From Rahnella bruchi (GTDB lineage: Bacteria > Pseudomonadota > Gammaproteobacteria > Enterobacterales > Enterobacteriaceae): 64,000 nucleotides of DNA. The position numbers and the translations under genes are program-made. The stretch spans positions 1-64,000 of the forward strand of contig NZ_QZWI01000013.1 in assembly GCF_003614975.1 (NCBI RefSeq). The letters are read 5' to 3'. A model generated the notes under the pieces. It saw only the letters and a program-made list of their open reading frames with translations. It was not told the origin of the DNA and made no database searches. Position 1 is the first letter of the stretch, and each line of letters starts with the position of its first letter. Shown here piece by piece: positions 1-64,000 of the stretch.

Positions 1-149
1 TATATTACGCTTTCCTCATTCAGTGTCAACCGTTTATTTCATTCGGTTGCCGCTGTTTTTAATCTTTCCGACCCGGTTACTTCGTGATGTTGTTCACGTT
101 GTTCCCTGTCGATGGAGCGGCATTATAGGGAGTTCTCAGCAGGCCGCAA
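1..149 (-). promoter_or_regulatory. Tandem rRNA operon promoters P1 and P2
   Basis: Read on the minus strand this looks like the leader of an rrn operon whose genes lie beyond the left edge. P1 has -35 TTGCGG (144-149), a 16-base spacer and -10 TATAAT (122-127), followed by the GC-rich discriminator typical of stringently controlled promoters, with an AT-rich UP-like stretch upstream (150-200). P2 has -35 TTGACA (24-29), a 16-base spacer and -10 TAATAT (2-7). Spacing and order match E. coli rrn P1/P2, and E. coli also has an rRNA operon (rrnG) directly downstream of clpB in this orientation. No rRNA sequence is inside the window, so the operon itself is inferred. Confidence 0.85.
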
Positions 150-220
150 GGGCTAATTTCACTTTTCTTTCCAACCGCCCATAAATTCATCAAGTGAATT
201 AATAACGAACAAAGAATGCA

Positions 221-256
221 TAAAAAACGGGCTCCGGAGTGCTCCGAAGCCCGTTT
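221..256 (-). terminator. Rho-independent terminator of clpB
   Basis: On the minus strand a GC-rich hairpin (13 pairs with one mismatch, 2-base loop, arms 227-239 and 242-254) is followed by a run of T residues. It lies 20 bases after the clpB stop and insulates clpB from the rRNA promoters. Confidence 0.85.
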
Positions 257-275
257 TAGTTTCTCGAAAAGCTAA

Positions 276-2849
276 TTACTGTCTTGCGACGATGTGATCA
301 TTTTCCACATCAACAGTAATTGGCTTGCCAGGGATCAGCTTGCCCGACAAGATTTGCTGAGCCAGCGGGTTCTCAATCTCTTGCTGGATGGCACGTTTCA
401 ACGGACGCGCACCATAAACCGGATCGAACCCGGTATTGCCCAGCAGCTCCAGAGCCGCATCGGTCAGCGTTGCCGAGTAGCCATGTTCTTCCAGACGTTT
501 ATATAAACGTTCCAGCTGAATCTTAGCGATATTTTTAATATGCGCATGACCCAGCGGATGGAACACGACAACTTCATCTATACGGTTGATGAATTCCGGA
601 CGGAAGCTGTGCGTGACCACTTCCATAACCGAATCTTTCATCTGTGAATACGTAGCCTCACCGAAGTGCTGCTGAATAATGTCAGAACCCAGGTTAGAGG
701 TCATGATGACCACCGTATTGCGGAAGTCGACCGTTCTGCCCTGTCCGTCTGTTAAGCGACCGTCATCCAGCACCTGTAATAAGATGTTGAACACATCCGG
801 GTGCGCCTTCTCTACTTCATCTAACAAGATGACAGAATAAGGACGACGACGAACCGCTTCGGTCAGATAGCCACCTTCTTCATAGCCCACATAACCCGGA
901 GGCGCACCGACCAGACGTGAAACGGAGTGTTTCTCCATAAACTCTGACATATCGATACGGACCATCGCGTCATCGCTGTTAAACAGGAATGTCGCCAGCG
1001 CTTTACACAACTCTGTTTTACCCACACCGGTCGGACCGAGGAACAGGAATGACCCGATCGGACGGTTTGGATCCGACAGTCCTGCACGGCTACGACGAAT
1101 AGCGTTCGATACCGCTTCTACCGCTTCGTTCTGACCAATCACGCGGTTGTGCAGTTCTTCTTCCATACGCAGCAGTTTTTCACGTTCACTTTCCAGCATG
1201 CGTGCTACCGGAATACCGGTCCAGCGCGCCAGCACGTCGGCAATTTCCACATCTGTCACACGGTTACGCAACAGCTTCATGGTTTTACCTTCTGCCTGAG
1301 TCGCGGCTGCCAGTTGTTTCTCCAGTTCAGGGATTTTCCCGTACTGCAATTCTGACATACGACCCAGATCGCCAACGCGGCGGGCCTGCTCAAGCGTAAT
1401 CTTCGCCTGCTCAAGCTCTGCTTTAATATTCTGGGTGCCGGTCAGGGAAGCTTTCTCTGCTTTCCACTCCTCTTCCAGCTCAGAATATTCACGCTCTTTC
1501 TGGTTCAGCTCGGTTTCCAGCATCTCAAGACGTTTCACACTGGCGTCATCAGACTCTTTCTTCAGCGCCTGTTGTTCCAGTTTGAGCTGGATAATGCGAC
1601 GCTCGAGGCGATCCAAAGACTCCGGTTTAGAGTCCATCTGCATACGAATACTTGATGCTGCTTCATCTATAAGGTCGATCGCTTTATCCGGCAACTGACG
1701 ATCCGAGATATAACGGTGTGACAACGTTGCCGCCGCCACGATAGCCGGGTCAGTAATCTGGACATGGTGATGCAGCTCATAGCGCTCTTTCAGACCACGC
1801 AAAATCGCGATGGTGTCCTCAACAGAAGGCTCGGCAACAAACACTTTCTGGAAACGACGCTCTAACGCCGCATCCTTCTCTATAAACTGACGATATTCAT
1901 TTAATGTCGTCGCACCCACGCAGTGAAGCTCGCCACGCGCCAGAGCCGGTTTTAGCATATTCCCGGCATCCATCGCGCCATCGGCTTTACCCGCACCAAC
2001 CATGGTGTGCAATTCGTCGATAAACAGAATGACGTTGCCTTCCTGTTTAGCCAGATCGCTCAGGAGCCCTTTCAGACGTTCTTCAAATTCACCGCGATAT
2101 TTAGCACCGGCTACCAGCGCGCCCATATCTAATGAAAGCACACGTTTATTTTTCAGGCCTTCCGGCACTTCGCCATTAATGATGCGCTGGGCCAGACCTT
2201 CGGCAATCGCGGTTTTGCCGACACCAGGCTCACCAATGAGCACAGGGTTATTTTTGGTACGACGTTGCAGAACCTGAATGGTCCGGCGAATTTCTTCATC
2301 ACGACCAATGACCGGATCCAGTTTGCCCTGCTCGGCACGTTCGGTCAGATCGATAGTGAATTTTTTCAATGCCTGACGTTGGTCTTCGGCATTCTGGTCA
2401 TCCACTTTCTCACCTCCACGCATTTGATCGATAGCCGCAGTAATTTTTTCGGCCGTTGCACCACAGGCTTTTAACACGTCGGTTAAAGAGCCGCGGTCTT
2501 TCATCACTGCCAGAACAAAGAGTTCTGAAGAGATAAAGGTATCGGCACGTTGCTGTGCCAATTTGTCACAAAGATTTAAAACACGTACCAGTTCATTAGA
2601 TGGTTGAACATCACCACCGGTACCTTCAACTTGCGGCAAACGCCCCAAAGCCTGATCAACGTCCGTGCGCAGTTTCTGGGTATCTACCCCAGCCGCAGTT
2701 AATAAAGGACGAACGGTCCCGCCTTCCTGAGTCAGCAAAGCGCTCATCAGGTGAACAGGTTCGATAAATTGATTGTCGCGCCCGAGCGCGAGTGACTGAG
2801 CATCCGCGAGGGCAAGCTGGAATTTGCTGGTAAGACGATCCAGACGCAT
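276..2849 (-). CDS. clpB: ClpB protein disaggregase (Hsp100)
   Basis: ATP-driven cytosolic disaggregase that works with DnaK/DnaJ/GrpE to recover aggregated proteins after heat stress. The 857 residues equal the E. coli length. In order: an N-terminal Clp repeat domain (about 1-145), first AAA+ module with Walker A GEPGVGKT, a long coiled-coil middle domain rich in Glu/Lys/Leu (about 410-520), and second AAA+ module with Walker A GPTGVGKT and the pore loop GYVGYE. I chose the ATG at 2847-2849, giving MRLDRLT, because it has a strong GGAGGTGT ribosome site and matches the family; a frame seven codons longer would swallow that site. A sigma-32-like promoter lies upstream and a terminator downstream. 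Confidence 0.98.
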
Positions 2850-2886
2850 AACACCTCCAATACTGAACAAAATTGCTACTGGAGAT

Positions 2887-2915
2887 TAGATGAGGTCAAC
2901 CCTCACATTTTCAAG
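2887..2915 (-). promoter_or_regulatory. Sigma-32 (heat-shock) promoter of clpB
   Basis: Minus strand: -35 CTTGAAA (2909-2915), a 14-base spacer and -10 CTCATCTA (2887-2894), close to the RpoH consensus CTTGAAA-N11-16-CCCCATnT. It sits about 40 bases upstream of the clpB start, as expected for this heat-shock gene. Confidence 0.75.
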
Positions 2916-2978
2916 GTTATCTTGACAGTATATTAGAGGACTGCTGTTATGCGCGATGGATCGTCTTGATTCGATAGG

Positions 2979-3716
2979 TTATATCAGCCAAATTAAACTT
3001 GCCAGCCGTCCGGTCACCCCGTCACGCCGGTAAGAGTAAAATTTGTTGCTGTCAGTCACAGTGCAATACTCACCGCCATAAATGGCAGTAATACCGGCGG
3101 CCTGTAAACGCAATCTGGCTAACTGGTATATGTCGGCCATAAATTTGGTGCCCGCAGGGGCAAAAGCAACGGATGCATTACTGTTCACCGCCATAAAGGC
3201 TTCGCGTACTTCCACGCCGACTTCAAAATGTGCAGGGCCGATTGCCGGTCCCATCCACGCCATGATATCTGCGGGAGCGGCATCAAAACACGCAACCGTA
3301 TTTTCCAACACGCCTGCGCGCAATCCCCGCCAGCCCGCATGCGCTGCTGCCACTTCATCGCCGTATTTACTGCAAAACAGTACCGGCAGGCAGTCCGCTG
3401 TCATTGCTGCACAGACAACATCCGGCTCGCGGGTATAGGCCGCATCGGCAATCAGTGGAGGAATAGCGGCAGTTTGCGATGATAAATGAACTACGTCGGT
3501 GCCATGAACCTGTTCCAGCCAGTGTGGCGCAGCGGGCAGACCGCCCAGCTCGATTAACCGCTGACGGTTCAAAGCAACATGTTCAGGAGAATCCCCGACG
3601 TGGCTGCCGAGGTTTAGCGCGCCGTAAGGAGGCAAACTGACGCCTCCTTCGCGGGTTGTTGCACATGACCGCACCGATGCCGGTTGCGGCCACTGAGGCT
3701 GAATTAACGCGCTCAT
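2979..3716 (-). CDS. pgeF: Peptidoglycan editing factor / laccase-domain protein
   Basis: YfiH/PgeF family (multicopper-polyphenol-oxidase fold) of 245 residues; E. coli has 243. The family hydrolyses misincorporated UDP-MurNAc-L-Ser so that muropeptides carry L-Ala, and some members act as purine nucleoside phosphorylases. The conserved metal-site pieces are visible: HWLEQVHG, the MTADCLPV cysteine region and AAHAGWRG. Its ATG overlaps the rluD stop by one base (TAATG), so the two are translationally coupled and cotranscribed, the E. coli arrangement. The gap to clpB holds the clpB promoter. Confidence 0.95.
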   Translation of the reverse strand: MSALIQPQWPQPASVRSCATTREGGVSLPPYGALNLGSHVGDSPEHVALNRQRLIELGGLPAAPHWLEQVHGTDVVHLSSQTAAIPPLIADAAYTREPDVVCAAMTADCLPVLFCSKYGDEVAAAHAGWRGLRAGVLENTVACFDAAPADIMAWMGPAIGPAHFEVGVEVREAFMAVNSNASVAFAPAGTKFMADIYQLARLRLQAAGITAIYGGEYCTVTDSNKFYSYRRDGVTGRLASLIWLI

Positions 3717-4693
3717 TACCAGTTCATCTGGTCCTTGAACTCTTCGGTATCCGCTTTGAGCGCCGTGATCAGGTCAACCATATCCTGAGGAAGTGGCGCA
3801 TGCCATTCCATCTGAATACCGGTTACCGGATGATAAAGACGCAGCATGGTCGCATGAAGAGCCTGACGATCAAAACCGCGCAGCATGTTGATAAATGCTT
3901 CGGAAGCGCCTTTCGGCAGACGCGGACGGCCACCATAAAGCTGATCGCCCAACAAAGGATGATTGATGTGTGCCATATGAACACGGATCTGGTGTGTACG
4001 GCCAGATTCCAGACGCAGACGCAGACGCGTATGAGCACGGAAATGCTCCATAATGCGATAGTGCGTGGTCGCTGGTTTACCCGTCGGGTGAACCGCCATA
4101 TGCGTACGCTTGGTGGAATGGCGCGCAATCGGCTCATTCACTGTGCCGCCTGCCGTCATTGTACCAATAGCGACGGCTTCATATTCACGGGTAATTTCGC
4201 GAGCCTGAAGTGCAGTCACCAGATGCGTTTGCGCAGGGACTGACTTCGCGACGACCATCAGACCCGTGGTATCTTTATCGAGACGGTGGACTATGCCGCA
4301 GCGCGGAACATCAATGATTGCCGGATAATAATGCAGCAATGCATTCAGTACCGTGCCATCAGGATTACCGGCGCCCGGATGAACAACCAGATCGCGGGGT
4401 TTATTGATGACTAAAATATCGTTATCTTCATAAACGATATCTAAAGGGATATCTTGTGGCAGCCAACGCGCTTCTTCTTCAATTTGCGCATCGATTGCGA
4501 TAGCCTCGCCACCCAACACTTTTTCTTTTGGTTTGGTCACTTTTTTGCCGTTGACCGTGACCCTGTCTTCAAGGATCCAATCTTTTATGCGGGATCTTGA
4601 ATAATCAGGGAACAATTCGGCCAAAGCCTGATCTAACCGTTGACCGAGTTGAGATTCGGCCACCGTTGCGGTGAGTTGTACTTGTTGTGCCAT
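3716..4693 (-). CDS. rluD: 23S rRNA pseudouridine(1911/1915/1917) synthase
   Basis: Makes three pseudouridines in helix 69 of 23S rRNA, needed for normal ribosome assembly and termination. The 325 residues (E. coli 326) comprise an N-terminal S4 RNA-binding domain (about 18-80) and the RluA-type catalytic domain with the signature HRLDKDTTGLMV, whose Asp is the nucleophile. It is followed without a gap by pgeF and is divergent from bamD, with about 130 bases of shared promoter space (4694-4823) in which I could not assign a promoter confidently. Confidence 0.97.
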   Translation of the reverse strand: MAQQVQLTATVAESQLGQRLDQALAELFPDYSRSRIKDWILEDRVTVNGKKVTKPKEKVLGGEAIAIDAQIEEEARWLPQDIPLDIVYEDNDILVINKPRDLVVHPGAGNPDGTVLNALLHYYPAIIDVPRCGIVHRLDKDTTGLMVVAKSVPAQTHLVTALQAREITREYEAVAIGTMTAGGTVNEPIARHSTKRTHMAVHPTGKPATTHYRIMEHFRAHTRLRLRLESGRTHQIRVHMAHINHPLLGDQLYGGRPRLPKGASEAFINMLRGFDRQALHATMLRLYHPVTGIQMEWHAPLPQDMVDLITALKADTEEFKDQMNW

Positions 4694-4823
4694 ATGCAGC
4701 TTCTTGGTTAACGTTGGGTTTTCACGGCGATGCCGTTTAAAATAATGTGCTATTGTAGCTGGTCTTTGTCGGGAGCTTAACGGACAGTCTCCCAGAATAA
4801 CACCTGAGGATAATCAAAACGTC

Positions 4824-5558
4824 ATGACGCGTGTGAAATATCTGGTGGCAGCAGCCACGTTGAGCCTGGCGCTGGTCGGTTGCTCCAGTTCCAAAGAAAC
4901 GGTTCCCGATAACCCGCCTAACGTCCTTTATGCCACTGCCCAGCAAAAGCTGCAGGACGGTAACTTTAAAGGCGCGATTGCGCAATTAGAAGCGCTGGAT
5001 AACCGCTATCCGTTTGGGCCTTACTCGCAGCAAGTTCAGTTAGATCTGATTTATGCCTATTACAAGTCTGCTGACTTGCCTATGGCTCAGGCTTCTATTG
5101 ATCGCTTTATGCGTCTGAACCCAACCCATCCAAACATTGACTACGTCATGTATATGCGTGGTTTAACGGATATGGCGTTGGATGACAGTGCGCTGCAAGG
5201 ATTCTTCGGTGTTGATCGTTCAGACCGTGATCCGCAGCATGCACGTGCAGCATTCCGCGATTTCAGCCAGCTGATCCACACGTATCCAAACAGCCAGTAC
5301 GCCACTGACGCGACTAAACGTTTGGTATTCCTGAAAGATCGTTTGGCGAAATACGAGCTGTCAGTGGTGCAATACTACACTAAACGCGGTGCTTACGTCG
5401 CTGTTGTTAACCGTGTTGAGCAAATGCTGAAAGATTACCCGGATACGAAAGCGACAAATGACGCGCTGCCGTTGATGGAAAGTGCCTATCGTGAACTGCA
5501 GCTGAACAACCAGGCTGATAAAGTGGCGAAAATTATTGCGGCTAATAACGCAGCATAA
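4824..5558 (+). CDS. bamD: Outer membrane assembly lipoprotein BamD
   Basis: Essential lipoprotein of the BAM complex, which inserts beta-barrel proteins in the outer membrane; it binds BamA and BamC at the periplasmic face. 244 residues. The signal peptide ends in a lipobox with acylated Cys20 (LVGC). The mature part is a series of TPR units, starting near [17 protein letters not shown]. The ATG is preceded by a GAGGAT site about ten bases upstream. A strong terminator follows directly. Confidence 0.97.
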
Positions 5559-5581
5559 TTTTAAAATGTCCGTATACACAA

Positions 5582-5609
5582 ACGGTAGCTCAGGCTGCCG
5601 TTTTTTTTG
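5582..5609 (+). terminator. Rho-independent terminator after bamD
   Basis: Eight-base-pair stem ACGGTAGC/GCTGCCGT with one G-T pair, a TCAG loop, then eight T residues, 23 bases after the bamD stop. Confidence 0.9.
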
Positions 5610-5874
5610 GCTTTGATTCAGGAAAAGTCAGAGAAAAGTTAACGTGATGAGGGAAAAGACAGGCTGAAAACCGCAGAAGATAATGCACTGATCCCATCAA
5701 TCATGCCCGCTCCTGAGCGAAGTCTCAAGGCCTTTCCCGCCATTAATTACCCTGCGTCACATAAACTTCAAAGTTGACAAAAAGTGACAAAAAACCGTGG
5801 TTTTGGGCAGGCATTTCATAAAAAAGGCTGGTATGTTGGATTCATCGGAGACGGAAATAAGAGAGGTAAGTCAT

Positions 5875-6216
5875 ATGACAGTCAACATTACCAGCAAACA
5901 AATGGACATCACCGCCGCGATTCGTGAACACATCGAAGGCCGTCTGAAAAAACTGGATAAATGGCAAACTCAGCTCATTAACCCGCACATAATCCTGTCG
6001 AAAGAACCTCAGGGATTTGTCGCCGATGCGACCATCAGTACACCAAATGGAAAACTGGTTGCCAGCGCTACGCATGATGATATGTACGCTGCGATTAACG
6101 AAATGACCAGTAAACTTGAGCGTCAGCTCAACAAAGCGCAACACAAAGGTGAAGCCCGCCGTGCAGAATCCGGCGTCAAAGAACTCAATCTGGAACCGGT
6201 GCAGGAAGAGGAATAA
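5875..6216 (+). CDS. raiA: Ribosome-associated inhibitor A (stationary-phase factor)
   Basis: YfiA/RaiA, a 113-residue HPF/S30Ae-family protein that binds the 30S decoding region, stabilises 70S ribosomes and blocks translation in the cold and in stationary phase. The conserved start [16 protein letters not shown] is seen. The ATG at 5875, after GAGAGGTAAG, is preferred over an in-frame ATG at 5797 because the added 26 residues have no family counterpart. It has the short acidic tail of the inhibitor form (ends EPVQEEE). In Salmonella a small RNA, RaiZ, is processed from the raiA 3' end; the 3' region here ends in a comparable terminator, but I cannot show such an RNA exists. Confidence 0.97.
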
Positions 6217-6242
6217 CCGGCTTATCGGAAAGGCAGTTCACA

Positions 6243-6267
6243 ACGCGCTCACAGGAGCGCGTTTTTT
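6243..6267 (+). terminator. Rho-independent terminator after raiA
   Basis: Perfect eight-base-pair stem ACGCGCTC/GAGCGCGT, loop ACAG, followed by T residues. Confidence 0.9.
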
Positions 6268-6286
6268 GTATCCTGAGGAAATTTTA

Positions 6287-6315
6287 TTGACACAGGGAAA
6301 ACCCAGCGGTTACTT
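6287..6315 (+). promoter_or_regulatory. Candidate promoter of the pheL-pheA operon
   Basis: -35 TTGACA (6287-6292), 17-base spacer, weak -10 TTACTT (6310-6315), 37 bases before the pheL start. The position suits the attenuated transcript. Confidence 0.55.
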
Positions 6316-6351
6316 TAAGACTCTGCTCAAACTTATGGAAACAACGCATAC

Positions 6352-6399
6352 ATGAACGCCCGTCTGTTTTTCTTCGCATTCTTTTTTACCTTCCCCTGA
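6352..6399 (+). CDS. pheL: pheA operon leader peptide
   Basis: A 15-codon ORF encoding MNARLFFFAFFFTFP, with seven Phe codons in eleven positions. This is the classic phenylalanine leader peptide; E. coli PheL is also 15 residues with the same FFFAFFFTFP core. Ribosome stalling at the Phe codons when charged tRNA-Phe is scarce selects the antiterminator hairpin and lets transcription enter pheA. Confidence 0.97.
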   Translation: MNARLFFFAFFFTFP

Positions 6400-6473
6400 T
6401 TGGGAGGCGTTTCGTCGCGAAAGAATGAATGCGAAGACGAACAACAAAGCCTCCTGAAAAGGGGGCTTTTTTT
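6372..6473 (+). promoter_or_regulatory. Phenylalanine attenuator (pheA leader)
   Basis: The mutually exclusive stems of a translational attenuator can be drawn. The pause stem pairs 6372-6384 (CTTCGCATTCTTT) with 6421-6437. The antiterminator pairs GGGAGGC (6402-6408) with GCCTCC (6450-6455). The terminator is AAAGCCTCC (6447-6455), loop TGAAAA, GGGGGCTTT (6462-6470) plus further T residues. The pheL Phe codons lie over the first stem, as required. Confidence 0.93.
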
Positions 6474-6528
6474 ATGCCTGCGCTTTATACATTTTGCTGA
6501 AAGAAAGAACATCTAAAAGGGTAATAAC

Positions 6529-7683
6529 ATGACCGAGAACTCATTACTGGCTCTGCGCGAACGCATCAGCGCATTAGACCTGAAACTGCTGGCCCTGCTG
6601 GCAGAGCGACGCACGATGGCCATTGAAGTCGCGCAATCCAAAATGCACTCTCATCGCCCTATCCGCGACAAAGAACGTGAAATTGAACTGATTAACGCAC
6701 TGATTCAGGAAGGAAAAAAACAGGGGCTGGACGGTCATTACATCACCCGTGTTTATCAGCTGATCATTGAAGATTCCGTTCTGACCCAGCAGGCTCTCCT
6801 CCAGCAACATCTGAATAAAACCCCTTCCGATTCCGCCCGTATCGCCTTCCTCGGCCCGAAAGGTTCCTATTCACATCTTGCTGCGCGCCAGTTTGCCGCC
6901 CGACATTTCGAACAGTTCATCGAGTGTGGCTGCCAGAAATTCCAGGATATCTTCTCTCAGGTAGAAACCGGTCAGGCCGATTACGCAGTATTGCCAATTG
7001 AAAATACCAGCTCCGGCTCAATCAATGACGTCTACGATCTGCTGCAACACACCAGCCTGTCGATTGTTGGCGAGCTGACCAATCCTATCAATCATTGCGT
7101 GCTGGTCGCGACAGACACTGATTTGTCCCAGATTCAGACGGTTTACAGCCATCCGCAGCCTTTCCAGCAATGCAGCCAGTTCATCAACCGTTTCCCTCAC
7201 TGGAAGATTGAATATTGCGAAAGCACTGCGGCGGCGATGGAGAAAGTGGCAGCCGCCAATTCTCCGCATGTGGCAGCGCTGGGCAGCGAAGCCGGTGGCG
7301 CGCTGTATAAACTGCAGGTGCTGGAACATAATCTGGCGAACCAGCAGGAAAACATCACCCGCTTTATTATTCTGGCACGCAAAGCGATTGAAGTGACGGA
7401 TCAGGTTCCGGCCAAAACCACGCTGATTATGGCGACCGGCCAGCAGGCAGGCGCGCTGGTAAATGCGCTCCTGGTGCTGCGCGAGCAGGGCATTATTATG
7501 ACCAAACTGGAGTCTCGCCCGATTAACGGCAATCCGTGGGAAGAGATGTTTTATATCGATGTGCAGGCCAACCTGCGCTCAGAGGAGATGAAAAAGGCAC
7601 TGAAGGATCTGGCTCCTATCACTCGCTCTCTGAAAGTGCTCGGCTGTTATCCAAGCGAAAACGTCGTCTCTGTCGATCTGTAA
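6529..7683 (+). CDS. pheA: Bifunctional chorismate mutase / prephenate dehydratase (P-protein)
   Basis: Converts chorismate to prephenate and then phenylpyruvate, the committed step to phenylalanine. 384 residues (E. coli 386). The AroQ chorismate mutase domain (about 1-90) starts [23 protein letters not shown]. The prephenate dehydratase domain (about 104-285) starts [13 protein letters not shown]. The C-terminal ACT domain (about 298-380) carries the ESRP motif that binds the feedback inhibitor Phe. Expression is attenuated through pheL. A bidirectional terminator separates it from the convergent tyrA. Confidence 0.98.
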
Positions 7684-7691
7684 CTTCGCAA

Positions 7692-7728
7692 ACAAAAAAG
7701 GCGCTGCACACAATGGCAGCGCCCTTTT
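7692..7728. terminator. Bidirectional terminator between pheA and tyrA
   Basis: Stem GGCGCTGC (7700-7707)/GCAGCGCC (7716-7723) flanked by A-rich and T-rich runs on both sides, so it can serve both convergent genes. Confidence 0.88.
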
Positions 7729-7744
7729 CTCATTTCCGGATAAC

Positions 7745-8866
7745 TTACTTACGGTTATCGTTAGCCTGTCTCAACAACGCACCACTCTCTTTCAGGAAGC
7801 GTGGCGCATAATCGCCAAACCAGTGTTCAACCTTTCTGAATTTATCGATAAAGGCCTGTTTATCACCGCTTTCCAGCAGAGCAAGCGCGTCACCAAAACG
7901 CTGATAGTAACGTTTGATCAGCGCCAGATTACTTTCTGAAGACATAATAATGTCAGCATAAAGCTGTGGATCCTGCGCAAACAGTCGTCCGACCATCGCC
8001 AGTTCGAGACGGTAAATCGGGGAAGACAACGCCAGTAACTGCTCAATTTGCACGTTCTCTTCAGACAAATGCAAACCGTAAGCAAATGTCGCGAAGTGGC
8101 GCAGCGCCTGAATGAACGCCATATTCTGGTCATGCTCAACGGCACTGATTTTATGCAGCCGTGCGCCCCAAACCTGCAACTGCTCAAGCAGCCACTGATA
8201 CGCCTGTGGTTCTCGGCCATCACAGTACACCACAACCTGTTTTGCCAGGCTGCTGACATCAGGACCAAACATCGGATGCAGACCAAGAACCGGGCCTTCA
8301 TGCACTGCCAGCATCGCCTGCAAAGGACGGTTTTTTACCGACGCCAGATCCACCAGAATACAGTCATCCTGCAACTTCGGCAGACGAGCGATCACTTCTT
8401 CGGTCAGGTGGATTGGCACGCTGACAATCACCATTCCGGCATCGCCAAGCAATGTTTCTGCCTGCGGCCAGTCTTCCTGTTCCAGCACTTTCACCTGGTA
8501 ACCGGAAAGCTCCAGCAAACGGGTGAAGAGACGCCCCATCTGCCCGTTGCCGCCGATAATCACCACCGGACGCAACGCCGGATGCAACGTTTTGAAGCCT
8601 TTGTCGTTTTCGCTTGAGTAGGACTCACGCATCACGCGGCGCAATACGTCTTCAATCAGGTCCGGCGGAACACCGAGGTTTTGCGCTTCCTGACGTCGTG
8701 AAGCTAGCATCGCGGCTTCACGTTCAGGCACATAAATCGGTAAACCATAACGGCTTTTCACTTCCCCGACTTCAGCCACCAGCGCAAGACGCCGTGATAA
8801 GAGATCTAACAACGCTTTATCAACGTCGTCGATCTGATCGCGTAGCGCGTTAAGTTCTGCCACCAT
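7745..8866 (-). CDS. tyrA: Bifunctional chorismate mutase / prephenate dehydrogenase (T-protein)
   Basis: Makes 4-hydroxyphenylpyruvate on the way to tyrosine. 373 residues, the E. coli length. The N-terminal AroQ chorismate mutase domain (about 1-90) is followed by an NAD-binding prephenate dehydrogenase domain with GGNGQMG near residue 105, the catalytic region GLHPMFGPD and the conserved [15 protein letters not shown] helix. The gap to aroF is six bases and its AGGAG ribosome site lies inside the end of aroF, so the two form the tyrosine-regulated aroF-tyrA operon. Confidence 0.98.
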
Positions 8867-8872
8867 AAAAAC

Positions 8873-9949
8873 TTACTCTCCTGCGATTCGTGCCGCCAGC
8901 GCATCGCCCAGTTCCTGATGCATCTTACGCAGCAGGTCTTCAGTTGTTTCCCAGTTAATACATGCATCCGTAACAGACACACCGTATTTCATTTCTGAAC
9001 GTGGTTGTTCAGAAGACTGGCTGCCTTCGTTCAGATGACTTTCCAGCATCAGCCCCGTGATAGAGCGGTTACCGGCTTTAATCTGATCGATGACAGACTG
9101 AGCCACAACAGGCTGGCGACGATAGTCTTTGTTTGAGTTACCGTGACTGCAATCTATCATCAAGGAAGGACGGAGTCCCGCGCCGGTCATCTGTTTTTCA
9201 CAAGCCTGAACGTCCTGCTCGCTGTAATTTGGAGTTTTACCGCCACGCAAAATCACATGCCCGTCCGGGTTACCCTGAGTCTGCAACAGACAAACCTGCC
9301 CGGCCTGATTGATGCCAACAAAACGGTGAGCCATTTCAGCGGCACGCATGGCGTTGATCGCCGTACCCAGGCTGCCGTCAGTGCCGTTTTTGAAGCCGAC
9401 CGGCATTGAAAGGCCAGATGCCATTTCACGGTGAGTCTGAGATTCGGTAGTACGCGCGCCGATTGCTGACCAGCTGAACAGATCGCCTAAGTATTGCGGG
9501 CTGTTCGGATCCAGCGCTTCTGTTGCCAGCGGCAAACCCATGCCAACCAGCTGCAGCAGCAAATCACGGGCAATGTGCAGACCCGCTTCCACATCAAACG
9601 TACCGTCCATGTGCGGATCGTTAATCAGCCCTTTCCAGCCAACAGTGGTGCGCGGTTTTTCAAAGTAAACACGCATCACGATGTATAAACGGTCGCTCAA
9701 TTCAGCAGCCAGTGTTTTCAGGTGACGCGCGTAATCGAGCGCTGCATCAACGTCATGAATAGAACAAGGACCACATACCACCAGAAGACGAGGGTCACGA
9801 CCATGGACAATATCGGCGATGGTTTTGCGTGCTTCTGAAATGCTGTTTTCATCGCTGACGCTCAATGGAAAACGGTTTTTCAGCTCTTCAGGAGTGATAA
9901 GGATTTGTTCAGCAGTGATGTGAACATTATTCAGGGCGTCTTTTTGCAT
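8873..9949 (-). CDS. aroF: DAHP synthase, tyrosine-sensitive
   Basis: Class I 3-deoxy-D-arabino-heptulosonate-7-phosphate synthase, first step of the shikimate pathway (PEP + erythrose-4-phosphate). 358 residues. It follows E. coli AroF through the whole length, beginning MQKDALNNVHIT, with the metal/PEP-site signatures VVCGPCSIHD, EKPRTTVGWKG, SWSAIGARTTESQTHRE and DCSHGNSNKDYRRQ. The pairing with tyrA and the upstream TyrR-type boxes make it the Tyr-inhibited isozyme rather than AroG or AroH. Confidence 0.97.
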   Translation of the reverse strand: MQKDALNNVHITAEQILITPEELKNRFPLSVSDENSISEARKTIADIVHGRDPRLLVVCGPCSIHDVDAALDYARHLKTLAAELSDRLYIVMRVYFEKPRTTVGWKGLINDPHMDGTFDVEAGLHIARDLLLQLVGMGLPLATEALDPNSPQYLGDLFSWSAIGARTTESQTHREMASGLSMPVGFKNGTDGSLGTAINAMRAAEMAHRFVGINQAGQVCLLQTQGNPDGHVILRGGKTPNYSEQDVQACEKQMTGAGLRPSLMIDCSHGNSNKDYRRQPVVAQSVIDQIKAGNRSITGLMLESHLNEGSQSSEQPRSEMKYGVSVTDACINWETTEDLLRKMHQELGDALAARIAGE

Positions 9950-10001
9950 GATCGTGTTCCGCTATAAGGAAAATGGGCTGCCACTGAGGCATCTGCGGAC
10001 A

Positions 10002-10097
10002 ACATTAACACAGCACGTAAACTTATCAAGCCTTAGTTGTAAACTAAACATTACCAATATACCACCATCATGCATTTAATGGAAAGTTAAGTTTACA
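10002..10097 (-). promoter_or_regulatory. aroF-tyrA promoter with two TyrR boxes
   Basis: Minus-strand promoter: -35 TTGATA (10024-10029), 16-base spacer, -10 TAATGT (10002-10007). Two matches to the TyrR box TGTAAA-N6-TTTACA lie just upstream. TGGAAA-N6-TTTACA at 10080-10097 matches 11 of 12 fixed bases. GGTAAT-N6-TTTACA (minus strand, 10038-10055) matches 10 of 12. E. coli aroF is repressed by TyrR plus tyrosine through similarly placed boxes. Confidence 0.75.
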
Positions 10098-10238
10098 ATT
10101 AGAGCGTGTCAGCCAAAGGACGTGTACCGTAAATGTTACATACGGGTGAGCAGGGAAAGACACGGGAATTCAGGACAAGGGGAAAAGGATGGGGCACAAA
10201 ATGCCCTCAGCAGCAGGGTGCTGCCGAGGAAACGAAAT

Positions 10239-10829
10239 TTACAGGTTACGATCCAGAGTAATAAATACCTGCCCTAAAGCAGCCACTTCATCCACGCCGC
10301 ATTCGAAATGACTTTCCTGACGCGTGACGCTCAGGCGGTTACCGGGAATACGGGCCACATCATAAATATCCAGATCACCATCGATATCCAGCAACCAGCG
10401 TCCATTGCCCGGATGCGTGCTGCCCAGATCGATAATCCAGGAATGATGACCTTTAACGACATAAGCCGGCTGAGTCAGCGAGCCATCAAGCAGCGAAGGA
10501 TCAACAGACCAGACACCTTCTTCTTCCAGCGCACCGCCGCGTAATCTCAACTTTTTAAGCTGGCGGATATCACCGGACGCTGCCGCACCTGAAAGAGCCG
10601 AATCCTGCATGTTACCTTTCCCTGTCGCCAGCCAGCGTAATGAGACACCGGTGTCCAGCGCACACGCCACGACCACATCGCCGGGGAAGTAATCTCTTCG
10701 TACCCAGGTACTTATCGTTCCAGATGACAAACCGTACAGATCCCCCAGTTCCTTCTGCATGCTAAAGCCGTAAGCCTGAAGCATCCGCGTCAGAACAGCT
10801 TTTCCACCTTCAAGTTCATCTAATTGCAT
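10239..10829 (-). CDS. cI: Phage 186-type CI repressor
   Basis: 196 residues from the chosen ATG (10827-10829). An N-terminal helix-turn-helix domain of the phage CI family (about 10-75, with LGDLYGLSSGTISTWV and the downstream LRWLATGKG) is followed by a C-terminal oligomerisation domain. Its end, FECGVDEVAALGQV, resembles phage 186 CI, which ends FECGIDDIKTLGRV. There is no LexA-type autocleavage site that I can see, so like 186 CI it is probably not cleaved by RecA but needs an antirepressor. The longer frame to 10928 is rejected because it would run across the divergent early promoter. It is divergent from the early operon. Confidence 0.87.
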   Translation of the reverse strand: MQLDELEGGKAVLTRMLQAYGFSMQKELGDLYGLSSGTISTWVRRDYFPGDVVVACALDTGVSLRWLATGKGNMQDSALSGAAASGDIRQLKKLRLRGGALEEEGVWSVDPSLLDGSLTQPAYVVKGHHSWIIDLGSTHPGNGRWLLDIDGDLDIYDVARIPGNRLSVTRQESHFECGVDEVAALGQVFITLDRNL

Positions 10830-10855
10830 CTGGCGAAAACCCCTGAATCTGTAAA

Positions 10856-10891
10856 TGTCATCTTGACAACTCGCAAATGCAAGTTTAGATT
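10856..10891 (+). promoter_or_regulatory. Early promoter with palindromic operators
   Basis: -35 TTGACA (10863-10868), 17-base spacer, -10 TAGATT (10886-10891), reading into the early operon. The spacer is almost filled by the 18-base palindrome AACTCGC-aaat-GCAAGTT (10868-10885). A second inverted repeat TGTCA-tct-TGACA (10856-10868) covers the -35. A repressor bound to either would block RNA polymerase. The first palindrome recurs nearly unchanged upstream of ogr (25893-25910), so it is the better candidate for the CI operator. Confidence 0.8.
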
Positions 10892-10961
10892 GATTATGTA
10901 ATGTACCGACAGGCGACCATGATACCAAATTTACGGCGCCGTGGAGAAATAAGGAGACGCG

Positions 10962-11237
10962 ATGTTTTTAGGAACAGAGCAGCAGCGCCAGACCGGACTG
11001 CGCCATATTGCTCATCTGAAGAAAATCTATTTCGCTCAGACTAACAATCCGGCTGAGGTTATTTTTGATCAGGCCGGTGATAAATGGAAACTCACATTAT
11101 GTTTTCATGCCGGTCTTAAACGCCATCATAGCTTAATGACCTATTCACAATTAAATGATGAGGAAAAAATGAAAATAACGCAGGCATTATTATCACTTCG
11201 CCATTTCACGGCAATATTTAAAGGAGAACTTTACTGA
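10962..11237 (+). CDS. Uncharacterised phage early protein
   Basis: 91 residues, first gene of the early operon, 70 bases after the early promoter, with an AAGGAGACGCG ribosome site. I do not recognise the family. The sequence is polar and basic at the start (MFLGTEQQRQTGLRHIAHLKK) with no membrane segment, signal or cysteine pair. In P2 and 186 this position holds small regulators (cox/apl, cII, fil, orf78-83); nothing here shows a DNA-binding fold clearly. Its stop overlaps the start of the next gene (TGATG), so the two are translationally coupled. Confidence 0.7.
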   Translation: MFLGTEQQRQTGLRHIAHLKKIYFAQTNNPAEVIFDQAGDKWKLTLCFHAGLKRHHSLMTYSQLNDEEKMKITQALLSLRHFTAIFKGELY

Positions 11238-11458
11238 TGGCAGACTGGATAGATGAATCACAGGAATATCAGTTAAAAATTCTCGAAGCGCAGATCTCGC
11301 AGGCAATCCGCACGCAGCCTGCGCCGTCAGCCTTCGTCTGTGTGGATTGTGATACTCCCATTGCACAGCTACGCAGAAAAATCATTCCCGGTGTACAGCG
11401 ATGCATTGAATGCCAGGAAATAGTGGAAATTAAAAGAAAGAATTATCGCCCCGTATAA
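11237..11458 (+). CDS. TraR/DksA-type zinc-finger protein
   Basis: 73 residues with a four-cysteine zinc finger, Cys35-X2-Cys38 and Cys56-X2-Cys59, preceded by a short helix. This is the shape of the TraR/DksA C4 family, short members of which are found in P2-like phage early operons. Such proteins can bind the RNA polymerase secondary channel and mimic DksA with ppGpp. Whether this one does is not shown by sequence; the acidic tip residues typical of DksA are represented only by DWIDE near the start. It is coupled to the upstream gene by a TGATG overlap and precedes gene A. Confidence 0.8.
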   Translation: MADWIDESQEYQLKILEAQISQAIRTQPAPSAFVCVDCDTPIAQLRRKIIPGVQRCIECQEIVEIKRKNYRPV

Positions 11459-11551
11459 ACCCTCGAATTAGCATCGTTCAAACTCACCTCCACGCTGGAA
11501 ATAACATTATTTCCGGAAGGAATTCTATATTCTTATTTTCGGAAAACGTTT

Positions 11552-13456
11552 ATGTCAGAGAATATATTCACCCAAAGTTCTCCACCGCCCTTACCGGTTT
11601 TTGACAGGACTTCCGGGCAATCTTTCACAGGCAAATGGTGGTGGAATGCCGCGCGCCCTGCGCTAAACAGTCCGCTGGAGAAGCCTCTTACCCATGATTT
11701 CTGTCTGCGCCAGCAAACCGCCCTTTCCCGTCTGACGACGCTGCCCCGTTGTCTGCGTGCGCCGTTACACCAGCGGTATACTTTTTTGCTCGAAACCAAA
11801 GGAGTTCGAGCGGCAGTTAATTTTCTGATGACGTTTTTTACACAACGTTTGTGGCCGCGTATTCAGCAAGTGAATGCACGGAATAGACTGAATCGTCAGA
11901 TCTCGCAAAAACTACTCCCGGAAGAAGAAATCTTTAACCGTCTGCCTGACCTTAATGATGACAGTCTGAAAAGACTGGCCAGCAAGCTGGCTGTGCATAT
12001 GCAAGATGCCTTTGAATATCACTGCGAACGCTGGCTGCAAAGCCGGCCTGAAGATCCCGACGTATTATTGCAGGACAGCACGCAGCGCGAGATTTACGGG
12101 CATATCGCGGCGATGGCGCTGTCGTGCCGCGTGCAGCCCCTTTACTGGCAGGCGTGGAAAAAAGACCGCATGACCGCGCATTCTGCCGTCGCCAGCATTT
12201 CACGGCTGGTCAGCGGCGACTGGTGGGAAAAACAGTTACGTTCAAAGCAGCGTTTGTGGCGCGAGGCCCTGATGATTGCCTGTGGTTATGTCAGCCGCGC
12301 AACATCGCCTTACGCCAGCAAAAATGCCATCCGTGATGTGGTATCACGCCGCTTATCCGCCATTAATTACCTGAAGCAATGCCAGCTCGAAAATGTCGAA
12401 TCCGGCGAGACTCTGAGCCTGCTGGAGACCGTATTAGCCAGCATTTCTAACCCCAAACTTCGCCGTATGGAGCTGATGACGCTGATCGCGGGTGTCGAAG
12501 ATGTCGCTGACCAGCAGCGCGATTGCGGCCTGTTTATCACCCTGACCACGCCTTCAAAATATCATCCGCTGAAAACCACCGGTGCCGGATCCTCTCCTCT
12601 TTTTAATAAGAAATGGGATCAGCACGCTTTTAATCCTAAAGATGCGCAGCGCTATCTGGTCGCCGTCTGGGCAAAAATCCGCACCACCTTTAAAGACCGG
12701 AACCTCAAAGTGTACGGTGTGCGCGTCGTCGAACCGCATCACGACGGTACGCCGCACTGGCACATGATGTTATTCACGCCACCGGAACAGCAGCAGAAAG
12801 TGACCGAGGTTATGCGCCGTTATGCTCTGGAAGAAGACCCCGACGAACCGGGAGCTGCGGATTCACGCTTCAATTGCAAACCGCTCAACCGTGGCGGTGC
12901 GGCCGGATATATCGCGAAATATGTCGCCAAGAACATTGATGGTTACGCTCTGGATGGCGAAACGGATTTTGACTCCGGCCGCTTACTGACAGATGTCGCC
13001 ACGGCGGTGACTTCCTGGGCATCGACATGGCGGATCCCGCAGTTTCACGCGATTGGCATCCCGTCGGTAGGGGCCTGGCGGGAATGCAGACGGATCAGGG
13101 AGCAGAGCCTGAGCCACCGTTTTGATATACAGGTTGAGCAAGTTCGCAGCGCCGCCGACCAGGGGGATTTTGCCGGTTATATTCAGGCGCAGGGCGGCAT
13201 ACATATTCCGCGAAAAGAGCAAACGGTTCGCGTTGCACGCCAGATCAGTGGGGAAACGAATGCCTACGGTGAGCCCCGTAACAAAGTGGTCGGCATTTAC
13301 GCCCCGCACCTTGGCGCCTCGCTTATTTTCCTGACACATACCGAACAGTGGCGAATAGTCCGTCACCGGCCTTCTTCAGCAGAAAGGCAGGCGACTCGCC
13401 TGCCTTGGAGTTCTGTCAATAACTGTGGATCGCCTTCCGACGGAGATAATCCGTAG
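11552..13456 (+). CDS. A: P2 gpA-like rolling-circle replication endonuclease
   Basis: HUH-superfamily nickase that starts P2-type rolling-circle replication at an origin normally inside its own gene. 634 residues, shorter than P2 gpA (761). The metal-binding motif is PHWHMM (His402, His404) and the catalytic tyrosines are in YIAKYVAKN (Tyr453, Tyr457, the Y-X3-Y pair of this family). The C-terminus (PWSSVNNC) looks like the end of other P2-type A proteins, so the reduction is internal or N-terminal rather than a frameshift. The frame is intact. Keeping it in an element without capsid or terminase genes is unusual. Confidence 0.92.
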   Translation: MSENIFTQSSPPPLPVFDRTSGQSFTGKWWWNAARPALNSPLEKPLTHDFCLRQQTALSRLTTLPRCLRAPLHQRYTFLLETKGVRAAVNFLMTFFTQRLWPRIQQVNARNRLNRQISQKLLPEEEIFNRLPDLNDDSLKRLASKLAVHMQDAFEYHCERWLQSRPEDPDVLLQDSTQREIYGHIAAMALSCRVQPLYWQAWKKDRMTAHSAVASISRLVSGDWWEKQLRSKQRLWREALMIACGYVSRATSPYASKNAIRDVVSRRLSAINYLKQCQLENVESGETLSLLETVLASISNPKLRRMELMTLIAGVEDVADQQRDCGLFITLTTPSKYHPLKTTGAGSSPLFNKKWDQHAFNPKDAQRYLVAVWAKIRTTFKDRNLKVYGVRVVEPHHDGTPHWHMMLFTPPEQQQKVTEVMRRYALEEDPDEPGAADSRFNCKPLNRGGAAGYIAKYVAKNIDGYALDGETDFDSGRLLTDVATAVTSWASTWRIPQFHAIGIPSVGAWRECRRIREQSLSHRFDIQVEQVRSAADQGDFAGYIQAQGGIHIPRKEQTVRVARQISGETNAYGEPRNKVVGIYAPHLGASLIFLTHTEQWRIVRHRPSSAERQATRLPWSSVNNCGSPSDGDNP

Positions 13457-13530
13457 TCACCACAAAAACCGTGCCAATAAAAATTCATACATAAATTCAA
13501 GCAATTATATTTTTTAAAATGGCCTGAGTG

Positions 13531-13575
13531 TTGACGTATTAGATCAATTAAAGAATACTGTATATAAACACAGTA
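13531..13575 (+). promoter_or_regulatory. LexA (SOS) box over a promoter
   Basis: TACTGTATATAAACACAGTA (13556-13575) fits the LexA operator TACTGT-N8-ACAGTA in full. It overlaps a promoter with -35 TTGACG (13531-13536), 17-base spacer and -10 AATACT (13554-13559), and ends 17 bases before the start of a 64-codon ORF. Phage 186 has a LexA-controlled promoter (p95) at the same place, after gene A, driving the antirepressor tum. Confidence 0.92.
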
Positions 13576-13592
13576 TCTGGCGAGGGGAGAAA

Positions 13593-13787
13593 ATGGAAAA
13601 CCTGACTAAACAACAGCTAACGTTGTCCAGGATACAATTGATCGCAGACATATCGCAGACGGCACAATGCAATCCAAAAGAATTTCTGGTCGTAATGTCG
13701 CTTATCTCAGAGCTGGCCAGCCAGGCGCTGACTGACGAAAATCAGGCCGCGGTCTGCTACAACGGGAGTACTGACGACGCTCACTGA
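13593..13787 (+). CDS. SOS-controlled small protein, candidate CI antirepressor
   Basis: 64 residues, with a GAGGGGAG ribosome site ten bases upstream of its ATG. I do not recognise the family. It reads as a mostly helical, soluble protein with no signal, membrane segment or cysteine pair. Control by a near-perfect LexA box and its place after gene A match tum of phage 186, whose product binds and inactivates CI on DNA damage. Tum is much longer (about 146 residues, with a DinI-like end), so this would be an analogue rather than an obvious homologue. The antirepressor role is inference from position and regulation only. Confidence 0.75.
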   Translation: MENLTKQQLTLSRIQLIADISQTAQCNPKEFLVVMSLISELASQALTDENQAAVCYNGSTDDAH

Positions 13788-13897
13788 TTGCCAGATCCTG
13801 CGGCGGTAGTAATCAACACTGTTGGCGCTTGCCCGACCGGTTTTTATCCGGACAAAGCGCCCCGCCATCTCCCTGTCTGATTTGTATGATTCTCTGT

Positions 13898-13915
13898 TGT
13901 GCCAGTCGTTTCACA
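13898..13915 (+). promoter_or_regulatory. Ogr/Delta-type late activator box
   Basis: TGT-N12-ACA inverted half-sites, the P2 Ogr recognition pattern centred near -55. The centre at 13906 predicts a start near 13961, about 38 bases before gene X. In P2 the box preceding O-N-M-L-X drives head genes; here it would drive X, the lysis genes and R directly. The remainder of 13788-13998 holds no gene I can support. Confidence 0.6.
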
Positions 13916-13998
13916 TCCCTTCCAGATTGCCGCTCCGTTCCCTATTGCGCAGACTTAACTCATCGACTGACTTCCTCACTCACTCGCGGAGAAAACCC

Positions 13999-14202
13999 AT
14001 GAAAGTCTATGCACAACAGGGCGATACCCTCGATTCCCTATGCTGGCGCTATTACCACCGCACCGCCGCAGTGGTCGAAAAAGTCTACGCCGCCAATAAA
14101 GGCATCGCCGATTTAGGCCCGTTATTACCACATGGCACAGCCATCGAATTGCCTGACATCGCAGAACAACCGGTTCAGGAAGCGATCAAATTATGGGACT
14201 GA
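13999..14202 (+). CDS. X: P2 gpX-like tail protein (LysM-like)
   Basis: 67 residues, the P2 gpX length. A small LysM-like domain begins MKVYAQQGDTLDSLCWRYYHRT. gpX is a minor tail component needed for tail assembly and is retained in R-pyocin clusters. The ATG at 13999, after GCGGAGAAA, is chosen over a frame that begins at 13822 and has no similarity in its extra part. Its end overlaps the holin start by ten bases. Confidence 0.93.
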   Translation: MKVYAQQGDTLDSLCWRYYHRTAAVVEKVYAANKGIADLGPLLPHGTAIELPDIAEQPVQEAIKLWD

Positions 14203-14414
14203 ATACTGAACGGATCAGTTCCGGCTGCGCCTATTTTATTGCCACCTCGCTGACCTGGCTCGCCAGCATGACCTCGCAGGATGTCGCCTTTATGGTCGGC
14301 TCAGCCGTCGGTGTCGGTACGTTTCTGATCAACTGGTATTACCGGCGCAAAAGCTATCAGTTGCTGGTACGCAGTGGTCTGAGCAAAGACACCTATGAAA
14401 ATCTCAACTCTTAA
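14193..14414 (+). CDS. Phage holin
   Basis: 73 residues with two predicted membrane segments (about 11-27 and 31-49), a short turn and a basic cytoplasmic tail (RRKSYQLL), as in small two-segment holins. It sits where P2 has holin Y, between X and the endolysin, and overlaps both neighbours. It would permeabilise or depolarise the inner membrane to trigger the SAR endolysin. Confidence 0.85.
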   Translation: MGLNTERISSGCAYFIATSLTWLASMTSQDVAFMVGSAVGVGTFLINWYYRRKSYQLLVRSGLSKDTYENLNS

Positions 14415-14904
14415 ACGCTGTAGCGCCGCCGTCGTTTTGGGGCTGATGGCGGCATTGCCGGGTTACCTGTCGTTGCAGGTGTCGGAAGACGGATTGCGGC
14501 TGATCACTGATTTTGAAGGCTGTCAGTTGCAACCCTACCAGTGCAGCGCCGGCGTATGGACCAGCGGTATCGGCCACACGGCAGGCGTTAAACCGGCACA
14601 GCCCATTACCGAACATCAGGCAGCGGAAAACCTGCTGGCAGATATTCAGCAGACAGAACGCACCGTAAAAAAGTGTATGCCGGTGACGATGCCGCAGCCG
14701 GTTTTTGATGCCGTCGTGTCATTCAGTTTTAACGTCGGTACCGGTGCTGCCTGTAAATCCACGCTGGCGTTTTTCATCAATCATCAAAAATGGCAACAAG
14801 CCTGCGACCAGTTGCCGCGCTGGGTTTTCGTTAATGGTGAACGTAACCGCGGACTGGAACGCAGGCGAAATGATGAACGAACCGTCTGCCTGAAAGGAGT
14901 CTGA
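14395..14904 (+). CDS. SAR endolysin (GH24 lysozyme)
   Basis: 169 residues, P1 Lyz/phage 21 type. The N-terminal weakly hydrophobic segment (about 11-29) is a signal-anchor-release domain, so it is exported by Sec and released when the membrane is depolarised. The T4-lysozyme-type active site E-X8-C/D-X5-T is present as Glu41, Cys50, Thr56, with SGIGHT after it. The Cys in the middle position (and Cys9, Cys43) suggests control by disulphide exchange, as in P1 Lyz. It occupies the place of P2 gene K. Confidence 0.92.
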   Translation: MKISTLKRCSAAVVLGLMAALPGYLSLQVSEDGLRLITDFEGCQLQPYQCSAGVWTSGIGHTAGVKPAQPITEHQAAENLLADIQQTERTVKKCMPVTMPQPVFDAVVSFSFNVGTGAACKSTLAFFINHQKWQQACDQLPRWVFVNGERNRGLERRRNDERTVCLKGV

Positions 14905-15333
14905 ATGCGCCTGTTACCGACACTTCTGGCTGGGATGGTTTTACTGGTCGCCATTCTGTTGCTTTCCAATCGCTCATTACAGCACGACCTCAACATTGTC
15001 GGGCTGCAACGCGACACCCTGACGGTTCAGCTGCAACAGCGGGAACAGCTGATTACTGCCCTGAATCAGCAAATGCGCCAGCGCGAGCAGGCTGAACTGG
15101 CGTTACGCGAAGACCTGAGTACCGCCAACCAGGTGATGCAAAACCGTGAAAAGCAAAGGCAGAGGAGCCTCCATGAAAATCTGCAAACCCGTCAGTGGGC
15201 TGGTACCGGGCTGCCTGATGATATTAGCCGGCTGCACCAGCGCCCCGCCTTCAGCTCCGCCAGCGATTATTTACGTTGGCTGTCCACCGGTCAGCTCATG
15301 CCCGATACCGACCAGCAAACCCGTAACAAATGA
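14905..15333 (+). CDS. lysB: LysB/Rz-like inner-membrane spanin
   Basis: 142 residues. One N-terminal membrane segment (about 4-21) is followed by a long periplasmic coiled coil rich in Gln, Arg and Leu (about 28-95), the layout of an i-spanin. It starts at the base after the endolysin stop. With LysC it would fuse inner and outer membranes in the last lysis step. No P2 lysA homologue is found in the cassette. Confidence 0.88.
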   Translation: MRLLPTLLAGMVLLVAILLLSNRSLQHDLNIVGLQRDTLTVQLQQREQLITALNQQMRQREQAELALREDLSTANQVMQNREKQRQRSLHENLQTRQWAGTGLPDDISRLHQRPAFSSASDYLRWLSTGQLMPDTDQQTRNK

Positions 15334-15463
15334 AGATCTGAGTGCCGACATTCTCCAGCTGGAATCAGCGCTGACGGACTGCGGCTTACAAATTGAAGCC
15401 ATTAAAAAGTGTCAGGAGGCACAACATGCAAAAACCAATCCAGCTGCAGCAACGGCTCATTGA
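15173..15463 (+). CDS. lysC: LysC/Rz1-like outer-membrane spanin lipoprotein
   Basis: 96 residues, the P2 LysC length, nested out of frame in lysB, the classic Rz/Rz1 overlap. A signal peptide ends in lipobox LAGC with acylated Cys21, followed by a proline-rich stretch (SAPPSAPP) typical of Rz1. The ATG at 15173 after GAGGAG is the only start that puts the lipobox at a normal distance. Its end overlaps gene R by 38 bases. Confidence 0.9.
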   Translation: MKICKPVSGLVPGCLMILAGCTSAPPSAPPAIIYVGCPPVSSCPIPTSKPVTNEDLSADILQLESALTDCGLQIEAIKKCQEAQHAKTNPAAATAH

Positions 15464-15890
15464 ACAGGTGCCGCTGCTCGCAGCCTCGCCGGACAAACTG
15501 GTGATTGCCACCGGCGCAGGCCAGATAGTCGCGACGTCTGCCGCTTCACTTTCATTTGAATATCGTTATCCGCTGACGCTGACCGTCAGGGATGACGCAG
15601 TTCTCAGCGAAGCACTTGTCGACCAAATGGTAGTGGTTATTCTCGACTGGATGCAGGTTAATCAGCCCGAAATTCTCGGGAACGCGGTAAACCGGCCCAG
15701 TGATTTCACCTTTACTCAGCAGGAGAAAACCCTGGTACTGACGCTGCAACTGACTGAGCGCGTCCAGGTTTCCGGGGAAGAAGATGTGCGCACCATCATT
15801 CATCTGCCTGAACCGCCACTGCCGGAGAACGTGTCGTTGCCACGTCAGGTTTATCTCAACGGAGAACTGATCAGCAGCTGGACGGTATGA
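15426..15890 (+). CDS. R: P2 gpR-like tail completion protein
   Basis: 154 residues (P2 gpR 155). GpR-family features are visible throughout, ending in HLPEPPLPENV...LNGELISSW. In P2, R and S finish the tail end that joins the head. Here R is followed directly by V and the S gene is absent. The ATG at 15426 has an AGGAGG ribosome site. Confidence 0.88.
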   Translation: MQKPIQLQQRLIEQVPLLAASPDKLVIATGAGQIVATSAASLSFEYRYPLTLTVRDDAVLSEALVDQMVVVILDWMQVNQPEILGNAVNRPSDFTFTQQEKTLVLTLQLTERVQVSGEEDVRTIIHLPEPPLPENVSLPRQVYLNGELISSWTV

Positions 15891-15903
15891 CCCGGTAAAC
15901 CTT

Positions 15904-15923
15904 GTTGTGTCAGCCGCGGCCGA
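15904..15923 (+). promoter_or_regulatory. Weak Ogr-like box upstream of gene V
   Basis: GTTGTGTCA (15904-15912) repeats the start of the two better Ogr boxes (both read GTTGTGCCA), but no ACA follows at the required 12 bases. P2 has a late promoter (PV) at this point, so it may be a degenerate site. Confidence 0.3.
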
Positions 15924-15971
15924 ACGGTCACCGGTTGTCGCTCAACCCTCTGAAACGGCATCCTTTATCCC

Positions 15972-16613
15972 ATGAATACGACTCTTCAACTCAACGACAT
16001 AATGCGGCTGATTGGCAATCTGGTGCGCATCGGTAAGGTCTCAGAACTGGATCTGACCAACGCCCGTTGCCGCGTCTTGACGGGCAGCAACGTGACGGCC
16101 TGGCTGCCGTGGATGACGCACCGCGCTGGCCGTACGCGCAGCTGGTGGGCGCCTTCCGTCGGTGAGCAGGTTTTGCTGCTCTCGATGGGCGGAGAACTGA
16201 ACACTGCATTCGTTTTACCGGCGGTATTCTCCGATGCCTCACCCGCGCCATCAGCTTCGCCAGACGCCCTTCATCTGGCCTTCCCGGACGGCGCCGTTTT
16301 TGAATACGAACCGGCACAAAGCGCCCTGAAAGTGACAGGCATAAAAACCGCCGTGATTAACGCCTCCCAGAAGGTTGAGGTCACGGCACCCGAAATCCGC
16401 TGTACCGCCAGCACGCGCATTACGCTCGATACGCCGGAAGTGGTTTGCACCAGCAAACTGATCACCGGCTCCCTTGAAGTTAAACAAGGCGGCACACTGA
16501 CCGGCAACTTAACCCACAGCGGCGGCAGCCTGACATCCAACGGCATCGTTGTGCACACTCACCGACACAGCGGTGTTCAGACCGGCGGTGGTCAGACAGG
16601 AGGCCCGCAATGA
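15972..16613 (+). CDS. V: P2 gpV-like baseplate spike
   Basis: 213 residues (P2 gpV 211). Trimeric membrane-piercing spike: an N-terminal OB-like domain, a beta-helix region (about 110-190 with repeated T/V/S patterns), and a C-terminal metal-binding His cluster HTHRHSG. In gpV the HxH pairs hold an iron ion at the tip. It opens the baseplate operon and overlaps W by four bases. Confidence 0.95.
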   Translation: MNTTLQLNDIMRLIGNLVRIGKVSELDLTNARCRVLTGSNVTAWLPWMTHRAGRTRSWWAPSVGEQVLLLSMGGELNTAFVLPAVFSDASPAPSASPDALHLAFPDGAVFEYEPAQSALKVTGIKTAVINASQKVEVTAPEIRCTASTRITLDTPEVVCTSKLITGSLEVKQGGTLTGNLTHSGGSLTSNGIVVHTHRHSGVQTGGGQTGGPQ

Positions 16614-16960
16614 GTAACCCGAAATACCTGGGGATGGACAGAAACAGCGGTTTGGCCATCGAAGATCTCGACCACATCCGCCAGTCCGTCAGCGACATTT
16701 TAAATACGCCGGTGGGTTCCAGAGTAATGCGCCGCAATTACGGCTCTTTGCTTTCTGAGCTGATTGACCAGCCGCAAAACGGCGCGCTGCAGCTACAGAT
16801 GATGGCCGTGTGCTACACCGCCCTGTTGCAGTGGGAACCCCGCGTTTCACTGACAGCTATCACTTTCGACACCGGTTATGACGGCAAGATGGTGATTGAA
16901 CTGACCGGAAGCCGTAACGATACGGCGACGGATTTTTCCCTGAATATTCCTGTGAGCTGA
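16610..16960 (+). CDS. W: P2 gpW-like baseplate wedge protein
   Basis: 116 residues (P2 gpW 115). T4 gp25-family baseplate/sheath initiator with the typical opening YLGMDRNSGLAI and the GSRVMRRNYGSLL motif. Its start overlaps the V stop (ATGA). Confidence 0.95.
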   Translation: MSNPKYLGMDRNSGLAIEDLDHIRQSVSDILNTPVGSRVMRRNYGSLLSELIDQPQNGALQLQMMAVCYTALLQWEPRVSLTAITFDTGYDGKMVIELTGSRNDTATDFSLNIPVS

Positions 16961-16965
16961 CACTT

Positions 16966-17874
16966 ATGGCAACAATCGACTTGAGCCAGTTACCGGCCCC
17001 CGATGTGGTCGAACAACTGGATTATGAAACCCTGCTTCAAGAACGTAAAACGACGCTGATTTCGCTCTATCCTGCCGACCAGCAAGAGGCGGTCAGCAGG
17101 ACTCTGACGCTGGAATCCGAACCGCTGGTCAAACTGTTGCAGGAGAACGCTTACCGCGAACTGATCCTGCGCCAGCGCGTTAACGAATCTGCCCGCGCTG
17201 TGATGGTGGCCTATGCGACGGGCAGTGATTTGGATCAGCTGGCGGCGAACAATGGCGTACAACGTCTGGTGCTGACGCCAGCGGATAACACCAAAGTACC
17301 GCCAGTCCCAGCAGTCATGGAAAGCGACGCTGACTTTCGCACGCGTATTCCGCAGGCCTTTGAAGGAATGAGCGTCGCTGGCCCTTCCGGTTCGTACGAA
17401 TTCCACGGCCTTTCCGCCGATGGACGGGTAGCAGATATTTCGGTTATCAGCCCGTCTCCCGCGAATGTCACCATTTCTGTGCTGTCACGTGAGGCTAATG
17501 GCATCGCTCCTGAAGATTTATTAACCAAAGTCCGTATCGCGCTGAACGACGAAAATGTCCGGCCCGTTGCCGACCGGGTTCTGATTCAGTCGGCCAGTGT
17601 GGTGCCGTATGAAATTGATGCCACGCTATATCTGTATCCGGGGCCAGAGTCTGAACCCATCACCCTGGCTGCTGAAGAAAAGCTGAAATCTTACATCAGC
17701 GATCAGCACCGCCTCGGGCGTGATATCCGGCTTTCCGCAATCTATGCCGCATTGCACGTTGAAGGTGTCCAGCGAGTGGAACTTGCTAAACCGGCCGCCG
17801 ATATTGTGCTCGACAGCACGCAAGCCTCTTACTGCACTAATTACGTAATTACCGTCGGAGGCTCCGATGAGTAA
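16966..17874 (+). CDS. J: P2 gpJ-like baseplate wedge protein
   Basis: 302 residues, the P2 gpJ length. Baseplate_J family (T4 gp6 counterpart) with the characteristic middle part GPSGSYEFHGLSADGRVADISVISP and a C-terminal domain that ends just inside the start of gene I. It forms the iris-like ring of the contractile baseplate. Confidence 0.96.
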   Translation: MATIDLSQLPAPDVVEQLDYETLLQERKTTLISLYPADQQEAVSRTLTLESEPLVKLLQENAYRELILRQRVNESARAVMVAYATGSDLDQLAANNGVQRLVLTPADNTKVPPVPAVMESDADFRTRIPQAFEGMSVAGPSGSYEFHGLSADGRVADISVISPSPANVTISVLSREANGIAPEDLLTKVRIALNDENVRPVADRVLIQSASVVPYEIDATLYLYPGPESEPITLAAEEKLKSYISDQHRLGRDIRLSAIYAALHVEGVQRVELAKPAADIVLDSTQASYCTNYVITVGGSDE

Positions 17875-18394
17875 CAGGTTGCTGCCCAGCGGTTCATCCT
17901 CACTGGAACTGGCAGCCGCAGAAGCCTGCGCTGAACTGGCGCGTGTGGATGTTCCGCTGAAAACGTTATGGAATCCGCAAACCTGCCCGGCCAAATTTTT
18001 GCCTTATCTGGCATGGGCACTTTCTGTTGATCGCTGGGACAGCGAATGGCCAACGGCAACAAAACGCAGCGTGATTCAGTCTGCCTGGTTCATCCATCAG
18101 CATAAAGGAACCATCAGCGCCATCAAACGCGTGGTCGAGCCTCTCGGGTATGTCATTAACGTCACCGAATGGTGGGAAACTAATGACCCGCCAGGCACAT
18201 TCAAACTCGATATCGGCGTTCTCGATTCCGGAATTGATGAAGCCATGTACGAAGAAATGGAGCGCCTGATTGATGATGCGAAACCCGCCAGCCGTCATCT
18301 GATCGGACTAACGATTACTCAGGATATTCCCGGCACCGTCTATCTGGCGGCGGCAATGTATGACGCAGAAATACTCACTGTTTATCCGGACTGA
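17867..18394 (+). CDS. I: P2 gpI-like baseplate wedge protein
   Basis: 175 residues (P2 gpI 176). The family signature TCPAKFLPYLAWALSVDRWD is present, as is the IHQHKGTISAIKRVVEPLGY helix region. It links the wedge to the tail fibre and is encoded just before the fibre gene H, as in P2. It overlaps J by eight bases. Confidence 0.96.
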   Translation: MSNRLLPSGSSSLELAAAEACAELARVDVPLKTLWNPQTCPAKFLPYLAWALSVDRWDSEWPTATKRSVIQSAWFIHQHKGTISAIKRVVEPLGYVINVTEWWETNDPPGTFKLDIGVLDSGIDEAMYEEMERLIDDAKPASRHLIGLTITQDIPGTVYLAAAMYDAEILTVYPD

Positions 18395-18405
18395 TAAGGG
18401 ATCTT

Positions 18406-19935
18406 ATGAGCAAATTTAAATCCGTCGTCACCACTCTCGGGCAGGCGCGTATTGCGTCAGCCATCGAAAGCGGAAAAGACGTCAATATCACCCAACTTGC
18501 CGTCGGAGACGGTAATGGCAGCGCAACTGAACCTGCTGTGGGTCAGACGACACTGGTCAATGAAACCTACCGTCTGAAGCTAAACTCTCTCAAAATCGAC
18601 AACAAAAATGCCAACTGGATCATTGCCGAAGCCATTATCCCGGCAGAAGTCGGCGGTTTCTGGATGCGTGAAATGGGGCTATTTTCCGCAGAAGGCGAAC
18701 TGATTGCCGTCAGTAACATGGCCGACAGCTACAAACCCACGCTTGAGGAAGGTTCCGGCAGGACACAAACACTGCGCATGGTATTAACCGTCACAGATAC
18801 AGATGCGGTCAGCCTGACCATTGATGACACCCTGATTATTGCGACCGAAGAATACGTTAACAATCTGCTGGCAGAACACGAAGCCTCACGACGTCACCCC
18901 GACGGTACGCTGACCGCGAAAGGTTTCGTTCAGCTGAGCAGCGCGGTGGACAGCAACAGTGAAATTTTGGCGGCAACTCCGAAAGCGCTAAAAACGTCTT
19001 ACGACCTGGCAAAATCTGCGAATGATAATGCTAACGGGCGCTTAGCCTCAGGCGGAACTGCTGTTGCAGCAACTAAGCTGGCGACAGCAAGGAAAATTGC
19101 GGGAGTAGCGTTTGATGGGACGGCGGATATCTCGCTGAATGCATCTAACATTGGACTCGGAAATGTAGGCAATTATCAGTCAGTCCAGGCTGGCGGTGGA
19201 TTAAATTACATAAATAACCACAAGATTTATATTGACTGGGGTAAAGGCGATAAACTTTATGCGACCGTGGACAATGTCAATCAAGGTGTTATTTATACGG
19301 GGAGCAACCCTCCGACCTCAGAGGAAGTTGGTGCCTATCCGTCTACTGGAGGAAATGTATCCGGTTATGTAAGTGCACAATTCTTAGGTGTAAATGGAGC
19401 ACCGAATCCAGGTTTAAGGCAAGGCACATATATTGGCTGGAATGAAAGTAACGGGCAGGGAGAATCAAATTTTGTAAATAATAAGGGCGATGGTTATGGA
19501 GGTTTTAACTTTCGCATAGTAAATACAAATAACTCGGTACAAACAGGTCAAGTTGTCATCTCTGGTAACGGTAATCTTAACACATCAGGAACACTGAGTG
19601 AGGCAGGGCAACGGGTTTATAGCCCTAACAACCCACCACCATCAGGTGTTACTCGAACCGGAAATTATTCCGCTTATTACTCGCATTCAAACGGTCAGGT
19701 GTTCTTGCAGTCTATAGGTGGCATTAACTCTAATTCTAGTACTAATCCAGATGTGACTATTACTCTGCCTGCGACTTTCCCAACGGGAATAATTGCAATC
19801 AGTGGATCCTATACTGGTACCGGTGGCAAGGACTCTAGCAGTTGGTGGACAGCTACACCTGTGGGGAATAATCAAATCAAGCTTCATACAACCAATTGCA
19901 GTGGAACTTGGGCATTCATAGTGGCGGGGTATTAA
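18406..19935 (+). CDS. H: P2 gpH-like tail fibre (receptor-binding) protein
   Basis: 509 residues, shorter than P2 gpH (669). The N-terminal domain that attaches to the baseplate (about 1-150, DUF3751 type) is well conserved: MSKFKSVVTTLGQARIASAI and GGFWMREMGLFS. A tail-fibre repeat follows (about 160-220). From about residue 205 on the DNA becomes visibly AT-richer and the protein turns into a glycine-, serine- and asparagine-rich tip with no P2 similarity that I recognise. The tip sets the target range, so this is the part expected to differ between strains. It ends TAATG into G. Confidence 0.92.
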   Translation: MSKFKSVVTTLGQARIASAIESGKDVNITQLAVGDGNGSATEPAVGQTTLVNETYRLKLNSLKIDNKNANWIIAEAIIPAEVGGFWMREMGLFSAEGELIAVSNMADSYKPTLEEGSGRTQTLRMVLTVTDTDAVSLTIDDTLIIATEEYVNNLLAEHEASRRHPDGTLTAKGFVQLSSAVDSNSEILAATPKALKTSYDLAKSANDNANGRLASGGTAVAATKLATARKIAGVAFDGTADISLNASNIGLGNVGNYQSVQAGGGLNYINNHKIYIDWGKGDKLYATVDNVNQGVIYTGSNPPTSEEVGAYPSTGGNVSGYVSAQFLGVNGAPNPGLRQGTYIGWNESNGQGESNFVNNKGDGYGGFNFRIVNTNNSVQTGQVVISGNGNLNTSGTLSEAGQRVYSPNNPPPSGVTRTGNYSAYYSHSNGQVFLQSIGGINSNSSTNPDVTITLPATFPTGIIAISGSYTGTGGKDSSSWWTATPVGNNQIKLHTTNCSGTWAFIVAGY

Positions 19936-20366
19936 TGATTAGCAATTATTATTTCAGTTCTAAAAATTGCGGATTTTATCCCTCATCTTTAAAGTCAGCC
20001 TATGAAGCATCCCCTGAAGGCTGGCCAGATGATGGTATTCCTGTAAGTGATGACGATTATTACGCTCTTTTTGCCGGACAAAAAAAAGGGCAAATAATAA
20101 CAAAGGACAGTGAAGGACGTCCGTCGCTATCCGCACCTCAAGCTTTAACCCGGGAACAATTTATTCTTATAGCGCAGGATATACTTGCTACTAAATTAGC
20201 ATTTGCTGCAAATGCAATTTTTCCGATGCAAGACTCCGTCGATCTTAATATTGCATCAGAATCGGAGCGGCTGCTTCTCAAAGCCTGGAAAACCTACCGT
20301 GTCGCTCTGAACCGGTTGGATATTTCAACAGCCCCAGACATCCCCTGGCCCGAAATTCCGGCCTGA
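19935..20366 (+). CDS. G: Tail fibre assembly chaperone
   Basis: 143 residues from the ATG that overlaps the H stop (TAATG). Tail-fibre-assembly (Caudo_TAP) family with the usual C-terminus, in which AWKTYRVALNRLD is followed by PDIPWPEIPA. It folds or trimerises the matching H tip, so it normally coevolves with it; its first half shares the AT-rich composition of the H tip. A strong terminator follows. Confidence 0.92.
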   Translation: MISNYYFSSKNCGFYPSSLKSAYEASPEGWPDDGIPVSDDDYYALFAGQKKGQIITKDSEGRPSLSAPQALTREQFILIAQDILATKLAFAANAIFPMQDSVDLNIASESERLLLKAWKTYRVALNRLDISTAPDIPWPEIPA

Positions 20367-20370
20367 TTTC

Positions 20371-20391
20371 AGCCCCTTCGGGGGCTTTTTT
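20371..20391 (+). terminator. Rho-independent terminator after G
   Basis: Six-base-pair stem AGCCCC/GGGGCT with the stable TTCG loop, then T residues; it closes the V-to-G operon. Confidence 0.9.
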
Positions 20392-20413
20392 ATTATCTGA
20401 TTTCCCCCGCTGT

Positions 20414-20431
20414 TGTGCCACCGCCCCCACG
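20414..20431 (+). promoter_or_regulatory. Ogr/Delta-type late box upstream of FI
   Basis: TGT-N12-ACG, one base off the TGT-N12-ACA pattern, in the context GTTGTGCCA shared with the box at 13898. The centre near 20422 predicts a start near 20477, 29 bases before FI. It corresponds to P2 promoter PF. Confidence 0.55.
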
Positions 20432-20505
20432 CCCCTGATGAAATGCGCTTTCTGTTGCGAACCGGCATCCTTGCTTCACCACCCACAACAGAGAGAGTCA
20501 ACCTG

Positions 20506-21675
20506 ATGGCTGATTATCATCACGGCGTACGTGTTGTCGAAATCAACGACGGCACCCGCGTTATTTCTACCGTTTCCACAGCAATTATCGGCATGGTTTG
20601 TACCGCAGAAAATGCGGATGCGACCGTTTTCCCTTTGAATACTCCGGTTCTGGTCACCGACGTTCTGGCCGCCAGCGGTAAAGCCGGCACCAGCGGCACG
20701 TTGCGCGCTGCGCTCCTGGCGATTGCTGACCAGTGTAAACCGGTCACGGTCGTGGTACGCGTTGCCACCGGCGAAGATGAGGCCGAAACCACCAGCAATA
20801 TCATTGGTGGCTCTGATGCTAATGGCCGTTACACCGGCATGAAAGCGCTGCTTTCTGCGCAGGCTGAGCTTGGTGTAAAACCCCGCATTCTCGGTGTTCC
20901 TGGCCTGGATAATCAGGCGGTCGCAACCGCGCTGGCAGGCGTTTGCCAGCAACTGCGTGCCTTTGGTTATGTCAGCGTATATGGCGCCAAAACCATTTCC
21001 GATGCGATTAAATATCGCGACAACTTCAGCCAGCGCGAACTGATGCTGATCTGGCCGGACTTTGTAAACTGGAATACCACCACCAGCCAGTCTGATATCG
21101 CTTACGCGACAGCCCGCGCTCTGGGCTTACGCGCCAAAATCGACCAGGACACCGGCTGGCATAAAACGCTGTCAAACGTCGGCGTTAACGGTGTGACAGG
21201 TCTTTCTGCCAGCGTCTTCTGGGATTTGCAGGCGACCGGCACTGACGCCGATCTGCTGAACGAAGCCTGTGTCACCACCCTGGTACGTAAAGACGGATTC
21301 CGTTTCTGGGGTAACCGCACCTGCAGCGATGACACGCTGTTCCTGTTTGAGAACTACACCCGTACCGCGCAGGTTCTGGCAGACACCATGGCCGAAGCGC
21401 ATATGTGGGCGGTCGATAAGCCGATGACCCCGACGCTGGTTCGCGACATGATCGATGGCATCAAAGCCAAAATGCGAGAAATGAAATCAGCGGGTTACAT
21501 CATTGATGGCGACTGCTGGTACGACGAAACCGCGAATACGGCGGAAACCCTGAAAGCCGGCAAACTGTATATCGATTACGACTACACGCCAGTTCCTCCA
21601 CTGGAAGATCTGACCCTGCGCCAGCGTATCACCGACTCTTATCTGGTGAACTTTGCCGCGTCCATTAACAGCTAA
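20506..21675 (+). CDS. FI: P2 FI-like contractile tail sheath protein
   Basis: 389 residues (P2 FI 396). Major sheath subunit, start MADYHHGVRVVEINDGTR, with the conserved C-terminal domain (FRFWGNRTC, then DKPMTPTLVRDMID). The ATG at 20506 is used; an in-frame start 31 codons upstream lies inside the promoter region. Contraction of the FI polymer drives the tube through the target envelope. Confidence 0.97.
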   Translation: MADYHHGVRVVEINDGTRVISTVSTAIIGMVCTAENADATVFPLNTPVLVTDVLAASGKAGTSGTLRAALLAIADQCKPVTVVVRVATGEDEAETTSNIIGGSDANGRYTGMKALLSAQAELGVKPRILGVPGLDNQAVATALAGVCQQLRAFGYVSVYGAKTISDAIKYRDNFSQRELMLIWPDFVNWNTTTSQSDIAYATARALGLRAKIDQDTGWHKTLSNVGVNGVTGLSASVFWDLQATGTDADLLNEACVTTLVRKDGFRFWGNRTCSDDTLFLFENYTRTAQVLADTMAEAHMWAVDKPMTPTLVRDMIDGIKAKMREMKSAGYIIDGDCWYDETANTAETLKAGKLYIDYDYTPVPPLEDLTLRQRITDSYLVNFAASINS

Positions 21676-21689
21676 GGAGACAATGACTC

Positions 21690-22199
21690 ATGGCACTTCC
21701 TAAGAAATTGAAATACCTGAACCTGTTTAATGACGGGAACAGCTACCTCGGACTGGTCTCTTCGCTGACTCTGCCGAAACTCACCCGCAAACTGCAAAAC
21801 TACCGTGGCGGCGGCATGAGCGGTTCGGTGGCGGTGGACTTCGGTCTGGATGACGATGCACTGACGCTGGAATGGTCCATCGGCGGTCTGGATGAGTTGG
21901 TTCTGCAGCAATGGGGCAGCACGTCGGATATCCCGCTACGTTTTGCCGGTTCGCTTCAACGTGATGATACGGGCGATGTCTCTGCCGTCGAAGTGATGAT
22001 GCGCGGCCGTCACAAAGAGTTTGATTTCGGCGAATACAAACAGGGTGAAGACACTGAAACCAAAGTCACCACCCAGTGCACGTACTTCAAACTGACTATT
22101 GATGGCAAAGAACTGATTGAGATCGACACCGTCAACATGGTCGAGGTCGTCAACGGTGTTGATCGTCTGGCAGAGCATCGTACCGCGCTAGGTCTGTAA
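21690..22199 (+). CDS. FII: P2 FII-like tail tube protein
   Basis: 169 residues (P2 FII 172). Start MALPKKLKYLNLFNDGNSYLG and the GGMSGSVAVDFGLDDDALTLEW block are typical of P2 tube subunits. It lies 14 bases after FI with a good AAGGAGACA site. Confidence 0.97.
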   Translation: MALPKKLKYLNLFNDGNSYLGLVSSLTLPKLTRKLQNYRGGGMSGSVAVDFGLDDDALTLEWSIGGLDELVLQQWGSTSDIPLRFAGSLQRDDTGDVSAVEVMMRGRHKEFDFGEYKQGEDTETKVTTQCTYFKLTIDGKELIEIDTVNMVEVVNGVDRLAEHRTALGL

Positions 22200-22257
22200 T
22201 TCCCCCCAAAGCCGGCAGCCCTTGCCGGCTTCACTCCCGACTTAAACAGGAAAGCAC

Positions 22258-22545
22258 ATGAATACGACTGACATCAACGATAACACCGTGTCTCTCGACG
22301 TTCCGCTCAAACGCGGCGATACGGAAATAACAGAAATTCAGGTGACAAAACCGACCGCCGGTAGCCTGCGCGGTATTGGTCTTGCGGCACTCGCGAACGC
22401 AGATGTGGACGCGCTGATCACCATTTTGCCGCGCATCACCTATCCGAACCTGACTAAAGAAGAGTGCTCACGCCTGGAGCTGCCGGATCTGATTGCGCTC
22501 GCAGGCAAGGTGATTGGTTTTTTATCGCCGAAACCGGTGGTGTAA
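22258..22545 (+). CDS. E: P2 gpE-like tail assembly chaperone
   Basis: 95 residues (P2 gpE 91). With the frameshifted E+E' product it coats the tape measure during tail assembly. Near its end is the slippery heptamer T-TTT-TTA (22518-22524) in the correct frame for -1 slippage. Confidence 0.93.
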   Translation: MNTTDINDNTVSLDVPLKRGDTEITEIQVTKPTAGSLRGIGLAALANADVDALITILPRITYPNLTKEECSRLELPDLIALAGKVIGFLSPKPVV

Positions 22546-22700
22546 GGATTGCACCCCGCCTCACCGTGGATGACCTGATGGCAGATATCGCGGTGATATT
22601 TCACTGGCCGCCGTCCGAGATGGACGGCATGTCACTCACCGATCTGCTGAACTGGCGACATAAGGCACTGCAACGCAGCGGAGTAAAAACAGATGAGTAA
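22258..22700 (+). CDS. E': E+E' frameshift fusion (tail assembly chaperone)
   Basis: A -1 frameshift at T-TTT-TTA (22518-22524) joins the first 89 codons of E to a 58-codon downstream frame, giving about 147 residues (142 in P2). The E' part reads on as IAETGGVRIAPRLTVDDL and contains HWPPSEMDGMSLTDLLNWR, conserved in P2-like E'. It ends eight bases inside gene T. The conserved slippery site and intact downstream frame show that the programmed frameshift is kept. Confidence 0.88.
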
Positions 22701-24324
22701 TCTCGAACAATTACCCGATACTCTCGAAAAAATTAATCAGGATCTGGCCGCCTTCAGAGCCGAAACAGACAGGGTCAGGAAAAACCTGCTGGAGCTGCCC
22801 GGTAAGACTTTCTTCAGCGTCGTTTCAGAAGACATCACTGACGTTTCCCATCAGTTTGAAACGTCGCTTTTCGCTCCCGATAGCGAGACTGAAACACAGG
22901 CATTTTCCGGCCTGAAAAAAGCGGTGTCGAGCCAGTCGGCAGAAAAGCTGGGTCAGCAACGCCCGCAACAAATGGAACAAAGAGGGCTTGAGATCGGACA
23001 ACAGGTTAAAAATCGCGAACTGAAAATCGGTCAGTTAAAAAATATCAGCTCGTCTGCCCTGTCCTTTGCACAACCGAAACTGGCGCTGGCGCAAAACTTT
23101 CTTAAACCGGGTGCCGAACTGGAAGCCGGACTGGCAGATGTGCAGTCGGTTCTCGGACTGAAAAATGACGATCCGCACGTTGCGGCTTTACGTAAGCAAA
23201 GTCTATCGATGGCCGCTTCCGGCCATTCACCTGCGGACGTTGTCGCCAAACAGCAGGCACTCGCGAAAACCGGAATGAATGCCGAGCAGGTTCTGGCGCA
23301 GACACCGGCGGCACTGAATGGCGCCACGCCCACAGCCCAAATGGCGGTGACTGTTAAAGGCGACAACCTTGACGGCGATATCACGAAACTTTTTGCCACC
23401 TGGAACACTATCCGTATCAATCTTTTCGACGGACAAAGCGCCGCCCTGCGAGAGCTCACGCAAACAGCCACCAGCTGGCTGGGCACCATCAACACCTGGA
23501 TCACTGATAATCCGGTGCTGGTAAATTCCCTGCTCGGTCTGGCATTAGGTATCACGGGAATTATCGGTGGGATCGGCATGCTCGGCATGACCATTGCGCC
23601 GGTTCTGGGCGGCATCAATATGCTGATGGCGGGAGCAGGTCTGCTGGGAACGATTTTTACCGGCACCGGCGGCGTTATCGCCACCGCTTTTGCCGCCATC
23701 GGACTTCCGTTACTGCCCGTCATCGCACTGTTAGCCGGGATCGGTATTGCTGTTGTGCAACTTTGGGAGCCGATCAGCGCTTTTGTCGGCGGTGTCATTG
23801 AAGGATTTTCCTCAGTCGTCGGGCCGGTAGGTGACGCCTTCGCGCCTTTCAGAACCGCACTGGGCTGGATAACGGATTTATTTGAACCTATTCAATTCAC
23901 ACAAAGTACCCTGAGCGGTTTCACCGATATCGGCAAACAAGTCGGCGAAGTAATCGGCGAGATTCTTGCCTCCCTGAACAGAGCGGTTTCTCAAATCGGT
24001 GAAGTCTTCAGCTGGGCTAAGAAAGGATGGGATTCACTTTTTGGCGGCGACGATTCAGCTGAACGCCAGGATATTCCTGTTCCACCGGTTGAGAGTATTT
24101 CTCCTACAGGCGGCACGCTGAGCCTGTATCAGCCTGCGAAAACCTCTGTAGCGAACAACCTTACGGATAACCGCGCAACGTCCGTGAACTTAAGCTTTAC
24201 CGCAACGCCGGAAACGGATCATAACCAGATCAGAACCTGGATTGAAGATTCGTTAAACCAGCAGAAATGGAACAATACCAACAATCTTCTCAGCCAGTAC
24301 GACAACGGAGGGATTTACTCATGA
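22693..24324 (+). CDS. T: P2 gpT-like tape measure protein
   Basis: 543 residues, much shorter than P2 gpT (815). Helical N-terminal part (about 1-250) and a central hydrophobic glycine-rich membrane-active stretch (about 275-360), as in tape measures. Tape length sets tail length at roughly 0.15 nm per residue, so the tail should be about two thirds of the P2 tail. The frame is intact at both ends, overlapping E' and U, so this is a shortened rather than a broken gene. Confidence 0.92.
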   Translation: MSNLEQLPDTLEKINQDLAAFRAETDRVRKNLLELPGKTFFSVVSEDITDVSHQFETSLFAPDSETETQAFSGLKKAVSSQSAEKLGQQRPQQMEQRGLEIGQQVKNRELKIGQLKNISSSALSFAQPKLALAQNFLKPGAELEAGLADVQSVLGLKNDDPHVAALRKQSLSMAASGHSPADVVAKQQALAKTGMNAEQVLAQTPAALNGATPTAQMAVTVKGDNLDGDITKLFATWNTIRINLFDGQSAALRELTQTATSWLGTINTWITDNPVLVNSLLGLALGITGIIGGIGMLGMTIAPVLGGINMLMAGAGLLGTIFTGTGGVIATAFAAIGLPLLPVIALLAGIGIAVVQLWEPISAFVGGVIEGFSSVVGPVGDAFAPFRTALGWITDLFEPIQFTQSTLSGFTDIGKQVGEVIGEILASLNRAVSQIGEVFSWAKKGWDSLFGGDDSAERQDIPVPPVESISPTGGTLSLYQPAKTSVANNLTDNRATSVNLSFTATPETDHNQIRTWIEDSLNQQKWNNTNNLLSQYDNGGIYS

Positions 24325-24791
24325 TGATGTCGCTGGGTTTATTCGTGTTCAAATTGAGCACGCTGCCCTATCAGAGCACGTCCCGTCAGGTGAATTATGG
24401 CTGGGGCACTAATACCCGGTTTGGACAGCGCCCGGTTTCGCAATTTCTCGGGTTGGGTGAAGAGACCATGACCCTTAAAGGGCAACTGTTGCCTGAAGTT
24501 ACCGGTGGAATTCGCTATCTGCAGGCGCTGCAAAGCATGGCCGATTCCGGGCGTGCATGGCCGCTGATTGAAGGCAGCGGCACGATTTATGGCATGTTTA
24601 TCATCAAAAATATTGCCAATGACAATGCTGAGTTTAATTCCAGCGGTCAGGCGCGAAGTATCAATTTTACGCTCAATCTTACTCGCGTCGATGAGTCGCA
24701 GGCTGCCATGTTCGGCGACCTGCTGACGCAAGCTGAAGGTTTGTATAACAAAGCAAGTTCAACCATCAGCAATTTCGCGAGCGGAGTCTGA
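24321..24791 (+). CDS. U: P2 gpU-like tail terminator/completion protein
   Basis: 156 residues (P2 gpU 159). GpU family: LGLFVFKLSTLPYQ, RQVNYGWGTNTRFGQRP and FLGLGEETMTLKG. The start is one of three consecutive ATG codons at 24321, overlapping the T stop; a GGAGGG site lies upstream. An in-frame ATG at 24267 would lie inside T and is rejected. Confidence 0.94.
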   Translation: MMMSLGLFVFKLSTLPYQSTSRQVNYGWGTNTRFGQRPVSQFLGLGEETMTLKGQLLPEVTGGIRYLQALQSMADSGRAWPLIEGSGTIYGMFIIKNIANDNAEFNSSGQARSINFTLNLTRVDESQAAMFGDLLTQAEGLYNKASSTISNFASGV

Positions 24792-24793
24792 TC

Positions 24794-25894
24794 ATGCTTA
24801 CTGACCTTCAGTTACCCGGTGGCGCTCGCATCGCGCCCGTATTCACCCTGGCGATAAAAAATAAGGTGCTGGAAGAAAACATCTCGGATCGGATCATCAG
24901 TTTATCCGTCACGGATAACAGCGGTTTTACCGCAGACACATTAAATTTAACTTTCGACGACAGCGACGGGCAACTGCAAATGCCGGTTCGCGGCGCCATT
25001 TTGCATCTGCATTTGGGATGGTCGCAACAGGCGCTTTATGACTGCGGCTATTTCACTGTAGATACGGTGGTTTATGCAGGTTCGCCGGACACTATCGCGG
25101 TCACTGCTCGCAGCGCAGATTTTCGCAGTTCGTTTACGACGAAACTCAGCCAGTCTTATGACGATTACACGCTTGGTGCAATTGTCAGAATCATTTCCAG
25201 CCGCAATAAATTAGATTTGCCGGTTATCCCCCAGGAGCTGGATAGTATTGTTATCCCGCATATCGACCAGACCAGCGAAACGGACAGCTACTTTCTCACC
25301 CGACTGGCGCAAAGCTATGGCGCCCAGGTGACTGTCAAAAACGGTTCAATCTTGTTTTTTAAAGCGGGCACCGGCCGCACCGCATCCGGGCAGGCTATCC
25401 CATGGAAAACACTCGTGCGCAGTGATGGCGATAATCACAACTATCAGATGATAGACAAAAAGGCCTATGACGGCGTGAAAGCGCAATGGCATGACCTTAA
25501 AACCGCGACCACCAGCAATGTTGCGCTTAAACGCTCGCCCGCAGAAGGCAAACAAGCTCAGCCTCCCAGCTATATAGCGGGAGCCGGGACCAATCCCTTT
25601 GAGCTGAGCAAAATATTTCCTGATGAAGAGACTGCACGGCGTGCGGCGGATTCCGTTTTTACTCAGATTCAGAAAGATGCTGCCTCTTTCAGTATCCGCC
25701 TGGCACTGGGGCGCGCAGATCTCAGCGCACAGGCACCGGTGAATGTGCAAGGCTTCAAAGACGTGATCGACAGTCAGCGCTGGGTGATTGATTCTTTGCT
25801 GCATGAAATTAATCAGAAAGGTTTTATTACCACATTGAACCTGAAGCCCTACATCGCAGATATCACTTACCTGTCTTCAATATCACAATCATAA
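24794..25894 (+). CDS. D: P2 gpD-like baseplate hub / late control protein
   Basis: 366 residues (P2 gpD 387). T4 gp27-like hub that carries the spike gpV. Phage_GPD signatures: FTADTLNLTFDDSDGQLQMP, GYFTVDTVVYAGSPDTI and DQTSETDSYFLTRLAQSYGA. The stop codon lies inside the palindrome that precedes ogr. Confidence 0.95.
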   Translation: MLTDLQLPGGARIAPVFTLAIKNKVLEENISDRIISLSVTDNSGFTADTLNLTFDDSDGQLQMPVRGAILHLHLGWSQQALYDCGYFTVDTVVYAGSPDTIAVTARSADFRSSFTTKLSQSYDDYTLGAIVRIISSRNKLDLPVIPQELDSIVIPHIDQTSETDSYFLTRLAQSYGAQVTVKNGSILFFKAGTGRTASGQAIPWKTLVRSDGDNHNYQMIDKKAYDGVKAQWHDLKTATTSNVALKRSPAEGKQAQPPSYIAGAGTNPFELSKIFPDEETARRAADSVFTQIQKDAASFSIRLALGRADLSAQAPVNVQGFKDVIDSQRWVIDSLLHEINQKGFITTLNLKPYIADITYLSSISQS

Positions 25895-25924
25895 CTTGCT
25901 TTTGCAAGTTATGAGTTTCATAAT
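25893..25924 (+). promoter_or_regulatory. Candidate CI operator and promoter of ogr
   Basis: Perfect palindrome AACTTGC-tttt-GCAAGTT (25893-25910; extends to ATAACTTGC/GCAAGTTAT, 25891-25912). It overlaps a promoter-like pair, -35 TTGCTT (25896-25901) and, after 17 bases, CATAAT (25919-25924). The half-sites are the same as those filling the early promoter spacer at 10868-10885, apart from one base. In phage 186 CI represses pB, the promoter of its ogr homologue B, in the same manner. Confidence 0.72.
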
Positions 25925-25959
25925 AACCTCATCGCTTACCTGTCATGCCGGAGGTTTTT

Positions 25960-26139
25960 ATGATGCATTGCCCGCTTTGTGGAAAGGTCGCCCATACACG
26001 TTCAAGCCGTTATCTGAGTGAATCAACGAAAGAACGCTATCATCAGTGTCAGAATATTGAGTGCAGCTGCACGTTTGCCACGCACGAGTCTGTCGCCCGG
26101 GTTATCTCAAAACCGGGGTCGCAGCCTGCCGCGGCGTAA
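25960..26139 (+). CDS. ogr: Ogr/Delta-family late transcription activator
   Basis: 59 residues, slightly shorter than P2 Ogr (72). Zinc finger with Cys-X2-Cys at MMHCPLCG and a second pair CQNIEC (C-X4-C), plus the family opening CPLCGKVAHTRSSRYLS. It activates late promoters through RNA polymerase alpha at TGT-N12-ACA boxes, two of which precede tail operons here. Start at 25960 after CCGGAGG; the adjacent ATG at 25963 would also work. Last gene of the element. Confidence 0.93.
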   Translation: MMHCPLCGKVAHTRSSRYLSESTKERYHQCQNIECSCTFATHESVARVISKPGSQPAAA

Positions 26140-26160
26140 TCATTTTATCGCCACTGAGAC

Positions 26161-26190
26161 AAAAAAAGGGGTTAGCCGATGGCTAACCCC
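26161..26190 (-). terminator. Terminator of the rpsP-rimM-trmD-rplS operon
   Basis: Ten-base-pair perfect stem GGGGTTAGCC/GGCTAACCCC with a three-base loop, followed on the minus strand by seven T residues. It also marks the edge of the phage element, whose last gene converges on it. Confidence 0.93.
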
Positions 26191-26230
26191 TTGTTCTATA
26201 TTAACTAGTAGATGTCGCGTTAGCGATACC

Positions 26231-26593
<363 letters not shown>

Positions 26594-26626
26594 CTAGGTA
26601 AACTGATATATCGGGACGGCCTCGCG

Positions 26627-27400
26627 TTACGCTTTGGCGTTCCCTTCATAGTTTTGTTGACTGAGCCGATGTTCCTTTTGGAACTCTCTCAGCAACACCT
26701 CTTGCTCGTCAGTCAGAGCTAGGTTTTCCAGAAGTTCAGGTCTTCTAAGCCAGGTTCGACCCAGCGACTGTTTCAGGCGCCAGCGACGTATATCAGCGTG
26801 GTTTCCCGACAGTAAAACCGGCGGTACCTCCATGCCTTCCAACACTTCAGGGCGGGTATAGTGGGGGCAATCCAACAATCCGTCAGCGAAAGAATCTTCT
26901 TCTGCTGAAGCCTGACGACCCAGAACACCCGGTATAAAGCGGGATACTGAATCAATCAGAGTCATTGCGGGCAACTCTCCACCGCTGAGAACATAATCGC
27001 CAATTGACCATTCTTCATCAATTTCGGTTTTGATTATGCGCTCATCAATCCCTTCATAACGGCCACAAACCAGAATGATCTTCTGATGAGCCGCCAGTTC
27101 GCAAACACCGGTTTGATCCAGTTTGCGACCCTGAGGTGAAAGATAAATCACTTTCACACCTTCGCCTGCCGCTGCTTTTGCTGCATGAATCGCTTCCCGC
27201 AAGGGTTGCACCATCATCAGCATTCCGGGACCACCGCCATAAGGGCGCTCATCCACGGTACGATGTCGATCGTATGCGAAGTCACGAGGACTCCAGCAAT
27301 TTACGCTCAACAGGCCATTCTTAACTGCCCGGCCAGTTACCCCGTAATCCGTAATTGCGCGGAACATTTCAGGAAACAGGCTAATTATACCAATCCACAT
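26627..27400 (-). CDS. trmD: tRNA (guanine-N1-)-methyltransferase
   Basis: 257 residues (E. coli 255). SPOUT trefoil-knot enzyme that makes m1G37 next to the anticodon, preventing +1 frameshifts. Knot and SAM loop: [13 protein letters not shown] and [15 protein letters not shown]. Essential in most bacteria. Third gene of the operon, 48 bases before rplS. Confidence 0.98.
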
Positions 27401-27467
27401 AGCCTACCCCTTCCAAATGTTTGACCGCTCAACCAGACCTTGTTTACGTGAATAAACACTACGGAGG

Positions 27468-28016
27468 TCAAAAACCAGGATCCCAATCTACTTCAACAGT
27501 GCGAGTAGCGAGATCGACTTTCTTGATAACCTGCCCATCGAGGAACGGAATCAACCGCTCCTTGAGTCCGAAGGCATCTTTCAGGTTGGCTTTAACTACC
27601 ATCACATCGTTAGAACCGGTTTCCATCATATCGATGATTTTGCCCAGTTCGTAACCGGAAGTTGTCACTACCTGGCAACCAAAAAGGTCTTTCCAGTAGT
27701 AGTCACCGTCTTCCAGTGGAGGCAGTTGCTTTGAATCGACGACAATTTCGCAATTAGTCAGAAGATTCGCAGCATCCCGGTCATCAACGCCTTTGACTTT
27801 GATGATCAGGTCCTGAGTGTGGCGTTTCCAGCCTTCCAGCTCGACAACTTGCCACTTACCTGCACGCTGGATAAACCAGGGCTGGTAGTCGAAGATGCTT
27901 TCAGCGTCTTCGGTGGATGAAAACACTCTGAGCCAACCACGAATGCCGTATGTTGAACCCATTTTGCCGAGTACTAACGGCTCAGCGGGTACCACTGGAT
28001 TGGATTGCTTGCTCAT
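27468..28016 (-). CDS. rimM: Ribosome maturation factor RimM
   Basis: 182 residues, the E. coli length, using the ATG at 28014-28016 that follows GGTGGTGG; an in-frame GTG three codons earlier is less likely. An N-terminal RimM barrel ([18 protein letters not shown]) is followed by a PRC-barrel domain. Binds S19 and helps 30S head assembly. Confidence 0.97.
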
Positions 28017-28034
28017 TGCCACCACCGCGACAGA

Positions 28035-28283
28035 TTAAGCTGCTTTCTTAGCGTCTTTGATCAGCGCAGAAACGCGATCAGAAACGGTTGCACCCAGATC
28101 TACCCAATGGGCAACACGATCCAGGTCCAGACGCAGACCTTCAGCCTGGCCAGAAGCCAATGGGTTGAAGAAACCTACGCGTTCGATGAAACGACCGTCA
28201 CGAGCGTTGCGGCTGTCGGTCACTACTACTTGATAAAACGGACGCTTTTTTGCGCCGCCACGTGCTAAACGAATTGTTACCAT
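28035..28283 (-). CDS. rpsP: 30S ribosomal protein S16
   Basis: 82 residues, start [17 protein letters not shown] after GAGGATGTT. A frame 29 codons longer runs into the leader hairpin and is rejected. First gene of the rpsP-rimM-trmD-rplS operon. Confidence 0.98.
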
Positions 28284-28307
28284 AACATCCTCTTTAGTTA
28301 ATAAAAC

Positions 28308-28339
28308 AACCAGACCCCATCGGGGAACGGGGTCTGGTT
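28308..28339 (-). terminator. Leader hairpin between ffh and rpsP (terminator or attenuator)
   Basis: Perfect 11-base-pair stem AACCAGACCCC/GGGGTCTGGTT with a 10-base loop, followed on the minus strand by GTTTTATT, 25 bases before the rpsP start. It would end ffh transcripts or tune entry into the ribosomal operon. The T run is short, so partial read-through is likely. Confidence 0.65.
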
Positions 28340-28461
28340 GCAATATAAAAAGCCCGAAAATTTTACTCATTTTGGCGCAAAAAGCAATCTAAAGCGTAGA
28401 TAGCTTAGCCCGCAATTTGCATGAGCCGCCTATGTGGCTGATATATAGACAGTGATGTCGA

Positions 28462-29823
28462 TTAACGGCCCGGAAAACCTGGTGGCATCATACCTTTCAT
28501 GCCACGCATCATTTTCGCCATGCCGCCATTCTTCATTTTCTTCATCATGCGCTGCATATCGTCGAACTGCTTAAGTAAGCGGTTGACGTCCTGCACCTGC
28601 ATGCCGGAACCCACCGCGATGCGGCGTTTACGGGAACCTTTAATAATTTCTGGCTTGGCGCGTTCTTTATGCGTCATCGAGTTGATGATCGCTTCCATCC
28701 GCACCAGCACTTTGTCATCCATCTGGGATTTGACGTTATCCGGCAACTGACCGACACCCGGCAGTTTACTCATCATACTCGCCATACCGCCCATATTACG
28801 CATTTGCTTGAGCTGCTCGAGGAAATCGGTCAGGTCGAAGCCGTCGCCTTTCTTGAGTTTGCTGGCCAACTTCTCGGCCTGTGCACGGTCAACTTTGCTC
28901 TCAATGTCTTCGATAAGAGAGAGAACGTCGCCCATACCCAGAATACGCGAAGCGATACGATCCGGATGGAACGGCTCCAGAGCATCGGTTTTTTCACCCA
29001 TACCCAGGAATTTAATCGGTTTGCCGGTGATGTGGCGAATCGACAGTGCAGCACCGCCACGGGCGTCACCGTCGACTTTGGTCAGGATAACACCGGTCAG
29101 CGGCAGCGCTTCGTTAAACGCTTTGGCGGTATTCGCAGCATCCTGACCGGTCATGGCATCGACCACAAACAGGGTTTCAACCGGATTAATCGCGGCATGA
29201 ACCTGTTTGATTTCGTCCATCATCGCTTCGTCGACGTGTAAACGGCCAGCGGTATCGACAATCAGAACGTCGTAGAATTTCAGTTTGGCCTGTTGCAGGG
29301 CGCGGGTAACGATATCAACCGGCTTTTCCTGCGCGTCAGACGCGAAGAAATCCACTTCTACTTGCTGCGCCAGGGTTTCCAGCTGTTTGATCGCCGCAGG
29401 GCGATAAACGTCGGCAGACACCACCAGCACTTTTTTCTTTTTCTTCTCTTTCAGGAATTTCGCCAGTTTACCGACGCTGGTCGTTTTACCGGCACCTTGT
29501 AAACCCGCCATCAGAACCACAGCCGGAGGCTGCGCCGCTAAATTAAGCTCGGTGTTAGCCTCGCCCATCGCAGTTTCCAGTTCCTTCTGGACAATTTTGA
29601 CGAATTCCTGACCTGGTGTAAGGCTCTTATTGACCTCAACGCCAACAGCGCTCTCTTTCACCCGGTTAATGAAATCACGAACGACAGGAAGCGCTACGTC
29701 CGCTTCCAGTAACGCCATACGCACTTCACGTAATGTTTCTTTAATATTTTCTTCGGTCAGCCGCCCGCGGCCGCTGATATTGCGCAGTGTGCGCGACAAT
29801 CGATCGCTTAAATTCTCAAACAT
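28462..29823 (-). CDS. ffh: Signal recognition particle protein Ffh
   Basis: 453 residues, same as E. coli. N domain (about 1-85), Ras-like G domain with GLQGAGKTT (P-loop), DTAGRLHVD and TKVDGDARGG, then the methionine-rich M domain (from about 300) that binds 4.5S RNA and signal peptides. Targets inner-membrane proteins cotranslationally with FtsY. Divergent from ypjD. Confidence 0.98.
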   Translation of the reverse strand: MFENLSDRLSRTLRNISGRGRLTEENIKETLREVRMALLEADVALPVVRDFINRVKESAVGVEVNKSLTPGQEFVKIVQKELETAMGEANTELNLAAQPPAVVLMAGLQGAGKTTSVGKLAKFLKEKKKKKVLVVSADVYRPAAIKQLETLAQQVEVDFFASDAQEKPVDIVTRALQQAKLKFYDVLIVDTAGRLHVDEAMMDEIKQVHAAINPVETLFVVDAMTGQDAANTAKAFNEALPLTGVILTKVDGDARGGAALSIRHITGKPIKFLGMGEKTDALEPFHPDRIASRILGMGDVLSLIEDIESKVDRAQAEKLASKLKKGDGFDLTDFLEQLKQMRNMGGMASMMSKLPGVGQLPDNVKSQMDDKVLVRMEAIINSMTHKERAKPEIIKGSRKRRIAVGSGMQVQDVNRLLKQFDDMQRMMKKMKNGGMAKMMRGMKGMMPPGFPGR

Positions 29824-29987
29824 CGTCTCATGCTCAACGTTATGACAGGCCGCTTTTGCGACGTAATTGCGGGATTATAACACGAAGCGCGGACGATCTC
29901 TGCTTTGGCATCTCAGATAGGTTGGAGCGTGACGCGGGTAACGTTATACTGCGGTTCTCATTCACTTTTCGATGCTACTGAAACGCT

Positions 29988-30779
29988 ATGTCAGTTTTTG
30001 CTCTCGTCGCCATGTTGGCCTATCTGCTCAGCCTTGCACTGATCATTCCGAGCATTATCCGGAAGAACAGCGCATACCGGCGTTTAGCACTGATTTCTGT
30101 TGTGGTGGCGCTTGTCTGCCACGCTGTGGCATTACAACAACGCATTTTCGATGTCAGCACCGGTCAGAATCTCAGCCTGGTCAACATCGGCTCAGTGGTC
30201 AGTTTAATCATCGGTACGGTGATGACCATCGTGGCATCACGTAACCGAGGCTGGTTTGTGTTGCCGATTGTTTACAGCTTCTCGCTGATCAATTTGGCGT
30301 TCGTCACTTTCCTTCCGGGCGAATTCATCACGCATCTGGAAGAAAGCAAAGGCCTGCTGGTACACATTGGTCTGGCTTTATTCTCTTATGCTACGCTGAT
30401 GATAGCTGCGCTTTACGCCCTGCAACTGGCGTGGCTTGATTATCAGCTGAAGAATAAGCGCCTGACGTTTACAGCCGACATGCCGCCGCTGATGAGCATT
30501 GAGCGTAAGCTGTTTCACATCACCCAGATTGGCGTCATCTTACTGACGCTAACGCTGTGCACCGGACTACTGTATCTGAACAACTTGTTCAGCCCGGAGA
30601 ATATCGACAAAGCCGTCTTATCGATACTGGCATGGTTCGTTTATATCGTCCTGTTGTGGGGCCACTATCACGAAGGCTGGCGTGGCCGTCGCGTGGTATG
30701 GTTCAGCATGGCGGGCGCCATCCTGCTTACTCTTGCCTATTTCGGCAGCCGCCTGATCCAGCAAATCATGGTTCATTAA
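29988..30779 (+). CDS. ypjD: Inner membrane protein YpjD (CcsA/cytochrome c assembly-like)
   Basis: 263 residues with about eight membrane segments, CcsA/ResC-like fold. It has the conserved histidines and the C-terminal WGHYHEGWRGRR loop of this group. No proven substrate; it sits between ffh and the CBS-domain protein yfjD as in E. coli, and a role in magnesium or haem-related membrane function would be a guess. It ends 16 bases before yfjD. Confidence 0.93.
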   Translation: MSVFALVAMLAYLLSLALIIPSIIRKNSAYRRLALISVVVALVCHAVALQQRIFDVSTGQNLSLVNIGSVVSLIIGTVMTIVASRNRGWFVLPIVYSFSLINLAFVTFLPGEFITHLEESKGLLVHIGLALFSYATLMIAALYALQLAWLDYQLKNKRLTFTADMPPLMSIERKLFHITQIGVILLTLTLCTGLLYLNNLFSPENIDKAVLSILAWFVYIVLLWGHYHEGWRGRRVVWFSMAGAILLTLAYFGSRLIQQIMVH

Positions 30780-30795
30780 TTAAAAGGAATACCCG

Positions 30796-32085
30796 TTGGA
30801 GCACGTCTCGACAACAACCCTGATCATCACATTGATCATCATGGTGGTGGTTTCGGCTTATTTTTCAGCCTCCGAAACCGGTATGATGACACTCAACCGT
30901 TACCGGTTACGTCACCTGGCCAAACAGGGTAACCGCGGGGCACGCCGCGTCGAAAAGCTGTTAAAACGCCCGGACCAACTGATTAGCCTTGTGCTCATCG
31001 GCAACAACCTGGTCAACATCCTTGCTTCCGCTCTGGCAACAATTGTGGGCATCCGTCTGTACGGTGATGCCGGTGTGGCGATTGCTACCGGTGTGCTGAC
31101 GTTTGTCGTACTGCTGTTCGCAGAAGTACTGCCAAAAACATTTGCCGCACTGAATCCTGAACGCATCGCGTTCCCGAGCAGTATTTTGCTACGTCCGCTG
31201 CAAAAAATCATGATGCCACTGGTGTGGATCCTGAACAGTCTCTCGCGTTTGCTGATGAGGATGTTTGGCATCCAAACCACAACCGGCCTCAGCGACGCGG
31301 TAAGTAAAGAAGAGCTGCGTACCATCGTTAACGAGTCACGTTCGAATATCTCCCGTCGTAATCAGGACATGCTGCTTTCGGTGCTGGACCTGGAAAAAGT
31401 GTCCGTGGATGACATCATGGTGCCGCGCAATGAAATCGTCGGAATTGATATCAACGACGACTGGAAATCCATCATCCGCCAGCTGACGCACTCACCTCAT
31501 GGCCGCATCGTGCTTTATCGTGATTCACTCGACGATGCGATTGGTATGCTGCGCCTGCGCGAAGCCTACCGCCTGATGACGGAGAAGAAAGAGTTCACTA
31601 AAGAAAATTTGCTGCGTGCCGCCGATGAGATTTATTACATCCCGGAAGGTACGCCGCTGAACATTCAGCTGGTGAAATTCCAGCGGAATAAAAAGAAAGT
31701 GGGCATCGTGGTGGATGAATACGGTGATATTCAGGGGCTGGTGACAGTCGAAGATATCCTCGAAGAGATCGTCGGCGATTTCACCACGTCGATGTCACCG
31801 ACGCTTGCCGAAGAAGTTACCCCGCAAAGCGACGGTTCCGTGCTGATTGAAGGCAGCGCCAACGTGCGCGAGCTGAACAAAGCGTTTAACTGGCATCTGC
31901 CGGAAGACGGCGCGCGCACCATTAACGGTATGCTGCTGGAAGTGCTGGAAGAAATCCCCAATATCGGGATCAGTTTGCGCATTGAAGACTACGAAGTTGA
32001 GGTGCTGGACGTACAGGACAATATGATCAAACAGGTTCAGGTGCGTCCGTTACAGCCTCTAAAAAATACCGTCAATCAGCACTAA
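30796..32085 (+). CDS. yfjD: CorC/HlyC-family membrane protein with CBS domains
   Basis: 429 residues (E. coli YfjD 428). A DUF21 membrane domain with three or four segments (about 1-140), a CBS pair (about 200-330, with RIVLYRDSLDDAIGML and EYGDIQGLVTVEDILEEIVG) and a C-terminal CorC_HlyC domain. The family takes part in Mg2+/Co2+ resistance or export. The start is a TTG (30796) after AAAGGAAT; the first residues read MEHVSTTTLIITLI and match E. coli, so the rare start codon is accepted. Confidence 0.93.
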   Translation: MEHVSTTTLIITLIIMVVVSAYFSASETGMMTLNRYRLRHLAKQGNRGARRVEKLLKRPDQLISLVLIGNNLVNILASALATIVGIRLYGDAGVAIATGVLTFVVLLFAEVLPKTFAALNPERIAFPSSILLRPLQKIMMPLVWILNSLSRLLMRMFGIQTTTGLSDAVSKEELRTIVNESRSNISRRNQDMLLSVLDLEKVSVDDIMVPRNEIVGIDINDDWKSIIRQLTHSPHGRIVLYRDSLDDAIGMLRLREAYRLMTEKKEFTKENLLRAADEIYYIPEGTPLNIQLVKFQRNKKKVGIVVDEYGDIQGLVTVEDILEEIVGDFTTSMSPTLAEEVTPQSDGSVLIEGSANVRELNKAFNWHLPEDGARTINGMLLEVLEEIPNIGISLRIEDYEVEVLDVQDNMIKQVQVRPLQPLKNTVNQH

Positions 32086-32104
32086 CACCCTGAATTTCAT
32101 TCAT

Positions 32105-32137
32105 AAAAAAAGACGCGAATATCGCGTCTTTTTTTTC
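32105..32137. terminator. Bidirectional terminator between yfjD and luxS
   Basis: Stem AGACGCGA (32111-32118)/TCGCGTCT (32122-32129) with a 3-base loop, flanked by six A and nine T residues. Confidence 0.92.
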
Positions 32138-32153
32138 ATCTGCACACTTAAAA

Positions 32154-32669
32154 CTAGATGTGCAACTCGGACAATTTTTCTTTTGGCAGAGCCAGTTCAT
32201 CGTTATGGTTTACCACAACGTCGTGATCGATGATGTGCTGCGCGATTTCCTGCGCTTCTTTCAGGGAATGCATCTCGAAAGTACCACACTGATATTCATT
32301 CAGCTCAGGGATCTGACGCTGTTCTTTTACCTTCAGAACATCCGCCATCGCCGCTTTCCAGGCATCCGCCACGCGTTGCTCTTCCGGCACACCGATCAGG
32401 CTCATATAGAAACCTGTGCGGCAACCCATCGGAGAAATATCGATAATCTCAACACCGCTCCCGTTCAGGTGATTACGCATGAACCCTGCAAACAGGTGCT
32501 CAAGAGTATGGATACCACGCTCAGGCATCACTTCAATGTTCGGGCGGCAGAAGCGCAGATCGAACACAGTAATAGTGTCCCCGTGTGGGGTATGCATGGT
32601 TTTTGCGACGCGAACAGCAGGTGCTGCCATACGGGTATGGTCTACGGTAAAGCTATCCAACAGTGGCAT
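32154..32669 (-). CDS. luxS: S-ribosylhomocysteine lyase (autoinducer-2 synthase)
   Basis: 171 residues, the E. coli length. Cleaves S-ribosylhomocysteine to homocysteine and DPD, the AI-2 precursor. The metal site HTLEH (His-X3-His) near residue 54 and the catalytic Cys in the MGCRTGFYM block are present. Confidence 0.98.
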
Positions 32670-32713
32670 ATCGTCACCTCTCCTAAATAAATTTAATTTT
32701 TTTTACGAACTCA

Positions 32714-32742
32714 GGAAACCTTTTCCCAGCATGCGGGTCTTA
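32714..32742 (+). promoter_or_regulatory. Sigma-E promoter of micA
   Basis: GGAAACC (32714-32720), 16-base spacer, GTCTTA (32737-32742), near the RpoE consensus GGAACTT-N16-GTCTAA. The -10 ends six bases before the first base of the micA RNA. E. coli micA is sigma-E dependent. Confidence 0.82.
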
Positions 32743-32748
32743 ATTAGT

Positions 32749-32823
32749 GAAAGACGCGCATTTGTTATCATCATCCCTGTAAACAGAGATGTTTATTTGG
32801 CCACATTGATTGTGGCCTTTTTC
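32749..32823 (+). ncRNA. micA: MicA small RNA
   Basis: About 75 nt on the strand opposite luxS and gshA, exactly where E. coli has micA. The 5' end GAAAGACGCGCATTTGTTAT, which contains the target-pairing seed, is as I recall it from E. coli. It is followed by a small stem-loop (ATCCCTG/CAGAGAT) and a terminator GGCCACA/TGTGGCC with T residues. MicA is an Hfq-dependent, sigma-E-induced repressor of ompA and other envelope mRNAs and also affects phoP. Confidence 0.95.
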
Positions 32824-32844
32824 TTTTCTACCCAACGCTACTTT

Positions 32845-34416
32845 CTATTCAACGCTACTGCCTGCATTCGCAGCCAGGTATTCTTCAAAGCTTAGCTTAT
32901 CCGCCGCTTCCAGTGCGCGCTGACGCTGCCACGAGCCGTCCTGCTCAGCCATTAATGCGCTGGCATCCAGAACTTCCAGTGGCTCACTGACCAACATCTG
33001 ACGATACTTCTCCGCCAGTTCCAGCCCGAGATTACCGACGCCCTGCTGTTTCAGATCTTTCAGGATACGCGCCGAGTACGTTAGTTCAGGGTCATCAAAC
33101 GCCGCAACCAGTTCCTTGCAGACATCCTGATAAAGGGTATCGCCGTTTTGGTTATCCATGACCTGAGCCACACGGTTCAAATCAGCAAACAACCCATTGC
33201 CCACTTTGGCTAACGGCTGACGTTCATCGTTACACCCGATACCAATGGTCTGGCCCGGTTTGCGCCCTTCAAGGATCACCCGGTTCCAGTTTTTACGCGT
33301 GCAGAGCAGCTCATCACTGTTCATTTCCGGCGCATCGGCTAAAGCACACCATACCAAAAACAGATCCAGGAAACGCGCCTGAGTGGCATCAATACCCACC
33401 GGCGAGAACGGATTGACGTCCAGAGAACGGACCTCAATGTATTCAATCCCGCTGCGCATCAGCGCATCAGAAGGTGTTTCACCGGATTTGGTGACGCGCT
33501 TAGGACGGATTGGCGCATAAAGTTCGTTCTCAATCTGTAACACATTGGTGTTCAGTTGCAGATATTTACCGTCCTTTTGCAGCCCCATTTCTGCATATTC
33601 AGCAGAGGGTGTGCGAATGGCCTTTTTAACGCCCTGAACGTATGTACTCAGGTCGTTAAAGGTAATGCCCAGATTGCTTTGTGACTTATTGGTGTAACCC
33701 AAATCACTCAGACGCAGCGATGTTGCATACGGCAGATAGCACAATCCCGCTTCGGTATATTCAAACGGCAAATCTGTTTCACGCCCTTTCAGGAATGAAG
33801 AACAGATGGCAGGCGAGGCCCCGAACAGATAAGGGATCACCCAGCCAAAACGGTAATAGTTGCGGATGAGTTTGAAATAACCCGCAGAAATCGCCTCTTT
33901 GCCGCTTTCAACATCGGTCACACCCAGCTTTTCCTGCCAGAACGTCAGCGGCAACGAGAAGTTGTAATGGATGCCGGAAATAACCTGCATCAACGCGCCA
34001 TAACGGTTTTTAAGACCCTCACGATAAAGCGTTTTAAAGCGCCCGGCGTTAGAGGAACCGTATTGTGCCAGCTCGATATCCTGTCCGGATTCGATAAAGC
34101 ACGGCATGCTGAATGGCCACATACGCTCGTCACCGAGCTCACGGGCCACGTGACGATGGATGTCACGCAGGAACGCCATCAGATGCTCGATATTGTCATC
34201 GACGGGCGTAATAAATTCTAATAAGGCTTCAGCAAAATCGGTGGTTATCCAGCGATGCGTCAGTGCCGCACCTAAAGCTTCCGGATGACCGGTTGTCGCT
34301 AATGAGCCATCGGGATTAACCCGCAGCGTTTCACGCTCAATACCGCGACGAATACCTTTTAATGCCTGAGGGTGGGCTTCCAGCCAGGAAAGCGCCTGAG
34401 ATACATCCGGGATCAA
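32845..34416 (-). CDS. gshA: Glutamate-cysteine ligase
   Basis: First step of glutathione synthesis, ATP-dependent joining of Glu and Cys. 523 residues (E. coli 518), starting at TTG (34414-34416) with [12 protein letters not shown] next. TTG is also the start used in E. coli, and GGGAGG lies at the right distance; the frame continues 28 codons further upstream without family similarity. Conserved blocks [32 protein letters not shown] and [14 protein letters not shown]. Confidence 0.96.
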
Positions 34417-34501
34417 ATTGACCTCCCGTTCGGTGAAACCATTAATTTGCAAGCATACTGAGTCTGCATAGATGTGACCATAATTGATAGCTGATACCAA
34501 T

Positions 34502-34930
34502 CTAACTGAACCATGAGAGCCCCTCCAGCGTTACAAAAGTCAAAAGGATGTAACGCACTGCTTTTCCAATACACATGAAAAAGACTACAGGCCCCCACGG
34601 CATTCGCAGCCAACCTGCTAACACGCACAACACATCACCTATCACCGGTAACCAGCTCAGCAATAAAGCGGCCGGCCCAAAGCGCTTCAACCAACCCTGT
34701 GCAACGTGGAGTCCACGCTGAGGTTTAAGCTGCGGCAGAAAGCGTCCGATGATGACGTTGGTTATGCCACCTAAGGTATTGCCAACAGTTGCAGACAAAA
34801 CCAGTGCCGCTGGCATTGCACTGCCAGCTGACAATAAAGCCACTAATAAAACTTCTGAATTTCCAGGCAAAAGTGTGGCACTTAAAAAGCTGCTGCCGAA
34901 TAAGGAAGCCAGCGCCACGGCGCTGCTCAC
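34502..34930 (-). CDS. yqaA: Inner membrane protein YqaA (DedA/SNARE-associated family)
   Basis: 142 residues, four or so membrane segments, DedA-like fold with the helical-hairpin core ([15 protein letters not shown], then [17 protein letters not shown]). Family members are linked to lipid or undecaprenyl-phosphate flipping; this one has no established role. Its ATG overlaps the yqaB stop (ATGA). Confidence 0.92.
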
Positions 34931-35493
34931 AGCGTACGCACGTCCACAAATGCCATATTGGCGCGTTTCGCCGCCTCAATACCGAAATCTGCATCTTCAA
35001 AGACAACGCATTTTTCGGGAGGTACGCCGATTAACTCAGCGCAACGCAAAAATGTGTCAGGCGCAGGCTTGTGGTTCTGAACGTCATTGGCGCCCACAAT
35101 CGCATCGAAGCAATCACGCAAGCCTAAATGCCGCAACAGGGCATCCGCCATCCAGTGCTCACTGCCCGTACCCACTGCCATTGGCCGGCGGCCATGATAG
35201 GCCTTCACGACATCAATCAGCGGCAACGGACGGACGGTATCAAGCAACATTTCCTGCACCGCTGCCGTCTTCTCAGCCGCCAGAAGATGGGGATCCATCT
35301 CGACATTATTACTGTCGATCACAAACTTGGCGATGTGCCAGGTCGGAGAACCGTTCAGAGCAACCATGGATTCGACATCAAACTGCATACTGTATTTGGT
35401 CAATACCTGATGCCAGGCCTTACGGTGCGTCGGTTCGGTATCTAATATGGTGCCATCCATATCAAATATTAGTCCTTCGTATCGATCGTACAT
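34927..35493 (-). CDS. yqaB: HAD phosphatase YqaB (fructose-1-phosphate / 6-phosphogluconate)
   Basis: 188 residues, the E. coli length. HAD motif I FDMDGTILDTEP (nucleophile Asp), motif II AVGTGS, motif III at HKPAPDTF and motif IV FEDADFG. E. coli YqaB dephosphorylates fructose-1-phosphate and 6-phosphogluconate. Start at 35491-35493, MYDRYEGLIFD, after GGAG; the in-frame upstream Met (35511) overlaps that site. Confidence 0.95.
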   Translation of the reverse strand: MYDRYEGLIFDMDGTILDTEPTHRKAWHQVLTKYSMQFDVESMVALNGSPTWHIAKFVIDSNNVEMDPHLLAAEKTAAVQEMLLDTVRPLPLIDVVKAYHGRRPMAVGTGSEHWMADALLRHLGLRDCFDAIVGANDVQNHKPAPDTFLRCAELIGVPPEKCVVFEDADFGIEAAKRANMAFVDVRTL

Positions 35494-35646
35494 CGAAAGC
35501 TCCATGATCACGAAAAAACAGGAAAACTACTTTATCGCAAAGTCTTTCGAAAGTCGCATTTTGTCCACACCTACAGCACATCCGAACACGTAGGAAAAAT
35601 CAGGGAAATGAAAAGGAAGAGGTAAAATCAGGAGGTAAAATGCAGA

Positions 35647-35676
35647 AAGCAAAAAACCCGCCGAAGCGGGTTTTTC
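35647..35676 (-). terminator. Terminator of the serV-arg tRNA operon
   Basis: On the minus strand AAACCCGC-ttc-GGCGGGTTT followed by T residues; it ends the transcript running from tRNA-Ser through three tRNA-Arg genes. Confidence 0.92.
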
Positions 35677-35682
35677 TAATAG

Positions 35683-35770
35683 GGTGCACCCAGCAAGATT
35701 ACTCAGCGGGCCTCGCCCTGCGGGCCGTTGCTAAAGCAACGTTATCTTCCTTCGTGCTACCTGCATGCCG
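35683..35770 (-). repeat. rtT-like element, copy nearest the operon end
   Basis: Divergent copy of the spacer element seen at 35937 and 36195. It ends (minus strand) in a piece that copies the tRNA-Arg 3' end and contains a CGTTGC/GCAACG hairpin. Not identical to the other two. Confidence 0.55.
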
Positions 35771-35813
35771 GAGGACTCTATATGAAAGTCGTCGCTGCAA
35801 CATGTTTGGAATA

Positions 35814-35890
35814 TGGTGCACCCAGGAAGATTCGAACTTCCGACCGCTCGGTTCGTAGCCGAGTACTCTATCCAGCTGAGCTATGGGTGC
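35814..35890 (-). tRNA. tRNA-Arg(ACG)
   Basis: 77 nt with encoded CCA. Acceptor GCACCCA paired with TGGGTGC, D-loop AGCTGGATAGAG, anticodon loop CTACGAA (anticodon ACG, read as ICG), T-loop TTCGAATC. Identical to the two following copies. Corresponds to the E. coli argV/Y/Z/Q group. Confidence 0.98.
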
Positions 35891-35936
35891 ATTGGGGTCG
35901 TGCTGAGTTTTTTTCGGAAAATACTAAGAGAAAGAA

Positions 35937-36030
35937 TGGTGCATCCAGGAAGATTACTCGGCTAACGCCTCGCTCTGCGGGCCGTTGCTAAGGCAACGTT
36001 ATCTTCCTTCGTGCTATCTGCATGCTGAAT
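35937..36030 (-). repeat. rtT-like spacer element
   Basis: About 94 bases between tRNA-Arg genes. On the minus strand it holds CACGAAGGAAGAT, a CGTTGC-ctta-GCAACG hairpin, and ends in ATCTTCCTGGATGCACCA, a near copy of the tRNA-Arg 3' end. The outer GGAAGAT/ATCTTCC can close a larger stem. E. coli tyrT has comparable repeats (rtT) carrying tRNA 3'-end copies that are released during tRNA processing. Confidence 0.6.
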
Positions 36031-36071
36031 GCAATATAGAGTCCTATCATTGCTTCAACATACACAAAATA

Positions 36072-36148
36072 TGGTGCACCCAGGAAGATTCGAACTTCCG
36101 ACCGCTCGGTTCGTAGCCGAGTACTCTATCCAGCTGAGCTATGGGTGC
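36072..36148 (-). tRNA. tRNA-Arg(ACG)
   Basis: Second identical 77-nt copy, in the same transcript. Confidence 0.98.
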
Positions 36149-36194
36149 ATTGGGGTCGTGCTGAGTTTTTTTCGGAAAATACTAAGAGAAAGAA

Positions 36195-36288
36195 TGGTGC
36201 ATCCAGGAAGATTACTCGGCTAACGCCTCGCTCTGCGGGCCGTTGCTAAGGCAACGTTATCTTCCTTCGTGCTATCTGCATGCTGAAT
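36195..36288 (-). repeat. rtT-like spacer element
   Basis: Identical to the element at 35937-36030, exactly 258 bases away. Confidence 0.6.
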
Positions 36289-36329
36289 GCAATATAGAGT
36301 CCTATCATTGCTTCAACATACACAAAATA

Positions 36330-36406
36330 TGGTGCACCCAGGAAGATTCGAACTTCCGACCGCTCGGTTCGTAGCCGAGTACTCTATCCAGCTGAGCTAT
36401 GGGTGC
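36330..36406 (-). tRNA. tRNA-Arg(ACG)
   Basis: Third identical 77-nt copy, nearest to tRNA-Ser; only eight bases separate them. Confidence 0.98.
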
Positions 36407-36414
36407 ATTTTAAA

Positions 36415-36507
36415 TGGCGGTGAGGCGGGGATTCGAACCCCGGATGCAGCTTTTGACCGCATACTCCCTTAGCAGGGGAGCGCCTTCAGCCTCTCGGCCA
36501 CCTCACC
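36415..36507 (-). tRNA. serV: tRNA-Ser(GCT)
   Basis: 93 nt with encoded CCA and the long variable arm of class II tRNAs. Acceptor GGTGAGG, anticodon loop CTGCTAA (anticodon GCT), T-loop TTCGAATC. First tRNA of the operon, as serV is in E. coli. Confidence 0.97.
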
Positions 36508-36569
36508 ATACGCCTCTTGCGAGTGTGCTGACTAACTTTGTTTAAGCTCATCGGCACTGCGTGGCGCAC

Positions 36570-36597
36570 ATATTACTTTCTGGCCCTTATAAGTCAA
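36570..36597 (-). promoter_or_regulatory. Promoter of the serV-arg tRNA operon
   Basis: Minus strand: -35 TTGACT (36592-36597), 16-base spacer, -10 TAATAT (36570-36575), followed by a GCGCC discriminator as in stringently controlled stable-RNA promoters. It lies 62 bases before tRNA-Ser. The rest of 36508-36832 is AT-rich and holds no gene I can support, apart from a hairpin close to the csrA end. Confidence 0.83.
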
Positions 36598-36801
36598 ACC
36601 CTTTTTTCCTAACAATCACCCGTTTGGACATTTCACGCGCAACCTGAGCAGTTTGAACACAAAAACAGAGGCCAGATGCACAAAAAACGTCTTCATTTTT
36701 AGTAAATGACAAATCGGATGCGTTAAGCAGGAGGAAATCAAAAACGAAAAACACAGGAAAATAAGGGAGGAAAAATCGATAACGCGCAGAAAAGAGGATC
36801 A

Positions 36802-36824
36802 GCGCCTCGCCATTAGCGAGACGC
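36802..36824 (-). terminator. Hairpin after csrA
   Basis: Nine-base-pair stem GCGTCTCGC/GCGAGGCGC eight bases after the csrA stop, but without an immediate T run, so it is a weak terminator or a 3'-end stabiliser. Confidence 0.5.
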
Positions 36825-36832
36825 TTCGTAAA

Positions 36833-37018
36833 TCAGTAACTCGTCTGTTGAGACTTCTCAGCCTGAATACGCTGATAAATCTCTTCACGGTGAACAGAGA
36901 CCTCTTTCGGCGCATTCACACCAATGCGCACCTGATTACCTTTAACACCTAAAACGGTAACAGTAACCTCATCGCCAATCATGAGGGTTTCACCAACTCG
37001 GCGAGTTAGAATAAGCAT
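36833..37018 (-). CDS. csrA: Carbon storage regulator CsrA
   Basis: 61 residues, nearly identical to E. coli CsrA ([18 protein letters not shown], then [19 protein letters not shown]). Dimeric RNA-binding protein that blocks ribosome access at GGA loops and controls glycogen, biofilm and, through flhDC, motility. The conserved Arg44 in VHREEI is present. Confidence 0.98.
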
Positions 37019-37216
37019 TCTTTGCTCCTTGAATAATTAAAAGAGTCGGGTCTCTCAGTTTCCCGGCCATTATCGATCATAAGCGGGTAAAACGTAAGCC
37101 ATGACCCCTACATAAAATGTAAGCAGCCTGCAACTTCAGCCATGAGTACTTTAAGTTTAGCCGATATCGTCATTGTCGCGACTTTAATCGCGAAGCTCAC
37201 ACCGCCATTAAGACTG

Positions 37217-37251
37217 AAAACGCCATACAGCACAATAGATTATGGCGTTTT
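37217..37251 (-). terminator. Terminator of alaS
   Basis: Stem AAAACGCCAT/ATGGCGTTTT (ten pairs, arms 37217-37226 and 37242-37251) with a 15-base loop, ending in four T residues on the minus strand, 23 bases after alaS. Confidence 0.8.
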
Positions 37252-37274
37252 CAGGGTTAGCTATTTATTTCTTA

Positions 37275-39902
37275 TTACAGCTTAGCTTCAACCCAGGCTT
37301 CAACCGTCGCCAGAGCAGCAGGCAATGCCTGCACGTCGCTGCCACCTGCCTGTGCCATATCAGGACGACCACCGCCCTTGCCACCGACCTGCTGTGCTAC
37401 AGAAGCAATCAGCTCACCGGCTTTAACGCGATCGGTCAGATCTTTCGTGACACCTGCAATCAGGCTGACTTTGTCATCAGCGATGGTTGCCAGAACAATA
37501 ATTACAGAACCCAGCTGGTTTTTCAGATCGTCAACCATCGTACGCAGAATTTTAGGCTCTACGTTATCCAGCTGACGAACCAACAGCTTAACGCCTTTCA
37601 CTTCTTTCGTCTGGCTGGACAGTGAAGCACTTTCCTGCGCAGCTTGCTGACCTTTCACTTGCTGAAGCTCTTTTTCCAGCACACGTGAACGCTCAATCAG
37701 TGAACGGATTTTATCGGTGATGCTGTTCACATCGCCTTTCACCAGATGCGCAACATCCTGCAGCAAATCACTTTGTTGATGCAGGGCATGAATCGCGTTC
37801 TCACCGGTGATCCCTTCAATACGACGGACACCTGCTGCGGTACCGGATTCACTCTGAATACGGAACAGGCCGATATCGCCGGTACGGCTGGCGTGAGTAC
37901 CACCACACAGTTCGGTGGAGAAATCACCCATGGTCAGAACACGAACGCTGTCTTCGTATTTCTCACCAAACAGCGCCATCGCGCCTTTTTCTTTAGCCTC
38001 TTCCAGATCCATGATGGTGGTCTGGATTGGCAGATTACGACGGATCTGTGCATTCACCAGGTCTTCGACCTGACGGATCTCTTCTGGTTTCATCGCTTCA
38101 AAATGAGAGAAGTCGAAACGCAGATAGTTGTCATTAACCAGAGAACCTTTCTGAGCCACATGTTTACCCAGCACCTGACGCAGCGCTGCATGCAGCAAGT
38201 GAGTGGCGGAGTGATTCAGACGGATACGATCACGGCGCGCCACATCCACTTCAGCTTCAACGCTGTCGCCGATGCTCAGCTCACCAGCATTCAGGGAACC
38301 CTGATGGCCAATCGCTTTACCGTATTTCTGGGTATCAGACACTGAGAAGACGCCTGATGCCGTTTTCAGGATGCCTTTATCTCCAACCTGACCACCGGAT
38401 TCGCCATAAAATGGCGTGTCATCCAGCACCACGATAGCGTTAACGCCCGGCTTGATATCATTCACTGGCTGACCGTCAACAAACAGCGCCACCACTTTGG
38501 ACTGGCGTTGCAGATGTTCGTAACCGGAGAACTGAGTCACACCGTCAACACGAACCATGCTGTTGTAGTCTGCGCTGAAACCGCTGGACTCACGCGCGCG
38601 ACGACGCTGAACTTCCATCGCTTTCTCAAAACCGGCTTCGTCAACTTTCAGATTTCGCTCACGGCAAACATCAGCCGTCAGATCCAGCGGGAAACCAAAG
38701 GTGTCATAGAGACGGAAAGCAATTTCGCCGTCCAGAGTGTCGCCTTTCAGAGCAGACAACTCTTCATCCAGCAACGCCAGACCGCGCTCCAGAGTACGGG
38801 CAAACTGCTCTTCTTCGGTTTTCAGCAGTTGCTCAACCATTGCCTGCTGTTCTTTCAGTTCTGCCGCCGCCGGCCCCATCACTTCAATCAGTGGAGCAAC
38901 CAGTTTGTAGAAGAACGTGTCTTTCGCGCCCAGCATGTTGCCGTGGCGGATCGCACGACGAATGATACGGCGCAGCACATAGCCACGGTTTTCATTCGAT
39001 GGGATCACGCCGTCTGCAATCAGGAATGCGCAGGAACGGATATGGTCGGCAATAACACGCAGTGACTTGTTGGTCAGGTCGGTCGCGCCGGTGACTTCCG
39101 CCACCGCAGCGATCAGTTTCTGGAACAAATCGATGTCGTAGTTTGAGTTCACATGCTGCATAACCGCAGTGATACGCTCAAGCCCCATCCCGGTATCTAC
39201 GGATGGTTTTGGCAACGGCAGCATGGTGCCGTCAGCCTGACGATTGAACTGCATGAACACCAGGTTCCAGATTTCGATGTAACGGTCGCCATCTTCCTCA
39301 GCAGAACCCGGAGGACCGCCCCAGATGTGATCGCCATGATCGTAGAAAATCTCGGTACAAGGACCGCAAGGACCGGTATCGCCCATCTGCCAGAAGTTGT
39401 CAGAAGCGAATGCGCCGCCTTTGTTATCGCCAATGCGGATAATGCGTTCTTTTGGAACGCCGACTTCTTTTTCCCAAATCTCAAACGCTTCGTCATCAGT
39501 CTCATAGACGGTGACCCACAGCTTTTCTTTCGGCAGATTGAACCAGTTTTCGCCGGTCAGTAATTCCCAGGCGTAGTTGATGGCATCGTGCTTGAAGTAA
39601 TCGCCGAAGCTGAAGTTGCCCAGCATTTCGAAGAAGGTGTGGTGACGTGCGGTATAACCGACGTTTTCGAGGTCATTGTGTTTACCGCCTGCACGGACAC
39701 AGCGCTGGGACGTGGTTGCGCGGTTGTAATCGCGCTTATCCAGACCGAGGAAAACGTCTTTAAATTGGTTCATCCCGGCATTGGTAAACAACAGTGTCGG
39801 ATCGTTTGTCGGGACAAGCGAACTGCTTGAAACAATGTTGTGTCCCTTACTATGGAAGAAATCGAGAAACGCTTGACGGATCTCAGCGGTGCTCTTGCTC
39901 AT
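37275..39902 (-). CDS. alaS: Alanyl-tRNA synthetase
   Basis: 875 residues (E. coli 876). Class II synthetase with motif 1 [14 protein letters not shown], motif 2 around [22 protein letters not shown], an editing domain with zinc ligands HSATH and [10 protein letters not shown], and the C-terminal C-Ala/DHHA1 domain ending in [15 protein letters not shown]. Start [12 protein letters not shown] at 39902; the frame is open 26 codons further without similarity. Confidence 0.98.
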
Positions 39903-40040
39903 AAATATCCCGGAATCATGCTGGAAGAACGGCTCTTGAGCCGGATAACGCTGCATATGGCAGCAATCTGTACAGCTCACGAACGAAAAAGTGCGGATAA
40001 GATAAAATTTCTGCGCGGGGAAGTAAAATACCGTATGCGG

Positions 40041-40730
40041 TCAATCGTCAAAATCGCGATAAATAGACTGTATTTCTTCCTGAAAGAAGCCCCGATAGAG
40101 CAAATAACGCAGAACTTTTGATTTTTCTTTCCAGTCAGTCGGTAAATTTTCTCCAAATTTTCTGACCGCCAGATCTCGTGCCAGAGCACACCAGTCCACA
40201 TCTGTGTTTTCCAGTGCAACAGTGATGATTTCTTTATCGACACCTTTTTGCAGTAATTCCGAACGTATGCGCTGCGCGCCGTAACCTTTATTACTGCGGC
40301 CGGAAATATAGCGGCTGGCAAATTTGACATCATCGAGCCACTGATGCTGATAACAGTAGTCGATGACTGCCTGCACATGCTCCTCAGGAATTTCCTCCGG
40401 CACCGGTCGCGGCTCTGGTTTGGCTCTTACGATCTCTTCTTCGGAGAAGTCATTTTGCGCCGGTTTTTTTCGCGAAGACCAGCTACTTTTTTTATTCTGA
40501 GGTTTAACAAAAGGCATCGGAGGAATGAGCAACTTGCGGCGCAGTTCTGTTTCGCCATGGTCGCGCTGAGCAAGCAGACGCATTGCGCGGTTTATCAGCG
40601 TATTGATTTTTGCTGCGTCGCCGTCTTTTTTCTGGGGTTCAAACAGCGTGGATTCACTATTCTGTGCTACCTCTTCCAGCAGCTTTTTCAGATCGATGAC
40701 TTTTTCGTTCGGCGCTTTTTCATCGGGCAT
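40041..40730 (-). CDS. recX: RecA inhibitor RecX, enlarged form
   Basis: 229 residues against 166 in E. coli. The RecX helical repeats are clear: RAMRLLAQRDHGETELRRKL, QHQWLDDVKFASRYISGRSNKGYGAQRIRSEL and VDWCALARDLAVRKFGE, ending LLYRGFFQEEIQSIYRDFDD. Two additions are seen. One is an N-terminal lead of about 45 residues (charged, start MPDEKAPNEKV). The other is a linker of about 45 residues rich in Lys, Ser, Pro and Glu after the first repeat. The ATG at 40730 has AAGGGGAAACG upstream; a start nearer the first repeat cannot be excluded. RecX caps RecA filaments; it lies just downstream of recA behind a terminator that allows read-through. Confidence 0.92.
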   Translation of the reverse strand: MPDEKAPNEKVIDLKKLLEEVAQNSESTLFEPQKKDGDAAKINTLINRAMRLLAQRDHGETELRRKLLIPPMPFVKPQNKKSSWSSRKKPAQNDFSEEEIVRAKPEPRPVPEEIPEEHVQAVIDYCYQHQWLDDVKFASRYISGRSNKGYGAQRIRSELLQKGVDKEIITVALENTDVDWCALARDLAVRKFGENLPTDWKEKSKVLRYLLYRGFFQEEIQSIYRDFDD

Positions 40731-40749
40731 AACGTTTCCCCTTATATGC

Positions 40750-40782
40750 AAAATGCCAGTCTGGAAACCAGACTGGCATTTT
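40750..40782 (-). terminator. recA terminator (read-through to recX)
   Basis: Perfect 15-base-pair stem AAAATGCCAGTCTGG/CCAGACTGGCATTTT, three-base loop, between recA and recX. In E. coli a comparable terminator limits recX expression to a fraction of recA. Confidence 0.9.
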
Positions 40783-40849
40783 AGCGACTTTTGAAAGTAA
40801 CGGACAAAGTTCCCTGACTTTCAAATGTCTTTGTCAGACAACCGCGAAA

Positions 40850-41914
40850 TTAAAACTCTTCGCTGGTTTCCATGTTGTCGTCAGCGTCTTCCGCTGTGGT
40901 CGCAACACTCAGTTCACCGGTGCCGCTCAGCAGCATGTCACGCAGTTTTTTGTCCAGTTCAGCAGCAACTTTCGGGTTTTCTTTCAGGAAGTTGCAAGAG
41001 TTCGCTTTACCCTGACCAATTTTCTCACCGTTGTAGCTGTACCATGCGCCGGCTTTCTCGACCAGTTTGTGCTTAACGCCCAGGTCGATCAGTTCACCGT
41101 TGATGTTGATGCCTTCGCCATACATGATCTGGAATTCAGCTTGTTTAAATGGTGCAGCGATTTTGTTCTTCACCACTTTCACACGCGTTTCGCTACCGAC
41201 AACCACATCACCTTCTTTGATAGCGCCAATACGACGGATATCCAGACGCACAGAAGCGTAGAATTTCAGTGCGTTACCACCGGTGGTGGTTTCCGGGTTA
41301 CCGAACATCACACCGATTTTCATACGGATCTGGTTGATGAAGATGAGCAGAGTGTTGGCGTTTTTCAGGTTACCGGCCAGCTTACGCATCGCCTGGCTCA
41401 TCATACGTGCCGCGAGGCCCATGTGAGAGTCACCAATTTCGCCTTCGATTTCAGCTTTCGGCGTCAGTGCAGCTACGGAGTCAACGATAATTACGTCAAC
41501 CGCGCCTGAACGGGTCAGTGCATCACAGATTTCCAGAGCCTGTTCGCCGGTATCTGGCTGAGAACACAGCAGGTTGTCGATATCCACGCCCAGTTTTTTA
41601 GCGTAGATCGGGTCCAGTGCGTGTTCTGCATCGATGAACGCACAGGTTTTGCCTTCGCGCTGTGCAGCAGCAATAACCTGAAGGGTCAGTGTGGTTTTAC
41701 CGGAAGATTCTGGCCCGTAGATTTCAACAATACGACCCATTGGCAAACCGCCGGCACCTAACGCGATATCCAGAGACAAAGAGCCGGTAGAGATCGTTTC
41801 TACGTCCATGGAGCGATCTTCACCCAGACGCATGATGGAGCCTTTACCGAATTGCTTTTCAATCTGGCCCAGTGCTGCAGCTAACGCTTTTTGCTTGTTC
41901 TCATCAATAGCCAT
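40850..41914 (-). CDS. recA: Recombinase A
   Basis: 354 residues (E. coli 353). Start [26 protein letters not shown]; an upstream in-frame start is ignored. Walker [10 protein letters not shown], Walker [11 protein letters not shown], the DNA-binding L2 region around [20 protein letters not shown], and an acidic C-terminal tail. Forms the nucleoprotein filament for recombination and LexA self-cleavage. It is the trigger for the SOS box found at the tail cluster. Confidence 0.99.
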
Positions 41915-41991
41915 TTTTACTCCTCGTCTGATACAGGGGAACATCCCGCCCGCATCACTGAATATAATTTATGTACAGGTAATTGGCAGTA

Positions 41992-42019
41992 ATTATACTG
42001 TATGCTCATACAGTATCAA
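41992..42019 (-). promoter_or_regulatory. recA promoter and LexA box
   Basis: Minus strand -35 TTGATA (42014-42019), 16-base spacer, -10 TATAAT (41992-41997). The LexA box, written on the plus strand TACTGTATGCTCATACAGTA (41996-42015), lies between the two and matches the E. coli recA operator in arrangement. Confidence 0.96.
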
Positions 42020-42021
42020 GC

Positions 42022-42516
42022 CTAATTTTTAATAAACTCACGTAGTGCAGTTTGTAGCGAAAAAACAGCAGCTTGCAAACGAACTGCTTCACGATCGCCG
42101 GAAAACTGCTGTTTAGCAGTCAGAACGCGCCCGTCTTTTCCGGCAAACCCAAACCAGACCGTGCCGACAGGTTTTTCCGCAGAACCGCCGTCAGGTCCGG
42201 CAATGCCGCTCACCGAAACGGCCACATCAGCGCCCGCAGCGTGCAACACGCCCTGCGCCATTTCATGCACCACCTGCTCGCTCACCGCGCCATATTCCTC
42301 AAGCGTGCTTTCGGATACGCCCAGCAATTCATGCTTAGATGCATTGCTGTAAGTGACAAATCCGCGATCAAACCAGGCGGAGCTTCCGGCAATGTCCGTA
42401 ATCGCTTTGGCAATCAGGCCCCCGGTGCAGGACTCTGCACAAGTGATCCACAACCCCTGCGCTTTCAGCGCTGCTCCGATTTCCACACTCAGTTCATGCA
42501 AACGTTTTTCGTCCAT
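42022..42516 (-). CDS. pncC: Nicotinamide-nucleotide amidase
   Basis: 164 residues (E. coli YgaD/PncC 165), CinA C-terminal domain. Deamidates NMN to nicotinate mononucleotide in the pyridine nucleotide cycle. Signatures TCAESCTGGLIAKAITDIAGSS, VTYSNASKHELLGV and SGIAGPDGG. Start MDEKRLHELS after GGGAGGGAAT; an open 42-codon lead is rejected. Confidence 0.96.
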   Translation of the reverse strand: MDEKRLHELSVEIGAALKAQGLWITCAESCTGGLIAKAITDIAGSSAWFDRGFVTYSNASKHELLGVSESTLEEYGAVSEQVVHEMAQGVLHAAGADVAVSVSGIAGPDGGSAEKPVGTVWFGFAGKDGRVLTAKQQFSGDREAVRLQAAVFSLQTALREFIKN

Positions 42517-42676
42517 ATTCCCTCCCGGCGGGTCATCTGAAACTGACCCGATGTTAGCATTTCTCTTCCGGTCTGTGAGTCCCGTCGAAGCGTTTTGCGC
42601 GATGTATTCAGAATTGGGACGAAATAAAAAGAAGGGCCGCAATCTGCGACCCTCGTTAAAGTGGAATGAACCGGCG

Positions 42677-43780
42677 TCAGCGAGCGGCTTTCACCGCCTC
42701 ACCCAACTGCCATACCGCCATCGCGTAATGCACGCTGTGGTTGTATCGGGTGATGGTGTAGAAGTTAGGCAGCCCGTACCAGTACTGATAATTGGTGCCC
42801 ATATCGAGGCGCAGCAGACTCGCTTCCTGATAGTTGCCCAGCGATCCTAACGGGCTCAGCCCTGCTGCTTTCAGGGTATACAACGGATATTTGGTTTTGA
42901 AGCCGTTCTCAAGCAATGGGGCCTGCCCGGCTGCCGGTACCGCAATCGGCGCGCCTTTGGTCCAGCCATGAGCTTTAAAATAGTTGGCAACGCTGCCGAT
43001 AGCATCAATCGGATCCCACAGATTGGCGTGACCGTCGCCGTTAAAGTCCACGGCGTAGTCTTTATAAGAGGACGGCATAAACTGGCCATAGCCCATTGCG
43101 CCCGCGAAGGAACCACGCAGACTCAGCGGGTCATCCCCTTCACGACGGGACATCAGCAGGAACGTTTCAAGTTCCCCGGAGAAATACTCTGCGCGACGCG
43201 GATAGGCAAAGGACAAGGTCGCCAGCGCATCGATAATGCGGGTTTTGCCCATCACGCGTCCCCAGCGGGTTTCCACGCCAATAATACCGACGATGATTTC
43301 CGACGGCACGCCGTACACCTGCTCCGCACGCTGTAACGCATCCTGATACTGATTCCAGAACACCACGCCATTCTGCACGTTATCCGGTGTAATGAATTTA
43401 CTGCGATAACGGTTCCATGCGCCATTCGGTACCGTCGATGGCGGGCCAGACGGCGCCTGTTGGTCCATCAGCCGCAATACAAATCCCAGACGTTTGGTTT
43501 GCGACAAAACGTCATGCAGCTGCTGACGGTCAAAGCCGTGCTCGCGCACCATTTTATCGACAAACTGATTCATGGCCGGATCATAGGCAAAATCACCGGT
43601 CTGAACCGCACCGGTATGCTCAGGCTGAAGCAGAAAACCGCCGCCGGGCACCGTATTGGCGCTGGCATTTCTTCCATCGGAGAAAGGATTACGCGGCCCT
43701 TCAGGCTGAGGCGCGGGTTTGTTACTGCTACATGCAGAAAGTGTAAGAACCAGGGGAAGAATGACTGCCAGGTGGCGCAT
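42677..43780 (-). CDS. mltB: Membrane-bound lytic murein transglycosylase B
   Basis: 367 residues (E. coli 361). Lipoprotein with lipobox LSAC (Cys17). Family-3 lytic transglycosylase: catalytic Glu in GIIGVETRWGR, then FAGAMGYGQFMPSSY and the DFNGDGHANLWDP calcium-binding-type loop. Cleaves glycan strands to 1,6-anhydro-muropeptides from the outer membrane. Last of the E. coli-like gene order; the flagellum-associated block begins beyond it. Confidence 0.97.
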   Translation of the reverse strand: MRHLAVILPLVLTLSACSSNKPAPQPEGPRNPFSDGRNASANTVPGGGFLLQPEHTGAVQTGDFAYDPAMNQFVDKMVREHGFDRQQLHDVLSQTKRLGFVLRLMDQQAPSGPPSTVPNGAWNRYRSKFITPDNVQNGVVFWNQYQDALQRAEQVYGVPSEIIVGIIGVETRWGRVMGKTRIIDALATLSFAYPRRAEYFSGELETFLLMSRREGDDPLSLRGSFAGAMGYGQFMPSSYKDYAVDFNGDGHANLWDPIDAIGSVANYFKAHGWTKGAPIAVPAAGQAPLLENGFKTKYPLYTLKAAGLSPLGSLGNYQEASLLRLDMGTNYQYWYGLPNFYTITRYNHSVHYAMAVWQLGEAVKAAR

Positions 43781-43882
43781 CGGATATCCGTAACCATGCA
43801 ATAAAAGAGGTGCCGACATGGTAGAGCATTATCAGAGCCGAAAAAACTGAAAATCGCCGTCTTTACAACGAGGCGACATGGG

Positions 43883-45025
43883 TTACAACGAGGCAACGAC
43901 AGGAAAAGGCGGGTAAACGCTGGCCAGCTGAATCAGCCCGGCTATTCTATGCTGCACGTCCTCTTCAAGTCCTGGATATAACGGCAAGCAAATCACCTTG
44001 TCAGCCAACTGGTGCGCAACGGGCAGATTTTCTTTCTTCGCGCTTTCAGCAAATTTATACATAAAGAAGCTGCTGATTAATGGATAAAAATAGCGCCGCG
44101 CCATAATGTGATTTTCTTTAAGTAATTCATAAAGCTCATCACGGGTGAGAGCAAAATCCTCATTAACCATGATCGGGTAATACGCATAATTCCAGGTCAC
44201 ATCATCCGGAACCGAAATCAACGAAATCCCCGGAATATCCGCGAGCAGCGTATTGTAATGGCGATATAATCTGCCACGGTCGTCGAGCGCCTTGTTAATA
44301 TGTTGCAACTGAAGAAGCCCGTAGGCGGCTTGTAATTCATTCATCTTGCCATTAATACCCGCCGCGACCACGGTGGTTTCATTGACGAAACCAAAATTTT
44401 TCAGATAGTCGATGCGTTGTTTCATTTTGACGTCGTGACAGATAATGGCACCTCCCTCAATCGTATTGAACACTTTGGTGGCGTGGAAACTCAAAATAGA
44501 AAGGTCGCCCTGACGCAGGACGCTGACGCCATTTTGTTTAACACCAAAAGCGTGGGCGGCATCGTAGATAACCTTAAGCCCGTAAGCATCCGCCAGTTCT
44601 TCGATTTTGCGGGTGTTACAGGGGATGCCATAACAATGGACGGGGAGAATGGCTGTTGTCGCCGGTGTGATCGCCTGCTCAAGCTTATCCGCATCAAGAT
44701 TAAACGTATTGGGATCCGTATCGACAAATACGGGCGTAAGGCCATTCCAGAGTAATGAATGTGCCGTAGCGACAAAAGAATATGGCGTAGTGATCACTTC
44801 ACCGGTAACACCCAGCACCTGAAAAGCGGTCAGCAAAGCAAGCGTGCCATTGGAAAACAAACACAGATGTTCCACACCCAGATAGTCTGCCAGTTCTTTT
44901 TCAAGCTGCTGGTGATACGGGCCCCCGTTAGTCAAATGCTGACTTTCCCAGATATTTTCCAGATAAGGAATAAATTCCTCGAGCGGAGGTAATAAAGGAC
45001 GAGTGACAAATATGTTTTTTTCCAT
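43883..45025 (-). CDS. DegT/DnrJ/EryC1/StrS-family sugar aminotransferase
   Basis: 380 residues. PLP-dependent fold type I enzyme of the sugar-nucleotide aminotransferase group. The family opening PPLEEFIPYLENIWESQHLTNGG, the substrate/PLP loop VITTPYSFVATAHS, the Asp of VIYDAAHAFGV and the Schiff-base Lys in SFHATKVFNTIEGG are all present. Such enzymes transfer an amino group from glutamate to a keto-sugar nucleotide (for example dTDP-3- or 4-amino-dideoxyhexose). Sequence does not fix the substrate. It follows the methyltransferase-OGT gene by 63 bases on the same strand. Partner genes for making a dideoxysugar (rmlA/B type) are not in the window. Confidence 0.9.
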   Translation of the reverse strand: MEKNIFVTRPLLPPLEEFIPYLENIWESQHLTNGGPYHQQLEKELADYLGVEHLCLFSNGTLALLTAFQVLGVTGEVITTPYSFVATAHSLLWNGLTPVFVDTDPNTFNLDADKLEQAITPATTAILPVHCYGIPCNTRKIEELADAYGLKVIYDAAHAFGVKQNGVSVLRQGDLSILSFHATKVFNTIEGGAIICHDVKMKQRIDYLKNFGFVNETTVVAAGINGKMNELQAAYGLLQLQHINKALDDRGRLYRHYNTLLADIPGISLISVPDDVTWNYAYYPIMVNEDFALTRDELYELLKENHIMARRYFYPLISSFFMYKFAESAKKENLPVAHQLADKVICLPLYPGLEEDVQHRIAGLIQLASVYPPFPVVASL

Positions 45026-45088
45026 GACAACAATTACCTGATAATTGACTAATAACCAAATTATCGCCGCAAAAAAACGGCATATAAA

Positions 45089-48000
45089 TTATAATTCCGA
45101 CAAAATAATAGATTCCGGCGGCAGTCCTTTCTCATACTGTTTCCATGCTTTTTCGAGCATTTTCTCGAAATACCATGAAGGTCTTTCGACACGCTGCTCT
45201 ATTTCTTTCAGACGGTCAGGCATTGTTAACCGTACTGTATTGAGGTATTCGTATTGCTTATCGAAAGCGATGGCTTTTTCAATATATTCGTCTTCGCTAG
45301 TAGCGATGAAATCATTGAGCCCCAGATGTCCCATTAATGCGGCAGACTGACGAGCGACAATAGTCTCACCAGCACAGGCAAGTGTTGGCACTCCCATACC
45401 ATAAGCATGACAAACCGTTGTTCCTCCAGAATACGGGAAGGTATCCAGAAGAACATCGACTTCATTATGCATCATTAAATATTCTACAAAACCGACTTTA
45501 AGACGTGTAATAATTTGGTTTCTTTGAACACCTCGCTTCTCTAATTCCCCGCTGAAATGAGTCATCATTTCCTGATCACTCATCGAGGCAAGCAGCAATT
45601 TTGCCTTTGGTAAATGTATTAGAATTTTCGCCCAGCAATCTAATACAGCCCCCGTTAACTTCTGCGGCCGGTTAAAACTGCCAAACGTAATATATCCATT
45701 GTCGAGAGCGGGAAGCGGGCTGATTGCTCCCATCAAATCAGAAGGTTCAAATTTTTTAGCCACAGGCAAATAGGCTAATTTTTCAGTAAACTGACTATCC
45801 AGAACACCCGGCGGTGCAAAATTGGCGTCAATAACATAATAATCCATTTCTTTTATCCCGGTAGTGCCGGGATAACCTACCCATGACATCTGAACCGGTG
45901 CAGGTTTCAGCCCAAAGGCGGGTAACCGGTTATAAGCCGTATGCCCCGACAAATCGATAAGAATATCAATTTCATCTTCAACGATAAGGGTGGCCAGTTC
46001 AATATGGCTAAGCGACTGAATCTCATGCCAGCGGGTAGCTAATGCTTCATACAATCGGGTGTGATTATCATTATTGGGTGAAGCGTTATAACCAATAATA
46101 TCAAATCGGGATTTATCAATTGAACCCAAAATTGGATAAATAAAGTTACTGACCGGATGATTTCTGAAATCACCAGAAACAAAACCAACACGCAAACGCG
46201 TACGGCCCTTCACTGCAGCACCAGGGGATTTTTTAAGTGTTATATTGTTAGCCCATTGCGTCAGTTTCAGACCATACATTTCATGTTCAGAAAATATTTC
46301 TTCCTGTGAGAAAAGATGATCATGCAGAAATACAAACAGCATATTACTGTAGCCAGGAAAATAACTGTTCGTTGATTCCGAGAGTTGCACACCTTTTTTA
46401 AGAAACTCACGGGCTTCACGCATTTTGTTTCTTTCACTCAGTACATTACCAAGTTTTATCAGATATACGGCATTGTTTGTATCTAACTCTACCGCTTTGC
46501 GCGCGCAGATTTCGTATCTAAGGCTATTACGAACATCATTATAAATAATGCCCAACACATCCCATGCTTCAGCTTTTGCCGGATACTTTCGCACAAGATC
46601 TTGCGCCACTCTTTTGGGATAAAACAGATCACTTTTCTTTGAAAGACACTGTGCCAGTCCGCTGTAAAAATTAAAATCAGTTGAGTCGCGGGCAAGCCCG
46701 AGGGTATGGCATTTCAATGCGTCATCAAAATGACTCATCTGCTGATATATTGAGGCGGCATCGCGAAGCAGAGTGATGCTGTCAGGGTATTTTTCAATTA
46801 ACTCCTCTAACAGGGCGTGCGACTCTTTCACATTTCCGTACACAAAGAGAGATTTCATTTTCCCCAAGGCTCTCAGATCAAGAACATCGGATTTCTTCTG
46901 AAGATGCTTTTTATCGCTGACGTGATCTTTTTTGAATCCTCCATTCCGGATACTGTTTGAAAACAACATCAGACTTGAGATCCGGCGTCGTGCAATATCA
47001 ATGTCCTGTAATGCCATTGATTGCTGATAGAGTCGTATCCAGGCAATATCTGATCCCGTTAATAACCCCTTACTTACCAATTCAAGCGCGAGCAGATACT
47101 CATACTCATCAGTAATTTTCAAACCAGATGAAATGTATCTGAATTCATCATACGTGAGTAATGCAGATTCTCCCCACCCGTTCAGTAATTCAATATCATT
47201 ATCACCGGTCCAGCGCGATTCGGTCACCTTCTCGATTAACTTGAGATTCCCTGACGTAGCATGGTTATAAGGTGATTGATTCAAACTGATATAAAGTCCG
47301 GGGACATTTTTCAAAAATAAAGCTTTCAGCGTTGCGACGACCTGCTGAGCATGTACTTCCTGTCCTTCAACTTCTTCAGGCTGGTAAGTATTTTGGATAA
47401 TCTGTGCCGTACTGACGCTCAGTGGCCAGCAGTCGCCGATGACATCCAGAATGCGGCATAACAAATCGTTATCCGAAGACAAAGACTCACCCTGACGATT
47501 ATAGAAAATATTCGCTTCAATACGACGCTGGTAATTTCCAGCCCAGTGAAGCTTATCGATATTATCGATCAACGGAGCCTGGCGAATTTGATCAGCGTGA
47601 TTTTTTGAAATCAGCAAGCTAAAACGAATCTGCCGGTTGACGGCAAAATCAAGGTATTGCTGTGAGGCAATTTTATGGAAAACACCGGTGGCGGCTTTAT
47701 GTACCAGCTCTACATCTTTACCGTAATGGGCAGCCATTTCGGATTGCGCAGAAATGTCCCCTACATAGCATAAGTGGGATTGTTCAACACGCTGGTTAAA
47801 CTCAGAAAAATAACAGGCATCATTTTTATTATAAATATAACGTACTGCCAGTTCAGCATCAGAGAGGGTCAGCGCCTGTGTAATATGTCTTTTGAGGTCA
47901 CCGTCGGTATGTGCCATATCCATATAAGCCAGCATCGCTTTAGCTGCGGAAATTCTCTCTTCTTCGTTCTGTGCAGCATGGCCATGCAGGGCAATCGCTT

Positions 48001-48454
48001 CACGTAATGTATCCGTAACCTGCGCACCAGGTAAGGTATTCCACTTTACTGCGACGATCCCACAGGGCGTTAAATGCTGCTCACAATAGCTCAGCAGAGA
48101 CTCACGGGTACTCTCATCGAGTAAGCTGAATATTTCATGGATAATGATGTAGTCAAATTTCCCCGGATCGATAGAAAGTAAATCCGCTAATCCCAGCGAA
48201 TAAAGGAATACATTATCAATTGCACATTCAGAAATACGCTGCTTTCCCTGTTCAATATTATCAGGATCGAGATCGATACCCACAAAAGTACTCTGAGGGT
48301 ACATGGCAGCCTGGCGGATAAGGTGAATTCCTTTTCCACATCCTAACTCCAGCACTTGTGCGCGCCCCGGATGAGCACCATGAATACCGTAAAACACGGC
48401 AGTGGTATTAATGCCCGCCGGAGAAGTCTGGAAAGATGAATAAAAGGATTTCAC
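45089..48454 (-). CDS. Methyltransferase-TPR-O-GlcNAc transferase fusion protein
   Basis: 1121 residues from a GTG (48452-48454) preceded by AAGG; the frame stays open to 48523, so the start is uncertain. Residues about 34-130 form a class I SAM methyltransferase (VLELGCGKG, FVGIDLDPDN). A region resembling the regulatory domain of bacterial protein-lysine methyltransferases follows (about 200-480). TPR units occupy about 540-710. The last 390 residues are a family-41 glycosyltransferase (SPINDLY/OGT): RVGFVSGDFRNHPVSNF, DLSGHTAYNRLPAFGLKPAPVQ, SWVGYPGTTGI, SFNRPQKL (counterpart of the OGT catalytic Lys) and TFPYSGGTTVCHAYGMGVP for UDP-sugar binding. It likely adds a sugar to Ser/Thr of a protein and may also methylate. 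It lies after fliR on the same strand, which suggests a flagellar substrate. The DNA looks AT-richer than its neighbours. Confidence 0.88.
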   Translation of the reverse strand: MKSFYSSFQTSPAGINTTAVFYGIHGAHPGRAQVLELGCGKGIHLIRQAAMYPQSTFVGIDLDPDNIEQGKQRISECAIDNVFLYSLGLADLLSIDPGKFDYIIIHEIFSLLDESTRESLLSYCEQHLTPCGIVAVKWNTLPGAQVTDTLREAIALHGHAAQNEEERISAAKAMLAYMDMAHTDGDLKRHITQALTLSDAELAVRYIYNKNDACYFSEFNQRVEQSHLCYVGDISAQSEMAAHYGKDVELVHKAATGVFHKIASQQYLDFAVNRQIRFSLLISKNHADQIRQAPLIDNIDKLHWAGNYQRRIEANIFYNRQGESLSSDNDLLCRILDVIGDCWPLSVSTAQIIQNTYQPEEVEGQEVHAQQVVATLKALFLKNVPGLYISLNQSPYNHATSGNLKLIEKVTESRWTGDNDIELLNGWGESALLTYDEFRYISSGLKITDEYEYLLALELVSKGLLTGSDIAWIRLYQQSMALQDIDIARRRISSLMLFSNSIRNGGFKKDHVSDKKHLQKKSDVLDLRALGKMKSLFVYGNVKESHALLEELIEKYPDSITLLRDAASIYQQMSHFDDALKCHTLGLARDSTDFNFYSGLAQCLSKKSDLFYPKRVAQDLVRKYPAKAEAWDVLGIIYNDVRNSLRYEICARKAVELDTNNAVYLIKLGNVLSERNKMREAREFLKKGVQLSESTNSYFPGYSNMLFVFLHDHLFSQEEIFSEHEMYGLKLTQWANNITLKKSPGAAVKGRTRLRVGFVSGDFRNHPVSNFIYPILGSIDKSRFDIIGYNASPNNDNHTRLYEALATRWHEIQSLSHIELATLIVEDEIDILIDLSGHTAYNRLPAFGLKPAPVQMSWVGYPGTTGIKEMDYYVIDANFAPPGVLDSQFTEKLAYLPVAKKFEPSDLMGAISPLPALDNGYITFGSFNRPQKLTGAVLDCWAKILIHLPKAKLLLASMSDQEMMTHFSGELEKRGVQRNQIITRLKVGFVEYLMMHNEVDVLLDTFPYSGGTTVCHAYGMGVPTLACAGETIVARQSAALMGHLGLNDFIATSEDEYIEKAIAFDKQYEYLNTVRLTMPDRLKEIEQRVERPSWYFEKMLEKAWKQYEKGLPPESIILSEL

Positions 48455-48548
48455 AATATAGGCCTTGTTATCTATAAAATGTCTAGCGCACGCTCCGTGC
48501 AGACATGGCTTGTTGATATACAATAATGGTACGAAAATATTTTAACAT

Positions 48549-48556
48549 TTATCCGC
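48549..48556 (-). promoter_or_regulatory. Sigma-28-like -10 element upstream of the OGT fusion
   Basis: GCGGATAA on the minus strand, one base off the FliA -10 GCCGATAA, in the 164-base gap between fliR and the fusion gene. No TAAA -35 lies at the proper distance, so the support is weak. Confidence 0.25.
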
Positions 48557-48618
48557 CGTCATCTATTGCGTGAAAAGATGACAAAATCGAAATTAAATTA
48601 ATTCATGAAGGTGATAAA

Positions 48619-49398
48619 TCAGGCAAACATAATGATGATATTTTCCAGCTGGTCGAAAATATCAGCCATCATATTCTCAAAAAATGGTGCCAGCGTGTAC
48701 ATAATTAATGACATTGCGATCATGCCAATACTCAGCGTTAACGGGAATCCCACGACAAAAATGGAGAGCTGTGGTGTCAGCCGGTTGAGTAATCCGAGTG
48801 TCAGATTTAATATCAGCAACAGGGTAATAATGGGTAAACCCAGCATAAGTCCAGATTTAAAAATCAGCCCGGCAGCATGCGTGATAGCCAAAAAACCGTC
48901 GGCATTTAGCGGGTTAGTACTTACAGGCAATAATATAAAACTGTCGGCCAGTATATGCAGCATCCATAAGTGACCATTGAAGGTCAGAAATAATAATGTG
49001 ACCAATAAGTTTAATATCCTGGCGATCACCGGCATATTCCCGCCAGCCGCCGGATCAAAGAATGTCGCAAATGACAGTCCCATTTGCAGACCAATGATCT
49101 CACCCGCATTGCGCACAGCGACAAATATCAATTGTACAGTGAGCCCCATCGCTGCCCCAATAATAAATTGCTGAGCGCCTACCCAAAGAGCCGCTATGGA
49201 AAATATTTTAACATTACTTTCAGGAAGATTTTGACCGATCAGCATGGCAATAATCACCGCCATTCCGATCTTCGCTTTTTTACCAATGCTTTTTTCATTA
49301 AAAATTGGTGCGGTGGAGAATAAAGCCAGTACCCTCAAAGCAGGCCAGAAGAACTGATTAATTATTTCATAGAGACTGGAAATTGACAGATTCAGCAT
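48619..49398 (-). CDS. fliR: Flagellar export gate protein FliR
   Basis: 259 residues (E. coli 261). Six or so membrane segments; one subunit joins FliP5-FliQ4 to form the type III export gate. Conserved FFWPALRVLALFSTAPIF and the GEIIGLQMGLSFATFFDP block. Last recognised gene of fliLMNOPQR, two bases after fliQ. Confidence 0.97.
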   Translation of the reverse strand: MLNLSISSLYEIINQFFWPALRVLALFSTAPIFNEKSIGKKAKIGMAVIIAMLIGQNLPESNVKIFSIAALWVGAQQFIIGAAMGLTVQLIFVAVRNAGEIIGLQMGLSFATFFDPAAGGNMPVIARILNLLVTLLFLTFNGHLWMLHILADSFILLPVSTNPLNADGFLAITHAAGLIFKSGLMLGLPIITLLLILNLTLGLLNRLTPQLSIFVVGFPLTLSIGMIAMSLIMYTLAPFFENMMADIFDQLENIIIMFA

Positions 49399-49400
49399 GT

Positions 49401-49670
49401 CTATCCAATGACGTAGGGAATATTGGTAAAGAGTGTCCGTGTATAATCCAGAAAGAGATTCATCATCCAGGGACCGAGAAGAATACCCACGCCAACAATA
49501 GTCAGAATTTTTGGAATGAACGATAACGTCATTTCATTTATTTGAGTGGATGCTTGCAAAATACTGACGATGAGACCGGTAAACAAAGCAGCAAACAACA
49601 AAGGTGCGGCTATCATCAATCCGACTTTAATCGCCTGAAATCCCAGGGCCATTACACTTTCCGGTGTCAT
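49401..49670 (-). CDS. fliQ: Flagellar export gate protein FliQ
   Basis: 89 residues, same as E. coli, with two membrane segments (about 15-40 and 55-78). Export gate component. Confidence 0.97.
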   Translation of the reverse strand: MTPESVMALGFQAIKVGLMIAAPLLFAALFTGLIVSILQASTQINEMTLSFIPKILTIVGVGILLGPWMMNLFLDYTRTLFTNIPYVIG

Positions 49671-49680
49671 ATTCAGTCCT

Positions 49681-50454
49681 TTAACTAAAGAAACTCTGTG
49701 CCAGTGAACCCATCAGCAGCTGCCAGCCATCAACCAGAACAAATAACATGAGCTTGAAAGGCAGCGAAATCGTGGCAGGCGGTACCATCATCATACCGAG
49801 CGCCATCAAAACGCTCGCCACAACCAGGTCAATAATCAAAAATGGAATAAAGACCGTAAAGCCTATCTGGAAGCCGGTTTTCAACTCGCTGGTCACGAAG
49901 GCGGGCAACAGGATACGCATTGGGACATCTGCCGGCGTTTGAAAATTATCTTCCTTCGCCATTCTCGTATACAAAGCAAGATCACTTTCGCGTGTCTGTT
50001 CCAGCATAAATGTGCGCAGCGGTTGCACTCCCCTTTCCAGTGCTGTTTCCATGCTGATTTTGTCTTCTGACAAAGGTTGCCATGCGTCCTGATAGATCTG
50101 ATTAAAAACCGGAGACATTACGTAGAACGTCAGAAATAACGCCAGACCGAGTAAAACCTGATTCGGGGGTGTGGAAGGTGTACCCAGCGCATTTCGCAAC
50201 AGCCCCAATACGATGATGATCCGCGTAAAACCGGTCATCATCAGAAGCACGGCAGGCAAAAACGTCAGTGACGTCAACAGCACCAGCGTTTGCACCGGCA
50301 ATGACCAGTTCTCGCCATCCGTGGAACGGGTGATCATCATGTCGCTGTTCGCCGCAAAGGCGATCTGCGTTGGCAGCATCAGGCAGATAAACAACAAAAT
50401 GAAACCACCTGAGTACATCCAGACAGAAGCGCGTTGTCGTGGACAGGGATTCAT
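49681..50454 (-). CDS. fliP: Flagellar export gate protein FliP
   Basis: 257 residues (E. coli 245). Cleavable signal peptide (hydrophobic stretch about 15-34), then the conserved [35 protein letters not shown] and [21 protein letters not shown] blocks. Forms the pentameric core of the gate. Its ATG overlaps the fliO stop (ATGA). Confidence 0.97.
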
Positions 50455-50855
50455 TTTGGGAACTCCACGGTACGTTTTTTCAACAAATTCATCAGGGTAG
50501 ATTGGAAAGAGGCCGGCGTACCTGCCGCGGGAGTATTCCCGTTAATCTCAGGTGCATCAAACGTCGCCAGACAGTTGATCTGGGTGGACGTTACACCGAG
50601 CAGTAATCTTTTGCCGTTCATATCAACCACGATCACTCTCTCACGCTGGCCGAGTGAATGGCTCGCCACGACAGACATCATCTGATTACCTGCCGGTAAA
50701 CGCCGGGCGAAACCGGCACGGCGAGCAACCCAGGCACAGGCCGCGATAATCAGTAAAATCAGCGCCAGCGCGCCGCCGACATTCATCAACACTGAGCCCG
50801 GCATTGCAGATTGTGCGTTAACCGGGATGTGAGTCTGGGTCTGGTTATTCATCAT
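50451..50855 (-). CDS. fliO: Flagellar biosynthesis protein FliO
   Basis: 134 residues (E. coli 121). One membrane segment (about 25-43) and a small cytoplasmic domain with [26 protein letters not shown]. Acts as a scaffold for FliP assembly. Overlaps fliN and fliP by four bases each. Confidence 0.94.
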
Positions 50856-51241
50856 CGACTCAGGCGATACATCCGCTCGGAAGGTGTAATAATATCGGTG
50901 ATACGGACACCAAATTTATCGGATACCACCACCACTTCTCCCTGGGCAATCAGGTAGCCATTAATCAAAATATCCAGCGGTTCGCCTGCCAGGCCTTCCA
51001 GTGAAACTACGGATCCCTGACTCAGACGCAATAATTCTTTAATCGTCATTTTGGTGCGACCTAATTCCACCGTCATCTTGACCGGTATATCGAGGATTAG
51101 ATTCAAATCCTCGGAAAAATTCGTCACCAGATTTTCTTTACCGAAGGTATTATCCGCGGCTTGTTGTTCACTCATCGCTTCACCCCAAAGATTATCGATG
51201 GATTGCTTATCAGCACCAGACGAAGGTGTGGTGTCACTCAT
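50852..51241 (-). CDS. fliN: Flagellar motor switch protein FliN
   Basis: 129 residues (E. coli 137). SpoA/SurfB domain (about 45-127): LILDIPVKMTVELGRTKMTIKELL, GSVVSLEGLAGEPLDILING and VSDKFGVRITDI. Makes up most of the C ring with FliM. Confidence 0.97.
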   Translation of the reverse strand: MSDTTPSSGADKQSIDNLWGEAMSEQQAADNTFGKENLVTNFSEDLNLILDIPVKMTVELGRTKMTIKELLRLSQGSVVSLEGLAGEPLDILINGYLIAQGEVVVVSDKFGVRITDIITPSERMYRLSR

Positions 51242-51248
51242 TGGGGAA

Positions 51249-52247
51249 TTACTCCTTTTTTAAAGATAAGAGAGCAGGATTCATCATCTGCTCGACTTTC
51301 AAAGCATACTGGTTATTGACACAACCATATTTACCCGAAAATACCGGAACACCATCGACACGAGCTTCAATACTCTCTTTCTTATCAATGGGAATAATAT
51401 CCCCTTTCTGCATTTTCATAACCTGAGAAAGGCGGGTTGAGATATCAGAGAAATTCGCTACCAGCTCAAGTTCAGTATCCCTCACCTGAGAAGCCAGCGT
51501 ATTACGCCATTGCTGATCTTCCTGCTTGGAGTTCTCCATCGGCGGGTTCGTCAGTAATTCGCGTAAAGGTTCGATAATGCTAAACGGAATGCAAATATCG
51601 AATTCACCGCGGTGCGGGCCAATTTCGACATAAAAAGGCGTGGTCACTACGATATCATTAGGTGAAGAAGTAATATTAGTGAACTTAACCTGTATTTCAG
51701 CACGAACATATTCCGTATGCAGTTTGAAAATAGAACTCCAGGCAAAATCATAAGCCTCAAGTGCCATCGTCAGCATGCGGTTAATGACCCGTTGTTCTGT
51801 TGGTGTGAATTCGCGCCCGTCGGCTTTGGTCGGAAAACGCCCGTCACCGCCAAACAAATTATCCACGGCCATAAAGACCAGATTAGGTGAGAAAACAAAC
51901 AATGCCGTGCCGCGAAGCGGATTCATGTGAACCAGATTCAGGTTAGTCGGCACCGGGAGATTTCTGGCAAACTCATGATAAGGTTGTATTTTAATATTTC
52001 CGGCAGTGATATCCGGGCTGCGGCGAAGAAGATTAAACAACCCCATGCGGAATTGGCGCGCAAAACGTTCATTGATAATTTCCAACGAATGTAAGCGCTC
52101 ACGAACCACACGACGCTGAGTATTAGGATCGTAAGGTTTCACGCCCCCATCTTGTACCGTATTGCTGGCAACACTTTCATTTTCCATGTTGCTGCCGCCG
52201 TTTAACAGGCGGTCAATTTCAGCCTGCGATAATATACTGTCAGACAT
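51249..52247 (-). CDS. fliM: Flagellar motor switch protein FliM
   Basis: 332 residues (E. coli 334). N-terminal CheY-P-binding peptide LSQAEIDRLLNG, then the GGXG middle domain and a C-terminal SpoA domain. Receives CheY-P and switches rotation. Five bases after fliL, seven before fliN. Confidence 0.98.
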   Translation of the reverse strand: MSDSILSQAEIDRLLNGGSNMENESVASNTVQDGGVKPYDPNTQRRVVRERLHSLEIINERFARQFRMGLFNLLRRSPDITAGNIKIQPYHEFARNLPVPTNLNLVHMNPLRGTALFVFSPNLVFMAVDNLFGGDGRFPTKADGREFTPTEQRVINRMLTMALEAYDFAWSSIFKLHTEYVRAEIQVKFTNITSSPNDIVVTTPFYVEIGPHRGEFDICIPFSIIEPLRELLTNPPMENSKQEDQQWRNTLASQVRDTELELVANFSDISTRLSQVMKMQKGDIIPIDKKESIEARVDGVPVFSGKYGCVNNQYALKVEQMMNPALLSLKKE

Positions 52248-52252
52248 AGAAA

Positions 52253-52753
52253 TTACCGTATGATAAATGCGTTGAATAATACATCAGTCACTACCGCACT
52301 GTGGTCAGGCGCGAGTGGTTTGCTGACAGTACTTTTAATTTTTTCAATTAACTGATGCTTACCTTCATCGGTCGATAAGTTTTCAGCCGTCTGATGTGCT
52401 AATAAAATAAATAAACGACTTCTGACTTCAGGTAAAAACTGCTCAACGATTTTCTTAGAATTATCATCCCGGACACGTAATGTTAATCCGACATATAAAA
52501 CACGGTCTGCGCTTGATGGTGTAGGTTGCATACTGACGGTAAAAGTGTCCATCGGAACATAGACCGGCACCGCGGGTTCTGATTTTACTAACAAGGAAGT
52601 ATTCTCAGCCGCAACGCCCGCCTTAAGATTCTTCATTTCATAAAAAGTATAACCCGCTAAAGCACAGGCTCCGGCGGCAATTAACATCATACATAAAATA
52701 GCCAGTGAGATTTTTTTCCCGCCCCCGCTGTTTTTTTGATTTTTCTTGGTCAT
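52253..52753 (-). CDS. fliL: Flagellar basal-body protein FliL
   Basis: 166 residues (E. coli 154). One N-terminal membrane segment (about 14-36) and a periplasmic stomatin-like domain with YVPMDTFTVSMQP. Forms rings around stators. First gene of fliLMNOPQR; the 148 bases before it (52754-52901) presumably hold its class 2 promoter, but I could not identify one. Confidence 0.95.
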   Translation of the reverse strand: MTKKNQKNSGGGKKISLAILCMMLIAAGACALAGYTFYEMKNLKAGVAAENTSLLVKSEPAVPVYVPMDTFTVSMQPTPSSADRVLYVGLTLRVRDDNSKKIVEQFLPEVRSRLFILLAHQTAENLSTDEGKHQLIEKIKSTVSKPLAPDHSAVVTDVLFNAFIIR

Positions 52754-52901
52754 TACCTGCTAAACCCTGTTATAAAACTATCCGCTGACCGGACAATTAA
52801 AGACGCTCCAATTAGTAGAGCATTCTATTACAGTCGGACGCCATCACAATTCATGAAAGAAATGAAATTACTGTTGGTAATTCGTTCGATGATAAATATT
52901 G

Positions 52902-54107
52902 TCAGGCAAATGTATTTATACCGTTAGAATAATGAAGCGTATTGGTTCTGACGGGTGCCTGCTCTTCAGAGGCAGAGCTATGCTCGCCGGGGTCTTCTCC
53001 GCCAGAGGAGTGACTGGAGGGCCTGTCCGATTGAGAAGAACCAGCCCAGGATGATGACGTATCGGCCCCCACGCTGCTTTCACCGAGATTAACGCCTGAT
53101 TCTGCCAGCGAGGTGCGTAACTGAGGCATTGCGGCCTCAAGCGCTGCACGTACCTGGTGGTTTTCCGCCACAAAGTGCAGCTGAGCCTGATTGTTGTTCA
53201 GCCGCAAATTAATTTGCAGCGAGCCCAGTTCTTCAGGATGTAAACGCAGTTCAGCATTGTGAATACCGTTGCGGGAGAAATAGGAAAGCTGCTGACTCAA
53301 TGCCTGCTGCCAGGCCGGTGTTCCCAATGCCTGATTAAGTGCCGGCTGTGAGGTCGAGTTCACCGGTGTCTGAGAAACCACCTGCTCGATGGCCGCCGCA
53401 ATGTGCGGACGAATTCCCACATCAGCCACTGGTGTAACTCGTTGTTCAGCGATCAATGGATGAGCCGTGGTCGCATCCGGTTTTACTGCCCCGGCCTCTT
53501 CAGGCATCCTCTCACCCGGCTTCAACTGTGATAAAAAAGCCGTGTGCTGTTCTGTTGCCACTTTATCAGTCCCGGGTTTACCTTCTCCCGTCGCAGTAAG
53601 GGCCTGTGCCGCGGCTTTCGGTTTCATCGATTCAGGCAGCATGAAACTGCTGCGCTGACCTTCGGCATCCTGTGGCACGATGGCTTCCGTTAGCGGTCTG
53701 GCACTCAGTTCAGCTCCATTTCCGGTGGCAGCTTCTACGGTTTGGGGGGTGGCAGATAACGCAGGTGTAGGTGGAGTCTGCGAATTTTGCGTGACCAGTT
53801 GCTGTAGGGTCTGCTGTTTTGGATCAACAAATGAAGGCACTTCGGCAGATATCTGCACATCCGGCATTTCCACAAAGCTCTCCACAGGAGGAGCCTCAGC
53901 CAGCCCCTCCTGCGGATCTCTTTCGGTGGTTTCTTCCTCCGGTTTAGCGGGTATTGGGCGAGTGCCTTTTCCTCCCTCTTCCGGGGTTTTAGGCACGGAG
54001 GGGAATGCATTCTCAAGCGATGTGGCGAAATCTGCGCTTCCCTGAACCGGCGCAGGGGTTTTATTTGCCGTCAACCCACTGACGACCGGGTTTATTTTGA
54101 CGATCAT
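52902..54107 (-). CDS. fliK: Flagellar hook-length control protein FliK
   Basis: 401 residues (E. coli 375). The N-terminal half is low-complexity, rich in Pro, Ala, Glu and Gln, and acts as the secreted ruler. The conserved C-terminal switch domain contains LRLHPEELGSLQINLRLNNNQAQLHFVAEN. Its ATG overlaps the fliJ stop (ATGA). Confidence 0.95.
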   Translation of the reverse strand: MIVKINPVVSGLTANKTPAPVQGSADFATSLENAFPSVPKTPEEGGKGTRPIPAKPEEETTERDPQEGLAEAPPVESFVEMPDVQISAEVPSFVDPKQQTLQQLVTQNSQTPPTPALSATPQTVEAATGNGAELSARPLTEAIVPQDAEGQRSSFMLPESMKPKAAAQALTATGEGKPGTDKVATEQHTAFLSQLKPGERMPEEAGAVKPDATTAHPLIAEQRVTPVADVGIRPHIAAAIEQVVSQTPVNSTSQPALNQALGTPAWQQALSQQLSYFSRNGIHNAELRLHPEELGSLQINLRLNNNQAQLHFVAENHQVRAALEAAMPQLRTSLAESGVNLGESSVGADTSSSWAGSSQSDRPSSHSSGGEDPGEHSSASEEQAPVRTNTLHYSNGINTFA

Positions 54108-54553
54108 AAGATTTGTTTTCCCGTACACGCGCGCTGCGCAAATTCGTCCATTAATTTTTGTTCCCGACGATTCTCTTTAAGCGTCCTGACATCGTCGGCG
54201 CGGGTTTTTAACGTTTCAAAGGCGTTCAGCCGTTGTTTGTCGCGACGCCACGCCTGCAGAGTCTGTTCAACGGAGTTCTGACATTTCGCCACATGACCTG
54301 CATGCTGTTTAACCACATTTCCCAGTGAATCAATGAACGACTGGCGGTTAAGCAAGTCAGCTACCGGGATCCCTTTCCCCGATACCGTTGCGCGCAGCTG
54401 TTGCTGGTATTCCAGTTCAAAATTTTCAAGCTGATCCAGCTGCGTTGCGGCTTGCGTATACGCCTGCTGCACTTTCCCTAATTCAGCGGTGGTATCCGTC
54501 AGCGTCTGCTCAGCAAGATCGCGAAGAAAATCCATCGGGCTGGTGATCGCCAT
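54104..54553 (-). CDS. fliJ: Flagellar export chaperone/stalk FliJ
   Basis: 149 residues (E. coli 147), an all-helical coiled coil like the gamma subunit of F1 ATPase. Inserts in the FliI hexamer and engages FlhA. Confidence 0.95.
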   Translation of the reverse strand: MAITSPMDFLRDLAEQTLTDTTAELGKVQQAYTQAATQLDQLENFELEYQQQLRATVSGKGIPVADLLNRQSFIDSLGNVVKQHAGHVAKCQNSVEQTLQAWRRDKQRLNAFETLKTRADDVRTLKENRREQKLMDEFAQRACTGKQIL

Positions 54554-54580
54554 GATTAATTACTCATCTCAGGTTTTGGG

Positions 54581-55939
54581 TTAGTCAGAAAAAATCTTAT
54601 CCAGGTTATTACCGGCCTCTTCGTAACCGCTGCTTTCATAGATGGCCTGCTGTAAGTAGGCTTCCATTTGCGGATACAGACGGATCGCTTTATCCAGCAA
54701 CGGATCCGAGCCTGCGGCATAAGCGCCCACGCTGATGAGGTCACGATTACGTTGATAAGAAGAAAGTAACTGTTTGAAGTTTTGTACTTTTTTATAGTGA
54801 ACCGGCTCAATGAGTTCGGTCATTGCACGGCTGATGGAGGCTTCAATATCAATGGCCGGATAGTGTCCGGACTCCGCCAGGCGGCGTGAGAGAACAATAT
54901 GGCCGTCGAGGATCGCACGGGCAGAGTCTGCGATCGGATCTTGCTGATCATCACCTTCCGTCAGCACGGTATAAAACGCGGTGATCGACCCTCCTTCTTT
55001 CACACCGTTACCCGCCCGCTCAACCAGCGCAGGCAGTTTGGCAAATACGGAAGGCGGATAACCCTTGGTTGCCGGAGGTTCTCCGATGGCCAGAGCAATT
55101 TCACGCTGCGCCATCGCATAACGGGTGAGGGAATCCATGATCAGCAAAACATCCAGCCCGCGATCACGGAAATCCTCAGCGATGCGGGTGGCATAAACCG
55201 CCCCCTGCATACGCAGGATCGGTGAAACATCTGCCGGTGCCGCGATGACAACCGAACGTTTACGTCCGTCTTCACCAAGAATGTTCTCGATAAAGTCCTT
55301 CACTTCGCGGCCACGCTCACCAATCAGCCCGACCACAATGACATCCGCTTTGGTGTAACGAGCCATCATTCCAAGCAGCACACTTTTCCCCACGCCGGAA
55401 CCGGCAAATAGCCCCATACGCTGACCTCGTCCCACTGTCAGTAAGCCGTTGATCGCTCTCACACCCACATCGAGAACATGTTTGATAGGATCACGCTGCA
55501 ACGGATTTACCGGTTGGGTAAACAAAGAACCGTGCTGCAAGGTCACGGGCGCAGGCAATCCGTCGAGAGGACGGGCACTGGCATCCAGAACGCGCCCCAG
55601 CAGTTCAGGGCCTAATGGCAATTGCTTGCCTTTACTGGCACCTGTTTCCAGTGAATAAACACGGGCGCCAGGCAGGATCCCGTCAACATTTTCCAGTGGC
55701 ATCAGATACAGGATCTGACCGTTAAAGCCCACGACTTCACTTTCGACTTTATCGATCCCGTCGCGGGAATGACGCTCAACGATACACAGTGTGCCAATGG
55801 GCAACTTTAATCCCACCGCTTCCATTACCAGCCCTGTCGCGCGGGTTAACTTACCGTATTGCCGGAAAGGCGGCAGTGAAGTGATCAGCTTCTCTTTTCG
55901 GTCGATAGCTTCCAGCCAGTTCTTCAGACGCAGGGTCAT
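54581..55939 (-). CDS. fliI: Flagellum-specific export ATPase FliI
   Basis: 452 residues (E. coli 457). F1-beta-like with Walker [26 protein letters not shown] and Walker [19 protein letters not shown]. Start [11 protein letters not shown] at 55939, overlapping the fliH stop (ATGA). Confidence 0.98.
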
Positions 55940-56649
55940 GCCGGGTAATCCTCCCGACTCAGCTCGCACAATTCCTGCCAGCGGGTGCTCATCGTGGCAT
56001 CGAATTCGCCCTCTTCCGACGTGATGCGGCAGCCACCTGGCAGGATTTGAACATCCGCACGCAGCTCCCAGCCCATGGCTTCCAGCGATTTGCCCACATT
56101 CTCCTGCACCAGCGTCATGTCGTCAGGATTGACCCACAGCTGAGCTTTACCCTTAAACAGCGTTTCCTGCTGCAACAGCTGCTGGATTTTCTCCAGCAAC
56201 ACGTCGTTATCACAGACAATATTTTTGCCCAGAATTGAACGGGCAGCCGTCAGGGATAGCTGAACCAGACGGGAGGGGATCACACTGTCGAGATTATCGA
56301 GGGCAATTTTAAACTCGCCCAGCAGACGTGCAAAACGCTCACCGGTTTCGCGCTGTTCAGCTCCGGCTTCAGCCAGCCCCTGCGCGAAACCTTCCTGTTG
56401 ACCCTGCGTAAATCCGGCCTCAAAACCCTGCTTTTTACCCTCCTCAACGCCACGCGCCTGACCCTGAGCGAACCCTTTTTGCTCCGCCTGCTGACGGATG
56501 CGGGAAAGCTCAGCCTGTAGCAGTTCGTCGGACTGATAAGCGCCCGGGGTGTCAATAATGTCCTGTTCAGGCTGGCTGAAATCATCCAGTAAGTTCTGCG
56601 GTTGCCACGCCTGCCAGTTAAGCGGTTGATCGCGATCAGACGTAGGCAT
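55936..56649 (-). CDS. fliH: Flagellar assembly protein FliH (FliI regulator)
   Basis: 237 residues (E. coli 228). A glycine-repeat helix, (A/E)XXXG units such as [22 protein letters not shown], occupies about 55-95 and is a hallmark of FliH. The C-terminal domain resembles F1 delta. Start at 56649 after GGAGG, overlapping fliG by 14 bases. Confidence 0.96.
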
Positions 56650-57622
56650 CGTCAGTCCCTCCAATCACAACTTCACCGGTTTCTGCCAGACGACGGACGA
56701 TCAACAGAATATTTTTCTGCTCCGCTTCCACCTGCGACATACGGATCGGCCCGCGGGAACCGAGATCTTCCATCATGATATCGGCCTGACGACGCGACAT
56801 ATTGCGGAAGAACTTGTCGCGCAGCGCCCCGTCGGCGCCCTTGAGTGCCACAATGAGCGATTCGTTTTCGATTTCCTGAAGAATGCGCTGAATGCTGCGA
56901 TCTTCGATTTCCACCAGATTCTCGAACAGGAACATTTCGTCGATGATTTTCTGCGCCAGCTCCTGGTCGAACTCGCGAACCGCTTCAATCGCTGCTTCTT
57001 CCTGCTGCGTTTTCATCAGGTTAAGAATTTCAGCCGCAGGACGAACACCGCCCATTTTGCTGCGTTTGAGGTTTTGACCGTGCAGAAGGTTATTGAGGAC
57101 TTCGGTCAGTTCCTGCAATGCGGCAGGCTGAACGCCGCCGAACGTCGCAATACGCAGCATAATGTCGTTGCGCTCGCGGTCGTCGAATTTACTCAGCACG
57201 TCCGCCGCCTGGCCTCGTTTCAGGTGAACCAGAATGGTGGCAATGATTTGCGGATGCTCATCACGGATCAGATCAAAGACCGTCTGCGGCTCCATAAAGT
57301 TGAGCGTCTCAATACCATTGGATCCTTGCTGCGAATCCAGAAGATCTTCAAGCAGACTGGATGCCCGCTCTTCACCAAGCGCTTTCACCAGTACACTGCG
57401 CAGATAATCATTGGTATTAAGACTCAGCGCAGCGTACTCGCTGGAATCCGTCTGGAATTCTTTCAGCACGGCCGCCAGTTGTTCATGGGTAAATCCCCCC
57501 ATATTGACCATCGCACTACTGATCATTTTGACTTCGTGAGTATTGAGGTGTTTGAACACTTCAGCCGCCAGTCCGTCACCGAGTGTCAGCATGACAATCG
57601 CACTTTTCTCGTGGGCATTCAT
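56636..57622 (-). CDS. fliG: Flagellar motor switch protein FliG
   Basis: 328 residues (E. coli 331). Three armadillo-like domains with the EHPQIIA and MFLFENL motifs, and the C-terminal torque helix with charged residues ([21 protein letters not shown]). The ATG overlaps the fliF stop by one base (TAATG); a frame nine codons longer lies inside fliF and is less likely. Confidence 0.97.
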
Positions 57623-59346
57623 TATGACTTCAGCTCCTTGTTCATCCACTGACGGAGCACCAGAGCAATAACTCGTGGTTCCTGCTCGGCCAGGTCCCGC
57701 AGACTCTGGGTATTAATTTCCGTTTCAACGCGCTGTTCTGCCTTAGCTCTGGCACCACTTTCAGCCCGACGGGTATTGGCATCAATTTCAGCCTGACGCG
57801 CCTGCTTCTCCAGCTCAAGACGCTGTAAAACCAGTTCCTGATTTCTCAGCCAGGCCGGCTGCACCGCTTTACGCCACAGGAACCATGCGACAAGTGCGAT
57901 CAGCAGATAACGTGCGGCAGCCATCAGGAGATTGAGGAACCCGTCCTGCTTCCAGAATGGCGGAGTAACGTCTTCTTCCACGGTATTGAAAGGCGAATTG
58001 ACGATGTTCAGAGTGTCACCACGCGCGGAGGAATAACCCATTGTTTCTTTCACCAAAGCATTGATTTGCTCCAGTTGCTCAGGGGTTAACGCGACCGGAT
58101 CGCCCTCTTTACCCGGCAGATAATTCACCACTACCGCGACCGAAAGCCTTTCAATACGACCTGTGCTGCGCTTGATGTGCGTCAGCGTACGGTCCAGCTC
58201 ATAGTTAGTGGTATTGTCCTTACGGTTATTGAAAGGCATCGGCGTCAGGACTGTCGTCGATGCACTGCCGTTTGCGGCATTGTTTGTCGTCGTGTTAGCC
58301 GCAGGGTTATTCGCAGTATTGCCATTTGCCGCTGTGTTATTAGCAGCTGCGGGCTGGGTGATTGGCGTGGTAGCCGGTGCCGGTGGCTGATTGCTCAATG
58401 CCCCTGGCACACCGCCTGTGGCGTTTTTGCTGCCCTGTTCTGCGTCACTGGTCTGACGGCTGCGAATGGCCATTTTGTCCGGCGAAGTATTGGGCTGATA
58501 TTGCTCGGCAGTTTGCTCATGCTGGGTAAAATCAAGTTGTGCTGTGACCTGGGCCTTGACGTTGTTTCGCCCGACAATGGTCGCCACAATCGTCTGGATC
58601 CGCTGCTGGAAATCCGCTTCTACTTCACTGGTGTATTTAAGCTGAGTGGTCTGCATCGCCTGACCACCGCTTTGGGTCAGCAGATGCCCGCTTTGATCGA
58701 CAATAGTGACGTTATCCGCATTCAGGCCGGGAACCGCGCTCGACACAAGATAAGTGATCGCACTGACCTGCCCGGAATCAAGAGAACGTCCCTGACTGAG
58801 CGTCACCGTGACCGCAGCAGAAGGTTGCTTTTGCTCGCGAACAAACATCGAAGGTTTAGGAATGGCAAGATGTACGCGCGCACCCTGCACCGATCCGAGA
58901 GTTTCAATGGTTCGTGAAAGCTCGCCTTCCAGCGCCCGCTGGAAATTGACCTGCTCGCTAAACTGGCTGATACCAAATTTTTCCTGATCGAGCAATTCAA
59001 AACCCACCGCGCCGCCTTTAGGTAATCCCATCTGTGCAAGGGTCAGACGTGCTTCATAGACCTTGTCTTCCGGGACCATAATGGCGCCGCCATGTTCCTC
59101 AAAACGGTATGGCACATTCAGCTGCGCCAGTTGGGCCACAATCGCCCCCCCATCCTGCTCGCTGATATTGCTGTACAACACCCGGTAATCCGGGGATTTT
59201 GCCCAAAAGACCAGAGCGATAATCACTGAAATGGCCGCTGAAGCACTGATAACAAGAATAATTTTAGGACTAGAGCGGAGACGTTCTAATACTGCCTTCA
59301 GATTAGCTGTATTTTTGTTTTTGATACCGTTTGTTGTGGCATTCAT
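57622..59346 (-). CDS. fliF: Flagellar MS-ring protein FliF
   Basis: 574 residues (E. coli 552). N-terminal membrane segment (about 30-50), ring-building motif domains ([42 protein letters not shown]), an Asn/Ala/Thr-rich linker (about 310-375) and a second membrane segment (about 475-495), then the FliG-binding tail. The low-complexity linker accounts for the extra length. First gene of fliFGHIJK, divergent from fliE across 277 bases (59347-59623), in which I identified no confident promoter. Confidence 0.97.
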
Positions 59347-59623
59347 GCCGTAATCCTGTAAAAAAATAAATGACGCAATGCGGCGTATTATTGCGAATCA
59401 GCACTCCGGTTACGGATTAGAGAAAGCGAAGCAGTAAATACACAGACTTATTTCCAGCTGCGTATTATCTTCTAATTGCGTTTTTTTTAAGCATCAATAA
59501 GCTGAAGTTTCTGTCAGCTATTCGAATTATTTTATTTTGCTGACCTTATGTTACGCTGCAGTTATTAAATGCTAATAGAAGGAACGGCGAAGAAGTCATT
59601 ACGCCGATATAAAGGAAATACTG

Positions 59624-59959
59624 ATGTCTATTCCATCGATTAACGGCGTTCTGGAACAAATGAATTTCCAGGCACAACAGGTTTCAGCAACAAAAACCTC
59701 ACCTTTTATTTCTGAAAGCCAACGTGCGGACAAGAAGTTACAGTTCTCGGATGTCTTGTTCGACAGCATTAACAGTATCAGCAGTGCCCAAAACCAGGCG
59801 AAAACGCAGGCTCAGGACTACATGACCGGCGCGACAGACATCGGACTTAACGACGTGATGGTCTCAATGCAGAAATCTTCAGTGGCATTAAATCTGGGGA
59901 TTCAGGTACGTAACAAAATGGTCAGTGCCTACCAGGAAATCATGAGTATGGCAGTCTGA
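59624..59959 (+). CDS. fliE: Flagellar hook-basal body protein FliE
   Basis: 111 residues (E. coli 104). Links the MS ring and export gate to the proximal rod. Conserved FSDVLFDSINSISSAQNQAKTQAQDYMTG and the QVRNKMVSAYQEIMSM end. AAAGGA ribosome site. Confidence 0.96.
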   Translation: MSIPSINGVLEQMNFQAQQVSATKTSPFISESQRADKKLQFSDVLFDSINSISSAQNQAKTQAQDYMTGATDIGLNDVMVSMQKSSVALNLGIQVRNKMVSAYQEIMSMAV

Positions 59960-60144
59960 TTATTCGTTATTTTATTACCTCACACATTGCCTGCAATTAA
60001 AAGAAGTTAAGACATTACGTAATAATATGGCCTGCTGGTCATCTTGCGTCCTCACTGAGAATATCTCTTTTTCTCAGGATTTCAGGAAATCACCAGAAAA
60101 TATTTCTATCTGTGGTTTTTTCTATCAGTAACTTTGTCTATCAG

Positions 60145-60172
60145 TAAAAGTGCGGGCAGAAATGACCGGTAT
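60145..60172 (+). promoter_or_regulatory. Possible sigma-28 promoter of cheRBYZ
   Basis: TAAA (60145-60148), then after 16 bases ACCGGTAT (60165-60172), a partial match to the FliA consensus TAAA-N15-GCCGATAA with one extra spacer base. Two copies of TCTATCAGTAA (60121-60131, 60137-60147) lie just upstream. Weak evidence, but the location is where a class 3 chemotaxis promoter would be expected. Confidence 0.3.
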
Positions 60173-60221
60173 TATCCCTTTGGGAATGATGTTTTATCCG
60201 TGACAGTTGAATAATTAAAAT

Positions 60222-61037
60222 ATGCGTATTCAGGAAGACCTTTCTGATAAAGACTTACAAAAAATCAGTGAGCTGATTTATCAGCGTGCAGGGATTGTTT
60301 TAAACAGCCAAAAGCGTGACATGGTTTATAACCGGTTGTCGCGCAGATTGAGGGAACTGAAATTAACCAGTTTTACCGACTATGTAAAACGGCTGGAAGC
60401 CAACCCGCAAAGTCAGGAATGGCAGGCCTTTATCAATGCCCTGACCACCAATCTGACGTCGTTTTTTCGGGAGTCTTACCACTTTCCTATTTTGGCGGAA
60501 CATGCCAGGGGTAGGCCTAATTACACCGTGTGGTGTACAGCAGCCTCAACAGGTGAGGAACCCTGCTCAATCGCCATGACCCTGGAACAAACACTGGGGC
60601 GCAGTATCACCGGTCCCCGTATCTGGGCGACGGATATTGATACGGAGGTTTTAAACAAAGCCAATACCGGCGTGTACAGACTCGCCGATATCGACAGTTT
60701 AACCGACGAACAAAAACGCCAATATTTCCTGCGCGGAACAGGTGCACAGGAGAATCTGGTGAAAGTACGGAAAGAGCTGCTGGCAGAAATCCGCTACCAG
60801 CACCTCAATTTGCTGGATTCAAAATGGGATGTCCCGGCTCCCTTTGACGCGATTTTTTGTCGAAATGTGATGATTTACTTCGACCAAAAAACTCAGGAAC
60901 ACCTGATGCAACGCTTTGCAACAATGCTCAAACCTGGTGGCATTTTATTCGCCGGTCATTCTGAACATTTTAGCAAGATGAACAGTCCTTTCCGTCTGCG
61001 TGGCCAGTCAGTGTATTACCTCGCCAGGGAGAAATGA
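60222..61037 (+). CDS. cheR: Chemotaxis protein methyltransferase CheR
   Basis: 271 residues (E. coli 286). Methylates chemoreceptor glutamates using SAM. N-terminal helical domain, then the SAM domain with [38 protein letters not shown] and [14 protein letters not shown]. Ends overlapping cheB by four bases. No receptor gene (tar/tsr type) or cheA/cheW lies in the window. Confidence 0.97.
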
Positions 61038-62083
61038 TGAAAAAGATAAGAGTACTTTGTGTCGATGACTCCGCACTTATTCGCAGCATTATGAGTGAAA
61101 TTGTGAATCACCAGCCCGATATGGAGATGGTCGCGACAGCACCGGACCCGATCATTGCCAGAGATTTGATCAAACAATTTAACCCCGATGTTCTGACGCT
61201 GGATGTGGAAATGCCACGAATGGATGGTCTGGACTTCCTGGAGCGCCTGATGCGGCTGCGCCCGATGCCCGTCATCATGGTGTCATCGCTGACCCGTAGG
61301 GGATCGGAAATCACACTGAGTGCGCTTGAACTGGGTGCGGTGGATTTTGTCACCAAACCCGAGATGGGCCTGAAAGACGGCATGATGCACTACGCGGAAA
61401 TTATCGCGGACAAAATCCGTATGGCTTCTCAAGCGCAGGTTCATCGGCGCGAAAATCCGGGTCAGGTACCTAAAATCATCTCCGGCCCGCTGGTCGGAAG
61501 TGAAAAAATTATTGCCATCGGTTCGTCAACGGGCGGAACTGAAGCTCTGCGCCGCGTACTGGTTCCCATGCCGCTCAATTGTCCGGGGATTGTAATAGCG
61601 CAACATATGCCGCCGGGATTCACCCGCTCTTTCGCTGAGCGGCTGGATAATCTTTGTCAGATCAAAGTAAAAGAAGGCGAGGATGGCGACCGGGTGCTGC
61701 CCGGCCATGCTTATATTGCCCCCGGCGATATGCATATGGAACTGATACGCAGCGGGGCTAATTACCATATAAAAATCAATCAGCTGCCTGCCGTTAATCG
61801 CCATCGTCCTTCGGTCGATGTCCTGTTTAATTCAGTAGCAAAATCCGCTGGAAGAAACGCAGTCGGGACCATTTTAACCGGCATGGGCAGCGACGGGGCT
61901 CAGGGACTGCTGGCCATGCGTTCAGCGGGGGCACATACGCTGGCACAGAGTGAAAAAACCTGCGTGGTCTTCGGCATGCCCCGCGAAGCCATAGGTCTTG
62001 AAGCGGTCTGCGAAATTGTCGATCTGGATGACATAACCCAGCGCATTCTCAACGGCGTCGTGGGTCAGGCACGCAGAATTTAA
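61034..62083 (+). CDS. cheB: Chemotaxis methylesterase/glutamine deamidase CheB
   Basis: 349 residues, as in E. coli. Receiver domain with phospho-acceptor Asp57 ([12 protein letters not shown]) and C-terminal methylesterase with the Ser-His-Asp triad in [18 protein letters not shown] and [10 protein letters not shown]. Two ATG codons in a row (61034, 61037) could serve as start. Removes receptor methyl groups for adaptation. Confidence 0.98.
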
Positions 62084-62170
62084 TCTTATCTCCCGTCACG
62101 CTGTTTCCTCGCTGCGGTTTTCATTTAATGAATTGTATTTAAAACATTTTTTCAAAAAAAAGGACGATGT

Positions 62171-62560
62171 ATGGCAGACAATAATTTGCGTTTTTTAGTT
62201 ATCGATGATTTCGCCACCATGCGCCGCATTGTGAGAAACCTGTTGCAGGATCTGGGCTTTAAAAATGTTGAAGAGGCTGAAGACGGTCACGATGCATTAA
62301 CCAAACTGCGAGCCTCAAAATTCGATTTCGTCATCAGTGACTGGAATATGCCCAATATCGACGGGCTTCAGCTGCTGTCTGAAATACGTAAAGACGACAC
62401 CCTGAAAACCATTCCGGTGCTGATGGTGACGGCTGAAGCGAAAAAAGAAAACATCATCGCTGCCGCTCAGGCGGGTGCAAATGGCTATGTGGTGAAGCCT
62501 TTCACGGCTGCCATTCTGGAAGAGAAACTCAATAAAATCTTCGAAAAGCTCGGGTGGTAA
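62171..62560 (+). CDS. cheY: Chemotaxis response regulator CheY
   Basis: 129 residues, same as E. coli. Asp12-Asp13 acidic pair, phospho-acceptor Asp57 ([11 protein letters not shown]), Thr87 (MVTAEA) and Lys109 (VVKPF). Phosphorylated CheY binds FliM and FliN, both encoded in this window. AAAAAAGGA ribosome site. Confidence 0.99.
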
Positions 62561-62563
62561 AGG

Positions 62564-63205
62564 ATGAATACAACACAGAACCAGCAGTCAGCAGATAACT
62601 TCAGAGAAATTTTCTCACGGATAGGTCAGCTCACCCGCCTCTTACGTGACAGCGTGGCAAATCTGGGTCTGGATCGCGCCATCATGGATGTTGCTGAGGC
62701 GATTCCGGACACCCGCGATCGCCTCAATTATGTAGTGGGCAAAACCTCTCAGGCCGCAGATCGCGCCCTGACATGTGTCGAAATTGCGCGCCCGTTACAG
62801 GATGGTCTGAGTGAGCAATCCACCGAACTGAAAACGCGCTGGGATGCCTGGTTTGCAGAGCCGGTAGAATTATCCCAGGCCCGCGAACTGGTTGCTGATA
62901 CCCGTGAGTTTCTGGATACCGCGCCCAAAATTGCCAGCCAGACCAATCAGCAACTGATGGAAATCATGATGGCGCAGGATTTTCAGGATCTGACCGGTCA
63001 GGTGATTCAGAACATGATGAAACTGATTGAAAACGTCGAGCATGAGCTGATTCAGGTACTGGTGGAAAACATGCCGGGGGCGCAATCACTGGTCGCCGCA
63101 CCTTCTGAAAGCCTGAAAAATGGGCCACAAATCAATCAGTCCGTTGCAGGTGTCGTCGCTTCACAAGATCAGGTTGATGACCTGCTGGAAACGTTGGGTT
63201 TCTGA
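62564..63205 (+). CDS. cheZ: CheY-P phosphatase CheZ
   Basis: 213 residues (E. coli 214). Long helical hairpin with the catalytic Gln region AQDFQDLTGQVIQNMMKLI and the C-terminal CheY-binding peptide QDQVDDLLETLGF. Three bases after cheY. Confidence 0.97.
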   Translation: MNTTQNQQSADNFREIFSRIGQLTRLLRDSVANLGLDRAIMDVAEAIPDTRDRLNYVVGKTSQAADRALTCVEIARPLQDGLSEQSTELKTRWDAWFAEPVELSQARELVADTREFLDTAPKIASQTNQQLMEIMMAQDFQDLTGQVIQNMMKLIENVEHELIQVLVENMPGAQSLVAAPSESLKNGPQINQSVAGVVASQDQVDDLLETLGF

Positions 63206-63278
63206 GGCAACTGCGCAGTGACTTTCTCCCTTTTATTTATACCAGCCAGAACTTACGGCCTAAGATCCAGCAGAACCC

Positions 63279-64000
63279 ATGTCTCAGGAAAGTGATGTAG
63301 AAAAAACCGAGGAACCCACGCCCCACAGGCTATCCAAAGCCCGTGAAGACGGGCAAATTCCTCGCTCCAAAGAACTGACCTCATTGCTGATGTTACTGAT
63401 CGGCTGGATGTTGATTCTGTTAGGAGGAACGCATCTCGCCGGAAAACTCAATCTGTTGCTGCATAACGGACTGACGTTTGACCGGATGCTGGTTCTCGAT
63501 ACCAAAATGATGCTGTTGCGCGTTGGGGACTTATTAAGGATGGGCGTTCTTTCCGTTTTGCCGATCCTGCTCGGCCTGTTCATTACCGGCCTGGCTTCGC
63601 CGTTGTTGTTAGGTGGGCTGAACTTCAGCGGTAAATCGCTGAAGGTGGATCTCAAGCGTTTGAATCCTCTCTCAGGATTCAAACGCATGTTTTCCATGCA
63701 GGTCCTGTCGGAACTGTTAAAAAGTGTGCTGAAGGTCACGCTGGTGGGAGCGGCCTGCGCCATCTACCTCATGAGCAATAAGACGCACATGATCCAGCTT
63801 ATCTCTGAACCGGTTGCGATCGCCCTGGGAGATACGCGATCCCTGATATCCAACGCGCTGCTGGTGGTGATCCTGGCGCTGATCCCTCTGGTGGGTTACG
63901 ACGTTTTCTATCAGATCATGAGTAATTTGAAAAAGTTACGCATGAGCCGCCAGGAAATACGGGACGAATTCAAACAGCATGAAGGGGATCCGCACATCAA
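63279..64000 (+). CDS. flhB: Flagellar export switch protein FlhB (5' part)
   Basis: Begins at 63279 and runs off the right edge; 240 codons are present of about 380. Start MSQESDVEKTEEPTPHRLSKAREDGQIPRSKEL, the hallmark N-terminus, then four membrane segments. The autocleavage NPTH site lies beyond the window. FlhB switches export from hook to filament proteins together with FliK. Confidence 0.97.
   Translation, partial: MSQESDVEKTEEPTPHRLSKAREDGQIPRSKELTSLLMLLIGWMLILLGGTHLAGKLNLLLHNGLTFDRMLVLDTKMMLLRVGDLLRMGVLSVLPILLGLFITGLASPLLLGGLNFSGKSLKVDLKRLNPLSGFKRMFSMQVLSELLKSVLKVTLVGAACAIYLMSNKTHMIQLISEPVAIALGDTRSLISNALLVVILALIPLVGYDVFYQIMSNLKKLRMSRQEIRDEFKQHEGDPHI

Follow-up and report, generated by a model that had tools for sequence, protein, structure and literature searches.

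The window, a 64,000-nucleotide stretch of Rahnella bruchi DNA, contains a cluster of P2/186-type tail, lysis, and regulator genes without head genes (10239–26139), with aroF on one side and rplS on the other. This locus is probably a vertically inherited, SOS-induced R-type tailocin of the P2 type, whose phage replication module would amplify the tailocin's own genes in situ. Selection on gene A, on its origin, and on a LexA box can be read from the sequence itself, as can the gene content and the fixed site; the conserved initiator and start site suggest that the tailocin genes are multiplied in place in the stressed cell. The usual description of tailocins is of phage tails that have shed both head and replication functions, whereas here the initiator is retained.

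Family matches assign the ORFs of the cluster to P2 families in P2 order. The repressor gene cI, of the 186 CI type (10239–10928; Pfam PF07022 and PF16452), is on the minus strand, and all other features are on the plus strand. Beside it are a small early ORF belonging to phrog_602, with no function assigned (10962–11237), an early ORF with a DksA/TraR-like zinc finger (11237–11458), and gene A, discussed below. The tail gene X (13987–14202) is followed by the lysis genes Y (holin), K (endolysin), and lysB (spanin) (14193–15333), the tail terminator gene R (15393–15890), the baseplate genes V, W, J, and I (15972–18394), and the tail fiber gene H with its chaperone gene G (18406–20366), which are hypervariable between species. 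The remainder comprises the sheath gene FI (20506–21675; phrog_23), the tail tube gene FII (21690–22199; phrog_55, named head closure in PHROGs but corresponding to P2 FII), E (22258–22545) with E' reached by a −1 frameshift at T TTT TTA and open to 22700, the tape measure gene T (22693–24324), the tail genes U and D (24321–25894), and the late-gene activator gene ogr (25945–26139; PF04606). X, FI, and U probably begin near 13987, 20506, and 24321, the mechanically listed ORFs starting too far upstream (at 13822 for X, where phrog_46 covers only residues 56–126, and at 20413 for FI). The tape measure is short, with 543 aa (539–564 aa in 13 loci) compared to 815 aa in the P2 record. Relative to the P2 tail set, the contractile tail and baseplate genes are complete with the sole exception of gpS, which follows gpR in P2. 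The translated ORFs of the cluster contain no internal stops, and no Rfam match reached the gathering score within 8000–29000. The family matches, their order, the open frames, and the ORF inventory confirm the complete tail and lysis cluster without head genes that the initial annotation described.

In the aroF–rplS interval, the inventory left no ORF for a portal, terminase, scaffold, capsid, gpM, gpL, gpS, or integrase. The cos sequences of P2 and 186 matched the cluster with at best 6 mismatches in 19 positions (4–6 in 20 shuffles, made for the P2 cos only). With a genome-wide search for the capsid family, these results indicate that the head, terminase, cos, and integrase of a complete P2 prophage are all missing from the locus, and the earlier claim that head, packaging, integration, and cos functions are absent stands. 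The only match to the P2-type capsid family in this genome is on another contig and belongs to a separate, complete P2-like prophage that has tail genes, S, an integrase, and a cos-like site of its own (3 mismatches of 19 to the P2 cos and 1 to the 186 cos). The presence of this prophage might suggest that the cluster borrows its heads, either as a satellite-like element or as the tail-encoding half of a phage that has been split. However, the prophage encodes its own tail, the cluster has neither a cos-like site nor an integrase ORF, and in G001 and G010, both among the 13 genomes, the tape-measure search gave no further match at E ≤ 0.001; we therefore rejected both a satellite and a split phage with heads in trans as extremely improbable.

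The short tape measure was found in 13 of 14 Rahnella genomes, and in all 13 the cluster lies between aroF and rplS, in agreement with the fixed chromosomal locus suggested earlier. One genome, G007, in which neither sheath nor origin was found, was rejected as an example of a cluster-free genome, as its contig ends inside the cluster, where cI and 20 residues of the following ORF stand next to aroF. The same site is occupied in Ewingella and in one genome from a third genus, and both flanks could be read in two Ewingella loci. Among the 13 loci of Rahnella and those read in Ewingella, all of them headless, none showed a full prophage here. The locus of the third genus (G115) is likewise headless, yet it contains an integrase as well as a 13-nt att-like repeat in the 3' end of rplS. 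This locus and the evident phage ancestry would be compatible with a functionless, decaying P2-like prophage, but we consider that reading very unlikely given identical selective losses in the 13 Rahnella genomes and in Ewingella, open frames, purifying selection, and a programmed E/E' frameshift site conserved in 13/13 loci. Mean dN/dS of the tested genes, a set without H and G, ranges from 0.012 to 0.275, with 0.012 for the FII tube, 0.028 for the FI sheath, 0.043 for ogr, 0.108 for gene A (at a mean dS of 1.13), and 0.117 for the 64-aa ORF described below; pairs with dS ≥ 2 or failed estimates are excluded from these means, which are based on 31 of 78 pairs for D, 28 of 55 for I, and more for the others. 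On these values and the conservation of the cluster we rejected random prophage decay, against which the initial annotation had argued from the unbroken frames. With the capsid gene placed in another phage, no full prophage at the site, and no random decay, the identification of the locus as an R-type tailocin of the genus Rahnella is supported at the level of sequence.

The initial annotation attributed the cluster to selective loss. Head, packaging, and integration genes are indeed gone, but that account made no mention of gene A (11552–13456) and its origin, and the loss is more selective than stated because both are retained. The product, gpA, is a P2-type rolling-circle replication initiator whose full length is covered by phrog_91 and PF05840; its C-terminal part has been lost (634 aa versus 761 aa in P2). 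The TPHWH and YxxxY motifs are retained here and in 23/23 A proteins of headless clusters, the tyrosine pair of P2 gpA being at 450 and 454. The HUH motif, the tyrosine pair, and an origin inside gene A are features of a P2-type rolling-circle replicon, and all three are present in this locus. The part of A that remains 3' of the origin is 35–95 nt in Rahnella, compared to 398–467 nt in 25/27 phage copies, with the origin itself untouched. No ORF of the locus could be placed as P2 gene B, which the P2 record describes as essential for lagging-strand synthesis.

The origin block (13404–13429), assigned from the P2 and 186 origin annotations, is homologous to the nick site annotated in P2. No other 26-nt window of the A region is as conserved, 25/26 columns being invariant across the 13 Rahnella loci. 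The best of the other windows has 21/26 invariant columns (mean 12.4 over 1850 windows), and the 100 windows directly upstream average 9.4/26. This conservation is not a by-product of protein conservation, because in L046 the origin DNA is exact despite a reading frame shifted across it, in G195 the origin is intact even though the frame of A ends 71 nt short of it, and the upstream windows are poorly conserved. The origin is kept independently of codons across the divergence of three genera, and likewise in a second lineage (discussed below).

One alternative is that the locus encodes an ordinary R-tailocin and that gpA and the origin are merely relics, decaying slowly and without a present role. 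Several observations point in this direction: the first part of A is out of frame in one species (G009/L045), A is split by a frameshift in G195, the C-terminus is eroded, and one species (G005/L048) has a substitution within the origin core. The alternative nevertheless seems unlikely, as A has a dN/dS well below one at considerable dS (values above), the origin and the LexA box contain the longest invariant runs of the stretch from A to the 64-aa ORF while the neighboring sequence varies, and the module has persisted in six genera belonging to two lineages.

A predicted SOS promoter (13531–13575), comprising TTGACG (13531–13536) and a LexA box (13556–13575), is located between A and X together with a 64-aa ORF (13593–13787; phrog_1993). 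The LexA box is present in 13/13 loci (12/12 plus L105), and no invariant run between A and the 64-aa ORF is longer than the one in the promoter region (30 nt). Searches of Pfam and NCBIfam gave no match to the 64-aa ORF at E ≤ 0.001; it is a putative antirepressor under predicted SOS control, and a related 63-aa ORF follows a LexA box in the prophage of the same genome. Gene A is part of an early operon divergent from cI, which is present in 12/12 relatives having this end (86–98% in L037–L046 and L048, 84% in L105). Upstream of X, an Ogr-type late-promoter site (TGT-N12-ACA; 13898–13915) is exact in 12/12 loci at −89/−90. Upstream of FI, a single Ogr-like site (20414–20431) has one mismatch in 13/13 loci, at −92 in four of these. 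Of the nine genes whose upstream regions were scanned, only X has an exact site that the loci share.

In the replicating tailocin that we favor, DNA damage would free the LexA-controlled promoter behind gene A, and its 64-aa product would lift CI repression. The early operon would then supply gpA, which, judging from its catalytic motifs and the conserved origin, may nick the origin inside its own gene. Rolling-circle synthesis in place would start at the nick and continue into the neighboring lysis and tail genes, the direction in which P2 replication runs. The copy number of these genes would rise and the Ogr-dependent late promoters would be helped; in P2, late transcription requires replication. 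Headless contractile tails of shortened length would assemble, the cell would lyse, and the released particles would kill relatives chosen by the variable fiber. As integrase, cos, terminase, and capsid are absent from the locus, we propose that replication serves production and not spread. A domesticated phage locus with comparable run-off replication is the Bartonella gene transfer agent, in which chromosomal DNA is amplified in situ from a phage origin that has been retained; that agent packages DNA into heads, whereas the Rahnella locus is headless. Firing of the origin would give the producing cell extra copies of its weapon genes shortly before it lyses, which would bear on how a few induced cells yield many particles, and ordinary sequencing of induced cultures should reveal an asymmetric copy-number peak.

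The module could instead be kept for another use, for example titrating or disturbing superinfecting P2-like phages, since Rahnella genomes often carry the origin core in its prophage-type form. This is highly improbable: A belongs to the early operon divergent from cI, P2 gpA is cis-acting, and the sixth base of the core is T in all nine headless loci of our scan but C in 19/22 complete prophages.

The locus shares gene order, gpA, origin, late activator, and E/E' frameshift with phages P2 and 186, but lacks their head genes, S, cos, and integrase. According to a review, tailocins in general lack nucleic acid replication genes (PMC12090994), whereas gpA and the origin are present and conserved here; we treat the locus as a tailocin variant because that statement is a generalization and not what makes a particle a tailocin. 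Dickeyocin P2D1, xenorhabdicin, and pantailocin are likewise P2-like contractile tail clusters (PMC10719855, PMC13280938, PMC12873547). Xenorhabdicin is conserved across its genus with CI, Ogr, and a DinI-type SOS regulator, and pantailocin occupies a fixed site; the portions of these descriptions compared, our comparison being by description only, mention no replication gene, in contrast to the gpA of the Rahnella locus. Carotovoricin of Pectobacterium is also genus-wide, with one fixed site and hypervariable fibers (PMC13195805), but is a different tailocin at a different site, reported to have little homology to the P2-like dickeyocin (PMC10719855). The F-type rhizoviticin of Allorhizobium vitis also contains phage replication-related genes, including a DnaA-like initiator and a DnaB-like helicase. 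Its authors call these genes distinctive, find five genes of the region indispensable, and read them as an early evolutionary stage (PMC10811719). The Rahnella locus differs in being R-type, in having P2 gpA with its origin, and in its conservation across genera. A search of the open-licence literature found no paper on a Rahnella or Ewingella tailocin or on gpA in an R-tailocin.

A family scan identified headless clusters with gpA and origin at two fixed sites in six genera, three of which have the cluster at the second site. The scan was conditioned on the origin, so the frequency of origin loss among tailocins is not derivable from it. Trees of the sheath reject the grouping of all tailocins into a single clade (p-AU 0.0045), but those of A do not (0.188); the module was apparently retained at two fixed sites after two separate domestications. 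We lean towards the view that replicating tailocins form a widespread class, present at two sites in six or more genera and apparently derived from two domestications, in which an SOS-fired retained origin would amplify its own locus as a switch for gene dosage and late transcription. An origin conserved as DNA despite a lost reading frame offers a simple criterion for distinguishing a domesticated phage module from decay.

The cluster (10239–26139) is flanked by aroF (minus strand; 8873–9949) and rplS (minus strand; 26231–26578). It encodes cI on the minus strand and, on the plus strand, in order, a phrog_602 ORF, a DksA-like ORF, gpA, a 64-aa ORF, X, Y, K, lysB, R, V, W, J, I, H, G, FI, FII, E (with E'), T, U, D, and ogr. 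Set beside P2, 186, and the prophage found in the same genome, the cluster shows the phage order minus Q-P-O-N-M-L, S, cos, and int; the ORF families and their order confirm the headless P2-type tail and lysis cluster reported here by the initial annotation.

The genome contains a single P2-type capsid gene, located on contig C1 within a complete prophage. This prophage has ORFs for A, cI, head, S, tail, ogr, and integrase, a cos-like site with one mismatch to the cos of 186, and an 880-aa tape measure ORF; its sheath is 78% identical to that of the window. The initial annotation had raised the possibility of head genes elsewhere belonging to the same phage, but the capsid proves to be part of this separate prophage. 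A split phage, of which the cluster would be the tail half, is rejected, because the capsid sits in a complete prophage with its own tail and tape measure and because two relatives' genomes (G001 and G010) gave no tape-measure match besides that of the tailocin. A third ogr gene (G000:C1:1117000-1132000) is adjoined only by a short gpD-like stretch and therefore belongs to another prophage or remnant.

The cluster is present in 12/12 Rahnella relatives fetched for the proposed comparison of the aroF–rplS interval, with both flanks seen in all 12 (in G010 by joining loci L043 and L052, and in G008 by joining L047 and L105); with the window, these form 13 loci. In a 14th genome, G007, the contig breaks off inside the cluster, with cI and the beginning of the following ORF next to aroF; neither sheath nor origin was found in this genome. 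Full-length relatives of the 543-aa tape measure (539–564 aa) occur in 13 of the 14 Rahnella genomes, own included. Mean dN/dS over 21 cluster genes, a set without H and G, ranges from 0.012 (tube) to 0.275 (spanin), with aroF at 0.020. The genus-wide fixed site, the purifying dN/dS, and the placement of the head genes in a separate complete prophage support the earlier reading of the cluster as a tailocin.

H and G are hypervariable among Rahnella loci. Gene I (17867–18394) falls into allele classes, being 90–99% identical to the window in L040, L041, L042, and L045, 80% in L044, and 63–65% in L037, L038, L039, L043, L046, and L048, a pattern suggesting that gene I is exchanged as a module together with the fibre. 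In Rahnella sp. AA (G010; L043 36–7627, L052 10953–13501), the specificity module, made up of the baseplate and fibre genes J-I-H-G, has relocated naturally from the W–FI gap to behind ogr, beside rplS.

The 634-aa gpA (11552–13456) spans the entire Pfam GPA domain. Its TPHWH motif is shared by all 27 phage copies and by all 23 A proteins from headless clusters included in the tree; the tyrosine pair (P2 residues 450 and 454) is present in all 23 of the latter. The P2 record places the nick site at base 29892, within A, and the origin of 186 is likewise annotated; its homologue in the window spans 13404–13429. Across 13 Rahnella loci no other 26-nt window of the A region is as conserved as this block: 25 of its 26 columns are invariant, against at most 21 in any other window and a mean of 12.4 over 1850 windows; the sole variable column reflects one substitution, in L048. 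The 3' part of A immediately upstream is variable. In L046 the frame is shifted across the block and the usual residues are lost, with the DNA identical. The headless cluster of G195, from another genus, has an exact block 71 nt beyond the end of the A frame. The distance from the start of the origin to the end of A is 35–95 nt in the 13 Rahnella loci, 179–209 nt in four Ewingella loci and G115 (a third genus), 293–404 nt in five of six loci at a second site (the sixth being G195), and 398–467 nt in 25 of 27 phage copies (251 in 186 and 176 in L174). The coding sequence behind the origin has been eroded and the origin spared. The origin is kept as DNA, not as codons, since the block is intact where the frame is shifted or ends earlier and A is variable upstream.

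All nine headless loci from the family scan described below have T as the sixth base of the origin core (window 13404–13429 versus G000:C1:273606-273628), and 19/22 complete prophages have C, possibly reflecting separate gpA specificities.

Behind A lies a LexA box, TACTGTATATAAACACAGTA, at 13556–13575, with TTGACG upstream. It falls within a 30-nt run, invariant in 12 Rahnella loci and the longest of its kind in the stretch from A to the 64-aa ORF, and is present in L105 too; three Ewingella loci match it exactly over the inner 16 nt, and two of these have a different base at the last of the 20 positions. The box sits ahead of the 64-aa ORF (13593–13787; dN/dS 0.117), which we infer to encode an antirepressor like Tum of 186. 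In the prophage on C1, a LexA box in the equivalent position is followed by a related 63-aa ORF (35% identity), so the SOS module is derived from the phage. Ogr-type sites precede X (exact, 12/12 loci) and FI (one mismatch, 13/13 loci, with the position given for four).

In situ amplification of the cluster is the best explanation for these sequence features. SOS induction would free the LexA promoter behind A, and the 64-aa protein would presumably inactivate CI; the early operon would then supply gpA, which would nick the origin, and rolling-circle synthesis would copy the lysis and tail genes directly downstream, the direction that P2 replication takes. Ogr would switch on the late promoters, tails would form, and the cell would lyse. 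Late transcription in P2 needs replication. As the locus is without integrase, cos, terminase, and capsid, no export of amplified copies in particles is expected.

A review (PMC12090994) states that nucleic acid replication genes are absent from tailocins, PMC10598620 describes prophages that lose replication and capsid genes and yield headless particles, and PMC10811719 reports replication-related genes, stated to be absent from other tailocin regions, in the locus of the F-type tailocin rhizoviticin, five genes of that region being indispensable. Descriptions of dickeyocin, xenorhabdicin, carotovoricin, pantailocin, and enterocoliticin, as excerpted, mention no replication gene at the tailocin locus; among the titles listed in literature searches, none concerns a Rahnella or Ewingella tailocin. 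What is new in this otherwise known tailocin type is the retained initiator and the selected origin.

Ewingella (genus g25, including G264) has the same cluster: L069 and L071 span aroF to rplS, L068, L063, and L070 reach rplS only, and L160 covers A to I; the origin and LexA box are present in L068, L069, and L071. G115 (L182 10607–11671, L153, L183) has a headless cluster at aroF–rplS with a 354-aa integrase beside cI, and a 13-nt att-like repeat is common to the integrase-side region and the rplS 3' end. The end of rplS was probably the integration site of the ancestral phage.

A scan of 392 genomes of the family (154 genera) located the origin core at 51 places in 36 genomes and 19 genera, 13 of these places being in Rahnella; the scan is conditioned on the origin and so is no measure of how often tailocins lose it. 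Downstream sequence was inspected at all 38 non-Rahnella places, and a place was counted as headless when Q, P, O, N, M, L, and S all went unmatched. Nine are headless (G115, G219, G400, G109, one of three places in G195, G027, G069, and Ewingella G181 and G264:C20), 22 have head genes (21 by match, G052:C11 by its ORFs), and seven are partial or unclear (G283:C46, G264:C17, G037:C84, G099, G301, G052:C2, and one G353 place). G283:C46 and G264:C17 hold little besides A or head fragments, and G037 also holds an Ewingella locus. This G353 place (L166, the second in that genome) retains A, origin, L, and X to FI of a P2-type cluster; Q, P, O, N, M, and S gave no match there, and it may be an incipient tailocin.

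Six of the headless genomes, from three genera (G027, G219, G400, G109, G069, and G195), share a second site, whose neighbours we take to be proQ and msrC from their N-terminal sequences. These clusters contain gpA, origin, LexA box, and an ORF like the 64-aa ORF, and are without S. In the sheath tree, the two tailocin lineages lie among different phages, and grouping all tailocins into a single clade is rejected (p-AU 0.0045); in the tree of A, with three long phage rows omitted, this grouping is not rejected (p-AU 0.188). Two separate domestications are likely. At this site, Y, K, and lysB were looked for in the clusters of G219 (L185) and G400 (L187) without a match, and the ORF at the tape-measure place is just 367 and 388 aa, respectively. 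G069 (L107, L111) and G195 (L172, L189) carry several H-G fibre cassettes in tandem within the tailocin clusters of their genus.
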